Positions 1 to 64,000 of a DNA stretch of 64,000 nucleotides are shown piece by piece (within the stretch, counting starts at the first letter, position 1; each line of letters opens with the position of its first letter). The DNA is from an uncultured Aquitalea sp. Its GTDB lineage: Bacteria > Pseudomonadota > Gammaproteobacteria > Burkholderiales > Chromobacteriaceae. The notes under the pieces are model-generated. The model ran no database searches, had not been told where the DNA came from, and was given only the letters and a program-made list of their open reading frames with translations. Where the stretch lies: assembly GCF_945957525.1 (NCBI RefSeq), contig NZ_CAMFLA010000001.1, forward strand, positions 62,001 through 126,000. The letters are read 5' to 3'. A program made the translations under genes and the position numbers.

Positions 1-548
1 TCTACTTCGAAAGAAGCACGACCCAAGGTAGCGTGAACAATACCAGCCTTATCGGTACGGTACTGAACCTGACCCGCCTTGGCGTTTTTCACAGCCTCGG
101 CAACGTTCGGGGTAACAGTGCCAACCTTCGGGTTCGGCATCAGGCCACGCGGACCAAGGATTTGACCCAGCTGACCCACAACGCGCATCGCATCCGGAGA
201 GGCGATAACAACGTCGAAGTCCAGATTGCCGGCCTTCACTTGCTCGGCCAGATCGTCGAAGCCGACGACTTCAGCACCGGCAGCCTTGGCGGCTTCGGCA
301 TTGGCGCCTTGAGCGAACACAGCAACGCGCACGGACTTGCCGGTACCACGCGGCAGAACCACGGAACCACGGACCACTTGGTCGGATTTACGCGGATCAA
401 CGCCCAGATTCACGGCAATGTCGATGGACTCGTCAAACTTGGCGGTGGCGGCAGCCTTAACCAGATTCAGCGCTTCCTCAACAGCATAAAGCTTGTTGCG
501 GTCAACAGTAGCCTTCAGGGATTGCAGACGCTTGGAAACCTTAGCCAT
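1..548 (-). CDS. rplA: 50S ribosomal protein L1 (3' part outside window)
   Basis: This is ribosomal protein L1, which forms the L1 stalk of the 50S subunit; in known systems it also represses its own L11-L1 mRNA. The first 182 residues are visible, starting MAKVSKRLQ and containing the L1 signature around the segment [14 protein letters not shown]. The family is usually about 231 residues, so roughly 50 are lost beyond the left edge. The ATG follows the rplK stop directly (TAA then ATG, no gap), which indicates translational coupling. It is certainly L1; only the C-terminus cannot be checked. Confidence 0.97.
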
Positions 549-980
549 TTACACGCCCTCCACTTCGAGACCCATGGAGCGAGCAGAACCAGCGATGGTG
601 CGCACGGCAGCATCCAGGTCGGCAGCGGTCAGGTCGGGTTGCTTGGTCTTGGCGATTTCTTCCAGCTGCGCGCGGGTCACCTTGCCTACCTTGTCGGTAT
701 GCGGCTTGGCGGAACCGGACTTGATGCCGGCGGCTTTCTTCAGCAGGATGGTTGCCGGCGGAGTCTTCATGATGAACGTGAAGGACTTGTCCGCATAGGC
801 GGTGATCACAACCGGAATCGGCAGACCCGGCTCAACGCCTTGGGTCTGGGCGTTGAACGCCTTGCAGAATTCCATGATGTTCAGACCACGCTGACCCAGA
901 GCCGGACCGATCGGAGGAGACGGGTTGGCCTTACCAGCGGGCACTTGCAGCTTGATATAGCCGACAATTTTCTTTGCCAC
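549..980 (-). CDS. rplK: 50S ribosomal protein L11
   Basis: L11 is a 143-residue protein of the GTPase-associated centre of the 50S subunit and the binding site for RelA-dependent stringent signalling. The sequence starts [20 protein letters not shown] and keeps the conserved [11 protein letters not shown] segment of the N-terminal domain. The C-terminal RNA-binding domain includes the stretch [13 protein letters not shown]. The length is normal for the family. The gene sits between nusG and rplA as in most proteobacteria, and it has its own putative promoter at 1046-1074. GGAGT lies a few bases upstream of the ATG as ribosome binding site. Confidence 0.98.
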
Positions 981-1008
981 GATTAAAACTCCTGAAATGG
1001 GTTATGAC

Positions 1009-1025
1009 GCAAGCACGAAGCTTGC
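1009..1025 (-). promoter_or_regulatory. Hairpin in the rplK leader, possible L1 autoregulation site
   Basis: The 5' leader of the rplK-rplA transcript contains a perfect 6-bp stem, GCAAGC paired with GCTTGC around a 5-nt loop, about 30 nt upstream of the L11 start. In other bacteria L1 represses the L11-L1 operon by binding a structured leader that mimics its 23S rRNA site. The position fits, but I have not matched the actual L1-binding motif, so the regulatory role is inferred. Confidence 0.35.
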
Positions 1026-1045
1026 TCCCCGGACGAAAGCGCAAC

Positions 1046-1074
1046 AGTATATACGCTTTACATTTCACTGCCAA
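1046..1074 (-). promoter_or_regulatory. Putative sigma-70 promoter for rplK-rplA
   Basis: Read on the minus strand, TTGGCA and TATACT are separated by exactly 17 bp in the 100-bp gap between nusG and rplK. Both hexamers match the consensus at five of six positions. This would let rplKA be transcribed separately from secE-nusG, as in E. coli where a promoter precedes rplK. Confidence 0.65.
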
Positions 1075-1080
1075 GTGCTA

Positions 1081-1614
1081 TTACAGCTTTTCCACCTGAC
1101 TGAATTCAAGCTCAACAGGGGTGTCGCGACCAAAAATCTGCACTGATACGCGCAGCTTGTTGCGCTCGTAATTAACTTCATCGACGGAACCGTTGAAATC
1201 ATTGAACGGACCATCAATAACGCGAACGCGCTCACCCACCTCAAACAGCACTTTCGGCTTCGGCTTCTCAACGCCCTCTTGCATTTGCTGCATGATGGCC
1301 TCGACTTCCTTCTTGGAAATCGGAGCAGGACGATTCGCCGTACCACCAACAAAACCAGTTACCTTGGGCGTGCTCTTTACTAGGTGCCAGGTATCGTCGG
1401 TCATTTCCATCTCGACAAGCACGTAGCCAGGGAAGAATTTGCGCTCGGTAATGGAGCGGCGGCCATTCTTCACATCGACAACTTCTTCAACAGGCACCAG
1501 AATCTGGCCAAACAAGTCAGCCACCTCGGAACGCTCGATACGCTCGCGCAGGGCTTTCTGCACGCTTTTTTCGAAACCGGAATAGGCGTGAACAACATAC
1601 CAGCGCTTAGCCAT
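1081..1614 (-). CDS. nusG: Transcription termination/antitermination protein NusG
   Basis: NusG binds RNA polymerase, suppresses pausing and links it to Rho or to ribosomal S10. The protein has 177 residues, normal for the family. The N-terminal NGN domain begins with the typical [14 protein letters not shown] segment, and the C-terminal KOW domain contains [21 protein letters not shown]. The start overlaps the secE stop by one base (TAATG), so the two are translationally coupled. secE-nusG is a near-universal pair. Identification is secure. Confidence 0.98.
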
Positions 1615-1970
1615 TATCTACCTCGACCGAGAATTACATCGTAAAACAGCCAGGCCAGACCCGAATCCACCATCCACATGAACAGAGCCAGCACCAGCAC
1701 AAATACAGCCACCATGCCCGTCATCTGCATGGCTTCCTTGCGCGTAGGCCATACAACCTTACGCGCCTCAACCAGAGACTCATTGGCATAAGCCACAAAA
1801 CTCTTGCCCGGCTGGGACACCCACACCACACCGGCAGCCAGCGCAATGCCGGCGATAAAAGCCAGAGCGCGAAGCAAGCCCTGGCCCTCGGGAATCATAT
1901 AGAAGCCGACAATGCCGGCGACCACGAGAAGGCCAGCCAAAGCCAGCTTGATTTTATCTTGCATTTCCAT
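1614..1970 (-). CDS. secE: Protein translocase subunit SecE
   Basis: SecE is the small essential membrane subunit of the SecYEG translocon. From the ATG at 1970 the protein has 118 residues. Two hydrophobic helices lie near the N-terminus, followed by the conserved amphipathic segment [17 protein letters not shown] and a last transmembrane helix, which is the three-helix betaproteobacterial form. A longer reading frame reaches 2018, but the upstream residues look non-coding; ATG codons at 1970 and 1964 are the plausible starts. The stop overlaps the nusG start by one base. Confidence 0.95.
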
Positions 1971-2038
1971 GGTCGGAATATTCTCTGCGCGTATGCGACA
2001 AAAGACCAACCGGCGCAAAAGCGCCGGCTGGTCTTAAT

Positions 2039-2114
2039 TGGCAGGCCAGGAGGGTCTCGAACCCCCAACCCTCGGTTTTGGAGACCGATACTCTACCAAT
2101 TGAGCTACTGGCCT
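2039..2114 (-). tRNA. tRNA-Trp (CCA anticodon)
   Basis: A 76-nt cloverleaf with acceptor stem AGGCCAG/CTGGCCT, anticodon loop CTCCAAA (anticodon CCA), a T-arm with GGTTCGAGACC, discriminator G and an encoded 3' CCA. It lies between tuf and secE, a common proteobacterial arrangement, and is probably cotranscribed with them. Confidence 0.97.
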
Positions 2115-2127
2115 TTAAACCTATTAA

Positions 2128-3318
2128 TTAAGCGATGATCTTGGCTACAACGCCGGCGCCTACGGTACGACCACCTTCACGGATGGCGAAACGCAGACCT
2201 TCTTCCATGGCGATCGGAGCGATCAGTTCAACAGTGATTTCCACGTTATCGCCAGGCATTACCATTTCCACGCCTTCAGCCAGGGAAATAGCACCAGTCA
2301 CGTCAGTCGTACGGAAGTAGAACTGCGGACGGTAGTTAGCGAAGAACGGAGTGTGACGACCGCCTTCTTCCTTGCTCAGCACGTACACGGAAGCATTGAA
2401 CTTGGTGTGCGGGGTGATGGAACCCGGCTTGGACAGAACCTGACCACGCTCAACGTCTTCACGCTTGGTACCACGCAGCAGCACGCCAACGTTGTCGCCA
2501 GCCTGACCTTGATCCAGCAGCTTGCGGAACATTTCAACGCCGGTGCAGGTGGTCTTCGCAGTCGCCTTCAGGCCCACGATTTCCAGTTCTTCACCAACCT
2601 TCACGATGCCGCGCTCTACACGACCGGTAACCACGGTGCCGCGACCGGAGATGGAGAATACGTCTTCGATCGGCAGCAGGAACGGCTTGTCGATGGCGCG
2701 TTCCGGCGTCGGGATGTAGGAATCCAGAGCATCAGCCAGACGGAAGATGGACGGCTCGCCCATTTCGGACTGGTCGCCTTCCAGCGCCAGACGAGCGGAG
2801 CCAGTCACGATCGGGGTGTCGTCGCCCGGGAAGTCGTAGGAAGACAGCAGATCGCGCACTTCCATTTCAACCAGTTCCAGCAGCTCAGCGTCGTCAACCA
2901 AGTCAGCCTTGTTCAGGTAAACGATGATGTACGGCACGCCAACCTGACGGGACAGCAGGATGTGTTCGCGAGTTTGCGGCATCGGGCCGTCAGCTGCGGA
3001 GCACACCAGAATAGCGCCGTCCATCTGGGCAGCACCGGTAATCATGTTCTTAACGTAGTCGGCGTGACCCGGGCAATCTACGTGAGCGTAGTGGCGGGTT
3101 TCGGTTTCGTATTCTACGTGAGCGGTATTAATGGTAATACCACGTGCCTTTTCTTCCGGCGCGCTGTCGATCTGGGAGTAGTCCTTGGCTTCGCCACCGA
3201 ACTTCTTGGACAGAATGGTGGTGATAGCAGCGGTCAGGGTGGTCTTACCATGGTCAACGTGACCGATGGTGCCGACGTTTACGTGCGGTTTGGTCCGCTC
3301 GAACTTTTCCTTAGCCAT
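2128..3318 (-). CDS. tuf: Elongation factor Tu
   Basis: EF-Tu carries aminoacyl-tRNA to the ribosomal A site as a GTP complex. The 396-residue sequence has the G1 motif GHVDHGKT near residues 19-26, DCPGH near 81-85 and NKAD near 136-139, followed by the two beta-barrel domains. The setting (tRNA-Tyr-Gly-Thr upstream, tRNA-Trp-secE-nusG downstream) is that of the tufB copy. A second identical tuf in the str operon is common in proteobacteria but lies outside this window. GGAAATTTGCC precedes the ATG. Confidence 0.98.
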
Positions 3319-3357
3319 GGCAAATTTCCTGATTGAAATAACTACTTAAATAATGAT

Positions 3358-3432
<75 letters not shown>

Positions 3433-3453
3433 CCTTAAAACAGGCGTAAACGC

Positions 3454-3527
3454 TGGAGCGGGTGAAGGGAATCGAACCCTCGTCGTAAGCTTGGAAGGCT
3501 TCTGCTCTACCATTGAGCTACACCCGC
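3454..3527 (-). tRNA. tRNA-Gly (TCC anticodon)
   Basis: A 74-nt cloverleaf with acceptor stem GCGGGTG/CACCCGC, anticodon loop CTTCCAA (anticodon TCC), T-loop TTCGATT and an encoded CCA. It is the middle gene of the tRNA-Tyr-Gly-Thr cluster. Confidence 0.97.
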
Positions 3528-3578
3528 CTGCGACATAATCTCGATACTGCTTACACGCCGCCAAGACGTTTAAAATTC

Positions 3579-3663
3579 TGGTGGAGGGAGAAGGATTCGA
3601 ACCTTCGAAGGCTGAGCCGTCAGATTTACAGTCTGATCCCTTTGACCGCTCGGGAATCCCTCC
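3579..3663 (-). tRNA. tRNA-Tyr (GTA anticodon)
   Basis: An 85-nt class II tRNA with a long variable arm. The acceptor stem is GGAGGGA/TCCCTCC, the anticodon loop CTGTAAA (anticodon GTA), and CCA is encoded. It is the first gene of the tRNA-tuf transcription unit, just downstream of a strong promoter. Confidence 0.97.
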
Positions 3664-3679
3664 TGAAAGAGACCCGAAT

Positions 3680-3706
3680 AGTATAGATACCCTGCAGGGT
3701 CGTCAA
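3680..3706 (-). promoter_or_regulatory. Promoter of the tRNA-Tyr-Gly-Thr-tuf unit
   Basis: On the minus strand TTGACG is followed after 15-17 bp by overlapping -10 candidates TATACT and TACTAT, then a GC-rich stretch (CGGG) before tRNA-Tyr. The GC-rich discriminator is typical of stringently controlled stable-RNA promoters. The exact -10 is ambiguous. Confidence 0.7.
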
Positions 3707-3761
3707 CACCTCTACTGCAATTTTTTCTACTTTTTTTGCGCTTTCCGCGCTCCGCTAACGA

Positions 3762-3788
3762 CAACGCCCCGACAGAACCGGGGCGTTG
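3762..3788. terminator. Hairpin terminator beyond the ferredoxin gene
   Basis: CAACGCCCC and GGGGCGTTG form a perfect 9-bp stem with a 9-nt loop, 28 bp beyond the ferredoxin stop. A run of four T follows on the plus strand, and there is none on the minus strand, so it may work poorly for the ferredoxin gene. Confidence 0.45.
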
Positions 3789-3815
3789 CTTTTCCCATCA
3801 AGGACTTAGCCTGTT

Positions 3816-4103
<288 letters not shown>

Positions 4104-4143
4104 TCACCCGCCCCGCGCCGTCGCAAGTTCGCCCCGTTATATC

Positions 4144-4173
4144 TATATATGTGGCGACGCGAGGGTGTGTCAG
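4144..4173 (-). promoter_or_regulatory. Possible promoter for the ferredoxin gene
   Basis: On the minus strand CTGACA is followed after 18 bp by TATATA, within an AT-rich patch between rsmD and the ferredoxin gene. The -35 overlaps the rsmD stop. The hexamers are moderate matches only, so this is tentative. Confidence 0.4.
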
Positions 4174-4733
4174 TGATTCTCTTTGCCCTGATCCGGCTGC
4201 AGCAGTCCGAAATGAACAGTGCCGGCCTTGCCCGCGCGCAACGTTTTCCAACCGGGAAACGCCTCAGGCCAGTGTCGCGCCTCGACATACACCAGGCCGT
4301 CTTCGGCCAACAAGGGTTCAAGCAGCGGCATTACCTGCTGCAGCAAGTCCGAGTCGTAGGGCGGGTCCAGGAAGATGACATCGAAACGTTCGCGACTGGA
4401 GCGCACGAACTGCAGGGCGTCCATGCCCAGCACTTCGATGGCGCCGGCGGCCAGATCGCGCTGATTCGCTTTCAGCGACTCAGCCACCTTGCGCGACTTC
4501 TCCACCATCACCACCCGGCGGGCCTCGCGCGAGGCCGCCTCGAACCCCAATGCGCCGCTGCCGGCGAAGAGATCGAGGCACTGCTTGCCGTGCAGGCGCT
4601 GGCCGAGCCAGTTGAACAGGGTTTCTCTCACCCGGTCTGGCGTTGGCCGAAGACCTTCCGAATCGGGGAAAGGAAGCAGACGGCGGCGAAAGTCGCCGCC
4701 GATGATGCGTACTTTGTTTCTTTGCTGACTCAT
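4170..4733 (-). CDS. rsmD: 16S rRNA (guanine-966-N2) methyltransferase RsmD
   Basis: RsmD uses S-adenosylmethionine to methylate G966 of 16S rRNA in assembled 30S subunits. The 187-residue protein has the family pattern: GLRPTPDRVRETLFNWL near residues 27-43, the SAM-binding LDLFAGSGALGFEAASR near 54-70, and the N2-guanine methyltransferase signature DPPY near residue 122. The length matches the family. Two copies of the repeated 10-mer TTCGGCCAAC lie in this one gene, in opposite orientations (4302 and 4642). Confidence 0.95.
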   Translation of the reverse strand: MSQQRNKVRIIGGDFRRRLLPFPDSEGLRPTPDRVRETLFNWLGQRLHGKQCLDLFAGSGALGFEAASREARRVVMVEKSRKVAESLKANQRDLAAGAIEVLGMDALQFVRSSRERFDVIFLDPPYDSDLLQQVMPLLEPLLAEDGLVYVEARHWPEAFPGWKTLRAGKAGTVHFGLLQPDQGKENH

Positions 4734-4800
4734 GCTGCAACCAAATATGTCAAGCGCGCGATTCTACTCTTTTCCGCCGCACCGCGCCTCCCCACTGTCA

Positions 4801-6120
4801 TCAGGGTGCCGCGGGTGTTGCACCTGCCGTCACAAGCGCGAGCTTGTCCGGGTGAATGCGCCGGCGCCACGCGTCACGCACCTGGACCACAGTCAGCTCA
4901 GCTACTGCTTTTTGATAATCGTCCAGATAGGTGTCCGGCAGGCTGTATATCCCCATCACGGAAAGGTAGGACAGAAGCTTGGCGTTGCTGTCGTAGCGCA
5001 GGGGAAAGCCGCCGAGAATATTGTCTTTGGCCTGTTTCAACTCCGCCTCGGTCGGACCTTGCTCAACAAAATTCGCCAAGGTTTGCCTAACTACCTTCAA
5101 GGCGCTGGCGGCCTGATCGTTGCGCGTACTGAGCGACAGCGCGAAAGGCCCAGCCTGTTCCAGCGGTATGAAGTGACTGGACACGCCGTAGGTCAGGCCG
5201 CGCTTGGCGCGCACCTCTTCCATCAGTCGCGAGTCGAAGCCGCCACCGCCCAACACATAGTTGCCAACCACCAGCGCGTAATAGTCTGGATCCTCGCGCC
5301 GCAGTATCGACGCACCCAAGGCGATGTGCGTCTGCGCCCCGGGGTGGGCGATATGCTCGATCCGCCCGGCAGACTCGGGCACGACAGGGACGTCTCGCCA
5401 GGCTGCTGCGCCGCCCTTAGGCAAACCCTGCAGCAGACTGTCCACCACGCGCTGCGCGCCGGCTTTGTCTATATCGCCGACAATCGCCACCACAGCGCCT
5501 TGCGCCTGATAGCGCGCGCGCCAGAATGCCAGCAGATCTTCACGGCTGATGCGCCTCAGCGAGCTTGCGTCCTGCCAATCGTCGTTGCCATACGGGTGAT
5601 GACCGTACATCTGCCGCCCCAGCGCCCGCGCAGCCACTGAGCCACCGTTGTTCAGGGCTTGCTCAAGCCCCTCGATTGCGCTGGCTCTCTCGCGGTCCAG
5701 CACCTTTTGCGGGAAGAGCGGCGCTGTCAGCAGCCGGTTGGCCAACGCCAGCGCGCGTTGCTGCAACGCCGGCCGCGTAAGCGTCCGCACCCGGATGCCG
5801 GCGGATTCCTGATCGGCAAAAGTGCCGATCTCGGCGGCAATGTCGGCTTGCTCCTTGCGCAGCCTTTCCTCATCCCAACCCGGCGAGCCGGCATCCAGCA
5901 AGCCGGCCGTCATGCCGGCCAAGCCCTCTTTGCCTTGCGGATCGCGTCGGCTGCCAGCGTCAAAATCCACGCGCACATCCAGAATCGGGTTGGCATGCGC
6001 CTCCACCAGCAGCACGGTAGCGCCTTGCGGGCTGACCCAACGCTGGACATCTAGCGCCCAAGCTCCTTGCGCTGCAACGCACCCCAACAGCACGCCGCCC
6101 AACCATGCTTTAACGGACAA
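4801..6120 (-). CDS. M16-family peptidase homologue lacking the zinc motif
   Basis: A 439-residue secreted protein of the M16 (pitrilysin/processing peptidase) family. After a signal peptide ending near ...AWA-LDVQ, it has both M16 half-domains, but HxxEH is absent: the expected region reads GLAGMTAGLLDAG. The C-terminal domain keeps the RGLTYGV segment that helps bind substrate in M16 heterodimers. It is most simply the non-catalytic partner of the adjacent HxxEH protein, as MPP-alpha is to MPP-beta. The start is TTG at 6120, supported by an AAGGGAG ribosome binding site 5-6 bases away; it overlaps the upstream gene by 11 bp. Confidence 0.88.
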   Translation of the reverse strand: MSVKAWLGGVLLGCVAAQGAWALDVQRWVSPQGATVLLVEAHANPILDVRVDFDAGSRRDPQGKEGLAGMTAGLLDAGSPGWDEERLRKEQADIAAEIGTFADQESAGIRVRTLTRPALQQRALALANRLLTAPLFPQKVLDRERASAIEGLEQALNNGGSVAARALGRQMYGHHPYGNDDWQDASSLRRISREDLLAFWRARYQAQGAVVAIVGDIDKAGAQRVVDSLLQGLPKGGAAAWRDVPVVPESAGRIEHIAHPGAQTHIALGASILRREDPDYYALVVGNYVLGGGGFDSRLMEEVRAKRGLTYGVSSHFIPLEQAGPFALSLSTRNDQAASALKVVRQTLANFVEQGPTEAELKQAKDNILGGFPLRYDSNAKLLSYLSVMGIYSLPDTYLDDYQKAVAELTVVQVRDAWRRRIHPDKLALVTAGATPAAP

Positions 6121-7471
6121 AGCTTTCTCCCTTTATATCGTTCTGAGTATCCCTGGAGACCGGCTGCGGCGTCAGCGTGACTACGGTGAGTCGGTCGTCA
6201 ATCAGCGCGGCGGCCGCTTTTTGCACTTCTGCCGGGGTTACCGCGCGCAAGCGCTGCCGCATGGTGTCTTGATCACGCCAGGAAAAACCGACGGATTCCA
6301 GGGTGCCGATTTCCATGGCCTGCGCGAACATCGAATCACGCTGGTAGATCCTTTCCGCGTCCATTTGCAGTCGCACGCGCTCCAGTTCCTGTTCGCCGAT
6401 GCCGTCCTTGGCGATGCGGGCCACTTGTGCGCGGATGGCGGCTTCCAGCGCGGTATCGGTCTTGTCTGCGGCTCGGCTGGCGATGATGGTAAACAGCGCC
6501 CCTCCGCGCCCCAGCGCGTCATAGTTGGCCGAAGCCGACTGGGCAATGCTCTGCTCTCGCACCAGCGTACGCGGCAAGCGGCCTGCGCTATCGCCGCTCA
6601 GCACCTCCGCCAGCATGAAGTAGCCATAGGGGTCGGCCAAGTCGATCCGGCTGAGCCTCGGCGCCTGCCAGGCCATGGCGACAAAGCCCAGCCGCGACGG
6701 CGCTTTAACGCTGACGCGGCGTATTCCTTTCTGCTCCGGCTCCTGCTGGGGCCTCCGCTCCGGCAAGGCTACGGCAGGCAAGCCGCCGAATTGCTTCTGC
6801 GCTTCGGCAAACACGGCCTGCGGCTCCACATCGCCCACCACCACCAAGGTGGCGTTGTTGGGGGCGTACCACTGCCGATACCACTGGCGCGCATCGTCCG
6901 GCTTGGTGTGATCAAGATCGTCCATCCAGCCTATCACCGGATAACGCACCGGATTGGCCATGAAGGCATTGGCGTACAGGGCTTCAAACAGGACGCCGGT
7001 GGGCTTGTCGTCGGTGCGCCAGCGTCGCTCCTCTTTTACCACCTCCAGCTCTCGCCTGAAGGCGTCGTCGCTGAAAGAAAGGTTGCGCATGCGGTCTGCT
7101 TCGAGCTTCATCGCCAGCGGCAGGTGCTTTGCCGCCAGTTGCTGGAAATAAACCGTGTAGTCGCGGCTAGTAAAGGCGTTTTCCTTGCCGCCAGCCTGCG
7201 CGATGCGACGAGAGTACTCGCCATCCGGAACGGTGGGCGTGCCCTTGAACATCATGTGTTCCAGCAGATGGGACAAACCGGTATGCCCGTTCACCTCATC
7301 CACGCTACCTATGCGGTACCACAGTTGAGACACCACCACCGGCGAACGGGTATCCCGTTCGACAACAATCTTGAATCCGTTGGCCAACGTTTGTTCCTGA
7401 GGCGCAGCGGTTGCGCCCAGAGAAAACACGGCACCGCACGCGGCGGCGATCAGTAATATTTTTTTGTTCAC
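6110..7471 (-). CDS. M16-family zinc peptidase (catalytic subunit)
   Basis: A periplasmic zinc metallopeptidase of the M16 family. The inverted zinc motif HLLEH is present, with the downstream glutamate in EVVKEER about 75 residues later, so the active site looks complete. I prefer the GTG at 7471, which gives a clean signal peptide (MNKKILLIAAACGAVFSLG, then ATAAPQ). An ATG at 7495 would add eight polar residues in front; neither start has a strong ribosome binding site. The non-catalytic partner follows with an 11-bp overlap, so the two are probably made as a heterodimer. The substrate is unknown. Confidence 0.9.
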   Translation of the reverse strand: MNKKILLIAAACGAVFSLGATAAPQEQTLANGFKIVVERDTRSPVVVSQLWYRIGSVDEVNGHTGLSHLLEHMMFKGTPTVPDGEYSRRIAQAGGKENAFTSRDYTVYFQQLAAKHLPLAMKLEADRMRNLSFSDDAFRRELEVVKEERRWRTDDKPTGVLFEALYANAFMANPVRYPVIGWMDDLDHTKPDDARQWYRQWYAPNNATLVVVGDVEPQAVFAEAQKQFGGLPAVALPERRPQQEPEQKGIRRVSVKAPSRLGFVAMAWQAPRLSRIDLADPYGYFMLAEVLSGDSAGRLPRTLVREQSIAQSASANYDALGRGGALFTIIASRAADKTDTALEAAIRAQVARIAKDGIGEQELERVRLQMDAERIYQRDSMFAQAMEIGTLESVGFSWRDQDTMRQRLRAVTPAEVQKAAAALIDDRLTVVTLTPQPVSRDTQNDIKGESFVR

Positions 7472-7545
7472 GCTCGGTTCTGCCCAATAGCTCATTTAAG
7501 GATACAATTTAGCCATTTATCGCACCTCCTTGACTACATTCACGC

Positions 7546-8661
7546 ATGTTTAGTTTCTTCAAGAAAAAGCCCAAGCAGGAAGAGGCGCAAGCGCCCGCCC
7601 AGGACAGCACCGCCGACATCGCGCCCGCGACACCTATTATTGACGCCCAGACAGAGGCGCCCGTCGCCCTGCCGGAAGCTGTCGTCCCGCCGCTGCCGGC
7701 ACTTGCGGAGGAGCCCGCGACAGCCGCAACCGCCGCCGAAGAGCCAGCGCGCAAGCTGAGCTGGACGGAGCGCCTCAAGGCCGGCCTCTCCAAAACACGC
7801 GACAAGCTCGGCAAATCGCTGGCAGGCCTGTTTGGCGGCGGCAAAATTGACGAAGACCTCTACGAGGAACTGGAAACCGTACTGCTTACGGCCGACATGG
7901 GCGTGGACGCCACGGTGCATCTGCTGAAGGATGTGCGCGAGCGCGTATCGCTGAGTGGCCTGAAAGACGCTTCCGAGCTGAAAGGCGCACTGAAGGACTC
8001 ACTCAACCAGTTGATCCAGCCCTTGGAAAAACCGCTGGATGTCAGCGGCAAGAAGCCCTTTGTCATCATGATGGCCGGCGTCAACGGCGCGGGCAAAACC
8101 ACCTCCATCGGCAAACTAGCCAAGTATTATCAGCAGCAAGGCAAGAGCGTGCTGCTGGCCGCCGGCGACACTTTCCGCGCGGCCGCCCGCGAGCAACTGC
8201 TGGCCTGGGGCGAACGCAACAACGTGACCGTCATCGCCCAGCAAGGCGGCGATGCAGCCGCAGTGTGCTATGACGCCATCCAGGCGGCCATGGCGCGCGG
8301 CATCGACATCGTGCTGGCGGATACCGCCGGCCGACTGCCGACCCAGCTGCATCTGATGGAAGAAATCAAGAAGGTGAAGCGCGTCATCCAGAAAGCCCTG
8401 CCGGACGCGCCGCATGAAATCATTCTGGTGCTGGACGCCAACATCGGTCAGAACGCCATCAATCAGGTAAAAGTGTTCGATGACGCGCTGGGCCTCACCG
8501 GCCTCATCCTCACCAAGCTGGACGGCACTGCCAAGGGCGGCGTGATTGCCGGCATCGCCAAACAGCGCCCGGTGCCGCTGCGCTTTATCGGCGTGGGCGA
8601 AAGCATTGACGATCTGCGTCCTTTCAACTGCAAGGACTACGTGGACGCCCTGTTCGACTAA
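7546..8661 (+). CDS. ftsY: Signal recognition particle receptor FtsY
   Basis: FtsY is the SRP receptor GTPase that delivers ribosome-nascent chain complexes to the SecYEG translocon. The 371-residue protein has an acidic, Ala/Pro/Glu-rich A domain (residues 1-65), then the NG domain: P-loop GVNGAGKTTS near residues 178-187, DTAGR near 258 and TKLDGTAKGG near 323-332. It is divergent from the M16 peptidase pair and precedes ftsEX, the classic ftsY-ftsE-ftsX order. Confidence 0.97.
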   Translation: MFSFFKKKPKQEEAQAPAQDSTADIAPATPIIDAQTEAPVALPEAVVPPLPALAEEPATAATAAEEPARKLSWTERLKAGLSKTRDKLGKSLAGLFGGGKIDEDLYEELETVLLTADMGVDATVHLLKDVRERVSLSGLKDASELKGALKDSLNQLIQPLEKPLDVSGKKPFVIMMAGVNGAGKTTSIGKLAKYYQQQGKSVLLAAGDTFRAAAREQLLAWGERNNVTVIAQQGGDAAAVCYDAIQAAMARGIDIVLADTAGRLPTQLHLMEEIKKVKRVIQKALPDAPHEIILVLDANIGQNAINQVKVFDDALGLTGLILTKLDGTAKGGVIAGIAKQRPVPLRFIGVGESIDDLRPFNCKDYVDALFD

Positions 8662-8683
8662 GCCGCCGGCTGCCCGTCATCGC

Positions 8684-8705
8684 GACCGGCCCCTCGCGGC
8701 CGGTC
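8684..8705 (+). repeat. Hairpin between ftsY and ftsE
   Basis: GACCGGCC and GGCCGGTC form a perfect 8-bp stem with a 6-nt loop in the 72-bp ftsY-ftsE gap. No T-run follows, so it is not a typical terminator. It could stabilise or pause the transcript between ftsY and ftsEX. Confidence 0.4.
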
Positions 8706-8733
8706 ATCGTGGATCCAAGGGGGATTACACCGC

Positions 8734-9387
8734 ATGATTCAGTTTGACCAGGTCACCAAGCGTTACCCCGGTGGCAAAGAAGCCCTGAAGAACCTCTCCT
8801 TCACCATCGATACCGGCGAGATGGTGTTCCTCGCCGGTCACTCCGGCGCCGGTAAGTCCACCCTGCTCAAACTGGTGGCCGGCATCGAACGCGCCACCAA
8901 TGGCGGCGTGATCGTCAACGGTCAGAACCTGACCAAGCTGCGCGCCAGCCAGATTCCTTACGTTCGCCAGCATATCGGTATGGTGTTTCAGGATCACAAG
9001 CTGCTGTTTGACCGCAGCGTGTTCGACAACGTCATGCTGCCGCTGGACATCATTGGCTTCGATCGCCGCGACGCCGCGCGCCGGGTACGCGCCGCGCTGG
9101 ATAAAGTGGGGCTGCTTTCCCGCGAAAAAACCATGCCGATCAATCTGTCCGGCGGCGAGCAGCAACGTCTGTGCATAGCCCGCGCCGTGGTGCATCGCCC
9201 CAGCCTGCTGCTGGCGGACGAGCCTTCGGCCAACCTCGACCGCGCCTACGCGCTGGACATCATGGAGTTGTTCAAATCCTTCCATCAAGTAGGCGTCACC
9301 GTGGTGATTTCCGCCCACGACGAAACCCTGATGGAAGACTACGGACGCCGCATCATCCGGTTGAAGGAAGGACAGTTCGCCGCATGA
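8734..9387 (+). CDS. ftsE: Cell division ATP-binding protein FtsE
   Basis: FtsE is the ABC ATPase of the FtsEX complex, which in other bacteria activates septal peptidoglycan hydrolases. The 217-residue protein has Walker A GHSGAGKST at residues 35-43, signature LSGGEQQR near 138-145, Walker B LLLADEPS near 158-165 and the H-loop in SAHDE. AAGGGGGAT precedes the ATG. Its TGA overlaps the ftsX ATG (ATGA), so the two subunits are translationally coupled. Confidence 0.97.
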   Translation: MIQFDQVTKRYPGGKEALKNLSFTIDTGEMVFLAGHSGAGKSTLLKLVAGIERATNGGVIVNGQNLTKLRASQIPYVRQHIGMVFQDHKLLFDRSVFDNVMLPLDIIGFDRRDAARRVRAALDKVGLLSREKTMPINLSGGEQQRLCIARAVVHRPSLLLADEPSANLDRAYALDIMELFKSFHQVGVTVVISAHDETLMEDYGRRIIRLKEGQFAA

Positions 9388-10292
9388 AACACTTCTTCTA
9401 TTTGCACTGGCAAAGCGCCCGCTCCGCGCTGGGAAAAATCCTGCGTCAGCCTTTCGGCAGCCTGCTCACCCTGCTGATGCTGTCCATGGCGCTGGCCCTG
9501 CCGCTCTCGCTCTACTTGTCCATCAGCAGCCTGCAAGACTGGGTAGGGCACCTGACCGCCACTCCGCAGATCACCCTGTTCATGGAACAATCGGCCGAAG
9601 AGGCCGACCTCGCCGCCGTTTCCGGCACCCTGACCAAACACCCAAAGGTGCAAAGTTTCCGTTTTGTCGGCCGCCAGCAAGCGCTGAACGATCTGGAAAA
9701 ACGCAACGGCCTGCAAGGCCTGTCGGAGGGACTTACCGACAACCCTCTGCCGGATGCCTTCATCGTGACGCCCAAGTCGCTGGAACCGCACGAACTGGAA
9801 ATGCTGCAAAAGGAACTGTCGGGTTTGCCAATGGTGGAAACCGCGCAGTTTGACGCCAACTGGGCCAAGCGGCTGTATGGCATGGTGGAGATGGGCAAGA
9901 AACTGACGCTGTTTGTCGGCGCGGCGCTGGGCATCGCGCTGATTCTGGTCACCCACAACGCCGTCCGCATGCAGATTCTGGCGCGGCGAGACGAAATCGA
10001 AGTCTCCAAACTGATTGGCGCACCGGACAGTTTCATCCGTCGTCCTTTCATGTACCACGCCATGTGGCAAGGTATACTGGCCGGCCTGGCCGCCTGGGGG
10101 CTGACTTGCTGGCTGGTTTATTCGGCCAACCCCGCCATTGCGGAATTCGCCCGCCTCTACAACGAGCGCGTTGAACTGCGCATGCTGACGCCGCTGGAGC
10201 TGCTGGCGGTGCTGGCCATTGCCGCCGTGCTGGCCATGACCGGCGCGCGACTGGCCGCAGACCATCATCTGCGCCAGATCCATCCGCGCTGA
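9384..10292 (+). CDS. ftsX: Cell division protein FtsX
   Basis: FtsX is the membrane subunit of the FtsEX divisome complex. The 302-residue protein starts MKHFFYLHWQSARSALGK. It has a first transmembrane helix near residues 25-45, a periplasmic domain of about 120 residues, and three more helices in the FtsX permease domain. The start is the ATG overlapping the ftsE stop. A longer open frame upstream lies inside ftsE in another frame and is not the start. Confidence 0.96.
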   Translation: MKHFFYLHWQSARSALGKILRQPFGSLLTLLMLSMALALPLSLYLSISSLQDWVGHLTATPQITLFMEQSAEEADLAAVSGTLTKHPKVQSFRFVGRQQALNDLEKRNGLQGLSEGLTDNPLPDAFIVTPKSLEPHELEMLQKELSGLPMVETAQFDANWAKRLYGMVEMGKKLTLFVGAALGIALILVTHNAVRMQILARRDEIEVSKLIGAPDSFIRRPFMYHAMWQGILAGLAAWGLTCWLVYSANPAIAEFARLYNERVELRMLTPLELLAVLAIAAVLAMTGARLAADHHLRQIHPR

Positions 10293-10347
10293 AAACCACC
10301 ATGCCGGGCGGCGCGCCCCGCCTACAGCTTAAGACTTGTTAACAGGA

Positions 10348-10380
10348 TGCCGCCCCAGCTTAAGGCGGCATTCATTTTTT
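10348..10380 (+). terminator. Rho-independent terminator after ftsX
   Basis: TGCCGCC and GGCGGCA form a 7-bp stem around a 9-nt loop, followed by TTCATTTTTT. It lies 56 bp after the ftsX stop and closes the ftsY-ftsE-ftsX unit. Confidence 0.8.
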
Positions 10381-10425
10381 CCTGTCTTAATGATCAGCAT
10401 TGTCTGCAAAGGCCTAAAGAATTTC

Positions 10426-10442
10426 CCTATCAGCGTGATAGG
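10426..10442. promoter_or_regulatory. Inverted repeat upstream of rpoH
   Basis: CCTATCA-GCG-TGATAGG is a perfect 7-bp inverted repeat, 9 bp upstream of the -35-like TTGACG and 31 bp upstream of the CIRCE element. It has no T-run and looks like a protein-binding site. I do not recognise the regulator. Confidence 0.45.
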
Positions 10443-10450
10443 AATATTCA

Positions 10451-10479
10451 TTGACGGTGGAACCTTTTCTTGCTAGCAC
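10451..10479 (+). promoter_or_regulatory. Putative rpoH promoter
   Basis: TTGACG at 10451-10456 is a good -35. The hexamer 17 bp downstream, TAGCAC, is a poor -10 and lies inside the CIRCE element. Overlap of CIRCE with the promoter core is usual at HrcA-repressed genes. Confidence 0.5.
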
Positions 10480-10499
10480 TCTCCATAGACGAGTGCTAA
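10473..10499. promoter_or_regulatory. CIRCE element (HrcA operator) upstream of rpoH
   Basis: CTAGCACTC, nine bases, GAGTGCTAA. This matches the CIRCE consensus TTAGCACTC-N9-GAGTGCTAA with a single mismatch in the first base and the correct spacer. HrcA binds CIRCE and represses heat-shock genes until stress titrates the GroEL needed for its activity. Its position 31 bp before the rpoH ATG implies that sigma-32 itself is under HrcA control here. Confidence 0.92.
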
Positions 10500-10530
10500 G
10501 ATTGCACTACCCAAGGAGGTAGTTAGACCG

Positions 10531-11394
10531 ATGACCACTACATTTGCCCTGCCCGTCCCGTCTTCCAGCGGCAGTCTGGAGCAATACATCCAGGCCGTTA
10601 ACAGCGTACCCATGCTGACGCAAGAACAGGAGTCCGAGCTTGCAACGCGTTTCCAGAGCGACAACGATCTGGAAGCCGCGCGCCAGCTGGTGCTGTCGCA
10701 TCTGCGAGTGGTGGTGTCCATCTCCCGTGGTTACGCCGGCTACGGCCTGCCTCAGGCCGACCTGATCCAGGAAGGCAATATCGGCCTGATGAAGGCGGTA
10801 AAGCGCTTCGAACCGGGCCGCGGCGTGCGCCTGTTTTCTTTCGCCGTACACTGGATCAAGGCCGAAATCCACGAATTCATCCTGCGCAACTGGCGTCTGG
10901 TGCGCATTGCCACCACCAAGCCGCAACGCAAACTTTTCTTCAATCTGCGCAGCATGAAGAGCAGCTTTTCCGCGCTGAGCGAAAATGAAGCCCGTCAGAT
11001 CGCCGAAGATTTGGGCGTCAAGCCGGAAGAAGTCCGCGAGATGGAAACCCGCATGAGCGGTCAGGACATTGCGCTGATGGCCGATGAAGGCGATGACGAA
11101 GGCTACGCCCCGATCGACTGGCTGGCCGATGCCCACAACGAGCCCACCCGCGCGCTGGAACGCAAGGCTTTCGATCACTTGCAAACCGAGGGTCTGGAAT
11201 ACGCCCTGTCCTCTCTGGACGCACGCAGTCGCCGCATTGTTGAAGCACGCTGGCTGGCCGACGACGGCGGTGCGACGCTGCATGAACTGGCCGCCGAATT
11301 CGGTGTATCCGCCGAGCGCATTCGCCAGATCGAGGCCAAGGCTCTGACCAAGATGAAAACCGCGCTGAGCCAAGGCGTTGTCATCGACGCCTGA
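10531..11394 (+). CDS. rpoH: RNA polymerase heat-shock sigma factor RpoH (sigma-32)
   Basis: RpoH directs RNA polymerase to heat-shock promoters. The 287-residue protein has region 1.2 (QYIQAVNSVPMLT), region 2 with the core-binding DLIQEGNIGLMKAVKRFEP, the RpoH box near QRKLFFNLRSMK (involved in FtsH/DnaK control), and the region 4.2 helix-turn-helix TLHELAAEFGVSAERIRQIE. AAGGAGG precedes the ATG. The upstream CIRCE element predicts transcriptional repression by HrcA. The gene stands alone between terminators. Confidence 0.97.
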   Translation: MTTTFALPVPSSSGSLEQYIQAVNSVPMLTQEQESELATRFQSDNDLEAARQLVLSHLRVVVSISRGYAGYGLPQADLIQEGNIGLMKAVKRFEPGRGVRLFSFAVHWIKAEIHEFILRNWRLVRIATTKPQRKLFFNLRSMKSSFSALSENEARQIAEDLGVKPEEVREMETRMSGQDIALMADEGDDEGYAPIDWLADAHNEPTRALERKAFDHLQTEGLEYALSSLDARSRRIVEARWLADDGGATLHELAAEFGVSAERIRQIEAKALTKMKTALSQGVVIDA

Positions 11395-11414
11395 CCCGCG
11401 ATAGACCCAAGAAA

Positions 11415-11441
11415 AAAGCCCCGCATTGCGGGGCTTTCCTT
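11415..11441. terminator. Bidirectional terminator between rpoH and the oligosaccharyltransferase gene
   Basis: AAAGCCCCGC and GCGGGGCTTT form a perfect 10-bp stem with loop ATT, with T-rich tails on both sides. It serves the convergent ends of rpoH and the minus-strand gene ending at 11458. The same hairpin core recurs at 47279 and 53207. Confidence 0.88.
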
Positions 11442-11457
11442 TTGCGCCATCGTCGAC

Positions 11458-13248
11458 TTACTCGTCTTCGCCGCCCCGGTATTTGGCCGGCAGCTTGTCA
11501 TAGACTTTCTGTGCTTCTTCGTGCAACGGCGCCCAGACCGGCACCGTTTCATCGATATCATCCAGATAGTTCTTGGCGTAAGTCGGGAACGAAGCCAAGG
11601 CGGTGCGAACGGTTTGCTTGGCTTCCTCTTCGCGGCCAGCCAGCGCCTGCATCTGCGCTTTCTTCATCATCACGTCCGGGTAGGGACGGAACGCCGTCAG
11701 ACGCTCTTCCCAAGCCAGCTTGGCCTGCAAATTATCCTTGCTGGCCACCAGATAATCATCCAGCGTCGACATGGCGTGATACGCGAACAACGGCTTTTGT
11801 TCAACGATTTCGGCCAATCTTGCTTCGCGCTTGACGTCGCGGGCTTGATTGCCGGTTTGCGTGTAAAGACCGACCAGTTCGTTGTAGGTGGACCACGTAC
11901 TCACCGACATATAGGCGATGCCCGCCAGCACCAACAGCCACACCAACCGCGCTGCGCGGCCTGCACTGCGGACATACACTGGCGACAATGTAGAGAACAC
12001 TACCAGCATGGCAAGGAAATACAGATACCACAGCGGGTACTCCAGCATGCTGTGGATCAGCGTGACCGAAATGCAACCCAGCGCCAGCAAACCTTCCGGC
12101 TCCGCCTTGCGCGTAAAGAAGGGCACAATCACCCAGGCAAAACCACCAAAAACCAGCAGCGTTACCGGCAAACCCATTTCCACCAGCAGCTGCAGCACCA
12201 GATTGTGGCAATTGGTGAACAAGCCGCTGTTGAAACCGGCGGAAGCAAACTGCGGCAGCGGCTGCAGCGCCACGCTCTGCGCCGCGTACTGCGACCAGCC
12301 CACACCCCATAAAGGATGCGCCGTGAATGCCATCCAGGCCTTGCCCATCTCCGCAATGCGGCGGGAGCCCATGTCATCGCCATTCGCCGCCAGTCGCGCC
12401 ACACCCGAGGTGTTGGTAACAGCACTATGGGTAAACAGCTCGATCAGATGATTCACCAAAGGCACGCAAAACTGGATGACGAAAATCGTCACGCACGCCA
12501 GCACCATGCTTAGCAACATGCGACGTGATTCGAAACTGCGCAGCCGCCAGTGCCACAAGCCGGCCAATACAGACAAGGCCACCAGATATAACAATGTTGT
12601 GCGCGAGGCAGCATAGGCCAGCATCAGGCCCAGCCACAGCACCAGCGCCATCAGCGCGCCGCGCCCAAGCCGATCGCGGCCAAACAGATAGACCCCGCTG
12701 ACAATGGACCACATCAGATAGTGGGCATACTGATTGCGCTGGCCGATATGACCAAAGATATTCGTAGTGGGATGGGAGCCGTCGTAAAACAGGCCCAAAG
12801 TTGACGCCAGTCCGGTTAGCTGAGCCAGGCCGATCAAGGACTGAATCAAACCACCGACAATCACCGCGCGCGCCAGCCAGACGGCAAATTCTTCCTGACC
12901 GATATCACGCTGCAGACTCCACGCCACGCACGCCAGCAAACCCAAGGCCAGCCAAGCCAGTGCCACCGCGTAAGTCATGCCGGGAAACAGCGCCTTGACC
13001 AACCAGGGCTGCACTGCCCACAGCGCAGCCAGCCCCAGGCACCACCACGCCGCCCGCGGCACTTCGGCAAACAGGCGTCCGTTCAGCAGCAGGCACAGTG
13101 CCGCAACCAGCATCAGCCACACCACATTCATCTCGCCGAACCATTGCGGCAAGGGCACGTAATGCACACGGGAAGCAAAGGGCACGAATGCGATCAGACA
13201 GCAGGCCAGCAAGGCCAGCCGCCTTGATAATGAAGACAGGGACATCAT
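11458..13248 (-). CDS. PglL/PilO-type oligosaccharyltransferase (Wzy_C family), copy 1
   Basis: A 596-residue polytopic membrane protein with about ten to twelve hydrophobic helices and a soluble C-terminal part. Hallmarks of the PglL/PilO/O-antigen-ligase superfamily are the GHIGQRNQYAHYL motif (near 165-178), the periplasmic loop NCHNLVLQLLVEMG (near 345-360) and HSMLEYPLWYLYFL (near 390-403). Family members transfer lipid-linked glycans to protein, often type IV pilin, in the periplasm. Two pilin genes and a second homologue lie just upstream on the same strand. The C-terminal 130 residues look like the PglL helical-repeat region. The donor glycan cannot be predicted. Confidence 0.85.
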   Translation of the reverse strand: MMSLSSLSRRLALLACCLIAFVPFASRVHYVPLPQWFGEMNVVWLMLVAALCLLLNGRLFAEVPRAAWWCLGLAALWAVQPWLVKALFPGMTYAVALAWLALGLLACVAWSLQRDIGQEEFAVWLARAVIVGGLIQSLIGLAQLTGLASTLGLFYDGSHPTTNIFGHIGQRNQYAHYLMWSIVSGVYLFGRDRLGRGALMALVLWLGLMLAYAASRTTLLYLVALSVLAGLWHWRLRSFESRRMLLSMVLACVTIFVIQFCVPLVNHLIELFTHSAVTNTSGVARLAANGDDMGSRRIAEMGKAWMAFTAHPLWGVGWSQYAAQSVALQPLPQFASAGFNSGLFTNCHNLVLQLLVEMGLPVTLLVFGGFAWVIVPFFTRKAEPEGLLALGCISVTLIHSMLEYPLWYLYFLAMLVVFSTLSPVYVRSAGRAARLVWLLVLAGIAYMSVSTWSTYNELVGLYTQTGNQARDVKREARLAEIVEQKPLFAYHAMSTLDDYLVASKDNLQAKLAWEERLTAFRPYPDVMMKKAQMQALAGREEEAKQTVRTALASFPTYAKNYLDDIDETVPVWAPLHEEAQKVYDKLPAKYRGGEDE

Positions 13249-13303
13249 GGTGTTGAGCCGAATTCGAAAACGGAAGGATACCGGATGCGTGACCGAAAGG
13301 ACA

Positions 13304-13324
13304 CCGGCAGCCTAAGGCTGCCGG
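13304..13324 (-). terminator. Hairpin between the two oligosaccharyltransferase genes
   Basis: CCGGCAGCC and GGCTGCCGG form a perfect 9-bp stem with a 3-nt loop, seven bases past the stop of copy 2 and 56 bp before copy 1. The T-run is poor (TGTCCTTTC), so it may only attenuate. Confidence 0.5.
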
Positions 13325-13330
13325 GTTTCG

Positions 13331-15145
13331 TCAGAACGTAAACAAAGGCTTGCGGGTGACGGGTGCGGCAACTGTCATGATGGCGGCGACCCGTCCCGGA
13401 TCGGTATCGAAGCCTTTAGCCGCATATGCAAACAAGGCTTTTTGCGCGACCTCAAGCAACGGCGCATAAGCAGGCTCATTTGCCGTAGACATCACAATTA
13501 CCATGCTCCTGATATCGTCGGGATTATTGGCAATCCCGATTTTTAAATACCGTAATGCTTTTTCCTTGTCTCCATTCAACGCATGCAACATCGCGGACTT
13601 AGCAAGCACTTCAGAATAAGGACGATAGCTAACCAAACTATCGAACAATGCAAGCTTCAACTCAAGATTATCTCTTGTCGGCTGAATAAAGGGCACCAGC
13701 ACAAGATTGGCATCATTAGTCCAGAGTGGATTTGACGCAATTTTTACAAGCCTCTTGATCACCTGTTCATTTTTTTCTACCGACGTTGACGGCCTCGCAT
13801 CATGCGTGATGAAACGAAACTTCTCCAATCCATCAATTGCGTAAAAAATCGATCCAAGCGCCATAAAAAGACACAGCCAAGACAACAATTTTTTCCCTCC
13901 GGTTTTTGACGCACCGATTGGCTGCACCAGGGAGCAAACAATCACCAGCATACCCAGGAAAGGCAGGTACCAAAGGGGATACTCCAACATACTATGGCAA
14001 AGAATCACCAATGCCAGCAGTGAGAGAAAAACGTTCTCTAGGCTGGCATGTTTTTTCTGAAACAGAGGCATCATTGCTGCCAAAATTCCAACAACCACAA
14101 TCAGCAAGCCCAAGAGTCCTGTTTCTGCCAACAATTGTAGAAACAGATTATGGCACTGCGTAAATAGAGCCCCCTCTGGAACTTTCTCGAAACCTGCAAA
14201 AGCCTCCGCCACAGTTGAGTAGCTGGCATAGCCGGACAAACCCAAACCCAGAAAAGGGTGTGCAAGAAAGGCATCGAAAGCTTTTGCCCATTCTATTCTG
14301 CGGCGCAATCCGAAGCCGGCTGCAAAAAAACGATTTACACCGCTTTCGGCAGTGACAGGCAATCCGAACTTGTTCAAAAGGTGAACAATTTCTGTATTGA
14401 AAAATTGAGCAGACAAAATAATCACAACAGCAATCAGCAATACAGTACGTAAGCGGCGCAAGGAAGCATCCTCTGGCAGCCGCCAACGCCAGTAAAAAAT
14501 CACCCCTGCGGTTAGCAGACAATAGAGCAAGACTGTGCGCGAGCCCGACCATGACATGATCAGAGCAAAAAAAACCACCAATGGGAAAAACAGGAAAAAA
14601 CGCAGGCGACCGACCGCCACTAGGTAACAAGCGGACAAGCACCCCCACATCATGAAGTCGCTGAACAGATTACGCTGACCAAAATTGCCGAACACTACAT
14701 GGTAATCGGTCGAGACATAGACAACCCAACCATGGAACAAAGGCTCCATATGCAGGAATTGAATCAGGCCAATGCAGGCTTGCAGGCAGGCAAAAAATAG
14801 TACTGCAGCAGCCAGTTCGGGGAGATGCTGTCTGATGCTCAACCGATTCCCCGACACGACCAAGCTCAGGAAAAACATCAGTAGCAAAGTGGCCGCTTGC
14901 TGAAAGTTATTGATCAGCGCAAGAGACAAAGCCTGCAGCAACAGGAAAGCCAAGATGGCGATATTAAAAGGGGTAAATTCCAGCTGCTTGCGCCAATGCA
15001 CCAACAAGAAGCATCCGGCCAGTAAAACGAAAGTCGTATCCGTTACCCAGTCGCCGAGAGGGGCATAGCGAAAGCAGCTTAAAAACGGTAGGCCAACCAT
15101 CAAACCTAACCACCAGCCATTCAACCCGCGTATTTTATTTTGCAT
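13331..15145 (-). CDS. PglL/PilO-type oligosaccharyltransferase (Wzy_C family), copy 2
   Basis: A 604-residue multi-span membrane protein with the same signatures as its neighbour: FGNFGQRNLFSDFMMW, the loop QCHNLFLQLLAETGLLG (near residue 330), and CHSMLEYPLWYLPFLGML. It is clearly diverged from copy 1, not a recent duplicate. I place the start at the ATG at 15145 (MQNKIRGLNGWWLG). A frame continues to 15187, but that part runs through the pilin terminator and has no ribosome binding site. The coding sequence is visibly more AT-rich than the rest of the window, suggesting foreign origin. Likely role: glycosylation of the adjacent pilins. Confidence 0.82.
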   Translation of the reverse strand: MQNKIRGLNGWWLGLMVGLPFLSCFRYAPLGDWVTDTTFVLLAGCFLLVHWRKQLEFTPFNIAILAFLLLQALSLALINNFQQAATLLLMFFLSLVVSGNRLSIRQHLPELAAAVLFFACLQACIGLIQFLHMEPLFHGWVVYVSTDYHVVFGNFGQRNLFSDFMMWGCLSACYLVAVGRLRFFLFFPLVVFFALIMSWSGSRTVLLYCLLTAGVIFYWRWRLPEDASLRRLRTVLLIAVVIILSAQFFNTEIVHLLNKFGLPVTAESGVNRFFAAGFGLRRRIEWAKAFDAFLAHPFLGLGLSGYASYSTVAEAFAGFEKVPEGALFTQCHNLFLQLLAETGLLGLLIVVVGILAAMMPLFQKKHASLENVFLSLLALVILCHSMLEYPLWYLPFLGMLVIVCSLVQPIGASKTGGKKLLSWLCLFMALGSIFYAIDGLEKFRFITHDARPSTSVEKNEQVIKRLVKIASNPLWTNDANLVLVPFIQPTRDNLELKLALFDSLVSYRPYSEVLAKSAMLHALNGDKEKALRYLKIGIANNPDDIRSMVIVMSTANEPAYAPLLEVAQKALFAYAAKGFDTDPGRVAAIMTVAAPVTRKPLFTF

Positions 15146-15148
15146 AGC

Positions 15149-15171
15149 AAAAAGGGAGCCCACAGGCTCCC
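15149..15171 (-). terminator. Rho-independent terminator of the pilin genes
   Basis: On the minus strand GGGAGCC-TGTG-GGCTCCC is followed by TTTTT, 20 bp after the second pilin stop. It ends only three bases before the ATG of the downstream oligosaccharyltransferase, so that gene depends on read-through or a promoter not evident here. Confidence 0.9.
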
Positions 15172-15190
15172 TCGATTTAAAGTACATTAA

Positions 15191-15667
15191 TTAACTGCGG
15201 CAATTGGCCGGCAACCAGTTGGTGGACATGCTGGTGCCCGAACCAGCTGCACACGTCCATGTCACGCCACCGGTACCAGCAGTACCCGCCAGTACAACAG
15301 TAGCCCCGCTAAGTACTTTGGAATTGTAGGTGATAGTAATGGTCGCTGTATTGGACGCGGTACTGGCAGCGAACACCTTAGTGACTGCATTACCAACGAT
15401 ACTTGTTGCTGCAGGCAGACCAAAACCATTACCCGCGTTGGTATTGTCTTGGTTAGCTGATTGCGAATTCTGGAAAGTGCCGTTGGATGCGTAGTACTCG
15501 GTTACGGCAGTTTTGGAGGCTGCAGCCAGACTCAGACCTTCGGTCACATGTGCGCGCTTGGTGTAATCCTGATACGCCGGAATCGCGATGGCAGCCAGAA
15601 TACCGATAATGGCCACCACGATCATCAGTTCGATCAGCGTGAAACCTTGTTGGAGTTGCTTCTTCAT
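15191..15667 (-). CDS. Type IV pilin (second of tandem pair)
   Basis: A 158-residue type IVa prepilin. The leader MKKQLQQG ends in Gly(-1), followed by F(+1)[15 protein letters not shown] with Glu5, so the PilD cleavage and methylation site is intact. The mature protein has the hydrophobic N-terminal helix, a Thr/Ala/Asn-rich globular part, and two cysteines near the C-terminus (WTC...ANCRS) that would form the D-region disulfide. The last residue is Ser, the position glycosylated by PilO/TfpO enzymes in some Pseudomonas and Acinetobacter pilins. AAGGGA precedes the ATG; an upstream in-frame start would spoil the leader. Confidence 0.9.
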
Positions 15668-15712
15668 CGTTACATCCCTTCTACTGGTTATGGCTTGCGC
15701 CAAAAGATTAAA

Positions 15713-16144
15713 TCATCCTCTGCAGCTGGTGGGCAAATAACCCGTCTGTGGCGCACTGGCAATGCAATTCCATTGTACGCCGCCGCTGCCTAGCGTTGGT
15801 TGGAGCGTAACGCTCAGATTGGGCGCCACGCTTGTACTGTCAAAATTCACCACGATGACGCTTGCCGTACCCGAGGACACAATCTGTAAACCGGTCACAT
15901 ACTTGGTAGCATACGAACTAGCTAAATTCAGCCCTGCTGAAGTATTGTTTGCCGGCCACGCTCCAGTTGCAGCATAAGACTCCATCATCGCAGACTTTGC
16001 CGCATCAGCTGCAACCAAACCCTCGGCTACTTTTGAACGTATCGTGTACTGCTGATAAAACGGTATCGCAATCGCCGCCAAGATGCCGATGATGGCAACA
16101 ACGATCATCAGTTCTATCAGAGTAAAGCCCTTATTGCCCCGCAT
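15713..16144 (-). CDS. Type IV pilin (first of tandem pair)
   Basis: A 143-residue type IVa prepilin with the short leader MRGNKG, then [27 protein letters not shown]. Glu5 is present and a disulfide pair lies at the C-terminus (WNC...PTSCRG). It differs from the second pilin over most of the globular domain and ends in Gly, not Ser. GGAGAGGG precedes the ATG at 16144. The second pilin follows after 45 bp without a terminator, and a sigma-54 promoter lies 33 bp upstream, so the pair is one transcription unit. Which one is the major subunit cannot be told. Confidence 0.9.
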
Positions 16145-16176
16145 GACCCTCTCCGTGGTATGCATGCCGCACTATC

Positions 16177-16192
16177 AGCAGGAAGCGTGCCA
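16177..16192 (-). promoter_or_regulatory. Sigma-54 promoter of the pilin genes
   Basis: On the minus strand TGGCACG-CTTC-CTGCT fits the -24/-12 consensus TGGCACG-N4-TTGCW, with the obligatory GG-N10-GC spacing exact. It lies 33 bp before the first pilin start. Pilin genes in many bacteria are RpoN-dependent and activated by PilR. Confidence 0.82.
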
Positions 16193-16335
16193 GCCCAGTT
16201 TCACTGGCAAATGCCGCCTTTGCTGGCAGGGCTATCGGTCGCTAGCTGGCAAAAAGTGACGTTTTTTGTCAGTCTTTTCCTGTCAACTAGCATGATAGCA
16301 TCACCGATCTTTACAGAAATTACTGGAACCGCTTC

Positions 16336-17685
16336 ATGAACAATGCCGACTGGCTGAGCCGCACGCACCAACATGTCTGGCACCCCTGCACGCAGATGAA
16401 GCGCCACGAGGCATTTCCTCTGGTGCCAATTCGTCGTGGCGACGGCATCTGGCTGGAGGACTTCAACGGCAAGCGCTATCTGGATGCGGTGAGCTCCTGG
16501 TGGGTGAATCTGTTCGGCCACGGTCATCCCCGCATCAAGAACGCCATCAAGCAGCAGCTGGATGAGTTGGAACACGTCATCCTGGCGGGTTTCACCCATC
16601 AACCGGTAGTCGAGCTTTCCGAGAAACTGTGCGAACTGAGCGGTCTGGATCGGGCTTTTTACGGCTCGGATGGCGCCAGCGCGACGGAAATCGCACTGAA
16701 AATGAGCTTCCATTACTGGAAGAATCACGGCATGGCGGAGAAGTGCCGCTTTGTCAGCCTGGAAAACAGCTATCACGGCGAGACGGTAGGCGCGCTGGCG
16801 GTGACGGATGTGCCGCTGTTTTCCGCCACTTACGCCGAGCTGGTAAAGCCCGGCATCCGGGTGCCGACGCCGGATACGCGGCAGGCGCGGGACGGCGAGT
16901 CTTCGGCCGACGTCGCGCTACGCGCAGCCGGCGCACTGGAAAACGTGCTGGCCAAGCAAGGGCACGCCATTGCTGCCGTGATTGTGGAGCCGCTGGTGCA
17001 GGGTGCGGCGGGCATGGCGATGTATGACCCGGTGTACCTCTCCCGACTGCGCGAACTTTGCGACCGCTATCAGGTGCATTTGATTGCTGACGAAATCGCC
17101 GTTGGTTTTGGCCGCACCGGCTCCTTGTTTGCCTGTCAGCAAGCCGGCATCACGCCTGACTTTCTTTGCCTGTCGAAAGGCATTACCGGCGGTTTTTTGC
17201 CGCTGTCGTGCGTGCTGACCACCGACAAGGTGTATCAGGCCTTCTATCATGACGAGGTGAGCCGCGGCTTTCTGCACTCTCACAGCTACACCGGCAACGC
17301 CCTGGCCTGCCGCGCCGCGCTGGAAGTGCTGGCGATGTTTGCCGAAGAAAACGTGCTGGACAACAACCGCCAGAAAGCTGTGCTGTTCAACGATATTCTG
17401 ACACCGCTACGCAACCGTCCGGATGTCCGCCACTTCCGCCATGTGGGTATGATCTGGGCTTTTGACGTAGACAGCCCGCGCGCCGATTTTGCGCAGGCCT
17501 TCTTCGCCGCCATGTTGCAACGTGGTTGCCTGGTCCGCCCCATCGGCAAGACGGTGTATTTCATGCCGCCTTATTGCATTGAGACTGGCGAGATGAGAAA
17601 GCTGTGCGAAGACACGCTGGCGGTGCTGGATGATCTGCGTCAAACGGAAGGCGATTTGAGCAAAGACTCAACCGCCCTGCCCTGA
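16336..17685 (+). CDS. bioA: Adenosylmethionine-8-amino-7-oxononanoate aminotransferase
   Basis: BioA converts KAPA to DAPA in biotin synthesis, using S-adenosylmethionine as amino donor and PLP as cofactor. The 449-residue protein starts with the family segment VWHPCTQMKRHE, contains DAVSSWWVNLFGHGHP, and has the PLP lysine K281 in LSKGITGG. It stands alone, divergent from the pilin operon; no other bio gene is in the window. The start lacks a strong ribosome binding site, but no better one is seen. Confidence 0.96.
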   Translation: MNNADWLSRTHQHVWHPCTQMKRHEAFPLVPIRRGDGIWLEDFNGKRYLDAVSSWWVNLFGHGHPRIKNAIKQQLDELEHVILAGFTHQPVVELSEKLCELSGLDRAFYGSDGASATEIALKMSFHYWKNHGMAEKCRFVSLENSYHGETVGALAVTDVPLFSATYAELVKPGIRVPTPDTRQARDGESSADVALRAAGALENVLAKQGHAIAAVIVEPLVQGAAGMAMYDPVYLSRLRELCDRYQVHLIADEIAVGFGRTGSLFACQQAGITPDFLCLSKGITGGFLPLSCVLTTDKVYQAFYHDEVSRGFLHSHSYTGNALACRAALEVLAMFAEENVLDNNRQKAVLFNDILTPLRNRPDVRHFRHVGMIWAFDVDSPRADFAQAFFAAMLQRGCLVRPIGKTVYFMPPYCIETGEMRKLCEDTLAVLDDLRQTEGDLSKDSTALP

Positions 17686-17819
17686 TTCCACCCTTGTCGC
17701 GCGCTATTGCATTCACCTAGCATGAGTCGGACACTGGACGAAGGGACACTTTCCGCGGCGTGCTCGGCGTGCTTGCAAAGCAAGCCGGTTGGGCGCGCCT
17801 AGTGACGCGATTAGGGAGC

Positions 17820-19358
17820 ATGATGCAGCTGGCCTTGCCCGACCTGGATATGGATCCGAGATTGGTAGACACAAATACTGACAGCGTTGCCGAGTGGATT
17901 GACCGGCTGCCTTACACCGACCTGCACGAATGCGGGCGTCAGTTGCTTGACGCGCTGCAGACCCTTTCGCGCACGCCGCTGGATGGCGCGCAGCGTCACA
18001 AACTGCTCAATCTTTATCTTGGCGCACTGGATCGTTACTACCCGGTGCTGGAAACCGAAATCCTGCAGCACGACCTCACCACCCAGCCGCGCATCCGCCA
18101 GCTGGCGGTGGTGGGCGTGGCGCTGTTCGAGCACATTTTCATCGCCTTCAAACAAACCTTGGCAGAACGGCTGAGCAAGCGGGGCCTGCTGGAGCGCGAC
18201 CAGCCGCGCATTCTGCTGCTGGTCAACACCATGATGGCGGCACGGCAACTGCTGAACATTTGCTGCCAGAGTTATTCTCCGGTGCCCAAGGGCTTCTGGA
18301 TTGATTGCCACCAGTTGTACAGCTTTGCGCTGGCGCGCGGCTGGCAAGACAAACATCTTGAAAACGACGACCCCATTGATGTGATCTACCGGCAGATATT
18401 GCTGCTGGGTCTGACCTCCACCAACCGGCTGTCGCTGCCGGAAATGGTGTTTGCCAAACAATTGATCATGGACCTGTCCCGTCAGAACCAGTTGGTGCCG
18501 GTAGAAGCCATTCAAGGCACCGTCCACGGCTATCTGGTGGACTCCCAACGCGATGAACCGCCGCGTTTTCTGCGCATACAGTGCGAGACACTGGAAGCAG
18601 GCTGCTACATGCTGGATCTGGCACCGGCGCTTGCGGTGCTGGAACACAGCATCGAACAGTTGGGCAAGGCACAGCCGGGCAATACGCCCGGCCAACTGTA
18701 CGATGAAATGGCCTTGCTCACCGCGCTGGCCACCGAGTGGCAGCAACCGCGTCGACGCCGCCATCAGCGCATGCCGCTGCAAGAGGTGATCGAGCTGGTT
18801 TCCTCCGTGCCCGGCATCTGGTTCCGCGCCAACGGCATGAGCTGGGTGCAAGCCGGCAATGAAGCTGCCGCGCCCTCTCCCGCCACCCGCAATCCACCGC
18901 CACCCAGCCTGTTTGTGGTGCTGAACCAGAGCGCCAACGGCTACCTCCTGCGCGGCCAGCCGCGCGGTCAGACCTTGCGTGCCGGCGAAGTAGTGCTGCT
19001 GACGCCGCCGGGCAAGCCAGACACCAGCCAGCTGTGCATGGTCTGCTGGGTATCCCTGCTGCCCGACGGGCTGGACGTGGAGTGCGGCGTGGAAATCATC
19101 GGCAAACTACCGGATGCTGTCATGACCATGCCCAGCATCACCCACCCCTCCGATACGCCGCAATACGCCTTGCGCTTGCCGGCCATGCCCGTGCTGCGCC
19201 GTCCTGCTCTGCTATTGATGCAAGGCCGGCCTTTCAGTCGTCTGCGCGAATTCCGCCTGTGGGCGGATGGCCGAGAAGAATTGATCCGCGTTTCCCGCCT
19301 GGATCGCCAGTCGCCGCATTTTCAGGTGATGGAATTCAAGGACAGCGACCACTTCTAA
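17820..19358 (+). CDS. Conserved hypothetical protein, possible PilZ-type C-terminal region
   Basis: A soluble protein of about 512 residues with no signal peptide or membrane helix. The N-terminal 350 residues look helical and Leu-rich. The C-terminal third is beta-rich, with a Pro/Ala linker near residues 350-365 followed by [14 protein letters not shown] and RAGEVVLL, loosely recalling a PilZ (c-di-GMP-binding) fold; the RxxxR motif is not clear. Start codons ATG-ATG at 17820/17823 have GGGAG just upstream; a longer frame to 17760 is less likely. It is flanked by bioA and proB. I do not recognise the family with confidence. Confidence 0.65.
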
Positions 19359-19477
19359 GGCGCCACTCTCGCCGTCCGCACTTGCCGACTCGAAACGGCA
19401 TCGGCAACCATGCTGCTTGCCTAGCACGTTGCCGCCCAGACTCCGGGGCGCGACCGGCTTTGCGCAAGGTCAGACAG

Positions 19478-19500
19478 CGCCCCGCCCGCCGGGGCGGTTT
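19478..19500 (+). terminator. Terminator upstream of proB
   Basis: CGCCCC and GGGGCG (extendable with neighbouring C/G pairs) form a stable hairpin followed by GTTTT. It lies 119 bp past the stop of the preceding unknown gene and 49 bp before proB. Confidence 0.65.
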
Positions 19501-19548
19501 TGCGCTACACTGACCGATTCGTTGAATACCCTTCAGAGGATGGTTGTT

Positions 19549-20667
19549 ATGCGTTCGGTGATTCATGCCGCGAGCCGTATCGTGGTCAAGGTGGGTTCCA
19601 GCCTGGTAACCAACGACGGCAAGGGGCTGGACCAGACCGCGCTGGCGCGCTGGGCCGCCGAAATCGCCGATCTCAAGCGTCGCGGCAAGCAAGTGGTGCT
19701 GGTTTCCAGCGGCGCCATCGCCGAAGGCTGTCAACGGCTGGGCTGGTCGGTTCGCCCCAAGGGCGTGCACGAACTGCAAGCCGCCGCCGCCGTGGGCCAG
19801 ATGGGCCTGTGCCAAGCGTATGAAACCGCCTTTCGCGAGCACGGCCTCAAAACCGCGCAGATTCTCCTCACGCATGAGGATCTGGCCGATCGCACCCGCT
19901 ATCTCAACGCCCGTTCCACCCTCACCACGCTGCTGAATCTCAACGTGGTGCCCATCATCAATGAAAACGACACGGTGGTGACCGATGAGATCCGCTTCGG
20001 CGACAACGACACGCTGGGCGCGCTGGTGACCAACCTCATCGAAGCCGACGCGCTGGTGATTCTCACCGACCAGCTGGGCCTGTATACCGCCGACCCGCGC
20101 AAGCACCCCGATGCTGAGTTCGTGCATGAAGCTCAGGCCGGCGAGCCGGCGCTGGAAGAGATGGCCGGCGGCGCGGGTTCCAGCGTGGGCACCGGCGGCA
20201 TGATCACCAAGATTCTCGCCGCCAAGCGGTCCGCCCGCAGCGGGGCGGCCACGGTTATCGCCTGTGGCCGCGAGCACGACGTGCTGTCGCGCCTGGCCGA
20301 CGGCGAAGGCATCGGCACACAGCTGCTGGCCCCCACCAATCGCATGGCCGCGCGCAAGCAATGGCTGGCGGATCACCTCAAACTGAGCGGCCGCATCGTG
20401 CTGGACGCCGGCGCGGCGCAAGCCGTGCGCGAACGGGGCACCAGTCTGTTGCCGGTAGGCGTCACGGCGGTGGAGGGGGAGTTCCTGCGTGGCGAGGCGG
20501 TGGCCTGCGTCGACCCACAGGGCGAAGAAGTGGCCCGCGGCCTGGTCAACTACAGCTCGGACGAAGCGCGCCTGATCATGAAGAAAACCACCCGCGAGAT
20601 CGAAACCGCGCTGGGCTATATGGTGGAGCCGGAGCTGATTCATCGCGACAATATGGTGGCGCTGTAA
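19549..20667 (+). CDS. proB: Glutamate 5-kinase
   Basis: ProB phosphorylates glutamate in the first step of proline synthesis. The 372-residue protein has the amino-acid kinase domain, starting [14 protein letters not shown] and including PIINENDTV and GTGGMITKI, and a C-terminal PUA domain (about residues 275-370), the two-domain form seen in E. coli. I chose the ATG at 19549, with AGAGGA nine bases upstream; an in-frame ATG at 19540 overlaps that site. proA is not adjacent, and obg is also absent upstream. Confidence 0.96.
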
Positions 20668-20696
20668 ACGCGCCCGCCGGTTTCAGCACCCTTCAC

Positions 20697-20719
20697 AAAG
20701 CCCGCTCTCGCGGGCTTTT
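20697..20719 (+). terminator. Rho-independent terminator of proB
   Basis: AAAGCCCGC and GCGGGCTTT form a perfect 9-bp stem with loop TCTC, then TTTTG. It lies 29 bp after the proB stop. A copy of TTCGGCCAAC follows 31 bp downstream. Confidence 0.88.
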
Positions 20720-20798
20720 GCTTGTTGCCGCCATGCCCTCGCGCAGCCCTTCGGCCAACCTCGGCCAGACTGGCTCACTACCGGCCGATCCGGCACAC

Positions 20799-20826
20799 AA
20801 AAAAGGCGACCGTAGTCGCCTTTTTT
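20799..20826. terminator. Bidirectional terminator between proB and the membrane protein gene
   Basis: AAAAAAGGCGAC and GTCGCCTTTTTT form a 12-bp stem with loop CGTA. With six T on either strand it works in both directions and mainly serves the minus-strand gene ending at 20855. Confidence 0.9.
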
Positions 20827-20854
20827 CTTTGTCTGCACTGCCCGTTGACCGGGC

Positions 20855-21298
20855 TTACGCCTGCTCCTGACCAGACGCGCTGTCTTCCGACGTTTCCAGG
20901 GCCATCTCCTTGCGACGACGCACTTCCAGCGCGCGGGCAATGACGTAAGCCATCATCGAACACAAGAAAAACAGCAACATCACCAGCGCGATAGAACGCA
21001 GGGTTTCCGTCAGCGTGGACCACATTTCCAGCAGCCAGCGCGGACCGGTCAGATCCAGCTGGCCCGCGCCCTTGCCCGGCGCCGGCGGCAGATATTGCTC
21101 GAGGTTCCAGGTGCGCACGCCGCCGGAGATACCAGCCACCAGGATGGCGAAACTGACGTAGCGTCGCCAAGCGTCGGCCAGGTCCTGCCCCAGCGTGCGC
21201 TGCAAAATCTTGTAAACGGCCGGATCAAAAAAACGGACTACCGCGATGGATGTGGCCAGCGACACGACCACAATTGCACCGAACAGTGCAAAAAACAT
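20855..21298 (-). CDS. Conserved small membrane protein of unknown function
   Basis: A 147-residue protein with three hydrophobic stretches: near residues 1-23 (MFFALFGAIVVVSLATSIAV), near 45-60, and near 105-130 (IALVMLLFFLCSMMAYVIA). The C-terminal tail is charged (EVRRRKEMALETSEDSASG). The ATG at 21298 has GGGAGAG at good spacing; a longer frame to 21442 has poor coding character upstream. It follows ruvB on the same strand. I do not recognise a family. Confidence 0.8.
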   Translation of the reverse strand: MFFALFGAIVVVSLATSIAVVRFFDPAVYKILQRTLGQDLADAWRRYVSFAILVAGISGGVRTWNLEQYLPPAPGKGAGQLDLTGPRWLLEMWSTLTETLRSIALVMLLFFLCSMMAYVIARALEVRRRKEMALETSEDSASGQEQA

Positions 21299-21331
21299 GA
21301 TGACTCTCCCGCAAAGCGTGGAAATGGACAA

Positions 21332-21349
21332 GCCCGCGTCAAGGCGGGC
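21332..21349 (-). terminator. Weak hairpin downstream of ruvB
   Basis: GCCCGC and GCGGGC form a 6-bp stem between ruvB and the small membrane protein gene; the minus-strand tail TTGTCCATTTCC has only scattered T. It may be a weak terminator or pause site. Confidence 0.35.
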
Positions 21350-21481
21350 ATGGCTGCATTCTACGCCGATGGCGCGCGCGTGGAACAGCGGATTCGCTTG
21401 CGACAAGGCAAATCCGCGCCGGAGGCTGACTGGCCGCAACACTGACGGCCAATACGCATGCGGGGAGCCTGTCGCGCCGGC

Positions 21482-22516
21482 TCAGCCTTTGAGTGGCAGA
21501 CCGAAGTGGGTATAGGCCAGCGAGGTGGCCATGCGGCCGCGCGGCGTGCGCTGCAGATAGCCTTGCTGGATGAGGAAGGGTTCGATGACGTCTTCGATGG
21601 TATCGGTGGATTCGCCAATGGCGGCGGCCACGTTGTCCAGCCCCACCGGCCCGCCGTCGAACTTATCCAGAATCGCCTGCAGCAGCTTGCGGTCCATGAT
21701 GTCCAGACCCGCCGGGTCCACATCCAGCATCTGCAGCGCTGCGTCCGCCACGGCGGCGGTCACGACGCCATCGGAGCGTACCTCGGCATAGTCGCGCACA
21801 CGGCGCAGCAAGCGGTTGGCAATGCGCGGCGTGCCGCGACTGCGACGCGCCACTTCAAATGCGCCGTTTTCCGCGAGGGTAACGTTCAGCAGGCCGGCCG
21901 AGCGGCTGACAATGCGCGTCAGCTCTTCCGCCGTATAAAACTCCAACCGCGCCACAATACCGAAGCGGTCGCGCAAGGGGTTGGTCAGCATGCCGGCGCG
22001 GGTGGTGGCGCCCACCAACGTGAAGGGCGGCAGGTCCAGCTTGACAGAACGGGCGGCCGGGCCTTCGCCGATCATGATGTCGATCTGGTAATCCTCCAGC
22101 GCCGGGTAGAGGATTTCCTCCACCACCGGGCTCAGGCGGTGGATTTCATCGATGAACAGCACATCGTGCGGCTCCAGATTGGTCAGCAGCGCCGCCAGAT
22201 CTCCGGCGCGTTCCAGCACCGGACCGGAGGTTTGCCGAAGGTTCACGCCCATCTCGCGCGCCACGATGTGCGCCAGCGTGGTTTTGCCCAGGCCCGGCGG
22301 GCCGAACAGCAACACGTGGTCCAGCGCCTCGCCGCGCCGTTTGGCGGCCTCGATGAAGATTTGCAGCTGTTCGCGCGCTTTTTTCTGACCGACGTATTCG
22401 TCCAGCTGCTTGGGGCGCAGCGCGCGCTCCAGCGCCTCTTCCTGACTGGACAGGCTTTGCTGGGTAACGATGCGGCGCTCCGGCGCGCCGCCGATCAGGT
22501 TGTCGGTTTCAATCAT
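21482..22516 (-). CDS. ruvB: Holliday junction branch-migration helicase RuvB
   Basis: RuvB is the AAA+ motor that drives branch migration with RuvA. The 344-residue protein has Walker A GPPGLGKT at residues 73-80, Walker [11 protein letters not shown] near 119-128, sensor 1 GATTRAG and the C-terminal winged helix. The length is normal. ruvA and ruvC lie 1.5-3.8 kb upstream on the same strand but are separated by ribB and a prenyltransferase gene, so the usual ruvCAB operon is broken up here. Confidence 0.97.
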
Positions 22517-22674
22517 CGGACGAGGACCGGCTGGGAAGAATCAAACCGCGATTCTAGCATTTGCCGCCCAGCGCCGCAGTGACGGACGCAGACGGGGTTT
22601 GCCATCACCGGAAAGATGGTCTTTTATGGAAGAATACCTGCCCCTATAGACCTTGCTATCGGCCGGAGGCCGTC

Positions 22675-22917
22675 ATGCCGCGCCTTGTCATTGAAAAATA
22701 CGATGGAAATGTTTTGCTGGAACGCCAGTCCGTACCCTCGTTGGTACTGGCCATGCTGGATAGCGTGCTTCCGCCCGGCGGAGTGGAAGCGCTGGAGCGG
22801 CAAGGCATCGCTGTCAGCGCTTTTCGCGAAGCCAGCCGTGAAGGGCGGCCCTACTCCCAAACGGTGGACATTAAGGAAAAGGGTCAGCCGATCCGGATGG
22901 TGATCACCCTCGACTGA
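22675..22917 (+). CDS. Small protein of unknown function (80 aa)
   Basis: An 80-residue soluble protein starting MPRLVIEKYDGNVLLERQSV and ending IRMVITLD. The pattern suggests a small alpha/beta fold with terminal beta strands. GGAGG sits seven bases before the ATG, which strongly supports translation. It is divergent from ruvB and convergent with ribB. I do not recognise the family. Confidence 0.7.
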   Translation: MPRLVIEKYDGNVLLERQSVPSLVLAMLDSVLPPGGVEALERQGIAVSAFREASREGRPYSQTVDIKEKGQPIRMVITLD

Positions 22918-22943
22918 CCCCGCGCGCCGGATTTATCCGCCGT

Positions 22944-23603
22944 TTACACCCCTTCGGCCAACACGGTGTCGCGAGCACGCCATTGCGCCAGCTCGTCCAC
23001 CGTCAACCTCAGCAACCCTTCGCGCTCGGCATAGGCGCGCACGGCGTCGCCGCGCAGCATCTCGCCGGCATCGTTCATCAGCTCCACCAGCACCGCGGCG
23101 GGTTGCAGTCCCGCCAGCCGCGCCAGATCCACGGCGGCCTCGGTATGGCCCCGCCGTTCCAGCACGCCGCCCTCCCGGGCCACCAACGGAAAGACATGAC
23201 CGGGACTGACGATGTGCGCGGCTTGCGCATCCGCCGCGACGGCGGCGCGGATGGTGGCCACCCGGTCCGCCGCGCTGACGCCGGTGCTGACGCCGGTTGC
23301 GGCTTCGATACTGACCGTGAAGGCGGTGCCGTGCCGGCTGCGATTGTTCTCCACCATCGGGCGCAAGCCAAGCCGGCGCGCGTGGGCGGCGGTCAGGCAC
23401 AGGCAGACAATGCCGCTGCCGTCGCGGATCATGCGCGCCATCTCCGGCCGGGTCAGCGTATCCGCGGCCAGAATGAGATCCGCCTCGTTCTCGCGGTCGT
23501 CATCGTCCTGCACCACAACAGGCCGCCCGGCGCGCAAGGCTTGCAAGGCGAGAGTCAAACGTTGGGGGAAATCATGCGCTACTGCATGGGGTAAATCAGA
23601 CAT
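22944..23603 (-). CDS. ribB: 3,4-dihydroxy-2-butanone 4-phosphate synthase
   Basis: RibB converts ribulose 5-phosphate to the four-carbon precursor of riboflavin. The 219-residue protein has the signature [15 protein letters not shown] near residues 29-43 (acidic metal site), [14 protein letters not shown], and SPGHVFPL with the metal-binding His. No GTP cyclohydrolase II domain is fused. The ATG at 23603 has AGGA eight bases upstream; the same frame stays open back into the riboswitch. FMN-dependent control by the riboswitch at 23816-23960 is expected. A TTCGGCCAAC copy covers its last codons. Confidence 0.95.
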
Positions 23604-23815
23604 GGAAACGGTCCTCATTGAATGACGTTGAGAAACACGTTCCAGGGCAAGCGGGGACAGCGGTTGCAACGCGGCAACCGGCAAGGCCTGAGCGGCGCGT
23701 ACAGCTACCCGCGCACGACATCGTCCGGCCGGGAACCCGCTTCGCTCCCCGGCGGCGGCCGGCAAGAAGCCTGAAGCAAAGGCAATCGACCACGCTGTCA
23801 TTGCGCGGCTGTCAT
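23604..23815 (-). other. Long leader between FMN riboswitch and ribB
   Basis: This 212-nt GC-rich stretch separates the aptamer from the ribB start. I see no clear intrinsic terminator (no hairpin plus T-run), so control may act on ribosome access or through Rho. The ribB frame is open throughout, from an ATG inside the riboswitch (23825), giving 74 possible extra codons. The encoded residues, rich in Ala and Arg, do not resemble RibB, so I treat it as untranslated. Confidence 0.5.
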
Positions 23816-23960
23816 CTTCTTTCATCCGGACTGTTACCGTCGGCTCCGGCCTTGAACCGGATCTGCTGACCCCCTGCCTGGCAGGGGCGCTCGCGGGCTC
23901 GACACTGGCTTGCGCCAGACATCATACCGCCGGTGGGGAATTGCACCCCGCCCTGAAGAC
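23816..23960 (-). promoter_or_regulatory. FMN riboswitch (RFN element) controlling ribB
   Basis: The minus strand carries the conserved RFN blocks in order: TTCAGGGCGGGGTGCAATTC, CCCACCGGCGGTA, AGCCCGCGAGCG, GGTCAGCAGATCCGGT, GCCGACGGTAACAGTCCGGATG and AAAGA. These form the five-way FMN-binding junction. It lies upstream of ribB, the usual target, and should reduce RibB synthesis when FMN is plentiful. Confidence 0.96.
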
Positions 23961-24033
23961 GTCGCGGCCGCCATCAAGGCCGCCGCGGTTCGAGTATATC
24001 AGCCGGGCCGGCCTCTGCCAGCCCGCCGACGCC

Positions 24034-24627
24034 TCAGCCCTTCATCAGACCCTTGAGCGCCAGTCTCACCCCGTCGCTCACCGTCACCTCGGCAGGCAGG
24101 GTTTTGGTGGCGGCTGCGGCTTCTTTCTCGTTGTAACCCAGCGCCAGCAGCGCGTTGACGATGTCGCTCTTCTCGTCCGGCGTGGCAGCGAAAGGCAAGC
24201 CGCCCGGCACCGCCAGATTACTGCCGGTAGCCAGCTTGCCGCGCAGCTCAAGCACCAGCCGCTCGGCGGTTTTCTTGCCGATGCCAGGCACGGAGGACAA
24301 GCGCTTGATGTCCTCCGCCGCCACCGCCACCGCCAGCTCGTCCGCCGTCATGCCGGAAAGGATGGCCAGCGCGATCTTGGCGCCGATGCCAGTGACGCGG
24401 ATCAGCTGGCGGAAGGTTTGCCGCTCCTCTTTGCTGGCGAAGCCAAACAAGAGATGTGCGTCTTCGCGCACCACCAGATGGGTGAACAAAGTGGTTTTCT
24501 GTCCCAGGGCGGGCAACTGGTAGAAGGTGGTCATCGGCACATCCACTTCGTAGCCTACGCCGTTGACGTCCACCACCACTTGCGGCGGCTGCTTTTCAAT
24601 GAGGTTGCCGCTGAGGCGTCCGATCAT
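24034..24627 (-). CDS. ruvA: Holliday junction-binding protein RuvA
   Basis: RuvA forms tetramers that bind Holliday junctions and load RuvB. The 197-residue protein starts [12 protein letters not shown] and has the OB-fold domain I, the helix-hairpin-helix domain II ([20 protein letters not shown] and [19 protein letters not shown]), and the C-terminal RuvB-contact domain III ([12 protein letters not shown]). The length is normal. It lies between the UbiA-family gene and the ribB leader. Confidence 0.97.
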
Positions 24628-24765
24628 GCTGCTCTCTCTGTCTGAATGGTAATCGGCGGCAACGCTGCGCTCTGGCCCTGCCGATATACCGGCGCAAGCC
24701 GTGCGACGTGACGGAAACAGAACGGTTGCAGCCGGGATGCAAGGTTGGCCGAAGCCGGGCAGGCA

Positions 24766-25710
24766 TTATCCCACAAGGTAGCCCAGCCCCAGCAACAGCG
24801 GCGACAGGTTGGCCGCGGCAATGGTGGCGGCCAATGCCGGCCGCAGTTGCGCGGGGCTGGCGGCGTCGCGATGCAAGCGCACCAGGGCAAACACGGACAA
24901 CGGGGCGGTCAGCAGGGCCGCCAGGCAGGCTGACGGCAGCTTGCCCAGCGCCACGGCAACCATCAGGCAAGCATAAGCCAGCAGGATCAGCAGCCCATAA
25001 CCGGCCACAGCGGCAGCCAGGCTCAGGCGCACCACCCAGTGGCGCTTGCCGGCCAGCGCGTCGGCTTCGCGATCGGGAAACTGATTGATATAGAGAATGG
25101 CGGTCGTCAGCAAGGCAAAGGGCAGGCTGAGCCAAACCAGCCCGCCATCCGGTCGGCCGCTCAGCACTACCTGCATGCCCTGCGGCAGCAGCAGAAAACA
25201 GGTCAGGACGGTCAACTCGCCCAAGCCCCGGCTATTGAGCCGCAGGGGCGGCGTGGAATAGGCCCAGCCAAGACTGACGCCAATGAAACCGATGCCCAGC
25301 AACCAGATGCCGCCATGCCACACCAGTACACAGCCGCCAAGAATGACCGCCGCGGTCAGCGCTTGCGCCAGCAAGGCCATCTGGCTGGCGTCCAGCACCC
25401 CGTTCTGGATGAAACGGCTGCCGCCGGTGAAGGGGAACACTCGCGCGGTATTGGCGGCGTCGGTGCCGTTATGGTGGTCGGCCACATCATTGATGACATT
25501 GACGGCGGCGTGAGCCAGCAAGGCCAGCACAGTTGCCAGCAAGGCCTGCGGCCAGGCTTGCGCCATGGCCGGCGCCGCGTGCGCCATGCCCAGCAGCACC
25601 CCGCCCAGCGTGATGGTGAGGAAGGCGGGTCGGGTGGCCAGCCACCAGCGGGCCGGGTTGCCGCCCAGTCTCAGCGCGTCGGGTTCCAGCGGCGTGCGTG
25701 CTGCGGTCAT
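24766..25710 (-). CDS. UbiA-family prenyltransferase (MenA-like)
   Basis: A 314-residue membrane protein with about eight hydrophobic helices and both Asp-rich prenyl-diphosphate motifs: NDVADHHNGTD (NDxxDxxxD type) and DREADALAGKRHW. This marks an aromatic prenyltransferase of the UbiA superfamily, most like 1,4-dihydroxy-2-naphthoate prenyltransferases. No other menaquinone genes are visible, so the acceptor could differ. The ATG at 25710 has GAGGGAG six bases upstream. It is inserted between ruvC and ruvA on the same strand. Confidence 0.87.
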   Translation of the reverse strand: MTAARTPLEPDALRLGGNPARWWLATRPAFLTITLGGVLLGMAHAAPAMAQAWPQALLATVLALLAHAAVNVINDVADHHNGTDAANTARVFPFTGGSRFIQNGVLDASQMALLAQALTAAVILGGCVLVWHGGIWLLGIGFIGVSLGWAYSTPPLRLNSRGLGELTVLTCFLLLPQGMQVVLSGRPDGGLVWLSLPFALLTTAILYINQFPDREADALAGKRHWVVRLSLAAAVAGYGLLILLAYACLMVAVALGKLPSACLAALLTAPLSVFALVRLHRDAASPAQLRPALAATIAAANLSPLLLGLGYLVG

Positions 25711-25776
25711 GCCTTGCTCCCTCTCGAACAATACCGACAGCATACGCGATTTCACTCTGCCAATCGCTGCGCCAGC

Positions 25777-27668
<1,892 letters not shown>

Positions 27669-27672
<4 letters not shown>

Positions 27673-28703
27673 GCGCCCTTCACGCCCAGCACCGGATAGC
27701 TGGACTGCAACTCTTCATCGGTGGCGTCGCGCCCCACCAGTTGCAGCAGCAGCTGGTAGAACGGCGCCAGCTCGGCGTAGCGGCGGGTGGTGCGTTTGAG
27801 GTATTTGATGAAGCGCGGAATTTCGGCGCGGTATTTGTCCTTGCCGTCGCGATGCCAGAGGCGAGCGAAAATGCCGGCCACCTTCAGATGGCGCTGTACG
27901 CCCATCCATTCGAAATCGCGGTAGAAATCGTCCACGCTGGCCGGCACCGGCAAGCCGGCCTTGCGAGCCTTTTCCCAGTAGCGAACCGCCATGTCGATGA
28001 CGAAGTCTTCTTCCCACTCGATGAAAGCATCGCGCAGCAGGGATACCGCATCGTAGGCAATCGGCCCGTATACCGCGTCCTGGAAGTCCAGCACGCCGGG
28101 GCGACCCGAGGTCAGCATCAGGTTGCGCACGATGAAATCACGGTGCACATACACTCTGGACTGCTTGCCGATGGCGGCCAGCAAGGCCTTGCAGCCGGCG
28201 TCCCACAGTTGGCGCTGGGCGTAATTGAGCGGCTTGCCCAGCTCTTTGGCGCAATACCATTCGGGGAACAAGCTCAGTTCGCGGCTGAGCAAGGCCTCGT
28301 CGTAGTCCGGCAATACGCCGGGCTGGCTGGCTTGCTGCAGCGTTACCAGTTCGTCCAGCGCCTCTTCCAGCAAGTGACGGTGCACCAGCGGGCGCGCATC
28401 GTGCTGCAGGGCCGCCAGCAGGGTTACCTTGCCCAGGTCCTCCAGCAGCATGAAGCCCTGCTCGCGGTCCCGCTGCAGGATGGCCGGCACATTGAGCATG
28501 CCGAACACATCGCGCACCTTGACGTAAGGGTCGGTATTCATTTTGTCCGGCGGCGCATCCATCACGATGCGGGTAAGACCATCCGGGAAGACAGCGCGGA
28601 AGTAGCGGCGGAAATCCGCGTCGGCTGCGGCGAACTCAACGCCGATCTCGGTTTCCGGATACAGCGAGGACAGCCATTGCTTGAGTTGATCCAAACGTTC
28701 CAT
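27669..28703 (-). CDS. amgK: N-acetylmuramate/N-acetylglucosamine kinase AmgK
   Basis: AmgK phosphorylates MurNAc (and GlcNAc) at the anomeric position, feeding MurU. The 344-residue aminoglycoside-phosphotransferase-fold protein has the catalytic loop VHRDFIVRNLM and the metal-binding VLDFQDAVYGP, with the N-lobe lysine/glutamate region near FMLLEDLGKVT. The length matches characterised AmgK. It is divergent from lptD with about 60 bp between starts, the arrangement known from Pseudomonas, where amgK-murU also sit next to lptD. Confidence 0.92.
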
Positions 28704-28765
28704 GTCGGTTCATTGCGGTGCTGATAGAATTGTGCGATTTTATACCGCCCTCTTGCACCCACGAT

Positions 28766-31066
28766 ATGGCTTTGTGCATGCCCCGACTGCAACCGACCCG
28801 AATTTCGCTCGCGCTGGCCGCGGCTTTCTCCGCCAGCTTCGCGCTGGCCGACAGCGACCCCGCCCCCATCGCCCTGCCCGTTCCGCCTCAATCCCAAGGC
28901 CAAACCTATGTCACCGCCGACCACATGGACGGCCAGATGCAGGACAACCTAAAGGCGCGCGGCAAAGTGGTGGTAACCCGCGACAACCAGAAGCTGGAAT
29001 CGGACTGGCTTGACTATTACCAGCAGCAAAACCGCGTCAAGGCCGGCGACAAGTTTCGCCTGACCCGCGATCGCGACGTGGTGACCGGCACGACCCTCGA
29101 CTATTTGCTGGACAGCCATACCGGCAACGCCCAGCAGCCCGTATTCGTCATGGGCACGCCGGAGCAACAGAACACCGCCAAGAGCAAGAACCGCAGCCTG
29201 TCCAAATCCGGCGTGGCTTTCCGCGGCGACGGCCGCGAAGTGGAATTCACCGGGCCGGACCAGTATCGGCTGAAAGACAGCCGGGTCAACGCCTGCGTCG
29301 TGGGCGACGATTCCTGGTATTTGAAGTCCGGTACGCTGGACCTCAACTACGCCACCAATATCGGCGTGGCCCGCAACGCCCATCTGGAGTTTCAAGGTGT
29401 GCCCATCCTGTACACACCGTGGATCGACTTCCCGTTGGACGGCGGCCGCAAATCCGGCTTCCTGTCGCCCACCTTCAAGTCCGGCAGCAGCGGCACCGAG
29501 TTCGCGATTCCCTATTACTGGAACATCGCGCCCAACTACGACGCCACCATCACGCCGCATTTCAACACCAAACACGGCACCATGCTGGGCGCGGAATTCC
29601 GCTACCTGCAACCGGACTACTACGGCACCATCTATACCGAGCAACTGCCCAACGACCCCACTACCGGCGGCAGCCGCTTCGCCTGGAACGCCATGCACCG
29701 GCAAACGCTGGCGCCGGGCCTGACCTTCGGCTACGACTACAACTACGTTTCCGACGTCAATTACTTCAAGGATTTCGGCGACCGTTACACCATCGCCACC
29801 AATACCAACCTGCTGCGCCAGGCCTGGTTCAACTACGGCATGAGCTGGGAGGGCGGCAATGCCAACACCCTGCTGCGCATGCAGCGCTACCAGACGCTGG
29901 AAGACCCGATCATTCCAGCCGACCAACCCTACGCGCGGGTGCCGCAGATCGCCTTCACCGCCAATCAGAAGCTGCCGGAAGGCTTTTCGGCCAACCTGCA
30001 ATCCGAACTGACTCGCTTCTCGCACCCCACGCTGCAAAGCGGCGACCGTTTCGTCGCCTACCCCAGCGTGAGTTGGAACTTCGATCGCAGCTGGGGCTTC
30101 CTCAAGCCAAAGATCGGCGTGCATTACACGACGTATTCGCTGGACGACATGGGCAGCACAGGTACGCAAGGCAAACACATCACCCGTACCCTGCCTATCT
30201 TCAGCACCGATAGCGGCCTCTATTTCGAACGCGACGCCCAACTGTTCGGCGAGGAACACGTACAAACGCTGGAACCCCGCCTGTACTACGTGTATATCCC
30301 GGCGCGCGACCAGAGCGCCATCCCCAATTTCGACACCGCCGAGAACGATTTCAACTTCTCGCAAATGTTCTCGGAGAACCGCTTCTCCGGTTCGGATCGC
30401 ATCAATCCGGCCAACCAGGTCACCGCCGCCGTCACCACCCGCTTCATCAATAGTGAAAACGGTCTGGAACGCTTGCGCCTGATGGTGGGTCAACGCTATT
30501 ACCTCAATCAGACCAACATCAACCTGGCCGGCCAGCTTACCGACAACAAGGATACGGGTTCCGATCTGCTGATGAGTCTGGGCGGCGACCTGACCCGCGA
30601 TTGGCGGCTGGACAGCAGCTACGAGTACAACCAGGAACTAGGCAAGACCGAGCGCTACAACGCACAAGTGCGCTACAACCCGGAGCCGGGCAAATCCGTC
30701 AGCCTGCGTTACCGTTATGGTCGCTACGAGCAGATCGGCGACACCACCCAGTACGGCCCGCTGCGACAAGTGGACCTTGCCGTGCAGTGGCCCATCGCTC
30801 GCCAGTGGTATGGCCTGGCCCGCGAGAACTACTCGCTGATCGACCGCAAACCGCTTGAGCAACTGGTCGGCCTGGAGTACAACGACGGCTGCTGGAGCCT
30901 GCGTTTCGTCGGTCAACGTTATGTCACCGACCTGACCAACACCAAGACCGGCATCTTCGTGCAACTGGAACTGCGCGGCCTTGGCGGCCTGGGCAGTAAC
31001 CCGAGCTCCGAATTGAAGCTGGCCATTCCCGGCTACACCCCGATTAACGACATTCAACAACATTGA
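28766..31066 (+). CDS. lptD: LPS-assembly outer membrane protein LptD
   Basis: LptD is the outer-membrane beta-barrel that, with LptE, inserts lipopolysaccharide into the outer leaflet. From the ATG at 28766 it has 766 residues; an ATG at 28778 is also possible. The signal sequence ends near ...ASFALA-DSD. The periplasmic beta-jellyroll covers roughly residues 40-220 (TADHMDGQMQDNLKARGKVVV), followed by the barrel with many aromatic strand ends. Cysteines are few: one in RVNACVVGDDSWY and one near the end, so the E. coli two-disulfide pattern is reduced. surA follows three bases later. Confidence 0.95.
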   Translation: MALCMPRLQPTRISLALAAAFSASFALADSDPAPIALPVPPQSQGQTYVTADHMDGQMQDNLKARGKVVVTRDNQKLESDWLDYYQQQNRVKAGDKFRLTRDRDVVTGTTLDYLLDSHTGNAQQPVFVMGTPEQQNTAKSKNRSLSKSGVAFRGDGREVEFTGPDQYRLKDSRVNACVVGDDSWYLKSGTLDLNYATNIGVARNAHLEFQGVPILYTPWIDFPLDGGRKSGFLSPTFKSGSSGTEFAIPYYWNIAPNYDATITPHFNTKHGTMLGAEFRYLQPDYYGTIYTEQLPNDPTTGGSRFAWNAMHRQTLAPGLTFGYDYNYVSDVNYFKDFGDRYTIATNTNLLRQAWFNYGMSWEGGNANTLLRMQRYQTLEDPIIPADQPYARVPQIAFTANQKLPEGFSANLQSELTRFSHPTLQSGDRFVAYPSVSWNFDRSWGFLKPKIGVHYTTYSLDDMGSTGTQGKHITRTLPIFSTDSGLYFERDAQLFGEEHVQTLEPRLYYVYIPARDQSAIPNFDTAENDFNFSQMFSENRFSGSDRINPANQVTAAVTTRFINSENGLERLRLMVGQRYYLNQTNINLAGQLTDNKDTGSDLLMSLGGDLTRDWRLDSSYEYNQELGKTERYNAQVRYNPEPGKSVSLRYRYGRYEQIGDTTQYGPLRQVDLAVQWPIARQWYGLARENYSLIDRKPLEQLVGLEYNDGCWSLRFVGQRYVTDLTNTKTGIFVQLELRGLGGLGSNPSSELKLAIPGYTPINDIQQH

Positions 31067-31068
31067 CC

Positions 31069-32358
31069 ATGAAAAAAACCCTGCTTGCCCTGCTGATCGC
31101 AGCCGCCGTCCACACCGCCCAAGCGGCGCCGGCCGCCCCGGTGAAGGAGATGGATCGCATCGTCGCCGTGGTCAACAAGAACGTCATCACCGGCCTCGAC
31201 CTGGAAAACCGCGTCGACGCCGCCATCCAGCAACTCAAGGGCCAGAACATCACGCCGCCGGCGCGCGACGTGCTCACCCGCCAGGTGCTGGACCAGATGA
31301 TCACCGAGGAAGTGCAGCTGCAATACGCTGCCACCAACGGCATGCGCGTGGATGACTCCGATGTCGATCTGGCCATCGGCGACCTGGCCCGTCAGAACAA
31401 GATGGATGTGGCCGGACTACAAAAACAGCTGCAAAAAGAGGGCGTGCCCTTTGAGCGCTTCCGCCGCGAAATCCGCCGCGAAATCATTTTGGCCCGCCTG
31501 AAAAACAATGAAATCGGCTCCCGCGTCAACGTCACCGACACCGAAGTGGATCAGGTGCTCAAGAGCGCCCAGAACGCCAACCGCGCCGACTACCACCTTG
31601 CCACCATTCTGGTCAGCACACCGGAACGCGCCGACGCCAAGCAGCTGGACCTGCTGTCGCAAAAGGCCAACAAGGCGCTGGCCGAGCTGAACGACAAGCA
31701 GGCCTTCGCCAAGGTGGCCGCCAGCTATTCCGACGCACCCAACGGCATCAAGGGCGGCGACCTCGGCTGGCGTCCGTCCACCTCGCTGCCGCCGGAATTC
31801 GTCACCATCCTCGACAAGCTGCAGCCGGGGCAGCACACCGGCGTGATCCGCACCCCACAAGGCTTCATGATTTTCCAGATGATCGAAAAGCGCAGCGGCA
31901 ACCAGCCAGTGCTGATCGAGCAATACCACGCCGCGCATATTCTGGTGCGCACCAATGAGGCCGTGTCCGACTCGGACGCCAAAAACAAGATCATCCAGAT
32001 CCGCGACCGCATCATGCGCGGCGCCAAGTTCGCCGAAATGGCCAAACTGTACTCCGAGGACGGCAGTAACCTGAAGGGCGGCGATCTGGGCTGGGTCAGC
32101 CCGGGCGACATGGTGCCCGAATTCGAGAAAGCCATGATGGCGCTGCCTGTGGGCCAAGTGTCCGAGCCGGTGCGCAGCCCCTTCGGCTGGCATCTGATCC
32201 TGGTGGAAGGCAAACGCACCCAGGATGTGGCCAGCGATCGCGAGCGCCTGTCGGTGAAGCAACAGATTCGCACCCGCAAGATCGAACAAGCCTACCTTGA
32301 CTGGGTACGCCAGCTGCGCGACGCCGCCTTCGTGCAAGACCGCCTGGACGACAAGTAA
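31069..32358 (+). CDS. surA: Periplasmic chaperone/peptidyl-prolyl isomerase SurA
   Basis: SurA escorts unfolded outer-membrane proteins, including LptD, through the periplasm. The 429-residue protein has a signal peptide (MKKTLLALLIAAAVHTAQA), the SurA N-terminal chaperone domain (MDRIVAVVNKNVITGLDLE) and two parvulin domains (about residues 170-275 and 285-385, the second with GGDLGWVSPGDMVPEFE). I prefer the ATG at 31069; a TTG six bases upstream overlaps the lptD stop. lptD-surA-pdxA is a conserved order. Confidence 0.96.
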   Translation: MKKTLLALLIAAAVHTAQAAPAAPVKEMDRIVAVVNKNVITGLDLENRVDAAIQQLKGQNITPPARDVLTRQVLDQMITEEVQLQYAATNGMRVDDSDVDLAIGDLARQNKMDVAGLQKQLQKEGVPFERFRREIRREIILARLKNNEIGSRVNVTDTEVDQVLKSAQNANRADYHLATILVSTPERADAKQLDLLSQKANKALAELNDKQAFAKVAASYSDAPNGIKGGDLGWRPSTSLPPEFVTILDKLQPGQHTGVIRTPQGFMIFQMIEKRSGNQPVLIEQYHAAHILVRTNEAVSDSDAKNKIIQIRDRIMRGAKFAEMAKLYSEDGSNLKGGDLGWVSPGDMVPEFEKAMMALPVGQVSEPVRSPFGWHLILVEGKRTQDVASDRERLSVKQQIRTRKIEQAYLDWVRQLRDAAFVQDRLDDK

Positions 32359-32361
32359 GCC

Positions 32362-33348
32362 ATGAGCCTTCCGGTACTGGCCATCACCGCAGGCGAGCCT
32401 GCGGGCATCGGTCCCGACCTCGTACTGAGGTTGGCCGAAGCCGGCGCGGCTGCGCGCTGCGTGGTGATTGCCGACCGGGGGCTGATTGCCGACCGCGCCC
32501 GCTTGCTGGGCATGAATGGCCTGAACATCGTGGATTTTTCCTTGCAGGCCCCCCCGCAGGCTGGCGCGCTGGAAGTGCTGCATGTGCCGCTGGCCCGTCC
32601 CGCCAAGCCTGGCCGCCTGGACCCCGCCAACGCCCGCTATGTGCTGGACACGCTGGACGCGGCCATCGCCGGTTGTCTGGATGGCCGTTTCGACGCCATG
32701 GTCACTGCCCCGGTGCACAAAGGCGTCATCAATGAGGGCGGCGTGCCCTTTACCGGCCACACCGAATATCTGGCCGAGCAGACCCATACCCCCCAAGTAG
32801 TGATGATGCTGGCCGGCGGCGGCATGCGCGTGGCGCTGGTCACCACCCACCTGCCCTTGCGCGAAGTGGCCGATGCCGTCACGCCCGCCCTGCTGGAGCG
32901 CGTCATCCGTATCCTGCATGCCGATTTGCAAGACAAATTCGGCATTGCCGCACCGCGCATTCTGGTGGCCGGCCTTAATCCGCACGCCGGCGAATCCGGC
33001 CACATGGGCCGCGAGGAAATCGACGTCATCGAGCCCGCACTCGCACGCCTGCGCAGCGAAGGCATGCATCTGGCCGGCCCCTTGCCGGCTGACACCCTGT
33101 TCAACCCGGACAAGCTGGCCACTGCCGACGCGGTGCTGGCCATGTATCACGACCAGGGCCTGCCGGTGCTCAAGCACGCCAGTTTCGGCGCCGGCATCAA
33201 TATCACGCTGGGCCTGCCCATCATCCGCACCTCGGTGGATCACGGCACCGCGCTGGATCTGGCCGGCAGCGGCAAGGCGGATCCGGGCAGCCTGTTTGAA
33301 GCCGTCCGACTGGCGGAGCAACTGGCCCGCAACCGGCACGCGCCCTGA
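32362..33348 (+). CDS. pdxA: 4-hydroxythreonine-4-phosphate dehydrogenase
   Basis: PdxA oxidises 4-phosphohydroxy-L-threonine in pyridoxal phosphate synthesis. The 328-residue protein starts [18 protein letters not shown] and contains [35 protein letters not shown] and [15 protein letters not shown]. The conserved His residues in the first and last of these bind the metal. It follows surA after three bases. rsmA, often next in this operon, is absent: a terminator follows at once. Confidence 0.96.
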
Positions 33349-33371
33349 TGCGCCCCGCATGAGTTTTACTC

Positions 33372-33402
33372 AAGCCCCTGACAAAATCAGGGGCTTTTCT
33401 TT
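33372..33402 (+). terminator. Rho-independent terminator of lptD-surA-pdxA
   Basis: AAGCCCCTGA and TCAGGGGCTT form a perfect 10-bp stem with a 5-nt loop, followed by TTCTTTT, 23 bp after the pdxA stop. Confidence 0.92.
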
Positions 33403-33558
33403 TACCAACAAGGATTTGCCCGAACTGTCCGACAATATCCGGACTGGTCAAACATCTTTACGTGAAGATGCAAAAATGACGCAAGCGGCATTTTTCGCAA
33501 CGCAGCAATTGGGCTACACTAGCCGCTTACTATTCAAACAATTACTGCAGCACGGACC

Positions 33559-36500
33559 ATGAGCACCAGCACCCATCAGCGCCTTAGGGAAATTCCGTAC
33601 AACTACACCTCGTACTCCGATCGCGAAATCTTCATCCGCCTTCTGGGCGAGCCCATGTGGGGCCTGCTGGAAGAGCTGCGCGGCGAGCGCAAGACCGGCC
33701 GCTCCGCGCGCATGCTGTTCGAAGTGCTGGGCGACATCTGGGTAGTGGACCGCAACCCCTATCTGGTGGACGACTTGCTGGACAATCCCAAGCGCCTCTC
33801 GGCACTGGTGGACGCCATGCATCACCGGCTCAAGGAAGTGGAAAAACGCCGCGAGGGCAATGAAAAGGTGGGCAAGCTGATCGCCGCCGCCCGCGACGCC
33901 GTTGATCGCTTCGAACTGCAATTCGCCGAAACCCGCGAGCTGCGCCAAAACATCCTGAAAAAGCTCAGCCGCCACACCCGCCGCGACAACATCATGTTCG
34001 ACGGCCTGGCCCGCGTCTCCCATGTCACCGACGCCACCGACTGGCGCGTGGAATACCCCTTCGTCGTACTGTCTCCCGACACCGAAGAAGAAATCGCCCC
34101 GCTGGTGCGCGCGCTGATCGAACTCGAACTCACCATCATCCCGCGCGGCGGCGGCACCGGCTACACCGGCGGCGCCGTGCCGCTGGATCGCCGCAGCGCC
34201 GTGATCAACACCGAAAAACTGGTGCATCACAACGGCGTGGAACATATCGCCCTGCCGGGCCTGGACGGCCAGCGCGCCACCATTCAGTGCGGCGCCGGCG
34301 TGGTGACCGCCCGCGTGGCGGAAGCCGCCAGCGCCTCCGGACTGGTGTTCGCCGTTGATCCGACGTCGGCCGAAGCCTCCTGTATCGGCGGCAACGTGGC
34401 CATGAACGCCGGCGGCAAGAAAGCCCTGCTGTGGGGCACCGCGCTGGACAACCTCGCCAGCTGGAAAATGGTGGACCCCAACGGCAACTGGATGTTCATC
34501 GAACGCGTCGGCCACAACTACGGCAAGATTCATGACGTGGATGTCGCCAGCTTCCGCATCACCCGCTACAAGGAAGACGACAAGACCATCCTGTCCACCG
34601 AGCAGCTGGACATCCCCGGCCCCACCTTCCGCAAGGTGGGTCTGGGCAAGGACGTCACGGACAAATTCCTCGCCGGCCTGCCCGGCGTGCAAAAGGAAGG
34701 CACCGACGGCATCATCACCAGCGCGCGCTTCGTGCTGCACCGCATGCCTGCCCACACTCGCACAGTCTGTTTGGAATTCTTCGGCACCGTGGCCCAAGCC
34801 ACCCCGGCCATTGTGGAAATCACCGACTACTTCAAGCCGGGCGGCGCCGGTCTGGCCGCCGGCGTGCAACTGGCGGGCCTCGAGCATCTGGACTGGCGCT
34901 ATGTGCGCGCCGTGGGTTACGCCACCAAGGCCAAGAGCAAGGGTCGGCCGAAGATGGTGCTGATTGCCGACATCGTCGGCGACGACGAAACCGCCGTCTC
35001 CGAAGCTGCCAGTCAGGTGGTGCGTTTCGCCAACGCCCGCACCGGCGAAGGTTTCATCGCCGTCACCCCGGAAGCGCGCAAGAAATTCTGGCTGGACCGC
35101 AGCCGCACCGCCGCCATTTCCCGTCACACCAACGCCTTCAAGATCAATGAAGACGTGGTGATTCCCCTGCCGCGCCTGGGCGATTACTCCGACGGCATCG
35201 AGCGCATCAACATTGAACTGTCGATGAGCAACAAGCTGCGCCTGCTGGACACCCTCACCGATTACTTCCACGGCCGTCTGCCGGTGGACACCGAAGGCGG
35301 CGCGGTAGACGCGGACGAAATCATCGGCGAGCGCCGCGGCACCGCGCTGGAGCTGCTGGCTACCCTGCGCGAACGCTGGCAGTGGCTGCTGGACAATCTG
35401 GACGCGCCTTTCGCCGACTACCGTCAGCGCTGGCCGAACGCGCCCATGGCCGACCCGGCCGCCCAACCGCCTACCGTCTTCATCGCCATGCGCGATTTCC
35501 AGCTGCGCGTCAGCTGGAAGAACGAGCTTCTGGAGGACCTGGAAAACCTGTTCTCCGGCAAGGCCGACGCGCCGATTCTGGAGGCCATCCAGGCGCTGCA
35601 TCAGCAAGTGCTGCGCGGCCGTGTGTTCGTGGCGCTGCACATGCACGCCGGCGACGGCAACGTGCACACCAACATCCCGGTGAACTCCGACGACTACGAC
35701 ATGCTGCAAACCGCGCACAAGGCGGTAGCCCGCATCATGAAGCTGGCGCGCAGCCTCAACGGCGTCATCTCTGGCGAGCACGGCATCGGCATCACCAAGC
35801 TGGAATTCCTCACAGAAGAGGAAATCGCCCCTTTCCGCGCCTACAAACAGCGCATTGACCCCAAAGGCCATTTCAACCGGGGCAAGCTGTTGCCGGGTGC
35901 GGATCTGGCCATGGCCTACACCCCGTCCTTCTCGCTCCTGGGCGCGGAATCGCTGATTCTGGAACAGTCCGACATCGGCGCCATCTCCAACAGCGTCAAG
36001 GATTGCCTGCGCTGCGGCAAGTGCAAACCGGTGTGCTCCACCCACGTGCCGCGCGCCAACCTGTTGTACAGCCCGCGCAACAAGATCCTCGGCGTCGGCC
36101 TGTTGACCGAAGCCTTCCTCTACGAAGAGCAGACCCGCCGCGGCGTCAGCCTCAAGCACTTCGACGAGCTGTCGGACGTGGCCGATCACTGCACGGTGTG
36201 CCATCGCTGCGTGAAACCCTGCCCGGTGAAAATCGACTTTGGCGACGTATCTGTCGCCATGCGCAACTTCCTGCGCAAGACAGGCAACAAGCGCTTCAAC
36301 CCCGGCACCGCGCTGGGCATGGCCTTCCTCACCGCCAAAGACCCGTCCACCATCAAGGCGCTGCGCACTGGCCTGGTGGGCATCGCCTACAAAGCGCAGC
36401 GACTGGGCTACAGCCTGGGCAAAAAGCTGCACTTGACCGGCGCGCAGACCCGCCAGCCGCCCGCCACCGTAGGCAAGGCCCCTGTCAAAGAGCAGGTGAT

Positions 36501-37401
36501 CCACTTCATCAACAAGCCCATGCCGGGTGGTTTGCCGAAGAAGACCGCCCGTGCCTTGCTGGATGTGGAAGATCCGAACATCGTGCCGGTGATTCGCAAT
36601 CCCAAACTGGCGGAAGACGCCGAAGCCGTGTTCTATTTCCCCGGTTGCGGCTCGGAGCGTCTGTTCAGCCAGGTAGGGCTCGCCACCCAGGCCATGCTGT
36701 GGGAAGTGGGCACCCAGACCGTGCTGCCGCCGGGCTATCTGTGTTGCGGCTACCCGCAAACCTCGGCCGGCTACGCCGACAAGGGCGAAGCTATCACCAC
36801 GGAAAACCGCGTGCTGTTCCACCGCGTGGCCAACACGCTCAACTATCTGGACATCAAGACCGTGGTGGTGAGCTGCGGCACCTGTTACGACCAACTGGCC
36901 AAATACCGCTTCGAGGATATTTTCCCCGGCTGCCGCATCATCGACATCCATGAGTATCTGATGGAGAAGGGTGTGAAGCTGGAAGGGGTCAGTGGGCAGA
37001 AATACATGTACCACGACCCCTGCCATACACCGATGAAGGCCTACCAGCCTTTGCAGGTGGCCAACACCCTGCTGGGCGGCGGCGTGGTGCAGAACGACCG
37101 CTGCTGCGGTGAATCCGGCACCTTCGCTGCCAGCCGTCCGGATATCGCCACCCAGGTGCGTTCGCGCAAGGAAGAGGAAATCCGCAAGGATCTGGTCAAG
37201 CTGGGCGAGAGCGCGCAGCCGGTGAAAATTCTCACCTCCTGCCCGTCCTGCCTGCAGGGCCTGTCGCGTTACAGCCCGGATACCGACACCGAGGCCGACT
37301 ACATCGTGGTGGAGATGGCCCGCCATCTGCTGGGCGAAAACTGGATGAAGGAGTACGTGGAGAAGGCGCGCAACGGCGGTATCGAACGCGTGCTGCTGTA
37401 A
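33559..37401 (+). CDS. Large FAD-linked, iron-sulfur dehydrogenase (D-lactate/glycolate oxidase-like, DUF3683)
   Basis: A 1280-residue cytoplasmic or membrane-peripheral oxidoreductase. In order: an N-terminal region of about 130 residues (DUF3683 type); a PCMH-type FAD domain ([20 protein letters not shown], then [14 protein letters not shown]); an FAD-oxidase C-terminal domain with [16 protein letters not shown] and GEHGIG; two 4Fe-4S motifs at C816-C819-C822-C826 and C878-C881-C884-C888; and two CCG domains ([46 protein letters not shown]). It resembles fused GlcD-GlcF or Dld-LutA systems. The substrate is a 2-hydroxyacid by inference. Single gene unit. Confidence 0.88.
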
Positions 37402-37423
37402 GCGTCTCAACCCGCAACAACAC

Positions 37424-37454
37424 AAGGCCGCTTCTGAGGAAGCGGCCTTCTTTC
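37424..37454 (+). terminator. Rho-independent terminator of the large dehydrogenase gene
   Basis: AAGGCCGCTTC and GAAGCGGCCTT form a perfect 11-bp stem with loop TGAG, followed by CTTTCT, 22 bp after the stop. Confidence 0.9.
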
Positions 37455-37540
37455 TGCTGACAACGTCATTGGGTGGCCGGCAGCGCCAGGTCTTTTAGCT
37501 TGCTGCTTGATGCCGCAGCCCTGCCATTCATGCCCGACTG

Positions 37541-37560
37541 CCTTGCCTTGCCTTGCCTTG
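37541..37560. repeat. Pentanucleotide repeat (CCTTG)x4
   Basis: Four perfect tandem copies of CCTTG lie in the 265-bp stretch between the large dehydrogenase and the GST gene. Apart from this repeat and the terminator, I see nothing gene-like in that stretch. The repeat is about 106 bp beyond the GST stop. Confidence 0.85.
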
Positions 37561-37666
37561 CAAGCGCGCCGTGCTTTCCCGGCAGAACGCAAGGCGCGGT
37601 CTGTCAAAAATCGCCCTTCGGCAAACCTTGCTCATCACCTCATATGAGAGCATGGCGGCGTCATGC

Positions 37667-38398
37667 TCAACGATGCTGCTGGTAGAGCCGCGCCACCCAC
37701 TGCAGGCTGGGGCGTTGCACCGCCTCTTCGCGCCAACGCAGCACCGGTGCCGGGAACATTGCCGCCACTTCAGCCGCGCTCTTGCCGCGCGCCAGCATGG
37801 GCGACAGCAGCGCCGCAGCGCTGAGATCCGCACGGCTGAAGGCGTCGCCCGCCAGATACGGCCGCGCCGACACGGCGGCGTCCAGCCGGTCCAACCCATG
37901 CTGCAAGCGGCCAAACGCCTCGGCGGCGCTGGCATCGTCAATGCGCATGAACCGACGCATCAGCGGGCCCACTTTGGAAAACGCCATGCGAAACAGCGGC
38001 TTCTTGAACCAGCTGGCGTCGGTCAGCAAAAAGCCCAACGCCTTGTCCCGCTCGGCCAGCGTGTAGTGATAAAACCAAAGTCGCAAGGTATCGCCCAGCT
38101 CCTTGCCCGCCCAGCGCTCCCATTCCCGCGCTGCTTCGGCCAACGTCGCCTCCGCCGGCGTCAACAGCCGCTCCGGCACGCGCGCGTCCAGCCAGTCGAT
38201 GATGGCGGCGGAATCCTGCACCACCTCTTTGCCGTTGCGGATGATGGGCACACAAGAGCCGGGCGCGATCTTGCGCGTCACACTGGCGTGGAAGCCGGGC
38301 AGAAGATTCACCACCCGATAGGACTGGCCCTTGTAATCCAGCGACCAGCGAGCCTTCTCGCAATAGTGGGAAAACGGGAACTGGTAAAGCTCAAGCAT
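37667..38398 (-). CDS. Glutathione S-transferase family protein
   Basis: A 243-residue protein with an N-terminal thioredoxin-like GST domain (LELYQFPFSHYCEKARWSLDYKG, then the glutathione-site segments CVPIIRNGKEVVQDSAAIIDWLD) and an all-helical C-terminal domain (RPYLAGDAFSRADLSAAALLSP). The Ser/Cys near the start (SHYCEK) is the probable active-site region. The start at 38398 follows GAAGGGG. A TTCGGCCAAC copy covers that ribosome-binding region, and an in-frame ATG at 38419 would include it as codons. The substrate is unknown. Confidence 0.85.
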   Translation of the reverse strand: MLELYQFPFSHYCEKARWSLDYKGQSYRVVNLLPGFHASVTRKIAPGSCVPIIRNGKEVVQDSAAIIDWLDARVPERLLTPAEATLAEAAREWERWAGKELGDTLRLWFYHYTLAERDKALGFLLTDASWFKKPLFRMAFSKVGPLMRRFMRIDDASAAEAFGRLQHGLDRLDAAVSARPYLAGDAFSRADLSAAALLSPMLARGKSAAEVAAMFPAPVLRWREEAVQRPSLQWVARLYQQHR

Positions 38399-38470
38399 GA
38401 TCACCCCTTCGGCCAACATGGCAACGCCTGATTATGCCCAAAGAATATCGCTGACACCCGCAGGGAAATC

Positions 38471-38496
38471 AAAAAAGGGCGGCCTTTCAGCCGCCC
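38471..38496 (-). terminator. Rho-independent terminator of the polyamine-binding protein gene
   Basis: On the minus strand GGGCGGC and GCCGCCC form a 7-bp stem with a 6-nt loop, followed by TTTTTT, 28 bp after the stop. Confidence 0.92.
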
Positions 38497-38523
38497 AACA
38501 TCCCCAGACCATGCACCAAAAAC

Positions 38524-39618
38524 TTAGCGCCCGCTTTTGTACTCGCTCCACAGCCGGTTCATCAGCCGCGTCAGTTCGCTGGAAACCGGCAGCTCCACAT
38601 ACATGCCCTTCAGTTGCGCCTCGCTGGGATACACATTCGGATCATTGACGATTTCCGGACGTATCGTTTTCTTCGCCGCCAGGTTGGCCGAAGGATAGAA
38701 CACCTCGTTGGTGATGCTGGCGCTCACGTCCGGCCGCAAGATGTAATTGATCCACTTGTGCGCCGCCTCGGGATGGTTGGCGTCCTTGGGAATGCCCATC
38801 AGGTCAAACCAGATCGGCGTGTTGCCCTTCACCATTTGATAACGCACTTCGTAAGGCTTGCGCGCCTCGCGCGCGCGGTTGCGGGCGATATTCACGTCGC
38901 CGGAATAACCCACGGCCAGACAGATGTCGCCATTGGCCAGATCATTGATATAGCCGGAAGAATTGAACTGGGTGATGTAGGGCCGCAGTTTCTTCAGCAC
39001 CTCGTAAGCGGCGTGATAATCCGCCTGGCTCTTGCTGTTGGGGTCCTTGCCGATGTACTTCAACACCAGCGGAAACACATCTGTGGGCGAGTCCAGCATG
39101 CTCACGCCGCAATTCACCTTGGAGAGATATTCCGGCTTGAAAACAATATCGAAACTCTCCAGCGGCGCATCCTTGCCCAACAGCTTCTGCAGCTTGGTGA
39201 CATTCAGGCCCAGCCCCGTGGTGCCCCAGGCGTAGGGCACGCCGTACAGATTGTGCGGGTCCATGGTGGCCACGATCTTCATCAGTACCGGGTCCAGATG
39301 CGACAGATTGGGCAGCTTGCTCTTGTCCAGCTTCATGTAGACGCCGGCTTCTATCTGCTTGGCCATAAAGGTGGAGGACGGCACCACCACATCGTAGCCG
39401 GCCTTGCCGCTCAGCAACTTGGCCTGCAGGGTTTCGTCGGTATCGAAAATGTCGTACTTCACCCGGATGCGGCTTTCCTTCTCGAAATTGGAAACCGCGT
39501 CCTTGGCGATATAGTCGGACCAGTTGTAAACGTTGACCTGGGCTTCTTCGGCAAACGTGGGGGCGGCCAGCAGCAGCGTGCACAGCGCGGCCGTCAGGCG
39601 GGGCAGGAATGACCTCAT
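38524..39618 (-). CDS. potF: Polyamine ABC transporter periplasmic binding protein (PotF-like)
   Basis: A 364-residue periplasmic solute-binding protein of the spermidine/putrescine PotD/PotF family. The signal peptide ends ...LLLAAPTFA-EEA; the mature protein starts with the family segment VNVYNWSDYIAKDAVSNFEKE and includes YDVVVPSS and YGVPYAWGTTGLG. The residues resemble putrescine-binding PotF more than PotD. No permease or ATPase gene is adjacent, so it works with a transporter encoded elsewhere. It is divergent from a TetR gene with a palindrome between them. Confidence 0.87.
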   Translation of the reverse strand: MRSFLPRLTAALCTLLLAAPTFAEEAQVNVYNWSDYIAKDAVSNFEKESRIRVKYDIFDTDETLQAKLLSGKAGYDVVVPSSTFMAKQIEAGVYMKLDKSKLPNLSHLDPVLMKIVATMDPHNLYGVPYAWGTTGLGLNVTKLQKLLGKDAPLESFDIVFKPEYLSKVNCGVSMLDSPTDVFPLVLKYIGKDPNSKSQADYHAAYEVLKKLRPYITQFNSSGYINDLANGDICLAVGYSGDVNIARNRAREARKPYEVRYQMVKGNTPIWFDLMGIPKDANHPEAAHKWINYILRPDVSASITNEVFYPSANLAAKKTIRPEIVNDPNVYPSEAQLKGMYVELPVSSELTRLMNRLWSEYKSGR

Positions 39619-39685
39619 GATGTTTCCTCAGTGTGGATGATGCGATACCCGCGCACAGCCCGCCCAGAGGTCTGTTGTTATACTA

Positions 39686-39699
39686 ACTGTACGTACAGT
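39686..39699. promoter_or_regulatory. Palindromic operator between potF and the TetR gene
   Basis: ACTGTAC-GTACAGT is a perfect 14-bp palindrome, 68 bp upstream of potF and 110 bp upstream of the tetR-type gene. On the potF side TATAAC lies next to it as a candidate -10. The size and symmetry suit a TetR-family dimer, and the divergent TetR protein is the obvious candidate. Confidence 0.7.
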
Positions 39700-39808
39700 C
39701 AGTTTCTTTTCCCGCCATATGCCACGTCAAGCACCATTTCTCATCGACCGCTGTAATCGCGCAGCGATACAGGGTAAATTGACGCAATATGCAACACGAG
39801 TAGCCTGA

Positions 39809-40423
39809 ATGACCGACCCCACCGCCGATGGACGCCGCCTGCGCGGCGACGCCAGCCGCCAACTGCTCATCGACGCCATGATCCGCGCGGTGGCCCGGCA
39901 CGGCCTGCCCGGCGCCACCATCTCCGTCGTGGCCGAACTGGCCGGCGTCTCGCGCAGCCTGGTCAACTTCCACTTCACGCAGAAAGACCAACTGCTGGAA
40001 AGCGCATTGGCCCACGCCCTGCACTGCTACCAGCAGTCACTGGCCGTTGTGCTGCGACACTGTCCAGGCACCCCCCGCGCACGGCTGGAAGCGGACATCC
40101 TGCACGACATCCGCTTTGCCGCCGACCACCCTGACTTGCTGGCGCTGTGGTACGCCAGCTGGAGCGAACGGCAATCGCTGCAGCAATACCGCGACACCAC
40201 CCTGGCGGCAGACCGCGACTACCGCGCCGGCTACGCCGCCTGCTTCGCGCCGCTGCTCGCCAGCGAAGAGCTGGCGCGCCGCTGCGCCCACATCATCGAC
40301 AGTTTCATTGACGGCCTCTGGCTGGACTGCCATCTCGACCCGAGCAGTTTTCTGGTGGACGACGCCTGCGACACCGCCCTGTTGCTGCTCGATGCCCTGC
40401 TGACCCGATACGCCGCACCCTGA
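39809..40423 (+). CDS. TetR-family transcriptional regulator (BetI-like)
   Basis: A 204-residue one-component repressor. The N-terminal helix-turn-helix spans about residues 18-64 (RQLLIDAMIRAVARHGLPG, then VAELAGVSRSLVNFHFTQKDQLL). The C-terminal ligand domain resembles BetI (ADHPDLLALWYASWSE, IIDSFIDGLWL). It is divergent from potF and 17 bp upstream of an isochorismatase gene, with which it probably forms an operon. Local repression through the 39686-39699 palindrome is inferred. The ligand could be a polyamine or related amine. Confidence 0.9.
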   Translation: MTDPTADGRRLRGDASRQLLIDAMIRAVARHGLPGATISVVAELAGVSRSLVNFHFTQKDQLLESALAHALHCYQQSLAVVLRHCPGTPRARLEADILHDIRFAADHPDLLALWYASWSERQSLQQYRDTTLAADRDYRAGYAACFAPLLASEELARRCAHIIDSFIDGLWLDCHLDPSSFLVDDACDTALLLLDALLTRYAAP

Positions 40424-40440
40424 ACCCGCCCGGAGACGCC

Positions 40441-40980
40441 ATGCCTGCAGACACCGCCCTGCTCATCATCGACTACCAGTACGGATTGATCGAATCCAAC
40501 CCGCCCGCCGCCCATGCCGCGCAAGTTACCGCCAATCTCAATCAGGCCATAGGGCTTGCTCGCGCCGCCGGCATGCCAGTGATCTTCATCCAGCACGACG
40601 GCACACCCGACAGCGATCTGCCGCCCGGCTCGCGCGACTGGGAAATTCACCCGGCGCTGGCGCGCCGCCCGGAGGATATCGTCATCCACAAAACCGTGGG
40701 CGACAGTTTCTATCGACCGGAGCTGAACGACACCCTGCGCCGACTGGGCGTCGACAAACTATGGATAGGCGGCTCCGCCACCGACTTTTGCGTGGACACC
40801 GCCATCCGCACCGGCCTGTCGCACAACTACCAGCTCACCGTGCTCTCCGACGCGCACACCTGCCGCGACCGCCCCACCCTGAAAGCGGAACAGGTCATCG
40901 CGCACTTCAACTTTGTCTGGAGCAATATGGACGAAACCCCGCGTCCGATGCGGGTGCTCAAGGTGGCCGAACTGGCCTGA
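40441..40980 (+). CDS. Isochorismatase-family cysteine hydrolase
   Basis: A 179-residue hydrolase with the family triad D11 (LIIDYQYG), K84 (IHKTVGDSF) and C117 (SATDFCVDTAIR), preceded by the cis-peptide segment IGG. Such enzymes hydrolyse amides such as nicotinamide, carbamoyl compounds or formamides; true isochorismatases are only one subgroup. GGAGA lies close before the ATG. It follows the TetR gene by 17 bp, and the two flank the polyamine-binding protein, hinting at an amine-derived substrate. Confidence 0.88.
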   Translation: MPADTALLIIDYQYGLIESNPPAAHAAQVTANLNQAIGLARAAGMPVIFIQHDGTPDSDLPPGSRDWEIHPALARRPEDIVIHKTVGDSFYRPELNDTLRRLGVDKLWIGGSATDFCVDTAIRTGLSHNYQLTVLSDAHTCRDRPTLKAEQVIAHFNFVWSNMDETPRPMRVLKVAELA

Positions 40981-41000
40981 GGACAAACAGAGGACGTAAA

Positions 41001-41026
41001 AAAAGGGAGGCCAAGGCCTCCCTTTT
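41001..41026. terminator. Bidirectional terminator between isochorismatase and asr-like gene
   Basis: AAAAGGGAGGCC and GGCCTCCCTTTT form a perfect 12-bp stem with a 2-nt loop; A/T runs on both flanks serve both convergent genes. Confidence 0.92.
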
Positions 41027-41048
41027 AACTCCCTGATTTCAGCGCGTC

Positions 41049-41342
41049 TTACTTGGCGCCCTTGCGCTCATGCTGATGATTCTTGCCTTTTACATGATGC
41101 TTGTGATGGTGCTTCTTGCCGTGATGGTGCTTCTGCGCGGACTGGGCTTTCTGCTCAGCGGCAGAAGCCGGTTTCTTGGCTTTCTTGGCGGCCTTGTGAT
41201 GTTTATGAGCCGGCGCTTTGTGCGCAGCGGCCTTGGCCGGCGCGGCAGCCTTGGCAACAGGAGCGGAAGCGTCGGCCGCGAAACCGGCGGCGGAAGTCAG
41301 GCCGAGAACTGCGGTCAGTACGAGGGCGGCGATCTTTTTCAT
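41049..41342 (-). CDS. Asr-like acid-shock protein precursor (Ala/Lys/His-rich)
   Basis: A 97-residue exported protein with signal peptide MKKIAALVLTAVLGLTSAAG ending near FAA-DAS. The mature part consists almost only of Ala, Lys, His, Pro and Gln, and ends in clusters such as KHHHGKKHHHKHHVKGK. Size, signal peptide and composition resemble E. coli Asr, a periplasmic acid-shock protein. A histidine-rich metal-binding role is the alternative. GGGAGA precedes the ATG at 41342. Two GTAA-type direct repeats about 100 bp upstream resemble a CpxR/OmpR-family site. Confidence 0.75.
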   Translation of the reverse strand: MKKIAALVLTAVLGLTSAAGFAADASAPVAKAAAPAKAAAHKAPAHKHHKAAKKAKKPASAAEQKAQSAQKHHHGKKHHHKHHVKGKNHQHERKGAK

Positions 41343-41439
41343 GATGAATCTCCCGTTGTGGTGTCTGGTCTGGATCAGCGTTCGCTGTGTCCTTGAGTGC
41401 AGATTAGGCGGATCGACCGCTCGCGTCTGTAGCACTCTT

Positions 41440-41454
41440 GTAAACGCTTGTAAC
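41440..41454. promoter_or_regulatory. Direct repeat resembling a CpxR/OmpR-family site
   Basis: GTAAA-CGCTT-GTAAC matches the CpxR-box arrangement (two GTAAA units with a 5-bp gap) with one mismatch. On the other strand it reads GTTACA-N4-TTTACA. It lies about 100 bp upstream of the asr-like start and 13 bp beyond the stop of the CorC-type gene. Envelope- or acid-stress control is inferred. Confidence 0.5.
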
Positions 41455-41466
41455 AGACCGTACACA

Positions 41467-42771
41467 TCACTCCGGCTTGGCGTCGGGCTGACTGCGCGTG
41501 ACCAGCAACTGATCGATGCGGTAGTTGTCGATGTCCACCACCTCGAATTTGTAGCCGGCGAATTCCACATGGTCGGTGCGTTTGGGAATCTTGCGCAGCA
41601 TGTACATCATGAAGCCGGCGATGGTTTCGTAGTTTTCGTCGTCCGGAAAAGCATCGATATCCAGCGCGCGCAGTACATCTTCCACCGGAGAAGCGCCGTC
41701 CACCAACCAGGAATCGGCGTCGCGTTGCACGATCTGCTCTTCCTGCGACTGGCTCACCAGGTCGCCCATCACCGTGCTCATCACATCGTTGAGCGTGATG
41801 ATGCCCACCACCAGCGCGTACTCGTTCATCACGACGGCAAAATCCTCGCGCGAGGCCTTGAAGCGCTCCAGCAACTCGGACAGCGTCAGGCTGTCGGGAA
41901 TGATCAGCACATTGCGAATGGTCAGTTCGCGCTTCACCGACACGCTTTGCTGGTTCACCAGCCGCGTGAGAATGTCTTTGGAATCCACATAGCCCACTAC
42001 CGCGTCGATGGCGCCGTCGCACACCAGATACTTGGCGTGCGGCGATTCGGCAATCTTGCGCTTGAGACTGCCTTCCTCCTCCTGCAGGGTAAAGAACACT
42101 ACGCTTTCCCGTGCCGTCATCGAGGATGGGACAGTCCGGCTTTCTAGCTCGAACACGTTCTCGATCAGATGGTGTTCCTGCTCTTGCAGCACCCCGGCCT
42201 CCGCACCGGCCTCCATCATGGCCACGATGTCGTCCGGGGTAAGATCGTCCGGCCGCGCGGTAGGCACGCCGAACAGACGGAAAAACAGATTGGCCAGCCC
42301 GTTGAACAGCCACACCAGCGGCATGAGCAAACGCACGCACAAACGCATCGGACGGACCACCCGCACGGCAATGCGCTCCGGCGCGGTCATGCCCAGCCGT
42401 TTTGGCATCAGGTCGGCAAACAGCACAAACAGCGAAGTCACGCTGAGAAAAGACAGCGCAAAACTGGCGGTGTCCACCCAACGGGCGGAAAACACCATAT
42501 GCAAGGCGTCGGCGAAATAGGGCGTAAACATCGCCTCGCCCATGATGCCGGCCATGATGGCCACGGCGTTGAGGCCGATCTGCACCACGGTGAAGAAATG
42601 GCCCGGCTGGGCTTGCAGATCCAGCACCTGCTCGGCGCGCGCATCGCCCTCTTCCGCCATTTGCCGCAATTTGATCTTGCGGGCCGCAGCCAATGAAATT
42701 TCCGAGAGGGAGAAAAAGGCGCTAACGAGAATGAGCACGCCAATGCTGACAAGGTTGTGGAGGAGACTCAC
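41467..42771 (-). CDS. HlyC/CorC-family CNNM-CBS membrane protein
   Basis: A 434-residue inner-membrane protein with three domains: an N-terminal DUF21/CNNM domain with three or four helices (residues 1-190), a CBS pair (about 205-330, including VCDGAIDAVVGYVDSKDIL and VMNEYALVVGIITLNDVM) and a C-terminal CorC_HlyC domain (ADSWLVDGASPVEDV). The family is linked to Mg2+/Co2+ efflux and, for E. coli YtfL/PaeA-like members, cadaverine/putrescine export. The length fits YtfL. It is a single gene. Confidence 0.9.
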   Translation of the reverse strand: MSLLHNLVSIGVLILVSAFFSLSEISLAAARKIKLRQMAEEGDARAEQVLDLQAQPGHFFTVVQIGLNAVAIMAGIMGEAMFTPYFADALHMVFSARWVDTASFALSFLSVTSLFVLFADLMPKRLGMTAPERIAVRVVRPMRLCVRLLMPLVWLFNGLANLFFRLFGVPTARPDDLTPDDIVAMMEAGAEAGVLQEQEHHLIENVFELESRTVPSSMTARESVVFFTLQEEEGSLKRKIAESPHAKYLVCDGAIDAVVGYVDSKDILTRLVNQQSVSVKRELTIRNVLIIPDSLTLSELLERFKASREDFAVVMNEYALVVGIITLNDVMSTVMGDLVSQSQEEQIVQRDADSWLVDGASPVEDVLRALDIDAFPDDENYETIAGFMMYMLRKIPKRTDHVEFAGYKFEVVDIDNYRIDQLLVTRSQPDAKPE

Positions 42772-42932
42772 GGCTGTTTTCCTGACGGTATGCTTGTTGT
42801 AGTCATTTCAGTATGGCAAACCGGGATGACAATCAGCGTATCCTAACAGGCTGATACGCCAACTCCAACGCGGTGCGCGCGGTTTGCCCGCGCCGCCGCT
42901 AAAATGGTCGCATCCTACCCTTGGAACCCGCC

Positions 42933-43331
42933 ATGAACTGTGAACTCTGCTACACCCCGGCCGGCGAAACGCTGTTTGAAGACGATCGCCTGCGGGTGCT
43001 GCTGGTAGAAGAGGCCGGCTATCCCGGTTTCTGCCGCGTCATCTGGAAAGTGCACGTCAAGGAAATGACCGATCTTGCGCACGAAGACCGCGCCCATCTG
43101 CTGGACTGGGTCATGCGCACGGAAACCGCGTTGCGCGATGTCATGCAGCCGGACAAGATCAACCTTGCCAGCCTCGGCAACGTGGTGCCCCACCTGCACT
43201 GGCACGTCATCCCGCGTTTTGCCGACGACGCGCACTTCCCCAGCCCCATCTGGGCCGCACCGCGCCGTACAGGCATCAGTCACGACCAGCCTGGCCTGGC
43301 AGCGCGCTTGCGCGCCGCGCTAGGCGCCTGA
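42933..43331 (+). CDS. HIT-family protein
   Basis: A 132-residue histidine-triad hydrolase. The catalytic HLHWH motif is followed by VIPRF, and CELC near the N-terminus may bind zinc. The family acts on nucleotide phosphoramidates and dinucleoside polyphosphates. I use the ATG at 42933 (MNCELC). It is divergent from the CorC-type gene and upstream of the sulfurtransferase. Confidence 0.92.
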   Translation: MNCELCYTPAGETLFEDDRLRVLLVEEAGYPGFCRVIWKVHVKEMTDLAHEDRAHLLDWVMRTETALRDVMQPDKINLASLGNVVPHLHWHVIPRFADDAHFPSPIWAAPRRTGISHDQPGLAARLRAALGA

Positions 43332-43510
43332 CCCCCTCCTGCTTGCCGCCCCGGCCGCCTTCTGTGTAGGCTAGGGGTTCGCCGCGGGGCGCCGCACTGC
43401 GCTCCGCTGGAACCGCTTTCAAGCCGGCCGGCAGACGGGCCGGCTCGTAAGCGGCTCCTCCCTGAACGCGAAGCCCACCGAACCGGCTTCGGCCAATCCC
43501 AGGAGCAGCC

Positions 43511-44350
43511 ATGTACACCACCCTCATTTCCGCCAGCCAACTCGCCGACCTGCCAGCCGAAGACGTCGTCATCCTTGACTGCCGCTTCCAGCTCGCCAAC
43601 CCGGACTATGGTCTGGCCGCCTATCAGGCCGGCCACATCCACGGCGCAATCTACATGAACCTCGACTACCATCTCTCCGGCGTGAAGACCGGCGACAACG
43701 GCCGCCATCCGCTGCCGGACGGCCAGCGCCTGGCGGTTGATCTGGGTGCCGCCGGCATCAGCGCCGAGACGCAAGTGGTGTGCTACGACGACGCCGGCGG
43801 CATGTACGCCGCCCGCGCCTGGTGGTTGCTGCGCTGGCTGGGGCACGAAGCCGTAGCCGTGCTGGACGGCGGTTTTCAAGCCTGGCAAGCCGCCGGTCTG
43901 TCCATCGACAGCGATAAGGAACGCCGCATGCCGCGCCGTTTCCCGGTACGCACTCCCCTGGCCGAAACGGTGGACGCCCAGCAAGTGCTCGCCAATATCG
44001 AAACACCCGACTTCACCGTGGTGGACGCGCGCAGCCCGGAACGTTTCCGTGGCGAAGGCGAAACCCTGGACCCGGTTGCCGGCCACATCCCCGGCGCCGC
44101 CAACCGCTTCTACATGAACAACCTGGACCAACAGGGCCGTTTCAAAACGGCAGAACAATTGAAAACCGAATGGACGGACGCGCTGGGCGCGGCGTTTGAC
44201 CCCGCCGCCATCGTCCACCAGTGCGGCTCCGGCGTCACCGCCTGCCACAACCTGCTGGCCATGGAGCATGCCGGCCTCGCAGGCAGTCGCCTGTATCCGG
44301 GCTCCTGGAGCGAGTGGTGCAGCGACCCCACCCGTCCGGTCGCCCGCTAA
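43511..44350 (+). CDS. sseA: 3-mercaptopyruvate sulfurtransferase (tandem rhodanese)
   Basis: A 279-residue protein with two rhodanese domains. The N-terminal one is inactive (no Cys in VVCYDDAGGMYAAR); the C-terminal one has the catalytic loop QCGSGVTA with C238. CGSGVTA is typical of 3-mercaptopyruvate sulfurtransferases, whereas thiosulfate enzymes carry CRKGVTA. It transfers sulfur to cyanide or thiols in the cytoplasm. AGGAG precedes the ATG. Confidence 0.92.
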   Translation: MYTTLISASQLADLPAEDVVILDCRFQLANPDYGLAAYQAGHIHGAIYMNLDYHLSGVKTGDNGRHPLPDGQRLAVDLGAAGISAETQVVCYDDAGGMYAARAWWLLRWLGHEAVAVLDGGFQAWQAAGLSIDSDKERRMPRRFPVRTPLAETVDAQQVLANIETPDFTVVDARSPERFRGEGETLDPVAGHIPGAANRFYMNNLDQQGRFKTAEQLKTEWTDALGAAFDPAAIVHQCGSGVTACHNLLAMEHAGLAGSRLYPGSWSEWCSDPTRPVAR

Positions 44351-44465
44351 GCGGCGCTGACAAAACCTCGCAGAGACGTTGAGCCACCGTCTGTACGCAC
44401 AGCACGGCCATGAGGCGCAACGCAAGATCAGTTTTTACAAGCGGGGCAAGGTCCATCAGCAAAAC

Positions 44466-44500
44466 AAAACCGCCTGCCGGTATCCGGTCAGGCGGTTTTT
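44466..44500. terminator. Bidirectional terminator after sseA
   Basis: AAAACCGCCTG and CAGGCGGTTTT form an 11-bp stem with an inner CCGG/CCGG hairpin as loop, then TT. It lies between convergent sseA and the RBBP9-type gene. Confidence 0.85.
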
Positions 44501-44552
44501 CCTTGCCTCAGGCTGTGCAATGTCCACGCCACAACCCGCCTTCTCCAGGCGC

Positions 44553-45149
44553 TCAGGCCAGCATGAAGCGCTGCAACAATTGCTGTCCCTTCGGCCAACT
44601 ACCCAGTCCGGCATGGCTGCCCATGTGATCGGCCTCGCCGGCGTCCACCAGCTTCACGCCCCACAAGGCCGCCATGCGCTCGGCTTCGGCAAACGGGCAA
44701 AAATGATCATTGCGGCTGGCCACCATCACGGCGGGTACCGGCAGCTTGCCGGCCTCCGTTGTTTCAAAGCCCGTGAAAGCCGGCGCAGGCGCGCCCGGCG
44801 GCAACTCGCCAGCCGAGAGCGCTGTTGTCGGCGTAATCGGCAAGGCTGGCGGCGCCACCAACAGCACACCCTTGATACGGCGCTGGCTTGGCAGATCCAG
44901 CTGCCGCAAACAGGCTACGGCGGTGTGGCAGCCCAGACTGTGTGCGGCGATGACGATGGCGGCGTCAGTTTCCTCGATGGCGCGCCGCAGCGCGACAACC
45001 CATACCGCTTTGTCAGGGTACAACCAGTCTTCCTGCCGCACCCGGCGCGCCAGCGGGTAGGTCAGCTCCCACAAGCTCTGCCAGTGCTTGTCGCCGGAAT
45101 CCCCCCATCCCGGCACGGTGAGCAGGATCACGTCATCGTCGTCCAGCAT
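44553..45149 (-). CDS. RBBP9/YdeN-family alpha/beta hydrolase
   Basis: A 198-residue serine hydrolase of the RBBP9/YdeN family. The nucleophile Ser lies in AHSLGC (around residue 70), the acid probably in SRNDHFCP, and the His in GEADHMGSHAGLG. The family is widespread; substrates are unknown. Its ATG overlaps the exonuclease III stop (TGATG), so it is cotranslated with xth. A TTCGGCCAAC copy lies near its 3' end. Confidence 0.88.
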   Translation of the reverse strand: MLDDDDVILLTVPGWGDSGDKHWQSLWELTYPLARRVRQEDWLYPDKAVWVVALRRAIEETDAAIVIAAHSLGCHTAVACLRQLDLPSQRRIKGVLLVAPPALPITPTTALSAGELPPGAPAPAFTGFETTEAGKLPVPAVMVASRNDHFCPFAEAERMAALWGVKLVDAGEADHMGSHAGLGSWPKGQQLLQRFMLA

Positions 45150-45925
45150 CACAAGCTCCTGTCGTAATTCACGATCAGCGGCGCATGGTCAGAGAACTTC
45201 TCGCCTTTGTACACCGAAGACGAACGGGCCAGCGCCATCATGGACGGAGTGACAATGTGGTAGTCGATGCGCCAACCCACATCCTTGGCGTAGGCCTGCC
45301 CGCGGTTGCTCCACCAGGTGTAGCCCGGCTCTTGCGGATACAAAGTGCGCCAGGCGTCGCACCAGCCAACCCGCCCCAGCAAGTCGGTCATCCAGGCGCG
45401 CTCCTCCGGCAGAAAGCCGGAGTTCTTCAGGTTGCCCTTCCAGTTTTTCAGATCGATCTCGTTGTGAGCGATGTTCCAGTCGCCGCAGATCACGATATCG
45501 CGCCCGGCCGCTTTCAGCTTTTCCAGATGCGGCATGAACACATCGAGAAACTGAAACTTCACATCCTGCCGCTCCTCGCTGCTGGAGCCGGACGGCAGGT
45601 AAAGCGAGATCACGCTGAGCTGGCCGATATCCACCTGCAGGAAGCGCCCTTCCGCGTCGATCCAGTCCACGCCCAGCCCCTCCACTACCGCGTCCGGCTG
45701 GCAACGGGTATACAGACCAACACCGCTGTAGCCTTTTTTCTCGGCATAGTGGAAATAGCCTTGCAGCCCGTCCGGTGCGCGCATGCGCTCACTGAGATCG
45801 CCGGCCTGCGCCTTCAATTCCTGCACGCAGACGAAATCGGCGTCAGTCGTCGCCAGCCAGTCGAAAAAGCCCTTCTTGTCCGCCGAGCGGATGCCATTGA
45901 GGTTGGCCGAAACGATTCGAAGCAA
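45149..45925 (-). CDS. xth: Exodeoxyribonuclease III / AP endonuclease
   Basis: This enzyme cuts at abasic sites and removes 3' blocks in base excision repair. The 258-residue protein starts LRIVSANLNGIRSADKKGFFDWL, with the catalytic ELKAQ glutamate near residue 37, the GDWNIAH motif near 153-159 and a C-terminal RIDYHIVTP and SDHAPL. I choose the TTG at 45925, with AGGAG six bases upstream; the frame continues ten codons to another TTG with no such support. A TTCGGCCAAC copy encodes Ser-Ala-Asn in its first codons. Confidence 0.94.
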   Translation of the reverse strand: MLRIVSANLNGIRSADKKGFFDWLATTDADFVCVQELKAQAGDLSERMRAPDGLQGYFHYAEKKGYSGVGLYTRCQPDAVVEGLGVDWIDAEGRFLQVDIGQLSVISLYLPSGSSSEERQDVKFQFLDVFMPHLEKLKAAGRDIVICGDWNIAHNEIDLKNWKGNLKNSGFLPEERAWMTDLLGRVGWCDAWRTLYPQEPGYTWWSNRGQAYAKDVGWRIDYHIVTPSMMALARSSSVYKGEKFSDHAPLIVNYDRSL

Positions 45926-46002
45926 TGGTGTCTCCTGTGCTATCCTTGCCGGCAATTTTTCCAGCGGTTCAGATAGTTAACCAGTTATCTAAGGATTGAA
46001 AC

Positions 46003-46647
46003 ATGAGCGATTTCCGTCAGGATTTTATTCGTTTTGCACTCGACAAGCAGGTTCTGAGGTTTGGCGAGTTCATTACCAAGGCGGGACGCAAATCGCCGTA
46101 TTTTTTCAATGCCGGCCTGTTTAACGACGGCTTGTCGACGCTGCACTTGTCGCGCTTCTATGCCACGTCGATAATAGAGAGCGGCATCGGCTTCGACATG
46201 CTGTTCGGACCGGCCTACAAGGGTATCATCCTCGCCGCCGGCGCGACCATGGCCATGGCCGAACAAGGCCGCAATGTGCCCTTTGCCTATAATCGCAAGG
46301 AAGCCAAGGATCACGGCGAAGGCGGCACGTTGGTGGGTGCGCCGCTGCAAGGCCGCGTACTGATCATCGACGATGTGATTTCCGCCGGCACCTCGGTACG
46401 CGAATCCGTCGAGCTGATCCGCGCGGCCGGCGCCGAACCGGCCGGCGTAGCCATCGCGCTGGATCGCATGGAACGCGGCGCGGGCGAACTGTCCGCCGTG
46501 CAGGAAGTGGCGCAACAATATGGCATGCCCGTGGTTGCCATCGCCACATTGAAGGATTTGCTGGGCTTCCTCGAAGGCAGCCCGGAGCTGGCCCAGCATC
46601 TGGAAGCCGTGCGCGCCTATCGCGCTCAATATGGAGTCAACGACTGA
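46003..46647 (+). CDS. pyrE: Orotate phosphoribosyltransferase
   Basis: PyrE joins orotate and PRPP to form OMP in pyrimidine synthesis. The 214-residue protein has the PRPP-binding motif [13 protein letters not shown] near residues 119-131 and the family segments [11 protein letters not shown] and [17 protein letters not shown] lies seven bases before the ATG. It is divergent from xth, a common gammaproteobacterial and betaproteobacterial neighbour. Confidence 0.97.
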
Positions 46648-46648
46648 T

Positions 46649-47251
46649 ATGAAAATCCTGACCGGTCTCGTCTGCTTATCGCTCGCCTGCCTCGCACAAG
46701 CTGACGGCACGCTGTACAAGTGGGTGGACGACGCCGGCAAGGTGCATTACAGCGACGCCCCGCCCATGCAGAGCCAGAAGCAAGGGGTGGCCGAGCTGTC
46801 CAAGCAGGGCACCGTCAAACACGCCGCCGAAAGCGAGCAGGCCAAGCGGGCCCGGGAAGCCAGCGAGGCCGTGCAAAAGCAAGAACAGCAACGCAAGCTG
46901 GATGCCGCCCGCTACGACAAGGCCCTGCTGGAAAGCTACCGCAACATCAACGAGCTGAAAAACGAACGCGAGCGCCAGATCAGTACCCTGCAAGCCTCAC
47001 AGGACGCCCAGTACGCGCGCTTGAAAACCCTGGGCATCCAGCAGCTGGACCTGCAAAAAGAAGTCGATGTCAGCAAACGCACCGGTCGGCCGCTGGCCGC
47101 CGGCGTTACCCATAATCTGCAGGTAATCGCCGCCGAGCAAAAGGATCTGCGCGCCGCCATCAACGCCAAGCAGGCCGAAATCAATCAGTCCCGGCAAAAG
47201 CTCAATGAAGACATCCAGCGCTACCAGCAATTGAGCGGCAAAGCGCAATAA
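46649..47251 (+). CDS. DUF4124 domain protein with coiled coil
   Basis: A 200-residue exported protein. The signal peptide (MKILTGLVCLSLACLAQA) is followed by a DUF4124 domain: DGTLYKWVDDAGKVHYSDAPP. The rest is a Lys/Glu/Gln/Ala-rich coiled coil (about residues 60-195). It probably sits in the periplasm. The ATG comes one base after the pyrE stop, so it is coexpressed with pyrE. Confidence 0.87.
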   Translation: MKILTGLVCLSLACLAQADGTLYKWVDDAGKVHYSDAPPMQSQKQGVAELSKQGTVKHAAESEQAKRAREASEAVQKQEQQRKLDAARYDKALLESYRNINELKNERERQISTLQASQDAQYARLKTLGIQQLDLQKEVDVSKRTGRPLAAGVTHNLQVIAAEQKDLRAAINAKQAEINQSRQKLNEDIQRYQQLSGKAQ

Positions 47252-47272
47252 TCCAGCAGCCTGAACAGATAT

Positions 47273-47307
47273 AAAACTAAAGCCCCGCAATGCGGGGCTT
47301 TAGTTTT
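47273..47307. terminator. Bidirectional terminator after the DUF4124 gene
   Basis: AAAACTAAAGCCCCGC and GCGGGGCTTTAGTTTT form a perfect 16-bp stem with loop AAT. It serves the convergent gene ending at 47325 as well. The core is identical to those at 11415 and 53207. Confidence 0.92.
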
Positions 47308-47324
47308 ATCCATCCGGATCGCAC

Positions 47325-47654
47325 TTACTGGCCGCCGTCCTTGCGCTTCCAGGCATCGTTAAGCGCTGTTGTGGCCTGTTGCAGGATCTGCTGCGCACTA
47401 GCCTGCGCCGCAGCCGCCGCATTGAACTCATTGTTAGCCTGCTGCATGGCGTTCTGCGCATCCAGCAAGCGCTGCTCTGCGCGCGCCTTGGCCTCAGTCG
47501 CCCGCTTTACCCGGTCATCCAACTGGGCTTTTTGCCCATTGGCTTGCTGAAAAGCCATCTGCGCCGACAGCAACTGTTCGTCCGGCGACTGCGCCAAGGC
47601 CGTCAGCGGCACACAGCACGCGCCCAGCGCGACCCATTTCCATACATTACGCAT
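47325..47654 (-). CDS. Small exported coiled-coil protein of unknown function
   Basis: A 109-residue protein with a signal peptide (MRNVWKWVALGACCVPLTALA, cut before QSPDE). The mature part is almost wholly Ala/Gln/Asn/Lys-rich helix predicted as coiled coil, ending in WKRKDGGQ. Two cysteines lie inside the signal region, but there is no clean lipobox. It lies between the DUF4124 gene and the DUF502 gene. I do not recognise it beyond this. Confidence 0.75.
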   Translation of the reverse strand: MRNVWKWVALGACCVPLTALAQSPDEQLLSAQMAFQQANGQKAQLDDRVKRATEAKARAEQRLLDAQNAMQQANNEFNAAAAAQASAQQILQQATTALNDAWKRKDGGQ

Positions 47655-47691
47655 ATCACACTCCCGGTCATCATCTCGAAACCATGCGACA

Positions 47692-48378
47692 TTATCGCCC
47701 GACTGACGGGTCTTGGCGAATCGCCTGACCCGGGCGAGCATCCGGCTCGGGCGGCGTCATGCCCATCGACACATACACCGCAGTCCAGCGGTCTATGCCT
47801 ATCTCGGCCGGCTCCACCCACTCCGCCGGCACATACAACAGACCGCCGCCCACCGGCACCGGCGCCATCGGCACCATCACCGCCAGATGAGGACGCCCGC
47901 GCAACACCAGGGGCTGCGGATTGGCCAGCAAACCCAGCACCGCCACGCCGTCGCCACCAAAAAAACACCAGACTGGGCTCATGGCTGCGATATCCGCCTC
48001 CGGCTGCTTGTCAATCAGGCCCACCACCTTTTCCGCGATGGCGTATAGACCGCCCACCAGCGGGATACGCTCGATCGCAGTATTAATCCAACGCTTCAAC
48101 CGCCCCTTCAACCCCCGCTGCACCGCCAGGCCGAGGCAATAGATCGCCAGCAAAAGGGCGCCCCACCCCAAGACCCAGGCCAGAACCGGGTGCAGGGAGA
48201 ACAAACTGCCAAACAAGGTAAAACCTCGTCCTAGCGCACTACTTGGTCCCACTAACTGATTGACCAGACCGGAAAGCCAAGCCAGCAAGGCCAATGTCAG
48301 CATCAAGGGCAACAAGGAAACCGCGCCGGCCACCCAAGTGGCCGCAACCGCGCGCAAACCGCGAGTCAACATGAACAA
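47692..48378 (-). CDS. DUF502 family membrane protein
   Basis: A 228-residue protein of the DUF502 family. There are two N-terminal transmembrane helices (VAGAVSLLPLMLTLALLAWL and WVLGWGALLLAIYCLGLAV), then the conserved segment IERIPLVGGLYAIAEKVVGLI and a soluble part with VMVPMAPVPVGGGLLYVPAE. The function is unknown. It starts at 48378 or 48372 (two ATG codons) and lies just downstream of the tRNA-Lys array, separated by a terminator. Confidence 0.88.
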   Translation of the reverse strand: MFMLTRGLRAVAATWVAGAVSLLPLMLTLALLAWLSGLVNQLVGPSSALGRGFTLFGSLFSLHPVLAWVLGWGALLLAIYCLGLAVQRGLKGRLKRWINTAIERIPLVGGLYAIAEKVVGLIDKQPEADIAAMSPVWCFFGGDGVAVLGLLANPQPLVLRGRPHLAVMVPMAPVPVGGGLLYVPAEWVEPAEIGIDRWTAVYVSMGMTPPEPDARPGQAIRQDPSVGR

Positions 48379-48463
48379 CTCCAGCCTGATGAGGATAATG
48401 ACGGACAGAAACGGCGAACCACCGGGAGGTTCCCCGAAGAGAAAAAATTGCGGGCAGAAAGCA

Positions 48464-48490
48464 AAAAACCCGGCTCAGGGCCGGGTTTTT
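48464..48490 (-). terminator. Rho-independent terminator of the tRNA-Lys array
   Basis: AAAAACCCGGC and GCCGGGTTTTT form a perfect 11-bp stem with a 5-nt loop, T-rich on both strands, eight bases past the last tRNA-Lys. Confidence 0.88.
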
Positions 48491-48497
48491 CATAAAC

Positions 48498-48573
48498 TGG
48501 TGGGTTGTGAAAGGCTCGAACTTTCGACCTACGGATTAAGAGTCCGCTGCTCTACCAACTGAGCTAACAACCC
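48498..48573 (-). tRNA. tRNA-Lys (CTT anticodon), copy 1
   Basis: A 76-nt cloverleaf with acceptor stem GGGTTGT/ACAACCC, anticodon stem GCGGA/TCCGT, loop CTCTTAA (anticodon CTT), T-loop TTCGAGC and an encoded CCA. It is last in the five-tRNA array. Confidence 0.95.
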
Positions 48574-48650
48574 ATCGATCGACTTGCGTCAATCGGAAAG
48601 ACTGCACTTTACTACAAAACCCGCTTGCTGTGAACCGGATTCAGAAATTC

Positions 48651-48726
48651 TGGTGGGCTGTGAAAGGCTCGAACTTTCGACCTACGGATTAAGAGTCCGC
48701 TGCTCTACCAACTGAGCTAACAGCCC
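48651..48726 (-). tRNA. tRNA-Lys (CTT anticodon), copy 2
   Basis: Identical to the neighbouring CTT copy except for one acceptor-stem pair: GGGCTGT/ACAGCCC in place of GGGTTGT/ACAACCC. CCA is encoded. Confidence 0.95.
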
Positions 48727-48736
48727 ATATCGACAG

Positions 48737-48812
48737 TGGTGGGTCGGGCGAGATTCGAACTCGCGACCAACGGATTAAAAGTCCGCTGCTCTACCGGCTG
48801 AGCTACCGACCC
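48737..48812 (-). tRNA. tRNA-Lys (TTT anticodon), copy 1
   Basis: A 76-nt cloverleaf with acceptor stem GGGTCGG/CCGACCC, anticodon loop CTTTTAA (anticodon TTT), T-arm GCGAG/CTCGC and an encoded CCA. Confidence 0.96.
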
Positions 48813-48853
48813 ACATCATCGATTTTCTTTCGCCCACCACTTGCAAAAAGCGA

Positions 48854-48929
48854 TGGTGGGTCGGGCGAGATTCGAACTCGCGACCAACGGATTAAAAGTC
48901 CGCTGCTCTACCGGCTGAGCTACCGACCC
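48854..48929 (-). tRNA. tRNA-Lys (TTT anticodon), copy 2
   Basis: Identical to the flanking TTT copies, with anticodon loop CTTTTAA, an encoded CCA and the same 41-bp spacer on each side. Confidence 0.96.
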
Positions 48930-48970
48930 ACATCATCGATTTTCTTTCGCCCACCACTTGCAAAAAGCGA

Positions 48971-49046
48971 TGGTGGGTCGGGCGAGATTCGAACTCGCGA
49001 CCAACGGATTAAAAGTCCGCTGCTCTACCGGCTGAGCTACCGACCC
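48971..49046 (-). tRNA. tRNA-Lys (TTT anticodon), copy 3
   Basis: First tRNA of the array, 13 bp downstream of the promoter -10. Identical to the other two TTT copies. Confidence 0.96.
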
Positions 49047-49059
49047 GAAAGAGTTCGCA

Positions 49060-49088
49060 ACTATAGCCAAGCCATTGGTGCTCGTCAA
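49060..49088 (-). promoter_or_regulatory. Promoter of the tRNA-Lys array
   Basis: On the minus strand TTGACG and TATAGT are separated by exactly 17 bp, both close to the sigma-70 consensus, with the first tRNA 13 bp after the -10. An A-rich stretch upstream of the -35 may act as an UP element. Confidence 0.85.
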
Positions 49089-49186
49089 TATTTCGGCGCG
49101 TTTTTTTTCGCAATCGACCGAATTGCAACAATCAATCCCGGCTTGAGGAACCCTGTGGCAGACTGGCGCTCAGACAAACTGTGCGT

Positions 49187-49525
49187 TCAGGAATCCACCT
49201 CCGGCTGGCTTGAAACCACCGACTCCCGCACCCATGTCAGATAAGCAGGCAAACCGTGCGCAATATCCACCGCAATGATTTCCGGCACTTCGTATGGGTG
49301 CAACACTACCAAACGATGTTGCAGTGCCGGGTAGGCTTCTTCGGTGGTTTTGATCAGCAAGGGCAGTTCGCTGTCTTCTTCCAGCTCCCCCTGCCAGCGG
49401 TAGACCGAACGGCAGGCGGGCAGAATGTTGACGCAAGCGGCCAGCCGCTCTTCAACCAGCGTACGCGCGATATGCCTGGCCGTGTCCTGGTCCGGCGCAT
49501 TACAGATCACCAGCATAGATTTCAT
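49187..49525 (-). CDS. cutA: Divalent-cation tolerance protein CutA
   Basis: CutA is a trimeric, ferredoxin-like-fold protein linked to copper tolerance; its exact role is unsettled. The 112-residue sequence has ARHIARTLVEERLAACVNILP, VYRWQGELEEDSELPLLIKTT and the HPYEVPEIIA signature. The length is normal. Its start is only 18 bp from the divergent fxsA start. Confidence 0.95.
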   Translation of the reverse strand: MKSMLVICNAPDQDTARHIARTLVEERLAACVNILPACRSVYRWQGELEEDSELPLLIKTTEEAYPALQHRLVVLHPYEVPEIIAVDIAHGLPAYLTWVRESVVSSQPEVDS

Positions 49526-49543
49526 AACGGATACCCCTGATTC

Positions 49544-49963
49544 ATGCGCGCCCTATTATTTGCTTTGCTGCTTTACCCGTTTCTGGAGATCGCCACGCTG
49601 GTTGCGTTGGCGGATCGTCTAGGCGGCGGCACGGTTTTCCTGATGGTGCTGGCTTCCAGTCTGCTGGGAGTCTGGATGTTGCGCAACCAGAAACTGGGCG
49701 CGCTCATCACGCTGGGCAGCGTCATGCGCCAGGGTGGGCAGGTGTCGCTCTACTCGCTGCTGTGGCCGCTGCGTTACGCCTTGGCCGGACTTCTGTTTGC
49801 CATCCCCGGTATTTTGAGTGATGCTTTTGCTCTGCTGTTATTGCTGCCGTTCAAGGGGCCCAGCATCAATATGGGCAGTGCTTCGCCCTTGCGGGAAGAT
49901 GCGATAGAAGGGGAATATCGTCGTGTGGACGACACTACGCCGCCCGATCGCCGCCTTCACTGA
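49544..49963 (+). CDS. fxsA: FxsA-family membrane protein
   Basis: A 139-residue inner-membrane protein of the FxsA family; E. coli FxsA, when overproduced, relieves F-plasmid exclusion of phage T7. It has three or four hydrophobic helices (ALLFALLLYPFLEIATLVAL, TVFLMVLASSLLGVWML, ALAGLLFAIPGILSDAFALLLLL) and a polar tail. The physiological role is unknown. Its end overlaps the convergent DUF167 gene by seven bases. Confidence 0.9.
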   Translation: MRALLFALLLYPFLEIATLVALADRLGGGTVFLMVLASSLLGVWMLRNQKLGALITLGSVMRQGGQVSLYSLLWPLRYALAGLLFAIPGILSDAFALLLLLPFKGPSINMGSASPLREDAIEGEYRRVDDTTPPDRRLH

Positions 49964-50253
49964 AGTCTCAGCAAGGCCAGCACCGCCGCCGCATCCAGCT
50001 CGCTGGCGATGAGCACCACCTTGTGCCTGCTCTTGTCGCCGCTGACCAGTTCCACATCGCGGCGCGGCGCATCGAACAGTGCCGCCAGCCAGGCGATCAG
50101 TGCCGCATTGGCCTTGCCGTCCACCGGCGGCGCGGCAAGACGTATTTTCAGGCAGTCGCCATGTTCGCCGGCCGCCTCGGTTTTTTTCGCCCCGGGTTGC
50201 ACGTGCAGCGTCAGGCGCACACTATGCCCGTTGCACAGTAGCCAGGGTTTCAT
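49957..50253 (-). CDS. DUF167 (YggU) family protein
   Basis: A 98-residue small alpha/beta protein of the DUF167/YggU family, with the signature VQPGAKKTE, then LKIRLAAPPVDGKANAALIAWLA and VELVSGDKSRHKVV. The function is unknown. It is convergent with fxsA (7-bp overlap) and divergent from dps. Confidence 0.92.
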   Translation of the reverse strand: MKPWLLCNGHSVRLTLHVQPGAKKTEAAGEHGDCLKIRLAAPPVDGKANAALIAWLAALFDAPRRDVELVSGDKSRHKVVLIASELDAAAVLALLRLQ

Positions 50254-50363
50254 GCAGTTTTCCGTAAAAAGGGGAATTCTAGTCCAGAACGCCCACCGCG
50301 CCCAAAAGCATGCCGTCGGGCCGGAGCGATGGATGGAAAACCCGGCAACAAGGAGATATTGGT

Positions 50364-50828
50364 ATGGATATCGGCATCAATGAGCAAGACCGTCAGGAAA
50401 TCGCCCATGGTCTTTCCCGCCTGCTGGCGGATACGTACACCCTCTATCTGAAAACCCACAATTTCCACTGGAACGTCACCGGTCCGATGTTCAACACATT
50501 GCACCTGATGTTCGAAACCCACTACAACGAATTGTCGCTGGCAGTGGATCTTATCGCGGAACGCATCCGCGCTCTGGGACATTACGCGCCGGGCAGCTAC
50601 GCCGAGTACGCCAAGCTGACTTCGATCCCGGAAGCCGTCGGCGTCCCCAAGGCGGAAGACATGATCGCCCAACTGGTGGACGGCCACGAGACTCTCTGTC
50701 GCACCGCTCGCAGCATTTTCCCCATTGTCGACCGCGCTGCGGACGAACCGACTGCCGACCTGCTGACCCAACGCCTGCAGACGCACGAAAAAACCGCCTG
50801 GATGCTGCGCGCCCTGCTGGACAAATAA
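50364..50828 (+). CDS. dps: Dps-family DNA-binding/ferritin-like protein
   Basis: Dps forms dodecamers that store iron, using peroxide, and protect DNA. The 154-residue protein has the ferroxidase segment [28 protein letters not shown] and [16 protein letters not shown]. The N-terminal tail is short with no extra Lys cluster, so DNA binding may be weak. AGGAG sits a few bases upstream of the ATG at 50364. Confidence 0.94.
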
Positions 50829-50859
50829 GCACGCGCGCTGTTGCCGGCGCACCACCCGC

Positions 50860-50885
50860 AACGCCGCGCCCTGCGCGGCGTTTTT
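50860..50885 (+). terminator. Rho-independent terminator of dps
   Basis: AACGCCGCGC and GCGCGGCGTT form a perfect 10-bp stem with loop CCT, followed by TTT, 32 bp after the dps stop. Confidence 0.9.
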
Positions 50886-50951
50886 GCTGGTCGCCGCAGC
50901 CAAAAGCGCAGCCATGCTACACTTCGGCAAACCGTTATTCTCACTTTGCCC

Positions 50952-51806
50952 ATGTCCAGCCGCCTTGCACGACCGGTATCCCGCCAGACCAATCTTCCCT
51001 TCATGGTGATGATTGCCGTCTCCGTGCTCGCGCATCTGATACTGTTGGGCGCCAGCGCCGTGCGCTGGGTGCTGCCGGTTCATCTACCCGCCGACCAGAT
51101 CATCAGCGTCAAACTCACCGAAAAGCCCGTACTGAACGCCCCCAAGACCGCCAGGCTGGCAGAGAACAACAATCAGGGCCAGGGCAACACCGCCAAGCAA
51201 GGCAAGCTGGCCACGCACAGCGCGCAACGCGGCGCACCCGACCCGATACCAGCCCAGCCAGCCGAACCTGCCGCGGATCAAGCCATGCCGGCCACCATCG
51301 CCCACCCGAAGCCGGGCAAACGCGCCATCACGCCCGCCACGCCAAGCAATGAAGCCGCTCCTGCCTTCTCTTCGGCCAACCTGCTGGGGCAGATCGATAA
51401 TCTGATGGCCAGCAAAGGCGACGACGGACTGCGCGACAGCCCCCAGGAAACCGGCAACGCCAACGGCAGCGGGGACAGCGCACGACGTTACGAATGGGCC
51501 CGGTACCAGACCGACTGGCGCCAGAAAATCGAACGCATCGGCAATATGAACTATCCGGATGAAGCCCGTCGCCAGAACGTGCACGGCTCCGTCACACTGG
51601 AGGTGATCATAATGCCCTCTGGCGCGCTGAAGAGCAGCCGCGTACTGCGCGGCTCCGGACACAACGTGCTGGATGACGCCGCCCTCAACATCGTGCGCAT
51701 GAGCGCCCCCTTCAGCGCCTTTCCGGCCTCGCTCTCCGGCCAGGGGCCGCGCAAGATCACGCAAACCTTCGCCTTTACCAAAGAAAACCAGCTCAGCAGC
51801 CGCTAA
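50952..51806 (+). CDS. TonB-like energy transducer
   Basis: A 284-residue inner-membrane-anchored protein with a single N-terminal transmembrane helix (MVMIAVSVLAHLILLGASAV), a Pro/Ala/Gln-rich periplasmic linker and a C-terminal TonB domain (NYPDEARRQNVHGSVTLEVIIMPSGALKSSRVLRGSGHNVLDDAA). TonB transmits proton-motive force to outer-membrane transporters. exbB and exbD are not adjacent. Proteins of this form accompany gshB in many betaproteobacteria; here a small unknown gene follows. The start is the ATG at 50952. Confidence 0.88.
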   Translation: MSSRLARPVSRQTNLPFMVMIAVSVLAHLILLGASAVRWVLPVHLPADQIISVKLTEKPVLNAPKTARLAENNNQGQGNTAKQGKLATHSAQRGAPDPIPAQPAEPAADQAMPATIAHPKPGKRAITPATPSNEAAPAFSSANLLGQIDNLMASKGDDGLRDSPQETGNANGSGDSARRYEWARYQTDWRQKIERIGNMNYPDEARRQNVHGSVTLEVIIMPSGALKSSRVLRGSGHNVLDDAALNIVRMSAPFSAFPASLSGQGPRKITQTFAFTKENQLSSR

Positions 51807-51821
51807 GCCGCAAGGAACACC

Positions 51822-52196
51822 ATGTACGAAGTCAATCGCAGCATCGCCCTCATCCGCCCCAATGCGCCTTTTCTCACCTGGTTGAAAAGCCTGCCCGGCG
51901 GACTGGACGCCGGCTTGCGACTGGAAGATCTGGCCGCCGACTGCAATGCCCTGCTGATTCCGCCGGTGGATGACGCAGACAGCGCTGCCGACTTTGTCCT
52001 GCATCATTACCAGACGCTGTTCCAGGCCGAGCTTGCCGACTGGTGCGAAGATGAAACGCTGTGGCCGGCGCCGCTGACGGCCGAGCGTTTTTCCGAATGG
52101 TTCTCGGTGGAAATCCATTCGGTCCTGACCGACCTTGTCGACGCGCCGTTAGAGCGCGAGGCCTTTGTTCCGCTGGACCTCAACGCCGAGGATTGA
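51822..52196 (+). CDS. Hypothetical acidic protein (124 aa)
   Basis: A 124-residue soluble, acidic protein starting MYEVNRSIALIRPNAPFLTWL, rich in Asp, Leu and Ala, with no signal peptide. CAAGGAA precedes the ATG, and it follows the TonB-like gene by 15 bp, so it is probably cotranscribed. It resembles small hypothetical proteins that I cannot assign to a function. Confidence 0.8.
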   Translation: MYEVNRSIALIRPNAPFLTWLKSLPGGLDAGLRLEDLAADCNALLIPPVDDADSAADFVLHHYQTLFQAELADWCEDETLWPAPLTAERFSEWFSVEIHSVLTDLVDAPLEREAFVPLDLNAED

Positions 52197-52235
52197 GGCC
52201 CGGCTTCACTGCAAGCACAAAAAAGGGGAAACACA

Positions 52236-52643
52236 ATGACGCATGAAACCCGCATCAAGGTGCGCGGCTACCATCTGGACCTGTACAGCCACGTTAACAA
52301 CGCCCGCTACCTGGAGTTTCTGGAAGAGTCCCGCTGGACCTTCTTCGAAGAGCGCGGAGACTTGCCCTGGTTCCTGCAGTCCGGCCTCGCCATGGTGGTG
52401 GTCAACATCAATATCGACTACCGCTACCCGGCCACCATGGGCGACGAGCTGGCCATTGCCACCTCGGTGAAAACCATCAGTACCCGCAGCGCGGTGCTGC
52501 ATCAGCGCGTAACGCTGGCCGGCACTGACAAAGTGGTGGCGGAAGCGGATGTCACCTTCGTCATCTTCGACGCAAAGCAGAACAAGGCGGTGGCGCTGGA
52601 AAGCCGCCTCAAGGAACTCCTGCAATCCATGCAGGACCAATAA
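52236..52643 (+). CDS. Hotdog-fold acyl-CoA thioesterase (4HBT family)
   Basis: A 135-residue acyl-CoA thioesterase of the 4-hydroxybenzoyl-CoA/YbgC group. The active-site segment LDLYSHVNNARYLEFLEESR (residues 14-33) carries the Asp-to-Tyr spacing of the family; the long helix and the strand MVVVNINIDYRYPATMGDEL follow. AAAAGGGGAAA precedes the ATG. The acyl substrate is unknown. Confidence 0.9.
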   Translation: MTHETRIKVRGYHLDLYSHVNNARYLEFLEESRWTFFEERGDLPWFLQSGLAMVVVNINIDYRYPATMGDELAIATSVKTISTRSAVLHQRVTLAGTDKVVAEADVTFVIFDAKQNKAVALESRLKELLQSMQDQ

Positions 52644-52690
52644 CCCGTTTCGCGGGAGCGCCGCTCTCGCCCCATTCAGGACCGCAGCAC

Positions 52691-53179
52691 ATGAAGAAGG
52701 CATTGATCGCACTGGTGGCGCTGGTAGTGGCAGGACTGGTCGGCTACACCTTGATGGACCGCAACCCCGCGCCGCAGGTGAATTTCACCTCCCTCAAGGG
52801 CGAGCAAGTCAGCACGGAATCTCTCAAGGGCAAAGTTGCGCTGGTGAATTTCTGGGCTACCAGCTGCCCTGGCTGCGTGGAAGAAATGCCGGAAATCAAG
52901 AAGCTGCATCAGGACTACGCCGCACACGGCCTGAAAGTCATTGCGGTGGCGCTCAGCTATGACCCGCCCAATTATGTGCAGGCTTTCGTGGATAAATACC
53001 AGCTGCCCTTTTTTGTGGCGCTGGACAGCCAGGGCGTGATCGGCAAGGCTTTCGGCGACATCCAGCTGGCACCCACCACCTTCCTCATCGACAAGCAGGG
53101 CAATATCATCAAGCGCTATGTCGGGGTAATGGACTTCAAGGAAGTACGCCAGATTCTGGACAGCCAGCTCAAAGGCTGA
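52691..53179 (+). CDS. TlpA/ResA-type membrane-anchored thioredoxin
   Basis: A 162-residue protein with an N-terminal signal anchor (LIALVALVVAGLVGYTLM) and a periplasmic thioredoxin domain with the active site WATSCPGC (C59, C62). Such proteins reduce disulfides in the periplasm, often for cytochrome c maturation or copper-site assembly. SCPGC is a less usual dipeptide than CEPC or CGPC. No cytochrome genes are adjacent. Confidence 0.9.
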   Translation: MKKALIALVALVVAGLVGYTLMDRNPAPQVNFTSLKGEQVSTESLKGKVALVNFWATSCPGCVEEMPEIKKLHQDYAAHGLKVIAVALSYDPPNYVQAFVDKYQLPFFVALDSQGVIGKAFGDIQLAPTTFLIDKQGNIIKRYVGVMDFKEVRQILDSQLKG

Positions 53180-53205
53180 CGCCGCCAGCCTGTGGTTGGC
53201 CGAAG

Positions 53206-53235
53206 AAAAGCCCCGCAATGCGGGGCTTTTTTCTT
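53206..53235 (+). terminator. Rho-independent terminator of the tlpA-like gene
   Basis: AAAAGCCCCGC and GCGGGGCTTTT form an 11-bp stem with loop AAT, then TTCTT. A TTCGGCCAAC copy (minus strand, 53195-53204) abuts its left arm. Confidence 0.92.
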
Positions 53236-53252
53236 GTGCCGGTCATCCATTC

Positions 53253-54014
53253 TCAAGCATGTCGCCCACCACATACCGGGCAGGCGGGATCGCGCGGAAA
53301 ACGCAGCTGGCGGAATTCACCGCTCAAAGCATCGTACAGGGTAAGGCGGCCAGTAACCGCTGCATGACCGGCCAGCAACTTGATTGCCTCCACCGCCTGC
53401 AGGCTGCCAATTACCCCCACCAGCGGCGACAACACGCCGAAAGTCGCACACGGGCCATCGCCAACCTCGCCCTCTTCGGCAAACAGGCAGTGATAGCAGG
53501 GGGTGCCCGGCTGGCGCGGGTCAAACACCGCCAACTGGCCGGCAAAGCGCACCGCCGCACCGGATACCAGCGGTACTCGGGCAAGCACCGAAGCGCGGTT
53601 GACAGCATGTCGGGTAGCGAAGTTGTCGGAACAGTCCAACACCAGATCGTGCGCGCTCACAGCAGCCTGCAAATCCTCGCCTTGCAAGCGCGCCGCCAGC
53701 GCATGCACCTGTACGGCGGGATTCATCGCATGCATGCGCCGCGCGGCGGATGCCGCCTTGTTGACGCCCAGACTTTGCATGTCGTGGGCAATCTGACGCT
53801 GCAGATTGGTCAGCTCCACCTGGTCGTCATCCGCCAATGTGATGCTGCCTACACCGGCGCTTGCCAGATACAAGGCCACCGGCGAGCCCAGTCCGCCCGC
53901 GCCGACCACCAGCACGCGCGCAGCCAACAGCCGGCGCTGCCCTTCCACATCGATCTCCGGCAACAGAATGTGCCGGCTGTAGCGCAACAGCGCCTCGTCA
54001 TTCAATTCGGTCAT
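53253..54014 (-). CDS. moeB: MoeB/ThiF-type sulfur-carrier adenylyltransferase
   Basis: A 253-residue E1-like enzyme that adenylates the C-terminus of a sulfur carrier (MoaD or ThiS). It starts LLRYSRHILLPEIDVEGQ and has the nucleotide-binding GAGGLGSPVALYLASAGVG, NLQRQIAH, two zinc Cys pairs (CYHC and CPVC) and GPCATFGVLSPLVG. MoeB and ThiF cannot be separated by sequence alone here; the closest pattern is HesA/MoeB/ThiF. The start at 54014 gives the usual MTELNDEALLRYSRH N-terminus. Confidence 0.87.
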   Translation of the reverse strand: MTELNDEALLRYSRHILLPEIDVEGQRRLLAARVLVVGAGGLGSPVALYLASAGVGSITLADDDQVELTNLQRQIAHDMQSLGVNKAASAARRMHAMNPAVQVHALAARLQGEDLQAAVSAHDLVLDCSDNFATRHAVNRASVLARVPLVSGAAVRFAGQLAVFDPRQPGTPCYHCLFAEEGEVGDGPCATFGVLSPLVGVIGSLQAVEAIKLLAGHAAVTGRLTLYDALSGEFRQLRFPRDPACPVCGGRHA

Positions 54015-54069
54015 GGCAGCAAGGGTAGCGCAGCAGTCCGTCGCCGCGCCATAGTCTCGAAGAGCTAGA

Positions 54070-54098
54070 AAACAAAACGCCGGCACAAGGCCGGCGTT
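54070..54098 (-). terminator. Terminator of the ntrYX operon
   Basis: On the minus strand AACGCCGG and CCGGCGTT form an 8-bp stem with a 7-nt loop, followed by TTGTTTTC, 22 bp after the ntrX stop. Confidence 0.85.
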
Positions 54099-54120
54099 GC
54101 GGATAAAACGGAAAGCGCGC

Positions 54121-55389
54121 TTACTCTTCCACCACCTTGCGGGCGAACTTGATGCCCAACTGCTTGAGCTTTCGGTAAAGGTGAGTGCGTTCCAGGCCCA
54201 CTTTCTGCGCCACGCGGCTCATATTGCCGTTTTCCAGCGAGATGTGGTACTCGAAATAGCGGCGCTCCAGCTGCTCGCGCAATTCGCGCAGCGGCATGTT
54301 GAAATCGAAGCCCGACTCTTCCACCGGTTTTTCATGGCGGAACTGCGCCAGCACCTTGTTCACTTCCGGCGCATCCACGTCGTCCGACTCAGACGTCAGC
54401 GCCAGGCTCTTGATGATGCTGCGCAGCTGCTCGAGGTTGCCCGGCCAGTCGTACTGGCGCAGCGCGTTGAGCGCAGCTGTGGTGAGCTTCTTGTTGGGTA
54501 CCTGTTTGGACTCCACCAGCTCGATCAGGATCTGCTCGGCAATGAAGATGATGTCTTCGGAATGCTCGCGCAGCGGCGGAATCGGCACAATGACGCTGGA
54601 GAGCGCAGTCAACAGACGGTTGTCGCACTCCGGATCAACCAGCAGCTCCTGCAAGGGGCGACTGCAGGAACAGAGCAGGCGCACATTGAAGCGGTCTAGC
54701 TTGGACAGCAGGAACAGCAGCCCCTGCTGGATGCGGCGATTGTATTGGCCGATTTCCGGCAGGTAGAGCACGCCGTTGTTTGCCTTCTGCAGCAACTCCA
54801 GCGGCGCGTCGGCCAGCTGCTCGGGCTTGGCCGGCGTCACCCACGGGGTATTGCCCTGATGGAAGAAGCGCGCCACCAGCTCGAAACCGGAACCCGGCTC
54901 GCCGGTCAGCAGCACCGGCGACTTCACTTTGGCCACGCGCTCCAGCTGGCGTTTGAGTTCCTGGATCGGCTCGCTGCGCCCCAGTTTGTCCAGGTTGAGC
55001 GAGGTATTGGCCTGCATGTCGCCATACTTGAGCGCGCGCTGCACCGTGGTGAGCAGCTTTTGCAGGGCAATGGGTTTTTCCAGAAAGTCGAAGGCGCCGA
55101 TGCGCGTGGCTTCGACTGCGGTATCGATGCTGGCGTGACCCGACATCATCACCACCGGCATATTGAGCTGACCGGACTTGGCCCACTCCTTCAACAGGGT
55201 GACGCCGTCGCAATCAGGCATCCAGATGTCCAGCAGCACCAGCGCCGGGCGCGTCTGATTGCGCAATTGCCTCGCCACTTCGGCATTTTCCGCCAAAGCG
55301 ACCGTGTATCCCTCATCCTGCAGGATCTCCGAGAGCAGTTCACGAATCCCGATCTCGTCATCAACTATCAATATATCGCTGCTACGCAT
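54121..55389 (-). CDS. ntrX: NtrX-like response regulator with degenerate AAA+ domain
   Basis: A 422-residue response regulator paired with NtrY. The receiver domain is complete (D10, D11, phosphorylatable D54, K105). The central domain is a reduced sigma-54 activator AAA+ module: Walker A reads GEPGSGFE (the lysine is Phe169), Walker B reads LYLPEI (the Asp is Pro211), and the GAFTGA loop is missing, with only about 35 residues between them. The C-terminal Fis-type helix-turn-helix is intact (NMSRVAQKVGLERTHLYRKLKQLG). It should bind DNA but not remodel sigma-54 holoenzyme. Confidence 0.93.
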   Translation of the reverse strand: MRSSDILIVDDEIGIRELLSEILQDEGYTVALAENAEVARQLRNQTRPALVLLDIWMPDCDGVTLLKEWAKSGQLNMPVVMMSGHASIDTAVEATRIGAFDFLEKPIALQKLLTTVQRALKYGDMQANTSLNLDKLGRSEPIQELKRQLERVAKVKSPVLLTGEPGSGFELVARFFHQGNTPWVTPAKPEQLADAPLELLQKANNGVLYLPEIGQYNRRIQQGLLFLLSKLDRFNVRLLCSCSRPLQELLVDPECDNRLLTALSSVIVPIPPLREHSEDIIFIAEQILIELVESKQVPNKKLTTAALNALRQYDWPGNLEQLRSIIKSLALTSESDDVDAPEVNKVLAQFRHEKPVEESGFDFNMPLRELREQLERRYFEYHISLENGNMSRVAQKVGLERTHLYRKLKQLGIKFARKVVEE

Positions 55390-57491
55390 TAGGCCTCCAG
55401 CAATGGCAGGGTGAGAAGAATTCGCGCGCCTTGCTGCTCGGCATTCTCCAATGTGACCTGTCCGCGGTGCTCCTCTACGATCTTCTTCACCACGGCCAAA
55501 CCAAGGCCTGTCCCCTTGGATTTACTGGTCACGTACGGCTCGAATGCGCGAGTGAGGATGTCCGTGGCGAAGCCCGGACCGTTATCCTGGACGCAGACGG
55601 TCGCGTTTCTTCCTTCTTGTCGGCTGCTAATGTGAATCATCGGGTTGACAACGTCAAGGACGGCATCTTGCGCATTCTGAATCAGATTGTGCAAAACCTG
55701 CCTCAACAATGCCGGGTCGCCCATGATCATCAGCGGCCGGTCTTCCAGTTCCATCTTAACAGCCGGACTGGATTCGTACAGGGTCATCACCTCCCGGATC
55801 ACCTGATTGAGATCAAGCTCCGTGAGCTTGATGCGCGGGGCACGCGCGTAATCGCGGAATGCGTCAACCATGCCTTTGAGCGCCGCCACCTGTTTGACGA
55901 TGGTGTCGGTCGCCCGTTTGAGCATTTCGGCGTCCGGCGCTTCCAGCTTGCCGGACAATTTCATCGCCAGCCGTTCGGCCGACAGCTGGATGGGCGTGAG
56001 CGGATTACGGATTTCATGGGCCAGCCGCTTGGCTACCTCGCCCCACGCCGCGTCGCGCTGCGCGCGCGCCAGGTCGGTAATATCGTCGAACACCACCACA
56101 TAGCCGCCGCCGGACTGTTCCGGCAGCCGGGCGCCGCGCACCAGCAGGGTGCGCTCTCCCTGTGCGGTAACGTATTCCAGCTGGGTGTTCCAGTCTTCCT
56201 GCTTGGGATCTTCCGCGTGCTGCAGCATGACTTCCACTAGCGGCGTCATGGCCGGCACCAGCGTGGACCACTGCCAGGCCGGCAAGGGCGCTATCTCGGA
56301 AAAATCCACACCCAGAATCCGCCCGGCGCTGGTATTGGCGGCGCGCACCAGCCATTCGCCGTCCAGCGCCATCACGCCGGCGCTGAGCGTGGCCAGAATG
56401 CTTTCCAGGTAAAGTTTGCCGCTTTCCAGCGCCTGCTGGTTCTGCACCGCCGTCAGCCTCGCCTCTTCCAGTTGCTGCGTCATGCGGTTGAACAGGGTGG
56501 TGAGCATGCCCAGTTCATCGCGGCGAAACACCGGATGCCGCCGCGAGAAGTCGCCCTGCGCCACCGCCCGCGTACCTGCGGCCAGCTCCGACAGCGGAGC
56601 GGACAAGCGTTCGGACATGAACAGCGCGAAAGCCAGCGCCGAGGTCAGCGCCAACAGGCAGGCCAGCGCCAGCGTCAGCATGTAAAACGTCTTTAAGCCA
56701 TCCCGCGACAACAAAAGCTGGTGATACTCCGAGCGCGCATTTTCAATCTGTTCCGCGTCGCGGGCAATGCCCGGCGGTGCGGACTGCAAGACCTGCAGCA
56801 CGCGCATCTGATCGTCCAGGCCGCGATAAGCCAGTAAAACACGCAGATTCAGGCCGGAAGCGTCGTTCTCGATACTCTTGTCGGCGATGCGCGGCTTGAG
56901 CGCGCGCACCGCATTGCGGGCCGGTGGTTGCGGCAGGCCGGAGCCGCCATTGGCGAATGCCTGCAACTCACCGTTGCGATTGAACAGGGCCACTTCTTTG
57001 AGGCCGAACTGTTCGCGCAAGCGCTCCAGTCGCGAGGGCAAAAGCCCATCCGGCGCGCCATCGATATCGTCCAGAATCACGCGACTCTTTCGGCCAACGT
57101 CGTCCAACACGTAGTTGAGCGAGCTGCGGCCCAAGTCCAGGCCGCGCTCCAGCGCCGACTCGACGCGCACGTCGAACCAGCTTTCGATGCTGCGAGTGAG
57201 AAATTGGGCGGAAATGGTGAAAACCAGCAAGCCCGGCACCAGGGACACCAAGGCAAACATCACCACCAGCCGCTGGGTGAGCTTGGCGCCGAATACGCGG
57301 TTTTTCACGCGCTGGCGCAAGCGCAGCAACTGGCGGCCCACGATGGCCAGCAAGGCCAGCAACAAGGCGCTGTTGAAGCCGAACACCCACCAATAATATT
57401 CAGCCAGCTTGGAGGCGTTGCCGGTGGCCACCGCCAGAAGATAGAGCATGATGGCGCCGAACGCGGCCAGGGCCGTCACGGCAAAACGCAT
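55389..57491 (-). CDS. ntrY: NtrY-like membrane sensor histidine kinase
   Basis: A 700-residue sensor kinase. In order: two N-terminal helices, a third helix (VVMFALVSLVPGLLVFTIS), a periplasmic sensor region to about residue 260, a fourth helix (FYMLTLALACLLALTSALAF), HAMP, PAS (LYLESILATLSAGVMALDGEW), HisKA with the phospho-acceptor His in RLAHEIRNPLTPIQ, and HATPase_c (NLIQNAQDAV, DNGPGF, GTGLGL). The start ATG overlaps the DUF4390 stop (TGATG), and its end is one base from the ntrX start. The NtrYX system senses nitrogen or redox state in relatives. Confidence 0.95.
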   Translation of the reverse strand: MRFAVTALAAFGAIMLYLLAVATGNASKLAEYYWWVFGFNSALLLALLAIVGRQLLRLRQRVKNRVFGAKLTQRLVVMFALVSLVPGLLVFTISAQFLTRSIESWFDVRVESALERGLDLGRSSLNYVLDDVGRKSRVILDDIDGAPDGLLPSRLERLREQFGLKEVALFNRNGELQAFANGGSGLPQPPARNAVRALKPRIADKSIENDASGLNLRVLLAYRGLDDQMRVLQVLQSAPPGIARDAEQIENARSEYHQLLLSRDGLKTFYMLTLALACLLALTSALAFALFMSERLSAPLSELAAGTRAVAQGDFSRRHPVFRRDELGMLTTLFNRMTQQLEEARLTAVQNQQALESGKLYLESILATLSAGVMALDGEWLVRAANTSAGRILGVDFSEIAPLPAWQWSTLVPAMTPLVEVMLQHAEDPKQEDWNTQLEYVTAQGERTLLVRGARLPEQSGGGYVVVFDDITDLARAQRDAAWGEVAKRLAHEIRNPLTPIQLSAERLAMKLSGKLEAPDAEMLKRATDTIVKQVAALKGMVDAFRDYARAPRIKLTELDLNQVIREVMTLYESSPAVKMELEDRPLMIMGDPALLRQVLHNLIQNAQDAVLDVVNPMIHISSRQEGRNATVCVQDNGPGFATDILTRAFEPYVTSKSKGTGLGLAVVKKIVEEHRGQVTLENAEQQGARILLTLPLLEA

Positions 57492-58087
57492 CAGCCGCCC
57501 TCCTTGACATTGAGGGAGGTCCAGTTGGAGGACAGGCTCCAGTCGGAAGAGCCCAAAGCATTTAACTGGAAGGGTTTGGGCAACTCGCCGATGTCCAGTA
57601 CCAAGCGGATGCGGCCCGCCACTTTGCCGGGGCTTTTCGGGTCCAGCGCGCCGTTGTCCAGTACGCGCCAGTCCTGAATGGCGCCCACTACGCCCATGGC
57701 TTCGTTCAGTGAGCCGTAGTAATTGGAAAAGCTGCCGATGGTGACGCGGTAGCGCGAGGTCAGCGGTTGGTAGCTGAGTTTGTAGGCCAGCGAAGCATGC
57801 GGATCGAACCACTCCTTGAGGTCAAGGTAGTAGGCGGTGCTGCGCGGTTTGGTCAGCTGGAATTCCAGCCGGAAGGTGAGGGTAACGCCCTGCTGCAGGG
57901 CATCGCTGAGGCTGTTCGGCAAACGGGTCTGAAAGCGGCTGCTTACCGACAATTGGCCGTCAGGCGTCAGTTCTGCCTCGGCTCGACGCGCCACAATGCC
58001 TTCGGCCTGCGCCGTCATGACGGTGCAGGCCAGCAGCCAGATGCACAGGCTAATGTTTCTCAAGCAGCGCGTAATAGAAGCCGTCAT
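57491..58087 (-). CDS. DUF4390 family exported protein
   Basis: A 198-residue protein with a signal peptide (IRNISLCIWLLACTVMTAQA type, cut before EGIVAR) and the DUF4390 domain: FRLEFQLTKPRSTAYYL, LAYKLSYQPLTSRYRVTIG and PGKVAGRIRLVLDIGELPKPFQL. The function is unknown. In betaproteobacteria it almost always lies between rsmB and ntrY. It overlaps the 3' end of rsmB by 38 bp if the ATG at 58087 is used; TTG at 58063 is an alternative. Confidence 0.87.
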   Translation of the reverse strand: MTASITRCLRNISLCIWLLACTVMTAQAEGIVARRAEAELTPDGQLSVSSRFQTRLPNSLSDALQQGVTLTFRLEFQLTKPRSTAYYLDLKEWFDPHASLAYKLSYQPLTSRYRVTIGSFSNYYGSLNEAMGVVGAIQDWRVLDNGALDPKSPGKVAGRIRLVLDIGELPKPFQLNALGSSDWSLSSNWTSLNVKEGG

Positions 58088-59297
58088 GGCGCTCACAAGG
58101 GAGCAGCTGCCGCTGCTCAAGACAGACGGCGTCAGCGTGGCGGCTCAGGAACGCCGTCAGCTGCTGCTGGTTTTCTTCCGGAAAAATCGAGCACGTAGCG
58201 TAAAGCATTTTCCCGCCGGAAGCGAGTAGCGGCCAGAGCGCGTCCACCATGGCGGCCTGCTGGCGCGCCAGTGCGGCGAAATCGCCCGGACGGCGCAGCC
58301 ACTTGATATCCGGATGCCGACGCACCACTCCGGAAGCCGAGCAGGGCACATCGGCCAGGATGCGATCAAAGCGGCGGCCTTCGGCAAACGTGTCGGCCTG
58401 GCCAGCATCAGCTGCCAACAAGGTGGCGTTCAGACCGATGCGGTCCAGATTGTCCCGCACCCGTTGCAGGCGTTGTGCGTCGATATCCAGCGCGGTAACG
58501 TCCACGTCGGCGATTTCCAGCATGTGGCAGGTCTTGCCGCCCGGCGCGGCGCAGGCATCCAGCACATGCTGTCCGGGCTGGAGATCCAGCAGCCGCGCGG
58601 CCTGTTGCGCGCCCCAGTCCTGCACCGATACCCGGCCTTCGGCAAACCCCGGCAGTTCGCGCACATTCACCGGCCGGGCCAGCAGCACCGCAGTGTCGTC
58701 CAGCGCCTCGCCCTCCATGCCGGCCTGGCGCAAGGCGTCCAGATAGGCCTTGGCGTCGCCATGGCGGCGATTGACGCGCAGCGTCATCGGCGGATGGCTG
58801 TTATTGGTTTCCAGCACGCGCTGCCATTCTTGCGGATAGGCTTTCTGCATGGCCTTGATCCACCAGCGCGGATGGCTGGTGGCGGCTTCCAGATCGCGAT
58901 CCGCCGCCGCGATCAGGGCCTCCCGCTGGCGCAGGAAGTTGCGCAGCACGCCGTTGACCAAGCCTTTGAAACGGCCTTGCTCCAAGCGCTCGGCCATTTT
59001 CACCGCTTCGTTCACCACCGCGTATTCGGCGGCGCGGGTATGCGTCAGCTGGTACATGGCCACCATCAGCAGACGCTCGACGCGCGCCTCCGGCAAGGGC
59101 TTGGCCACCAACCGTCGCAGCCAGAAGCGCAGACGGCCCAGATGGCGCAACGAGCCGTAGCTGATGTCCTGCAGCGCGGCGCGCTCGGGCGGCGGCAAAT
59201 CGCCCTGACGCTGGGCTTGGGCCAGCGCCTCGGTGAGCGTCTTGCCGGATTCCACATCGCCGATCACGCCGGCGGCCAATTGCTGAATGTAATGCAT
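58050..59297 (-). CDS. rsmB: 16S rRNA (cytosine-967-C5) methyltransferase RsmB
   Basis: RsmB methylates C967 of 16S rRNA with S-adenosylmethionine. The 415-residue protein has the N-terminal NusB-like domain (residues 1-135), the SAM site LDACAAPGGKTCHMLE near 243-258, ADVPCSASGVVRRHPDIKW with one catalytic Cys near 315, and ATCSIFPEENQQQ with the second near 370. The length is normal. It is part of the def-fmt-htpX-rsmB-DUF4390-ntrY-ntrX run. Confidence 0.95.
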   Translation of the reverse strand: MHYIQQLAAGVIGDVESGKTLTEALAQAQRQGDLPPPERAALQDISYGSLRHLGRLRFWLRRLVAKPLPEARVERLLMVAMYQLTHTRAAEYAVVNEAVKMAERLEQGRFKGLVNGVLRNFLRQREALIAAADRDLEAATSHPRWWIKAMQKAYPQEWQRVLETNNSHPPMTLRVNRRHGDAKAYLDALRQAGMEGEALDDTAVLLARPVNVRELPGFAEGRVSVQDWGAQQAARLLDLQPGQHVLDACAAPGGKTCHMLEIADVDVTALDIDAQRLQRVRDNLDRIGLNATLLAADAGQADTFAEGRRFDRILADVPCSASGVVRRHPDIKWLRRPGDFAALARQQAAMVDALWPLLASGGKMLYATCSIFPEENQQQLTAFLSRHADAVCLEQRQLLPCERHDGFYYALLEKH

Positions 59298-59401
59298 GCC
59301 TGTCGCTATACCTTGCTGTCGCCGCCTCTGGCGGCATGAAAAACGGCCGGGGTCGCGCGGGACGCCGGCCGATATTGCCCGTATCGGGAGGGAATGATAC
59401 T

Positions 59402-60253
59402 TCAGACCACCCCGCGCGCCATAGCCTGCAAACGGGCGACGCGCTCTTCCGTGTGGGGATGGGTGCGGAACAGATCGCCCATGCCGCCGCCGGACAGCGG
59501 GTTGATGATCATCATCTGCGCGGTTTCCGGATGCGCCTGCGCGGGCGGCATGGCAATGCCCTGCGCGTAGTACTCGATTTTTTGCAGTGCGTTGGCCAGC
59601 GCCAGCGGATCGCCGGAAATTTCCGCCCCTCCGCGATCGGCTTCGAATTCCCGCGCGCGGGAAATGGCCATCTGGATCACGCTGGCGGCCAGCGGCGCCA
59701 GCAGCGCTACCAGAATGCCGGCCAGCGGATTGACGGGTCGGCCGTTCTCATCGCGGCCGCCAAAGAACATGGCGAAGTTGGCCAGCGCCGATACCGCGCC
59801 GGCCATGGTGGCGCTGATGGTGGAGATCAGCGTGTCGCGGTGTTTGACGTGCGCCAGCTCGTGCGCCATCACCCCGCGCAGCTCTCGGTAATCCAGCATG
59901 CGCATGATGCCGGTGGTGGCCGCCACGGCGGCATGCTCCGGGTCGCGCCCAGTGGCGAAGGCGTTGGGCTGATCCTCGTGGATAACGTAAACGCGCGGCA
60001 TGGGCAGGCCGGCACGCTGCGAAAGCTCCGCCACCATGCTGTAAAATTCCGGGGCGCTCTGGCCGTCCACCTCCTGGGCGTTGTACATACGCAACACCAT
60101 TTGGTCGGAATTCCAGTACGCAAACAGATTCATGCCGCCGGCAAACAACAGTGCCAGCAACATGCCGCTCTTGCCGCCCACCATGCCGCCGATCAACCCG
60201 AGAAATGCCACGAAGGCGGCCATCAGCGCCGCCGTTTTCATCCAGTTGTTCAT
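59402..60253 (-). CDS. htpX: Membrane zinc metalloprotease HtpX
   Basis: HtpX is a heat-shock membrane protease that removes damaged membrane proteins. The 283-residue M48 protein has two N-terminal helices, the zinc motif HELAHVKH near residues 135-142, two further hydrophobic segments ([38 protein letters not shown]) and the third zinc ligand in [14 protein letters not shown]. It follows fmt after 25 bp. Confidence 0.96.
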
Positions 60254-60278
60254 CCTGTTACCTCCGTCGCGTCAGACG

Positions 60279-61199
60279 TCACTCGCCCAGCCGGGTTCCC
60301 GCCAGCGAGGCGCGGCCCGCGACAAACTCCCTTGCCGCCAGTCGCTTACCGCCAGCCGCCTGCAGCTGGCTCAATGCCACCAGCCCCTCACCGCAGCCCA
60401 CCACCACCCCGTCGGCATCGGCCCTGACAACCTTGCCCGGTTCGGCCTGCCCGGCCACCGCCTGCGCCATCCACAGTTTGAGCGGCTCGCCGGCCAGCAG
60501 CGTATGCGCGCCCGGCACCGGGTTGTAGGCGCGAATGGCCCGCGCCACCTGCTCGGCCGGCAGCGTCCAATCCACCAGCGCCTCTGCCTTGGTCAGCTTG
60601 TGCGCATAGGTAACGCCCTCTTCCGGCTGCTTGACCGGCGCAAGCGCATCCAGCCCTGCCAGGGCGGCAACAATCGCCTCCGCGCCGCAAACAGCCAGCC
60701 GGTCATGCAGGCTGGCGGCAGTTTCATCGGCGGCAATGTCCAGTTCATGCACCGACAGCATGTCGCCGGTATCCAGTCCCACGTCCATCTGCATGATGGT
60801 GATGCCGGTCTGGGCATCCCCCGCCAGCAATGCCCGCTGAATGGGCGCCGCGCCGCGCCAGCGGGGCAGCAGCGAAGCATGGATATTGAGACAGCCGCGC
60901 TGCGGAATCTCCAGCACCGCTTTAGGCAACAGCAAGCCGTAGGCCGCCACCACCATCACTTCGGCGCCCGCTTCGGCCAACATGGCCTGCGCTTCTTCCG
61001 TTTTCAGACTCAGCGGCTGCTCAACCCGCAGGCCGGCGGCCAGGGCCACTTCCTTGACCGGGCTGGGCTTGAGCTTCATGCCGCGCCCGGCCGGGCGGTC
61101 CGGCTGAGTCAGCACCAGGGGAATATCATGCCCGGCATCGATCAGCGCCTTCAGGGCCAGAGCGGCGAATTCGGGCGTGCCCGCAAAAATCAGTTTCAT
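60279..61199 (-). CDS. fmt: Methionyl-tRNA formyltransferase
   Basis: Fmt formylates initiator Met-tRNA with 10-formyl-THF. The 306-residue protein starts MKLIFAGTPEFAALALKAL and has the catalytic segment LNIHASLLPRWRGAAPIQRAL, then GITIMQMDVGLDTGDML, and a C-terminal OB domain. I use the ATG at 61199. def lies 257 bp upstream, farther than usual for the def-fmt pair, with a hairpin between. Confidence 0.96.
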   Translation of the reverse strand: MKLIFAGTPEFAALALKALIDAGHDIPLVLTQPDRPAGRGMKLKPSPVKEVALAAGLRVEQPLSLKTEEAQAMLAEAGAEVMVVAAYGLLLPKAVLEIPQRGCLNIHASLLPRWRGAAPIQRALLAGDAQTGITIMQMDVGLDTGDMLSVHELDIAADETAASLHDRLAVCGAEAIVAALAGLDALAPVKQPEEGVTYAHKLTKAEALVDWTLPAEQVARAIRAYNPVPGAHTLLAGEPLKLWMAQAVAGQAEPGKVVRADADGVVVGCGEGLVALSQLQAAGGKRLAAREFVAGRASLAGTRLGE

Positions 61200-61225
61200 G
61201 GAAAGCCTTGTTGCGTAAAGAGAAA

Positions 61226-61246
61226 GAGACACGCTTTGCGTGTCTC
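61226..61246 (-). terminator. Hairpin between def and fmt (terminator/attenuator)
   Basis: GAGACACGC and GCGTGTCTC form a perfect 9-bp stem with a 3-nt loop, followed on the minus strand by TTTCTCTTT. It would end or attenuate transcription coming from def just before fmt. Confidence 0.7.
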
Positions 61247-61456
61247 AGATTATTGACACCCCCTATCGCTTCCCGGTCAGAAAGCGAGGCTCCCTTGCGG
61301 GGCAAGGGGGGATTGGGAGTAAACGGGAAGGCCGCGAAACCAACAGCTTGGCCGAAGGGCCCTTTCTCCCAATGACTTTGTCAGCAGCCTGAGCACGCTT
61401 CGCGCGTCTCTACAAATCCGGCCATGAGCCATCGCTTGCCCATGTTGGCCGAAGGC
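61247..61456. other. Structured intergenic stretch between def and fmt
   Basis: No gene is seen in this 210-bp stretch. It holds an imperfect inverted repeat, ATTGGGAG at 61312 and CTCCCAAT at 61366, with extra pairing inside. It also has a one-mismatch copy of the 10-mer at 61347 and an exact copy at 61444, immediately past the def stop. Confidence 0.5.
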
Positions 61457-61960
61457 TTACATATTTTGCCGCTCCCGCTTCTTGAGCTTGGTGCGGATAC
61501 GGCCCTGTTTCATCTCGGACAGGTATTCAACAAACACCTTGCCGTCCAGATGATCGATTTCATGCTGGATGCAAATGGCCAGCAAGCCGTCGGCTTCCAG
61601 TTCAAACTCTTTGCCGTCGCGGTCCAGTGCGCGCACTTTCACTTTCTCGGCGCGCGTCACCTTGTCATAAATACCGGGTACGGACAGGCAGCCTTCTTCG
61701 TAAACTGTCTCGCCTTCTTTTTCCACGATCACCGGATTGACGAACACGCGCGGCTCGTTGTGATCTTCGGAAATATCCATGACGACAAGCCGCTTGTGGA
61801 AGTCGACCTGAGTAGCCGCCAGGCCGATGCCCTTGGCGTCGTACATGGTTTCGAACATGTTGTCGATCTGAATGCGCAGGGCATCGTCAAAGGTCTGCAC
61901 TGGCGTTGCCACGGTGTGCAGTCGCTCATCCGGGTAATGCAGAATGTTCAGCAGCGCCAT
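61457..61960 (-). CDS. def: Peptide deformylase
   Basis: Def removes the N-formyl group from new proteins. The 167-residue metalloenzyme has all three motifs: [22 protein letters not shown] (metal-binding Cys) and QHEIDHLDG (two metal-binding His and catalytic Glu). I use the ATG at 61960 ([14 protein letters not shown]). It is divergent from the LysM-dprA unit. Confidence 0.97.
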
Positions 61961-62085
61961 CGGTTTTGTAGCTCCAAGTTGTCGTAATGCCATCAGCACG
62001 CCGATAATAGACGTGTCTGACGCATGCTCGTTTGTGGAAGGAGCGCACTCAGGCGCTCGATACTCTCATTATTGGGGCACTTTTC

Positions 62086-63123
62086 ATGCGTAAAAGTATT
62101 ATATCGCTTGCTTTGGCTCTGGGACTGGCCCTCCCAGCATTTTCCGACACGCTGACCCTGCGCGCCGATGCGCCCACCCGTTACACGGTGGTGAAGGGCG
62201 ACACGCTGTGGGGCATCTCCGGCCGCTATCTCAAGAGCCCATGGAAGTGGCCGCAGCTGTGGCGGATGAACAAAAGCGAAATCCGCAACCCGCACTGGAT
62301 CTATCCCGGCGACGTGCTGGTGCTCACCTACGTCAACGGCGAACCCCGCCTGACGCTGGAAAAAGGCGCGCAAGGCGACATCAAGTTATCGCCGCAAATG
62401 CGCATGGATGACATCGACCAGGCCGTCAACAGCATCCCGGCCAAGGCGATCGAACCTTTCCTCAAACGCCCCCTGGTCACCGACCAGGCCCAGTTCCAGA
62501 GTGCGCCGGTCCTCATCGCCGGCCCGGAACAACGCCTTGCCTTCGGCACCGGCGACAAGGTTTACGCCAATGGCGTGACCGAACCGGGCAGCTGGCAGGC
62601 CTTCCGTCCCGGCAAACCGCTGATCGACCCGGACACCAAGGAAAACCTGGGTTACGAGGTTGTCTACGGCGGCGACCTCGTGGTGGACAAGATCTCGCCC
62701 GATGTGCAAACCCTGCGCGTCACCGGCATCGCCGAAGAAATTCTCAAGGGCGACAGACTGGTGAAAGCGCCGAAAGACCAGTTCGTACGCTATGTGCCGC
62801 ACGCGCCCGACAACGGCGTACAAGGCAAGATCATCGCCATCTACAACGGCGTGGACGGCGCGGCCCAATACTCCACCGTGATCATTAATCGCGGCAGCCG
62901 CGAAGGCGTGGAAAGCGGCCATGTGTTCGGCGTGTTCAAGAAAGGCAAGCCGATGGAAATCACCGCTGCAGACGGCCAGAAGAAGGTTGTGCTGCTCCCC
63001 GCCGAGCCGGGCGGCAAGGTGTTTATCTACCGCGTATTCGAGAAGGTTTCCTACGGTTTGGTCATGGAAAGCGCCACCGAACTGAACAAGGGAGACGTTA
63101 TCGCCGCGCCGGAAGCGGAGTGA
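62086..63123 (+). CDS. LysM domain peptidoglycan-binding protein
   Basis: A 345-residue exported protein with signal peptide MRKSIISLALALGLALPAFS and one LysM domain at about residues 31-85 (TRYTVVKGDTLWGISGRYLK, WIYPGDVLVLTY). A C-terminal part of about 250 residues has no recognisable catalytic motif. The family regularly precedes dprA in betaproteobacteria. Its stop overlaps the dprA GTG start (GTGA). A cell-wall role is inferred from the LysM. Confidence 0.9.
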   Translation: MRKSIISLALALGLALPAFSDTLTLRADAPTRYTVVKGDTLWGISGRYLKSPWKWPQLWRMNKSEIRNPHWIYPGDVLVLTYVNGEPRLTLEKGAQGDIKLSPQMRMDDIDQAVNSIPAKAIEPFLKRPLVTDQAQFQSAPVLIAGPEQRLAFGTGDKVYANGVTEPGSWQAFRPGKPLIDPDTKENLGYEVVYGGDLVVDKISPDVQTLRVTGIAEEILKGDRLVKAPKDQFVRYVPHAPDNGVQGKIIAIYNGVDGAAQYSTVIINRGSREGVESGHVFGVFKKGKPMEITAADGQKKVVLLPAEPGGKVFIYRVFEKVSYGLVMESATELNKGDVIAAPEAE

Positions 63124-64000
63124 CGGACAAAGCCTGGCTGCAACTGGCGCTGACGCCGGGCATAGGCCCGGCGGGTTTTTTGCGCCTGTTGCAGGCTTTC
63201 GGCCAACCTGAAGCGGCAATTGCCGCTCCTGCGGCTCATACCACGCCCTTCATCGGCCCGGCTGCCGCGCAAGCCCTGCGCGAGGGTGCCTCAGCAGCCG
63301 ATGCCGATGCGGCGCTGATCTGGGCCGAACAAGCAGGCTGCAGCCTGATGACCCTGGCCGACCCCGACTACCCGCAAGCGCTGGCGGAGTCTCCCTCCCC
63401 GCCGCCGCTTCTGTTTCTGCGCGGTCGCAGAGCAATGCTGCAACAACCACTGCTGGCCATGGTGGGCAGTCGCAGCGCAACCCCGGTTGGCGAGAAAACC
63501 GCCCGGCGATTTGCCGGACAATTGGCGGAGCACGGCTACACCATCGTCAGCGGACTGGCCGGCGGCATCGACGCTGCCGCGCATCGGGGCGCGCTGGAAT
63601 ATCCGTCGTCCACCATCGCCGTCATCGGCACCGGCATCGACCGCGTCTACCCTTCGGCCAACCGCCAGTTGGCCCGCGATATCAGCGATCAAGGCCTGAT
63701 CGTTTCCGAGTTCGCCCTTGGCCTGGGCCCGCTCGCCAGCCACTTTCCCCGCCGCAACCGCATCATCGCTGCCCTGTCGCGCGGTTGCCTTGTCGTGGAA
63801 GCCGGACTGAAATCCGGCTCGCTGATCACCGCAAGACTGGCAGCCGAGCAGGGGCGCGAGGTCATGGCGGTCCCAGGTTCCATCCATAATGCGCAAGCCC
63901 GCGGCTGCCACCAGCTGATTCGCGACGGCGCAGCGCTGGTGCAGAGCGCAGAAGACGTCCTGGATGAAGTGGGCCGCCTCCAGCGCCAAGCCAAGCCCAA
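63120..64000 (+). CDS. dprA: DNA processing protein DprA (3' end outside window)
   Basis: DprA protects incoming single-stranded DNA and loads RecA during natural transformation. The visible 293 residues start at a GTG overlapping the LysM gene stop. They include an N-terminal SAM-like part (LQLALTPGIGPAGFLRLLQAFG) and the Rossmann-like core with MVGSRSATPVGEKTARRFAG, SGLAGGIDAAAHRGAL, GTGIDRVYP and SEFALGLGPLASHFPRRNR. The usual length is about 360-390 residues, so the C-terminal domain is beyond the edge. Two exact TTCGGCCAAC copies lie inside it (63198, 63653). Confidence 0.95.
   Translation, partial: MTDKAWLQLALTPGIGPAGFLRLLQAFGQPEAAIAAPAAHTTPFIGPAAAQALREGASAADADAALIWAEQAGCSLMTLADPDYPQALAESPSPPPLLFLRGRRAMLQQPLLAMVGSRSATPVGEKTARRFAGQLAEHGYTIVSGLAGGIDAAAHRGALEYPSSTIAVIGTGIDRVYPSANRQLARDISDQGLIVSEFALGLGPLASHFPRRNRIIAALSRGCLVVEAGLKSGSLITARLAAEQGREVMAVPGSIHNAQARGCHQLIRDGAALVQSAEDVLDEVGRLQRQAKP

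What the first reader, a model, noticed from the sequence alone, without database searches (positions are those of the whole stretch)
4302..63662. Highly over-represented non-palindromic 10-mer TTCGGCCAAC: candidate DNA uptake sequence of a different lineage from Neisseria
I count 23 exact copies in 64 kb (15 plus, 8 minus), about one per 2.8 kb, plus several single-mismatch copies. A hand estimate from about 60% GC gives well under one expected copy. Copies fall in unrelated genes (rsmD, ftsE, ftsX, lptD, pdxA, xth, ntrY, fmt, dprA) and in different reading frames, so shared protein motifs do not explain them. The preceding base is C in 18 of 23, suggesting an 11-12-mer CTTCGGCCAAC(C/A). Density, dispersion and presence in both coding and intergenic DNA match DNA uptake sequences. 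The known Neisseriaceae dialects share a GCCGTCTGAA-like core, which this word does not resemble and which I did not notice here. I do not recall a description of it.
Basis: partly seen in the sequence, partly recalled or inferred. Interest (0 to 1): 0.92.

Follow-up and report, generated by a model that had tools for sequence, protein, structure and literature searches.

The report
Unreported DNA-uptake word in Aquitalea
This Aquitalea genome carries nearly 2,000 copies of a ten-letter DNA word in two spellings, related genera carry their own dialects of it, and it is likely a password that lets the cell prefer DNA of its own kind, although an earlier survey found no obvious password of this sort in five relatives.

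Summary
In detail: TTCGGCCAAC occurs 23 times in the window (0.26 expected) and 1,368 times in the 4.05 Mb genome, against 21 for the reversed word. A second spelling, TTCGGCAAAC, adds 616 (reversed: 8). The host is an Aquitalea (Chromobacteriaceae). Codon usage, strand polarity or a longer repeat do not explain it. There are dialects: TTCGGCCAAC here and in genera g2, g3 (Crenobacter), g6, g10; TGCGGCCAAC(C/G)TT in Vogesella; CTCGGCCAAC in g4. Of 37 family genomes counted for all three, 15 are rich in one; nine other Aquitalea, g7, g8 and g9 are not. In 291 genomes outside the family a pooled pattern never exceeds 221 matches (family: 1,304 to 2,348). All 15 rich genomes encode a ComP orthologue, the DNA uptake sequence (DUS) receptor of Neisseria; four g9 genomes lack it, but other poor genomes have it. 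Best explanation: a ComP-read DUS. Frye et al. 2013 saw no obvious DUS in five relatives and dated DUS after the split from Chromobacterium; these results suggest an older or separate origin. The CTG core of Neisseria DUS is absent, so this is a new variant. Uptake and binding are untested.

The parts
4302..4311 (+). TTCGGCCAAC, antisense in rsmD
4642..4651 (-). TTCGGCCAAC, outside called genes
6524..6533 (-). TTCGGCCAAC, sense in CDS 6110-7495-
9225..9234 (+). TTCGGCCAAC, sense in ftsE
10121..10130 (+). TTCGGCCAAC, sense in ftsX
20750..20759 (+). TTCGGCCAAC, outside called genes
22953..22962 (+). TTCGGCCAAC, antisense in CDS 22944-23516-
24744..24753 (-). TTCGGCCAAC, outside called genes
26337..26346 (+). 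TTCGGCCAAC, antisense in CDS 26304-26999-
29986..29995 (+). TTCGGCCAAC, sense in lptD
32430..32439 (-). TTCGGCCAAC, antisense in pdxA; the same word stands at the aligned place in G010 (g2)
38135..38144 (+). TTCGGCCAAC, antisense in CDS 37667-38419-
38408..38417 (+). TTCGGCCAAC, antisense in CDS 37667-38419-
38683..38692 (-). TTCGGCCAAC, sense in CDS 38524-39618-
44590..44599 (+). TTCGGCCAAC, antisense in CDS 44553-45149-
45902..45911 (-). TTCGGCCAAC, sense in xth; CTCGGCCAAC at the aligned place in G012 (g4)
51371..51380 (+). TTCGGCCAAC, sense in CDS 51003-51806+
53195..53204 (-). TTCGGCCAAC, outside called genes
57089..57098 (+). TTCGGCCAAC, antisense in sensor kinase gene
60972..60981 (+). 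TTCGGCCAAC, antisense in fmt
61444..61453 (-). TTCGGCCAAC, outside called genes
63198..63207 (+). TTCGGCCAAC, sense in dprA
63653..63662 (+). TTCGGCCAAC, sense in dprA
6803..6812 (+). second spelling TTCGGCAAAC
13063..13072 (+). second spelling TTCGGCAAAC
17337..17346 (-). second spelling TTCGGCAAAC
22230..22239 (-). second spelling TTCGGCAAAC
36530..36539 (-). second spelling TTCGGCAAAC
37617..37626 (+). second spelling TTCGGCAAAC, outside called genes
39547..39556 (+). second spelling TTCGGCAAAC
44685..44694 (+). second spelling TTCGGCAAAC
50923..50932 (+). second spelling TTCGGCAAAC, outside called genes
53475..53484 (+). second spelling TTCGGCAAAC
57915..57924 (+). second spelling TTCGGCAAAC
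58380..58389 (+). second spelling TTCGGCAAAC
58638..58647 (+). second spelling TTCGGCAAAC
63120..64000 (+). dprA (cut by the window end): DNA-processing protein of transformation, carries two words
   Evidence: TIGR00732 E 1.7e-75

Best explanation
TTCGGC(C/A)AAC is present 1,984 times in this Aquitalea genome and is likely a DNA uptake sequence: a mark that the predicted minor pilin ComP would bind on free DNA, so that the type IV pilus would preferentially pull in DNA of the cell's own kind. Shown here: the number and spread of the words, the lineage dialects, some word places shared between genera, and a ComP orthologue by sequence profile in all 15 word-rich genomes (fold predicted for one protein, 98% identical to the own one). 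Inferred: ComP reads the word; uptake then passes through the pilus secretin and ComEC to DprA and RecA. Copies would accumulate because word-bearing DNA is taken up more often and, by recombination, spreads the word (molecular drive). Each lineage's ComP would have shifted its specificity, which would change the first two letters (TT, TG, CT) while CGGCCAAC stays. Lineages that lost the preference (other Aquitalea, g7, g8, g9) would then have lost the words.
Against: No uptake, binding or transformation test. ComP is necessary at best: full-length profile matches also occur in word-poor genomes, 9 of 9 Aquitalea (168 to 187 bits), 5 of 5 g7 (113 to 165, two of them perhaps a paralogue) and 4 of 4 g8 (116 to 154), so its presence does not predict the word. 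PF16732 hits are widespread (56 of 61 genomes), and NCBIfam has no model reaching 1e-10 for the own ComP. The CTG core that is essential in Neisseriaceae (Frye 2013) is absent. Close inverted pairs, described for Neisseria terminators, are rare here: 5 pairs among 241 words. Word sites are not better conserved than other 10-mers between word-rich genera (5 of 39 exact against 13.8%), and 0 of 6 aligned Vogesella TG words have this genome's word in place.
Confidence: 0.85

Rival explanations
1. A genome-maintenance motif, such as a Chi-like RecBCD site, a KOPS or a nucleoid-occlusion site, kept for recombination or segregation rather than uptake.
For: Short, dispersed, over-represented, present in coding DNA.
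Against: Chi and KOPS are polar along a replichore (recalled); here 60 forward and 56 reverse over 324 kb of one contig, in stretches whose GC skew all has the same sign. Background counts in nine other Aquitalea genomes and dialects between genera are hard to square with a conserved housekeeping reader. Polarity was not tested over a whole chromosome.
Confidence: 0.06
2. An uptake word read by a receptor other than ComP (another minor pilin or a secretin-associated protein).
For: ComP orthologues also occur in word-poor genomes; G000 has three further PF16732 pilins.
Against: The ComP orthologue is the pilin whose closest solved structures are the known DUS receptors; it is present in all 15 word-rich genomes, while the four g9 genomes, with no match above 65 bits, have no word.
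Confidence: 0.12
3. Codon or peptide bias: LAE, SAN, FGQ and FAE peptides with preferred codons create the word.
For: 77 of 127 words in called genes sit in one antisense frame reading LAE.
Against: Codon usage predicts 8.4 LAE words, 75 seen; SAN 27 against 3.5, FGQ 17 against 4.2; word-poor Aquitalea show 1, 1 and 0. The word is enriched outside called genes.
Confidence: 0.01
4. A dispersed mobile repeat (REP or MITE) or a regulator binding site.
For: Some words form close inverted pairs (5 pairs).
Against: No conserved unit beyond about 13 bases; near-Poisson spacing, 171 words at a mean of 1.9 kb, cv 0.91; mostly inside genes on either strand.
Confidence: 0.02

Closest known systems
DNA uptake sequence (DUS) dialects of Neisseriaceae, read by ComP (Frye et al. 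2013, PMC3630211)
   Same: 10 to 12 letters, large copy numbers, lineage dialects, inside and outside genes, ComP orthologue; reverse complement AGGTTGGCCGAA agrees with muc and sim dialects at 9 of 12, with AG, king and eik at 8
   Different: The CTG core, conserved in all eight dialects and essential there, reads CCG; letter +5 also differs from the seven dialects compared. The paper found no obvious DUS in five relatives (Laribacter, Lutiella, Pseudogulbenkiania, two Chromobacterium). Few inverted pairs. Two spellings in one genome that differ in the middle of the word (S. muelleri also holds two dialects).
Uptake signal sequence (USS) of Pasteurellaceae
   Same: Dispersed self-recognition word for transformation (recalled; PMC12616744 seen as title and start of abstract)
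   Different: Other sequence and class (recalled); that paper's title predicts ComN as receptor.
ComP minor pilin, PDB 2m3k, 5hz7, 2nba
   Same: Sequence and predicted fold
   Different: The Chromobacteriaceae rows lack the C-terminal insertion seen in the N. dentiae row; two cysteines are invariant in the 19-row alignment.

Membership tests
Self-recognition uptake word (DUS/USS) in the broad sense | Extreme over-representation across the chromosome | tested here: met
   1,368 plus 616 copies against 21 and 8 for reversed words
Self-recognition uptake word (DUS/USS) in the broad sense | Not explained by codons, strand polarity or a longer repeat | tested here: met
   polarity on one 324 kb stretch of contig only
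Self-recognition uptake word (DUS/USS) in the broad sense | Carried by an organism with transformation genes | tested here: met
   ComEC, DprA, type IV pilins; competence itself untested
Self-recognition uptake word (DUS/USS) in the broad sense | Raises uptake or transformation of DNA that bears it | not testable with these tools
   needs an uptake assay
Neisseriaceae DUS | CTG at +6 to +8 and A at +10 in every dialect (Frye 2013) | tested here: not met
   Aligned core letters are CCG; +10 is A in TT and TG, G in CT
Neisseriaceae DUS | Dialects follow the phylogeny | tested here: met
   TG and CT are each confined to one clade, TT is spread over the rest with gaps; single-gene tree
Neisseriaceae DUS | Frequent inverted pairs at terminators | tested here: not met
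   5 close pairs among 241 words in 464 kb
ComP family | Sequence match to solved ComP above other pilins | tested here: met
   2e-10 against 3.8e-5 for the next pilin
ComP family | ComP fold | tested here: met
ComP family | Sequence-specific DNA binding | not testable with these tools
   needs EMSA or SPR

The most novel reading that the evidence does not exclude
Uptake-word language is older than Neisseria: a ComP-read word GTTGGCCG existed in the common ancestor of Chromobacteriaceae and Neisseriaceae, the Neisseria CTG dialects are one derived branch of it, and it has been lost several times (most Aquitalea, Chromobacterium, Paludibacterium, g9), leaving sister species as natural experiments in losing and switching a mating language.
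Probability: 0.45. Interest if true: 0.87.

Novelty: new variant of a known kind. Interest (0 to 1): 0.8.

Why it matters
The papers I found describe DUS in Neisseriaceae; the survey that looked furthest says they arose after the split from Chromobacterium, where no ComP was found by BLAST (Frye 2013). Three dialects that differ only in the first two letters, together with sequenced relatives that lack the word, give matched ComP-word pairs for working out how ComP reads DNA, an open structural question (PMC12061091, passages). They also allow direct tests of how a species gains, changes or loses its DNA self-recognition, and whether that isolates species.

Tried and rejected
Codon bias, polar genome motif, mobile repeat and operator site were tested and set aside. 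The strongest PF16732 hit in G000 (C14:124554; beside a gene that looks like PilY1 to me) was first taken as the receptor; it scores 66.5 bits with the ComP profile where C9:75207 scores 166.4, and was dropped. An N. dentiae pilin taken as ComP turned out to be PilX, another was not ComP; the ComP row in A1 is the latter's tandem neighbour, assigned by alignment only. The first HrpA tree used wrong-strand ORFs for some rows and is discarded. A top k-mer of g9 is the antisense of pilin start codons, an artefact of choosing pilin stretches. A ComP residue rule (Ser-Thr-x-Trp-Pro in word-rich genomes) fails for Vogesella, G018, G014 and G021; net charge does not separate word-rich from word-poor. 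Foldseek/VIA rows below ComP and PilV are mostly general pilins; nothing is concluded from their order. Papers: searches listed no report of this word or of a DUS in Aquitalea, Vogesella or Crenobacter; of the 23 papers holding the 10-mer string 20 were listed, none of them on DNA uptake by title and start of abstract. PMC10715097 and PMC11316581 were seen as passages only. Frye 2013 Table S1D, which lists over-represented 10-mers of Pseudogulbenkiania, Lutiella and Chromobacterium, could not be opened and may contain the word.
Full report
OBSERVATION. TTCGGCCAAC occurs 23 times in the window, 15 plus and 8 minus, where shuffles give 0.26; it is the commonest 10-mer. The genome (G000, 4,045,770 bases, 35 contigs) has 1,368 copies, almost equal on both strands, against 21 for the reversed word. 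An order-4 Markov model on 464 kb predicts 4.2, 170 are seen. Genome-wide it has 616 copies against 8; in the 40 other genomes counted it has at most 66 (the nine other Aquitalea 25 to 66).

HOST. The window's HrpA is 93% identical to that of Aquitalea pelogenes, whose genome coincides with G003, a genus-mate by the tool's kinship (same pilin coordinates). So genus g1 is Aquitalea. g5 is Vogesella (G031 and V. urethralis share coordinates, so they are one genome). G032 (g7) has 4,751,080 bases, which I recall as the length of C. violaceum ATCC 12472. g2, g4, g6, g9 and g10 are unnamed.

NOT AN ARTEFACT. Of 170 words, 43 lie outside called genes, which leave 12% of the sequence; the 127 in genes use five strand-and-frame classes, dominated by antisense LAE (77), then SAN (25) and FGQ (19) (my own simple gene caller). 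Codon usage predicts 8.4 LAE words where 75 are seen; SAN 3.5 and 27; FGQ 4.2 and 17; FAE, for the second spelling, 5.0 and 33. In word-poor Aquitalea the same counts are 1, 1, 0 and 4. SAN and FAE peptides are also commoner here than in word-poor Aquitalea (3.9 against 1.5 and 4.3 against 1.4 per 10,000 residues), as if the word shaped the proteome; LAE (14.3 against 10.4) stays within the spread of the family (10.4 to 21.4). The window and 13 further stretches of contig C1 hold 60 forward and 56 reverse words, all with negative GC skew, so this contig shows no Chi-like polarity. No conserved unit extends beyond about 13 letters. Spacing is near Poisson, mean 1.9 kb for both spellings; the largest gap, 14.5 kb, is the ribosomal protein operon.

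DIALECTS. TTCGGCCAAC is rich in 8 of 61 family genomes: G000 1,368, G010 1,104, G019 893, G026 183, G011 2,168, G020 579, G014 1,245, G018 1,851 (G018 is 80% complete with 7% contamination, G026 84% complete). Vogesella uses TGCGGCCAAC followed by C/G and TT: 1,871 to 2,057 copies in all five g5 genomes tested, controls 4 to 14 (flanks from G013); the eight further g5 genomes were not counted for it. g4 uses CTCGGCCAAC: 1,590 and 1,940, beside 78 and 77 copies of TT (controls 4 and 6); G020 holds 165 CT beside its 579 TT. Of the 37 family genomes counted for all three words, 22 are rich in none: nine Aquitalea (one 61% complete), five g7, four g8 and four g9; in g8, G024 and G033 show a small excess of CT (92 and 85 against 21 and 17). 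Pooled k-mer searches of 564 kb of word-poor Aquitalea, 180 kb of G032, 160 kb of g9 and 140 kb of g8 reveal nothing comparable (highest z 11.4). In an even draw of 300 genomes of the order, the pooled pattern YKCGGCCAAC has 1,304 to 2,348 matches in five of the nine family genomes drawn (G000, G013, G014, G022, G027) and at most 221 in the 291 others, usually near the reversed control; the ratio to it exceeds 5 in a few genomes with small counts, such as 82 against 16 in G132. Positive control: the same k-mer method finds the published DUS in Neisseria, Alysiella and Eikenella loci.

HISTORY. In a HrpA tree (30 family genomes, six outgroups) this genome is sister to the eight word-poor Aquitalea included, Vogesella (TG) is sister to G014 (TT), and g2, g3 and g4 form a deeper group into which N. 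dentiae and Alysiella fall on a long branch with moderate support (83/77). Some word places are shared across genera at about 77% identity: 7 of 26 TT words elsewhere have this genome's word at the aligned place, and 2 of 5 CT words have TTCGGCCAAC there, as expected of dialect change in place; of 6 aligned TG words none does (at least one site is seen twice through overlapping stretches). Word sites are not kept better than other 10-mers between word-rich genera (5 of 39 against 13.8%; two sites counted twice), and in word-poor Aquitalea 0 of 53 are kept against 17.9% (three sites counted twice). Either many sites arose here after the split or the sisters lost them faster than drift. The simplest reading, an ancestral TT word with losses and two dialect changes, is inferred from one gene tree.

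COMPARISON. Frye et al. 2013 (PMC3630211; passages and sections 6 and 7 read) report eight DUS dialects sharing CTG, no obvious DUS in Laribacter, Lutiella, Pseudogulbenkiania and two Chromobacterium genomes, no ComP by BLAST in C. violaceum, and an origin after that split. Here a ComP orthologue is found in G032 (159 bits), and word-rich genomes in the same family. Read as AGGTTGGCCGAA, the word agrees with muc and sim DUS at 9 of 12 letters; 1.1% of 20,000 shuffles do as well when offsets of up to two, both strands and seven dialects are allowed (the wad dialect was left out). That is suggestive of common origin, not proof, and the flank AG was chosen after the fact. The aligned core reads CCG, so it is not filed as a Neisseriaceae DUS; it works like one.

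Noticed in passing
window, 13 sites (6803 to 58647): Second spelling TTCGGCAAAC, 616 copies genome-wide, enriched to this degree only in this genome among 41 counted.
   Followed up: yes
G000:C1:34214-48761: Largest word-free gap in the C1 stretches is the ribosomal protein operon plus tuf, GC 55.5%.
   Followed up: partly
L033:8761-8787, L034:6025-6050, L042:2152-2174, L044:9998-10025: Words in close inverted pairs that would form hairpins, with no evident T run in the printed flanks.
   Followed up: no
crown Aquitalea stretches (L071-L090, L112, L262-L268): Weak word AGAACCTGAA, 10 seen against 0.4 in 564 kb, spread over 10 of 28 loci; it ends like Neisseriaceae DUS (CTGAA), perhaps by chance.
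   Followed up: no
G018 stretches L066-L070: A second over-represented word GCTTAAGCA, 21 seen against 1.7 in 100 kb.
   Followed up: no
L186 (Bordetella ansorpii), L170 (Betaproteobacteria MAG): Highly repeated 10-mers (24-27 and 15-16 copies among the top rows) that look like CRISPR or tandem arrays.
   Followed up: no
G018:C3:1153932-1157770: HrpA gene interrupted by stops and frame breaks, perhaps assembly error in an 80% complete genome.
   Followed up: no
G024, G033 (g8): Small excess of CTCGGCCAAC (92, 85) and TTCGGCCAAC (62, 45) over controls: perhaps relics of a lost word.
   Followed up: no
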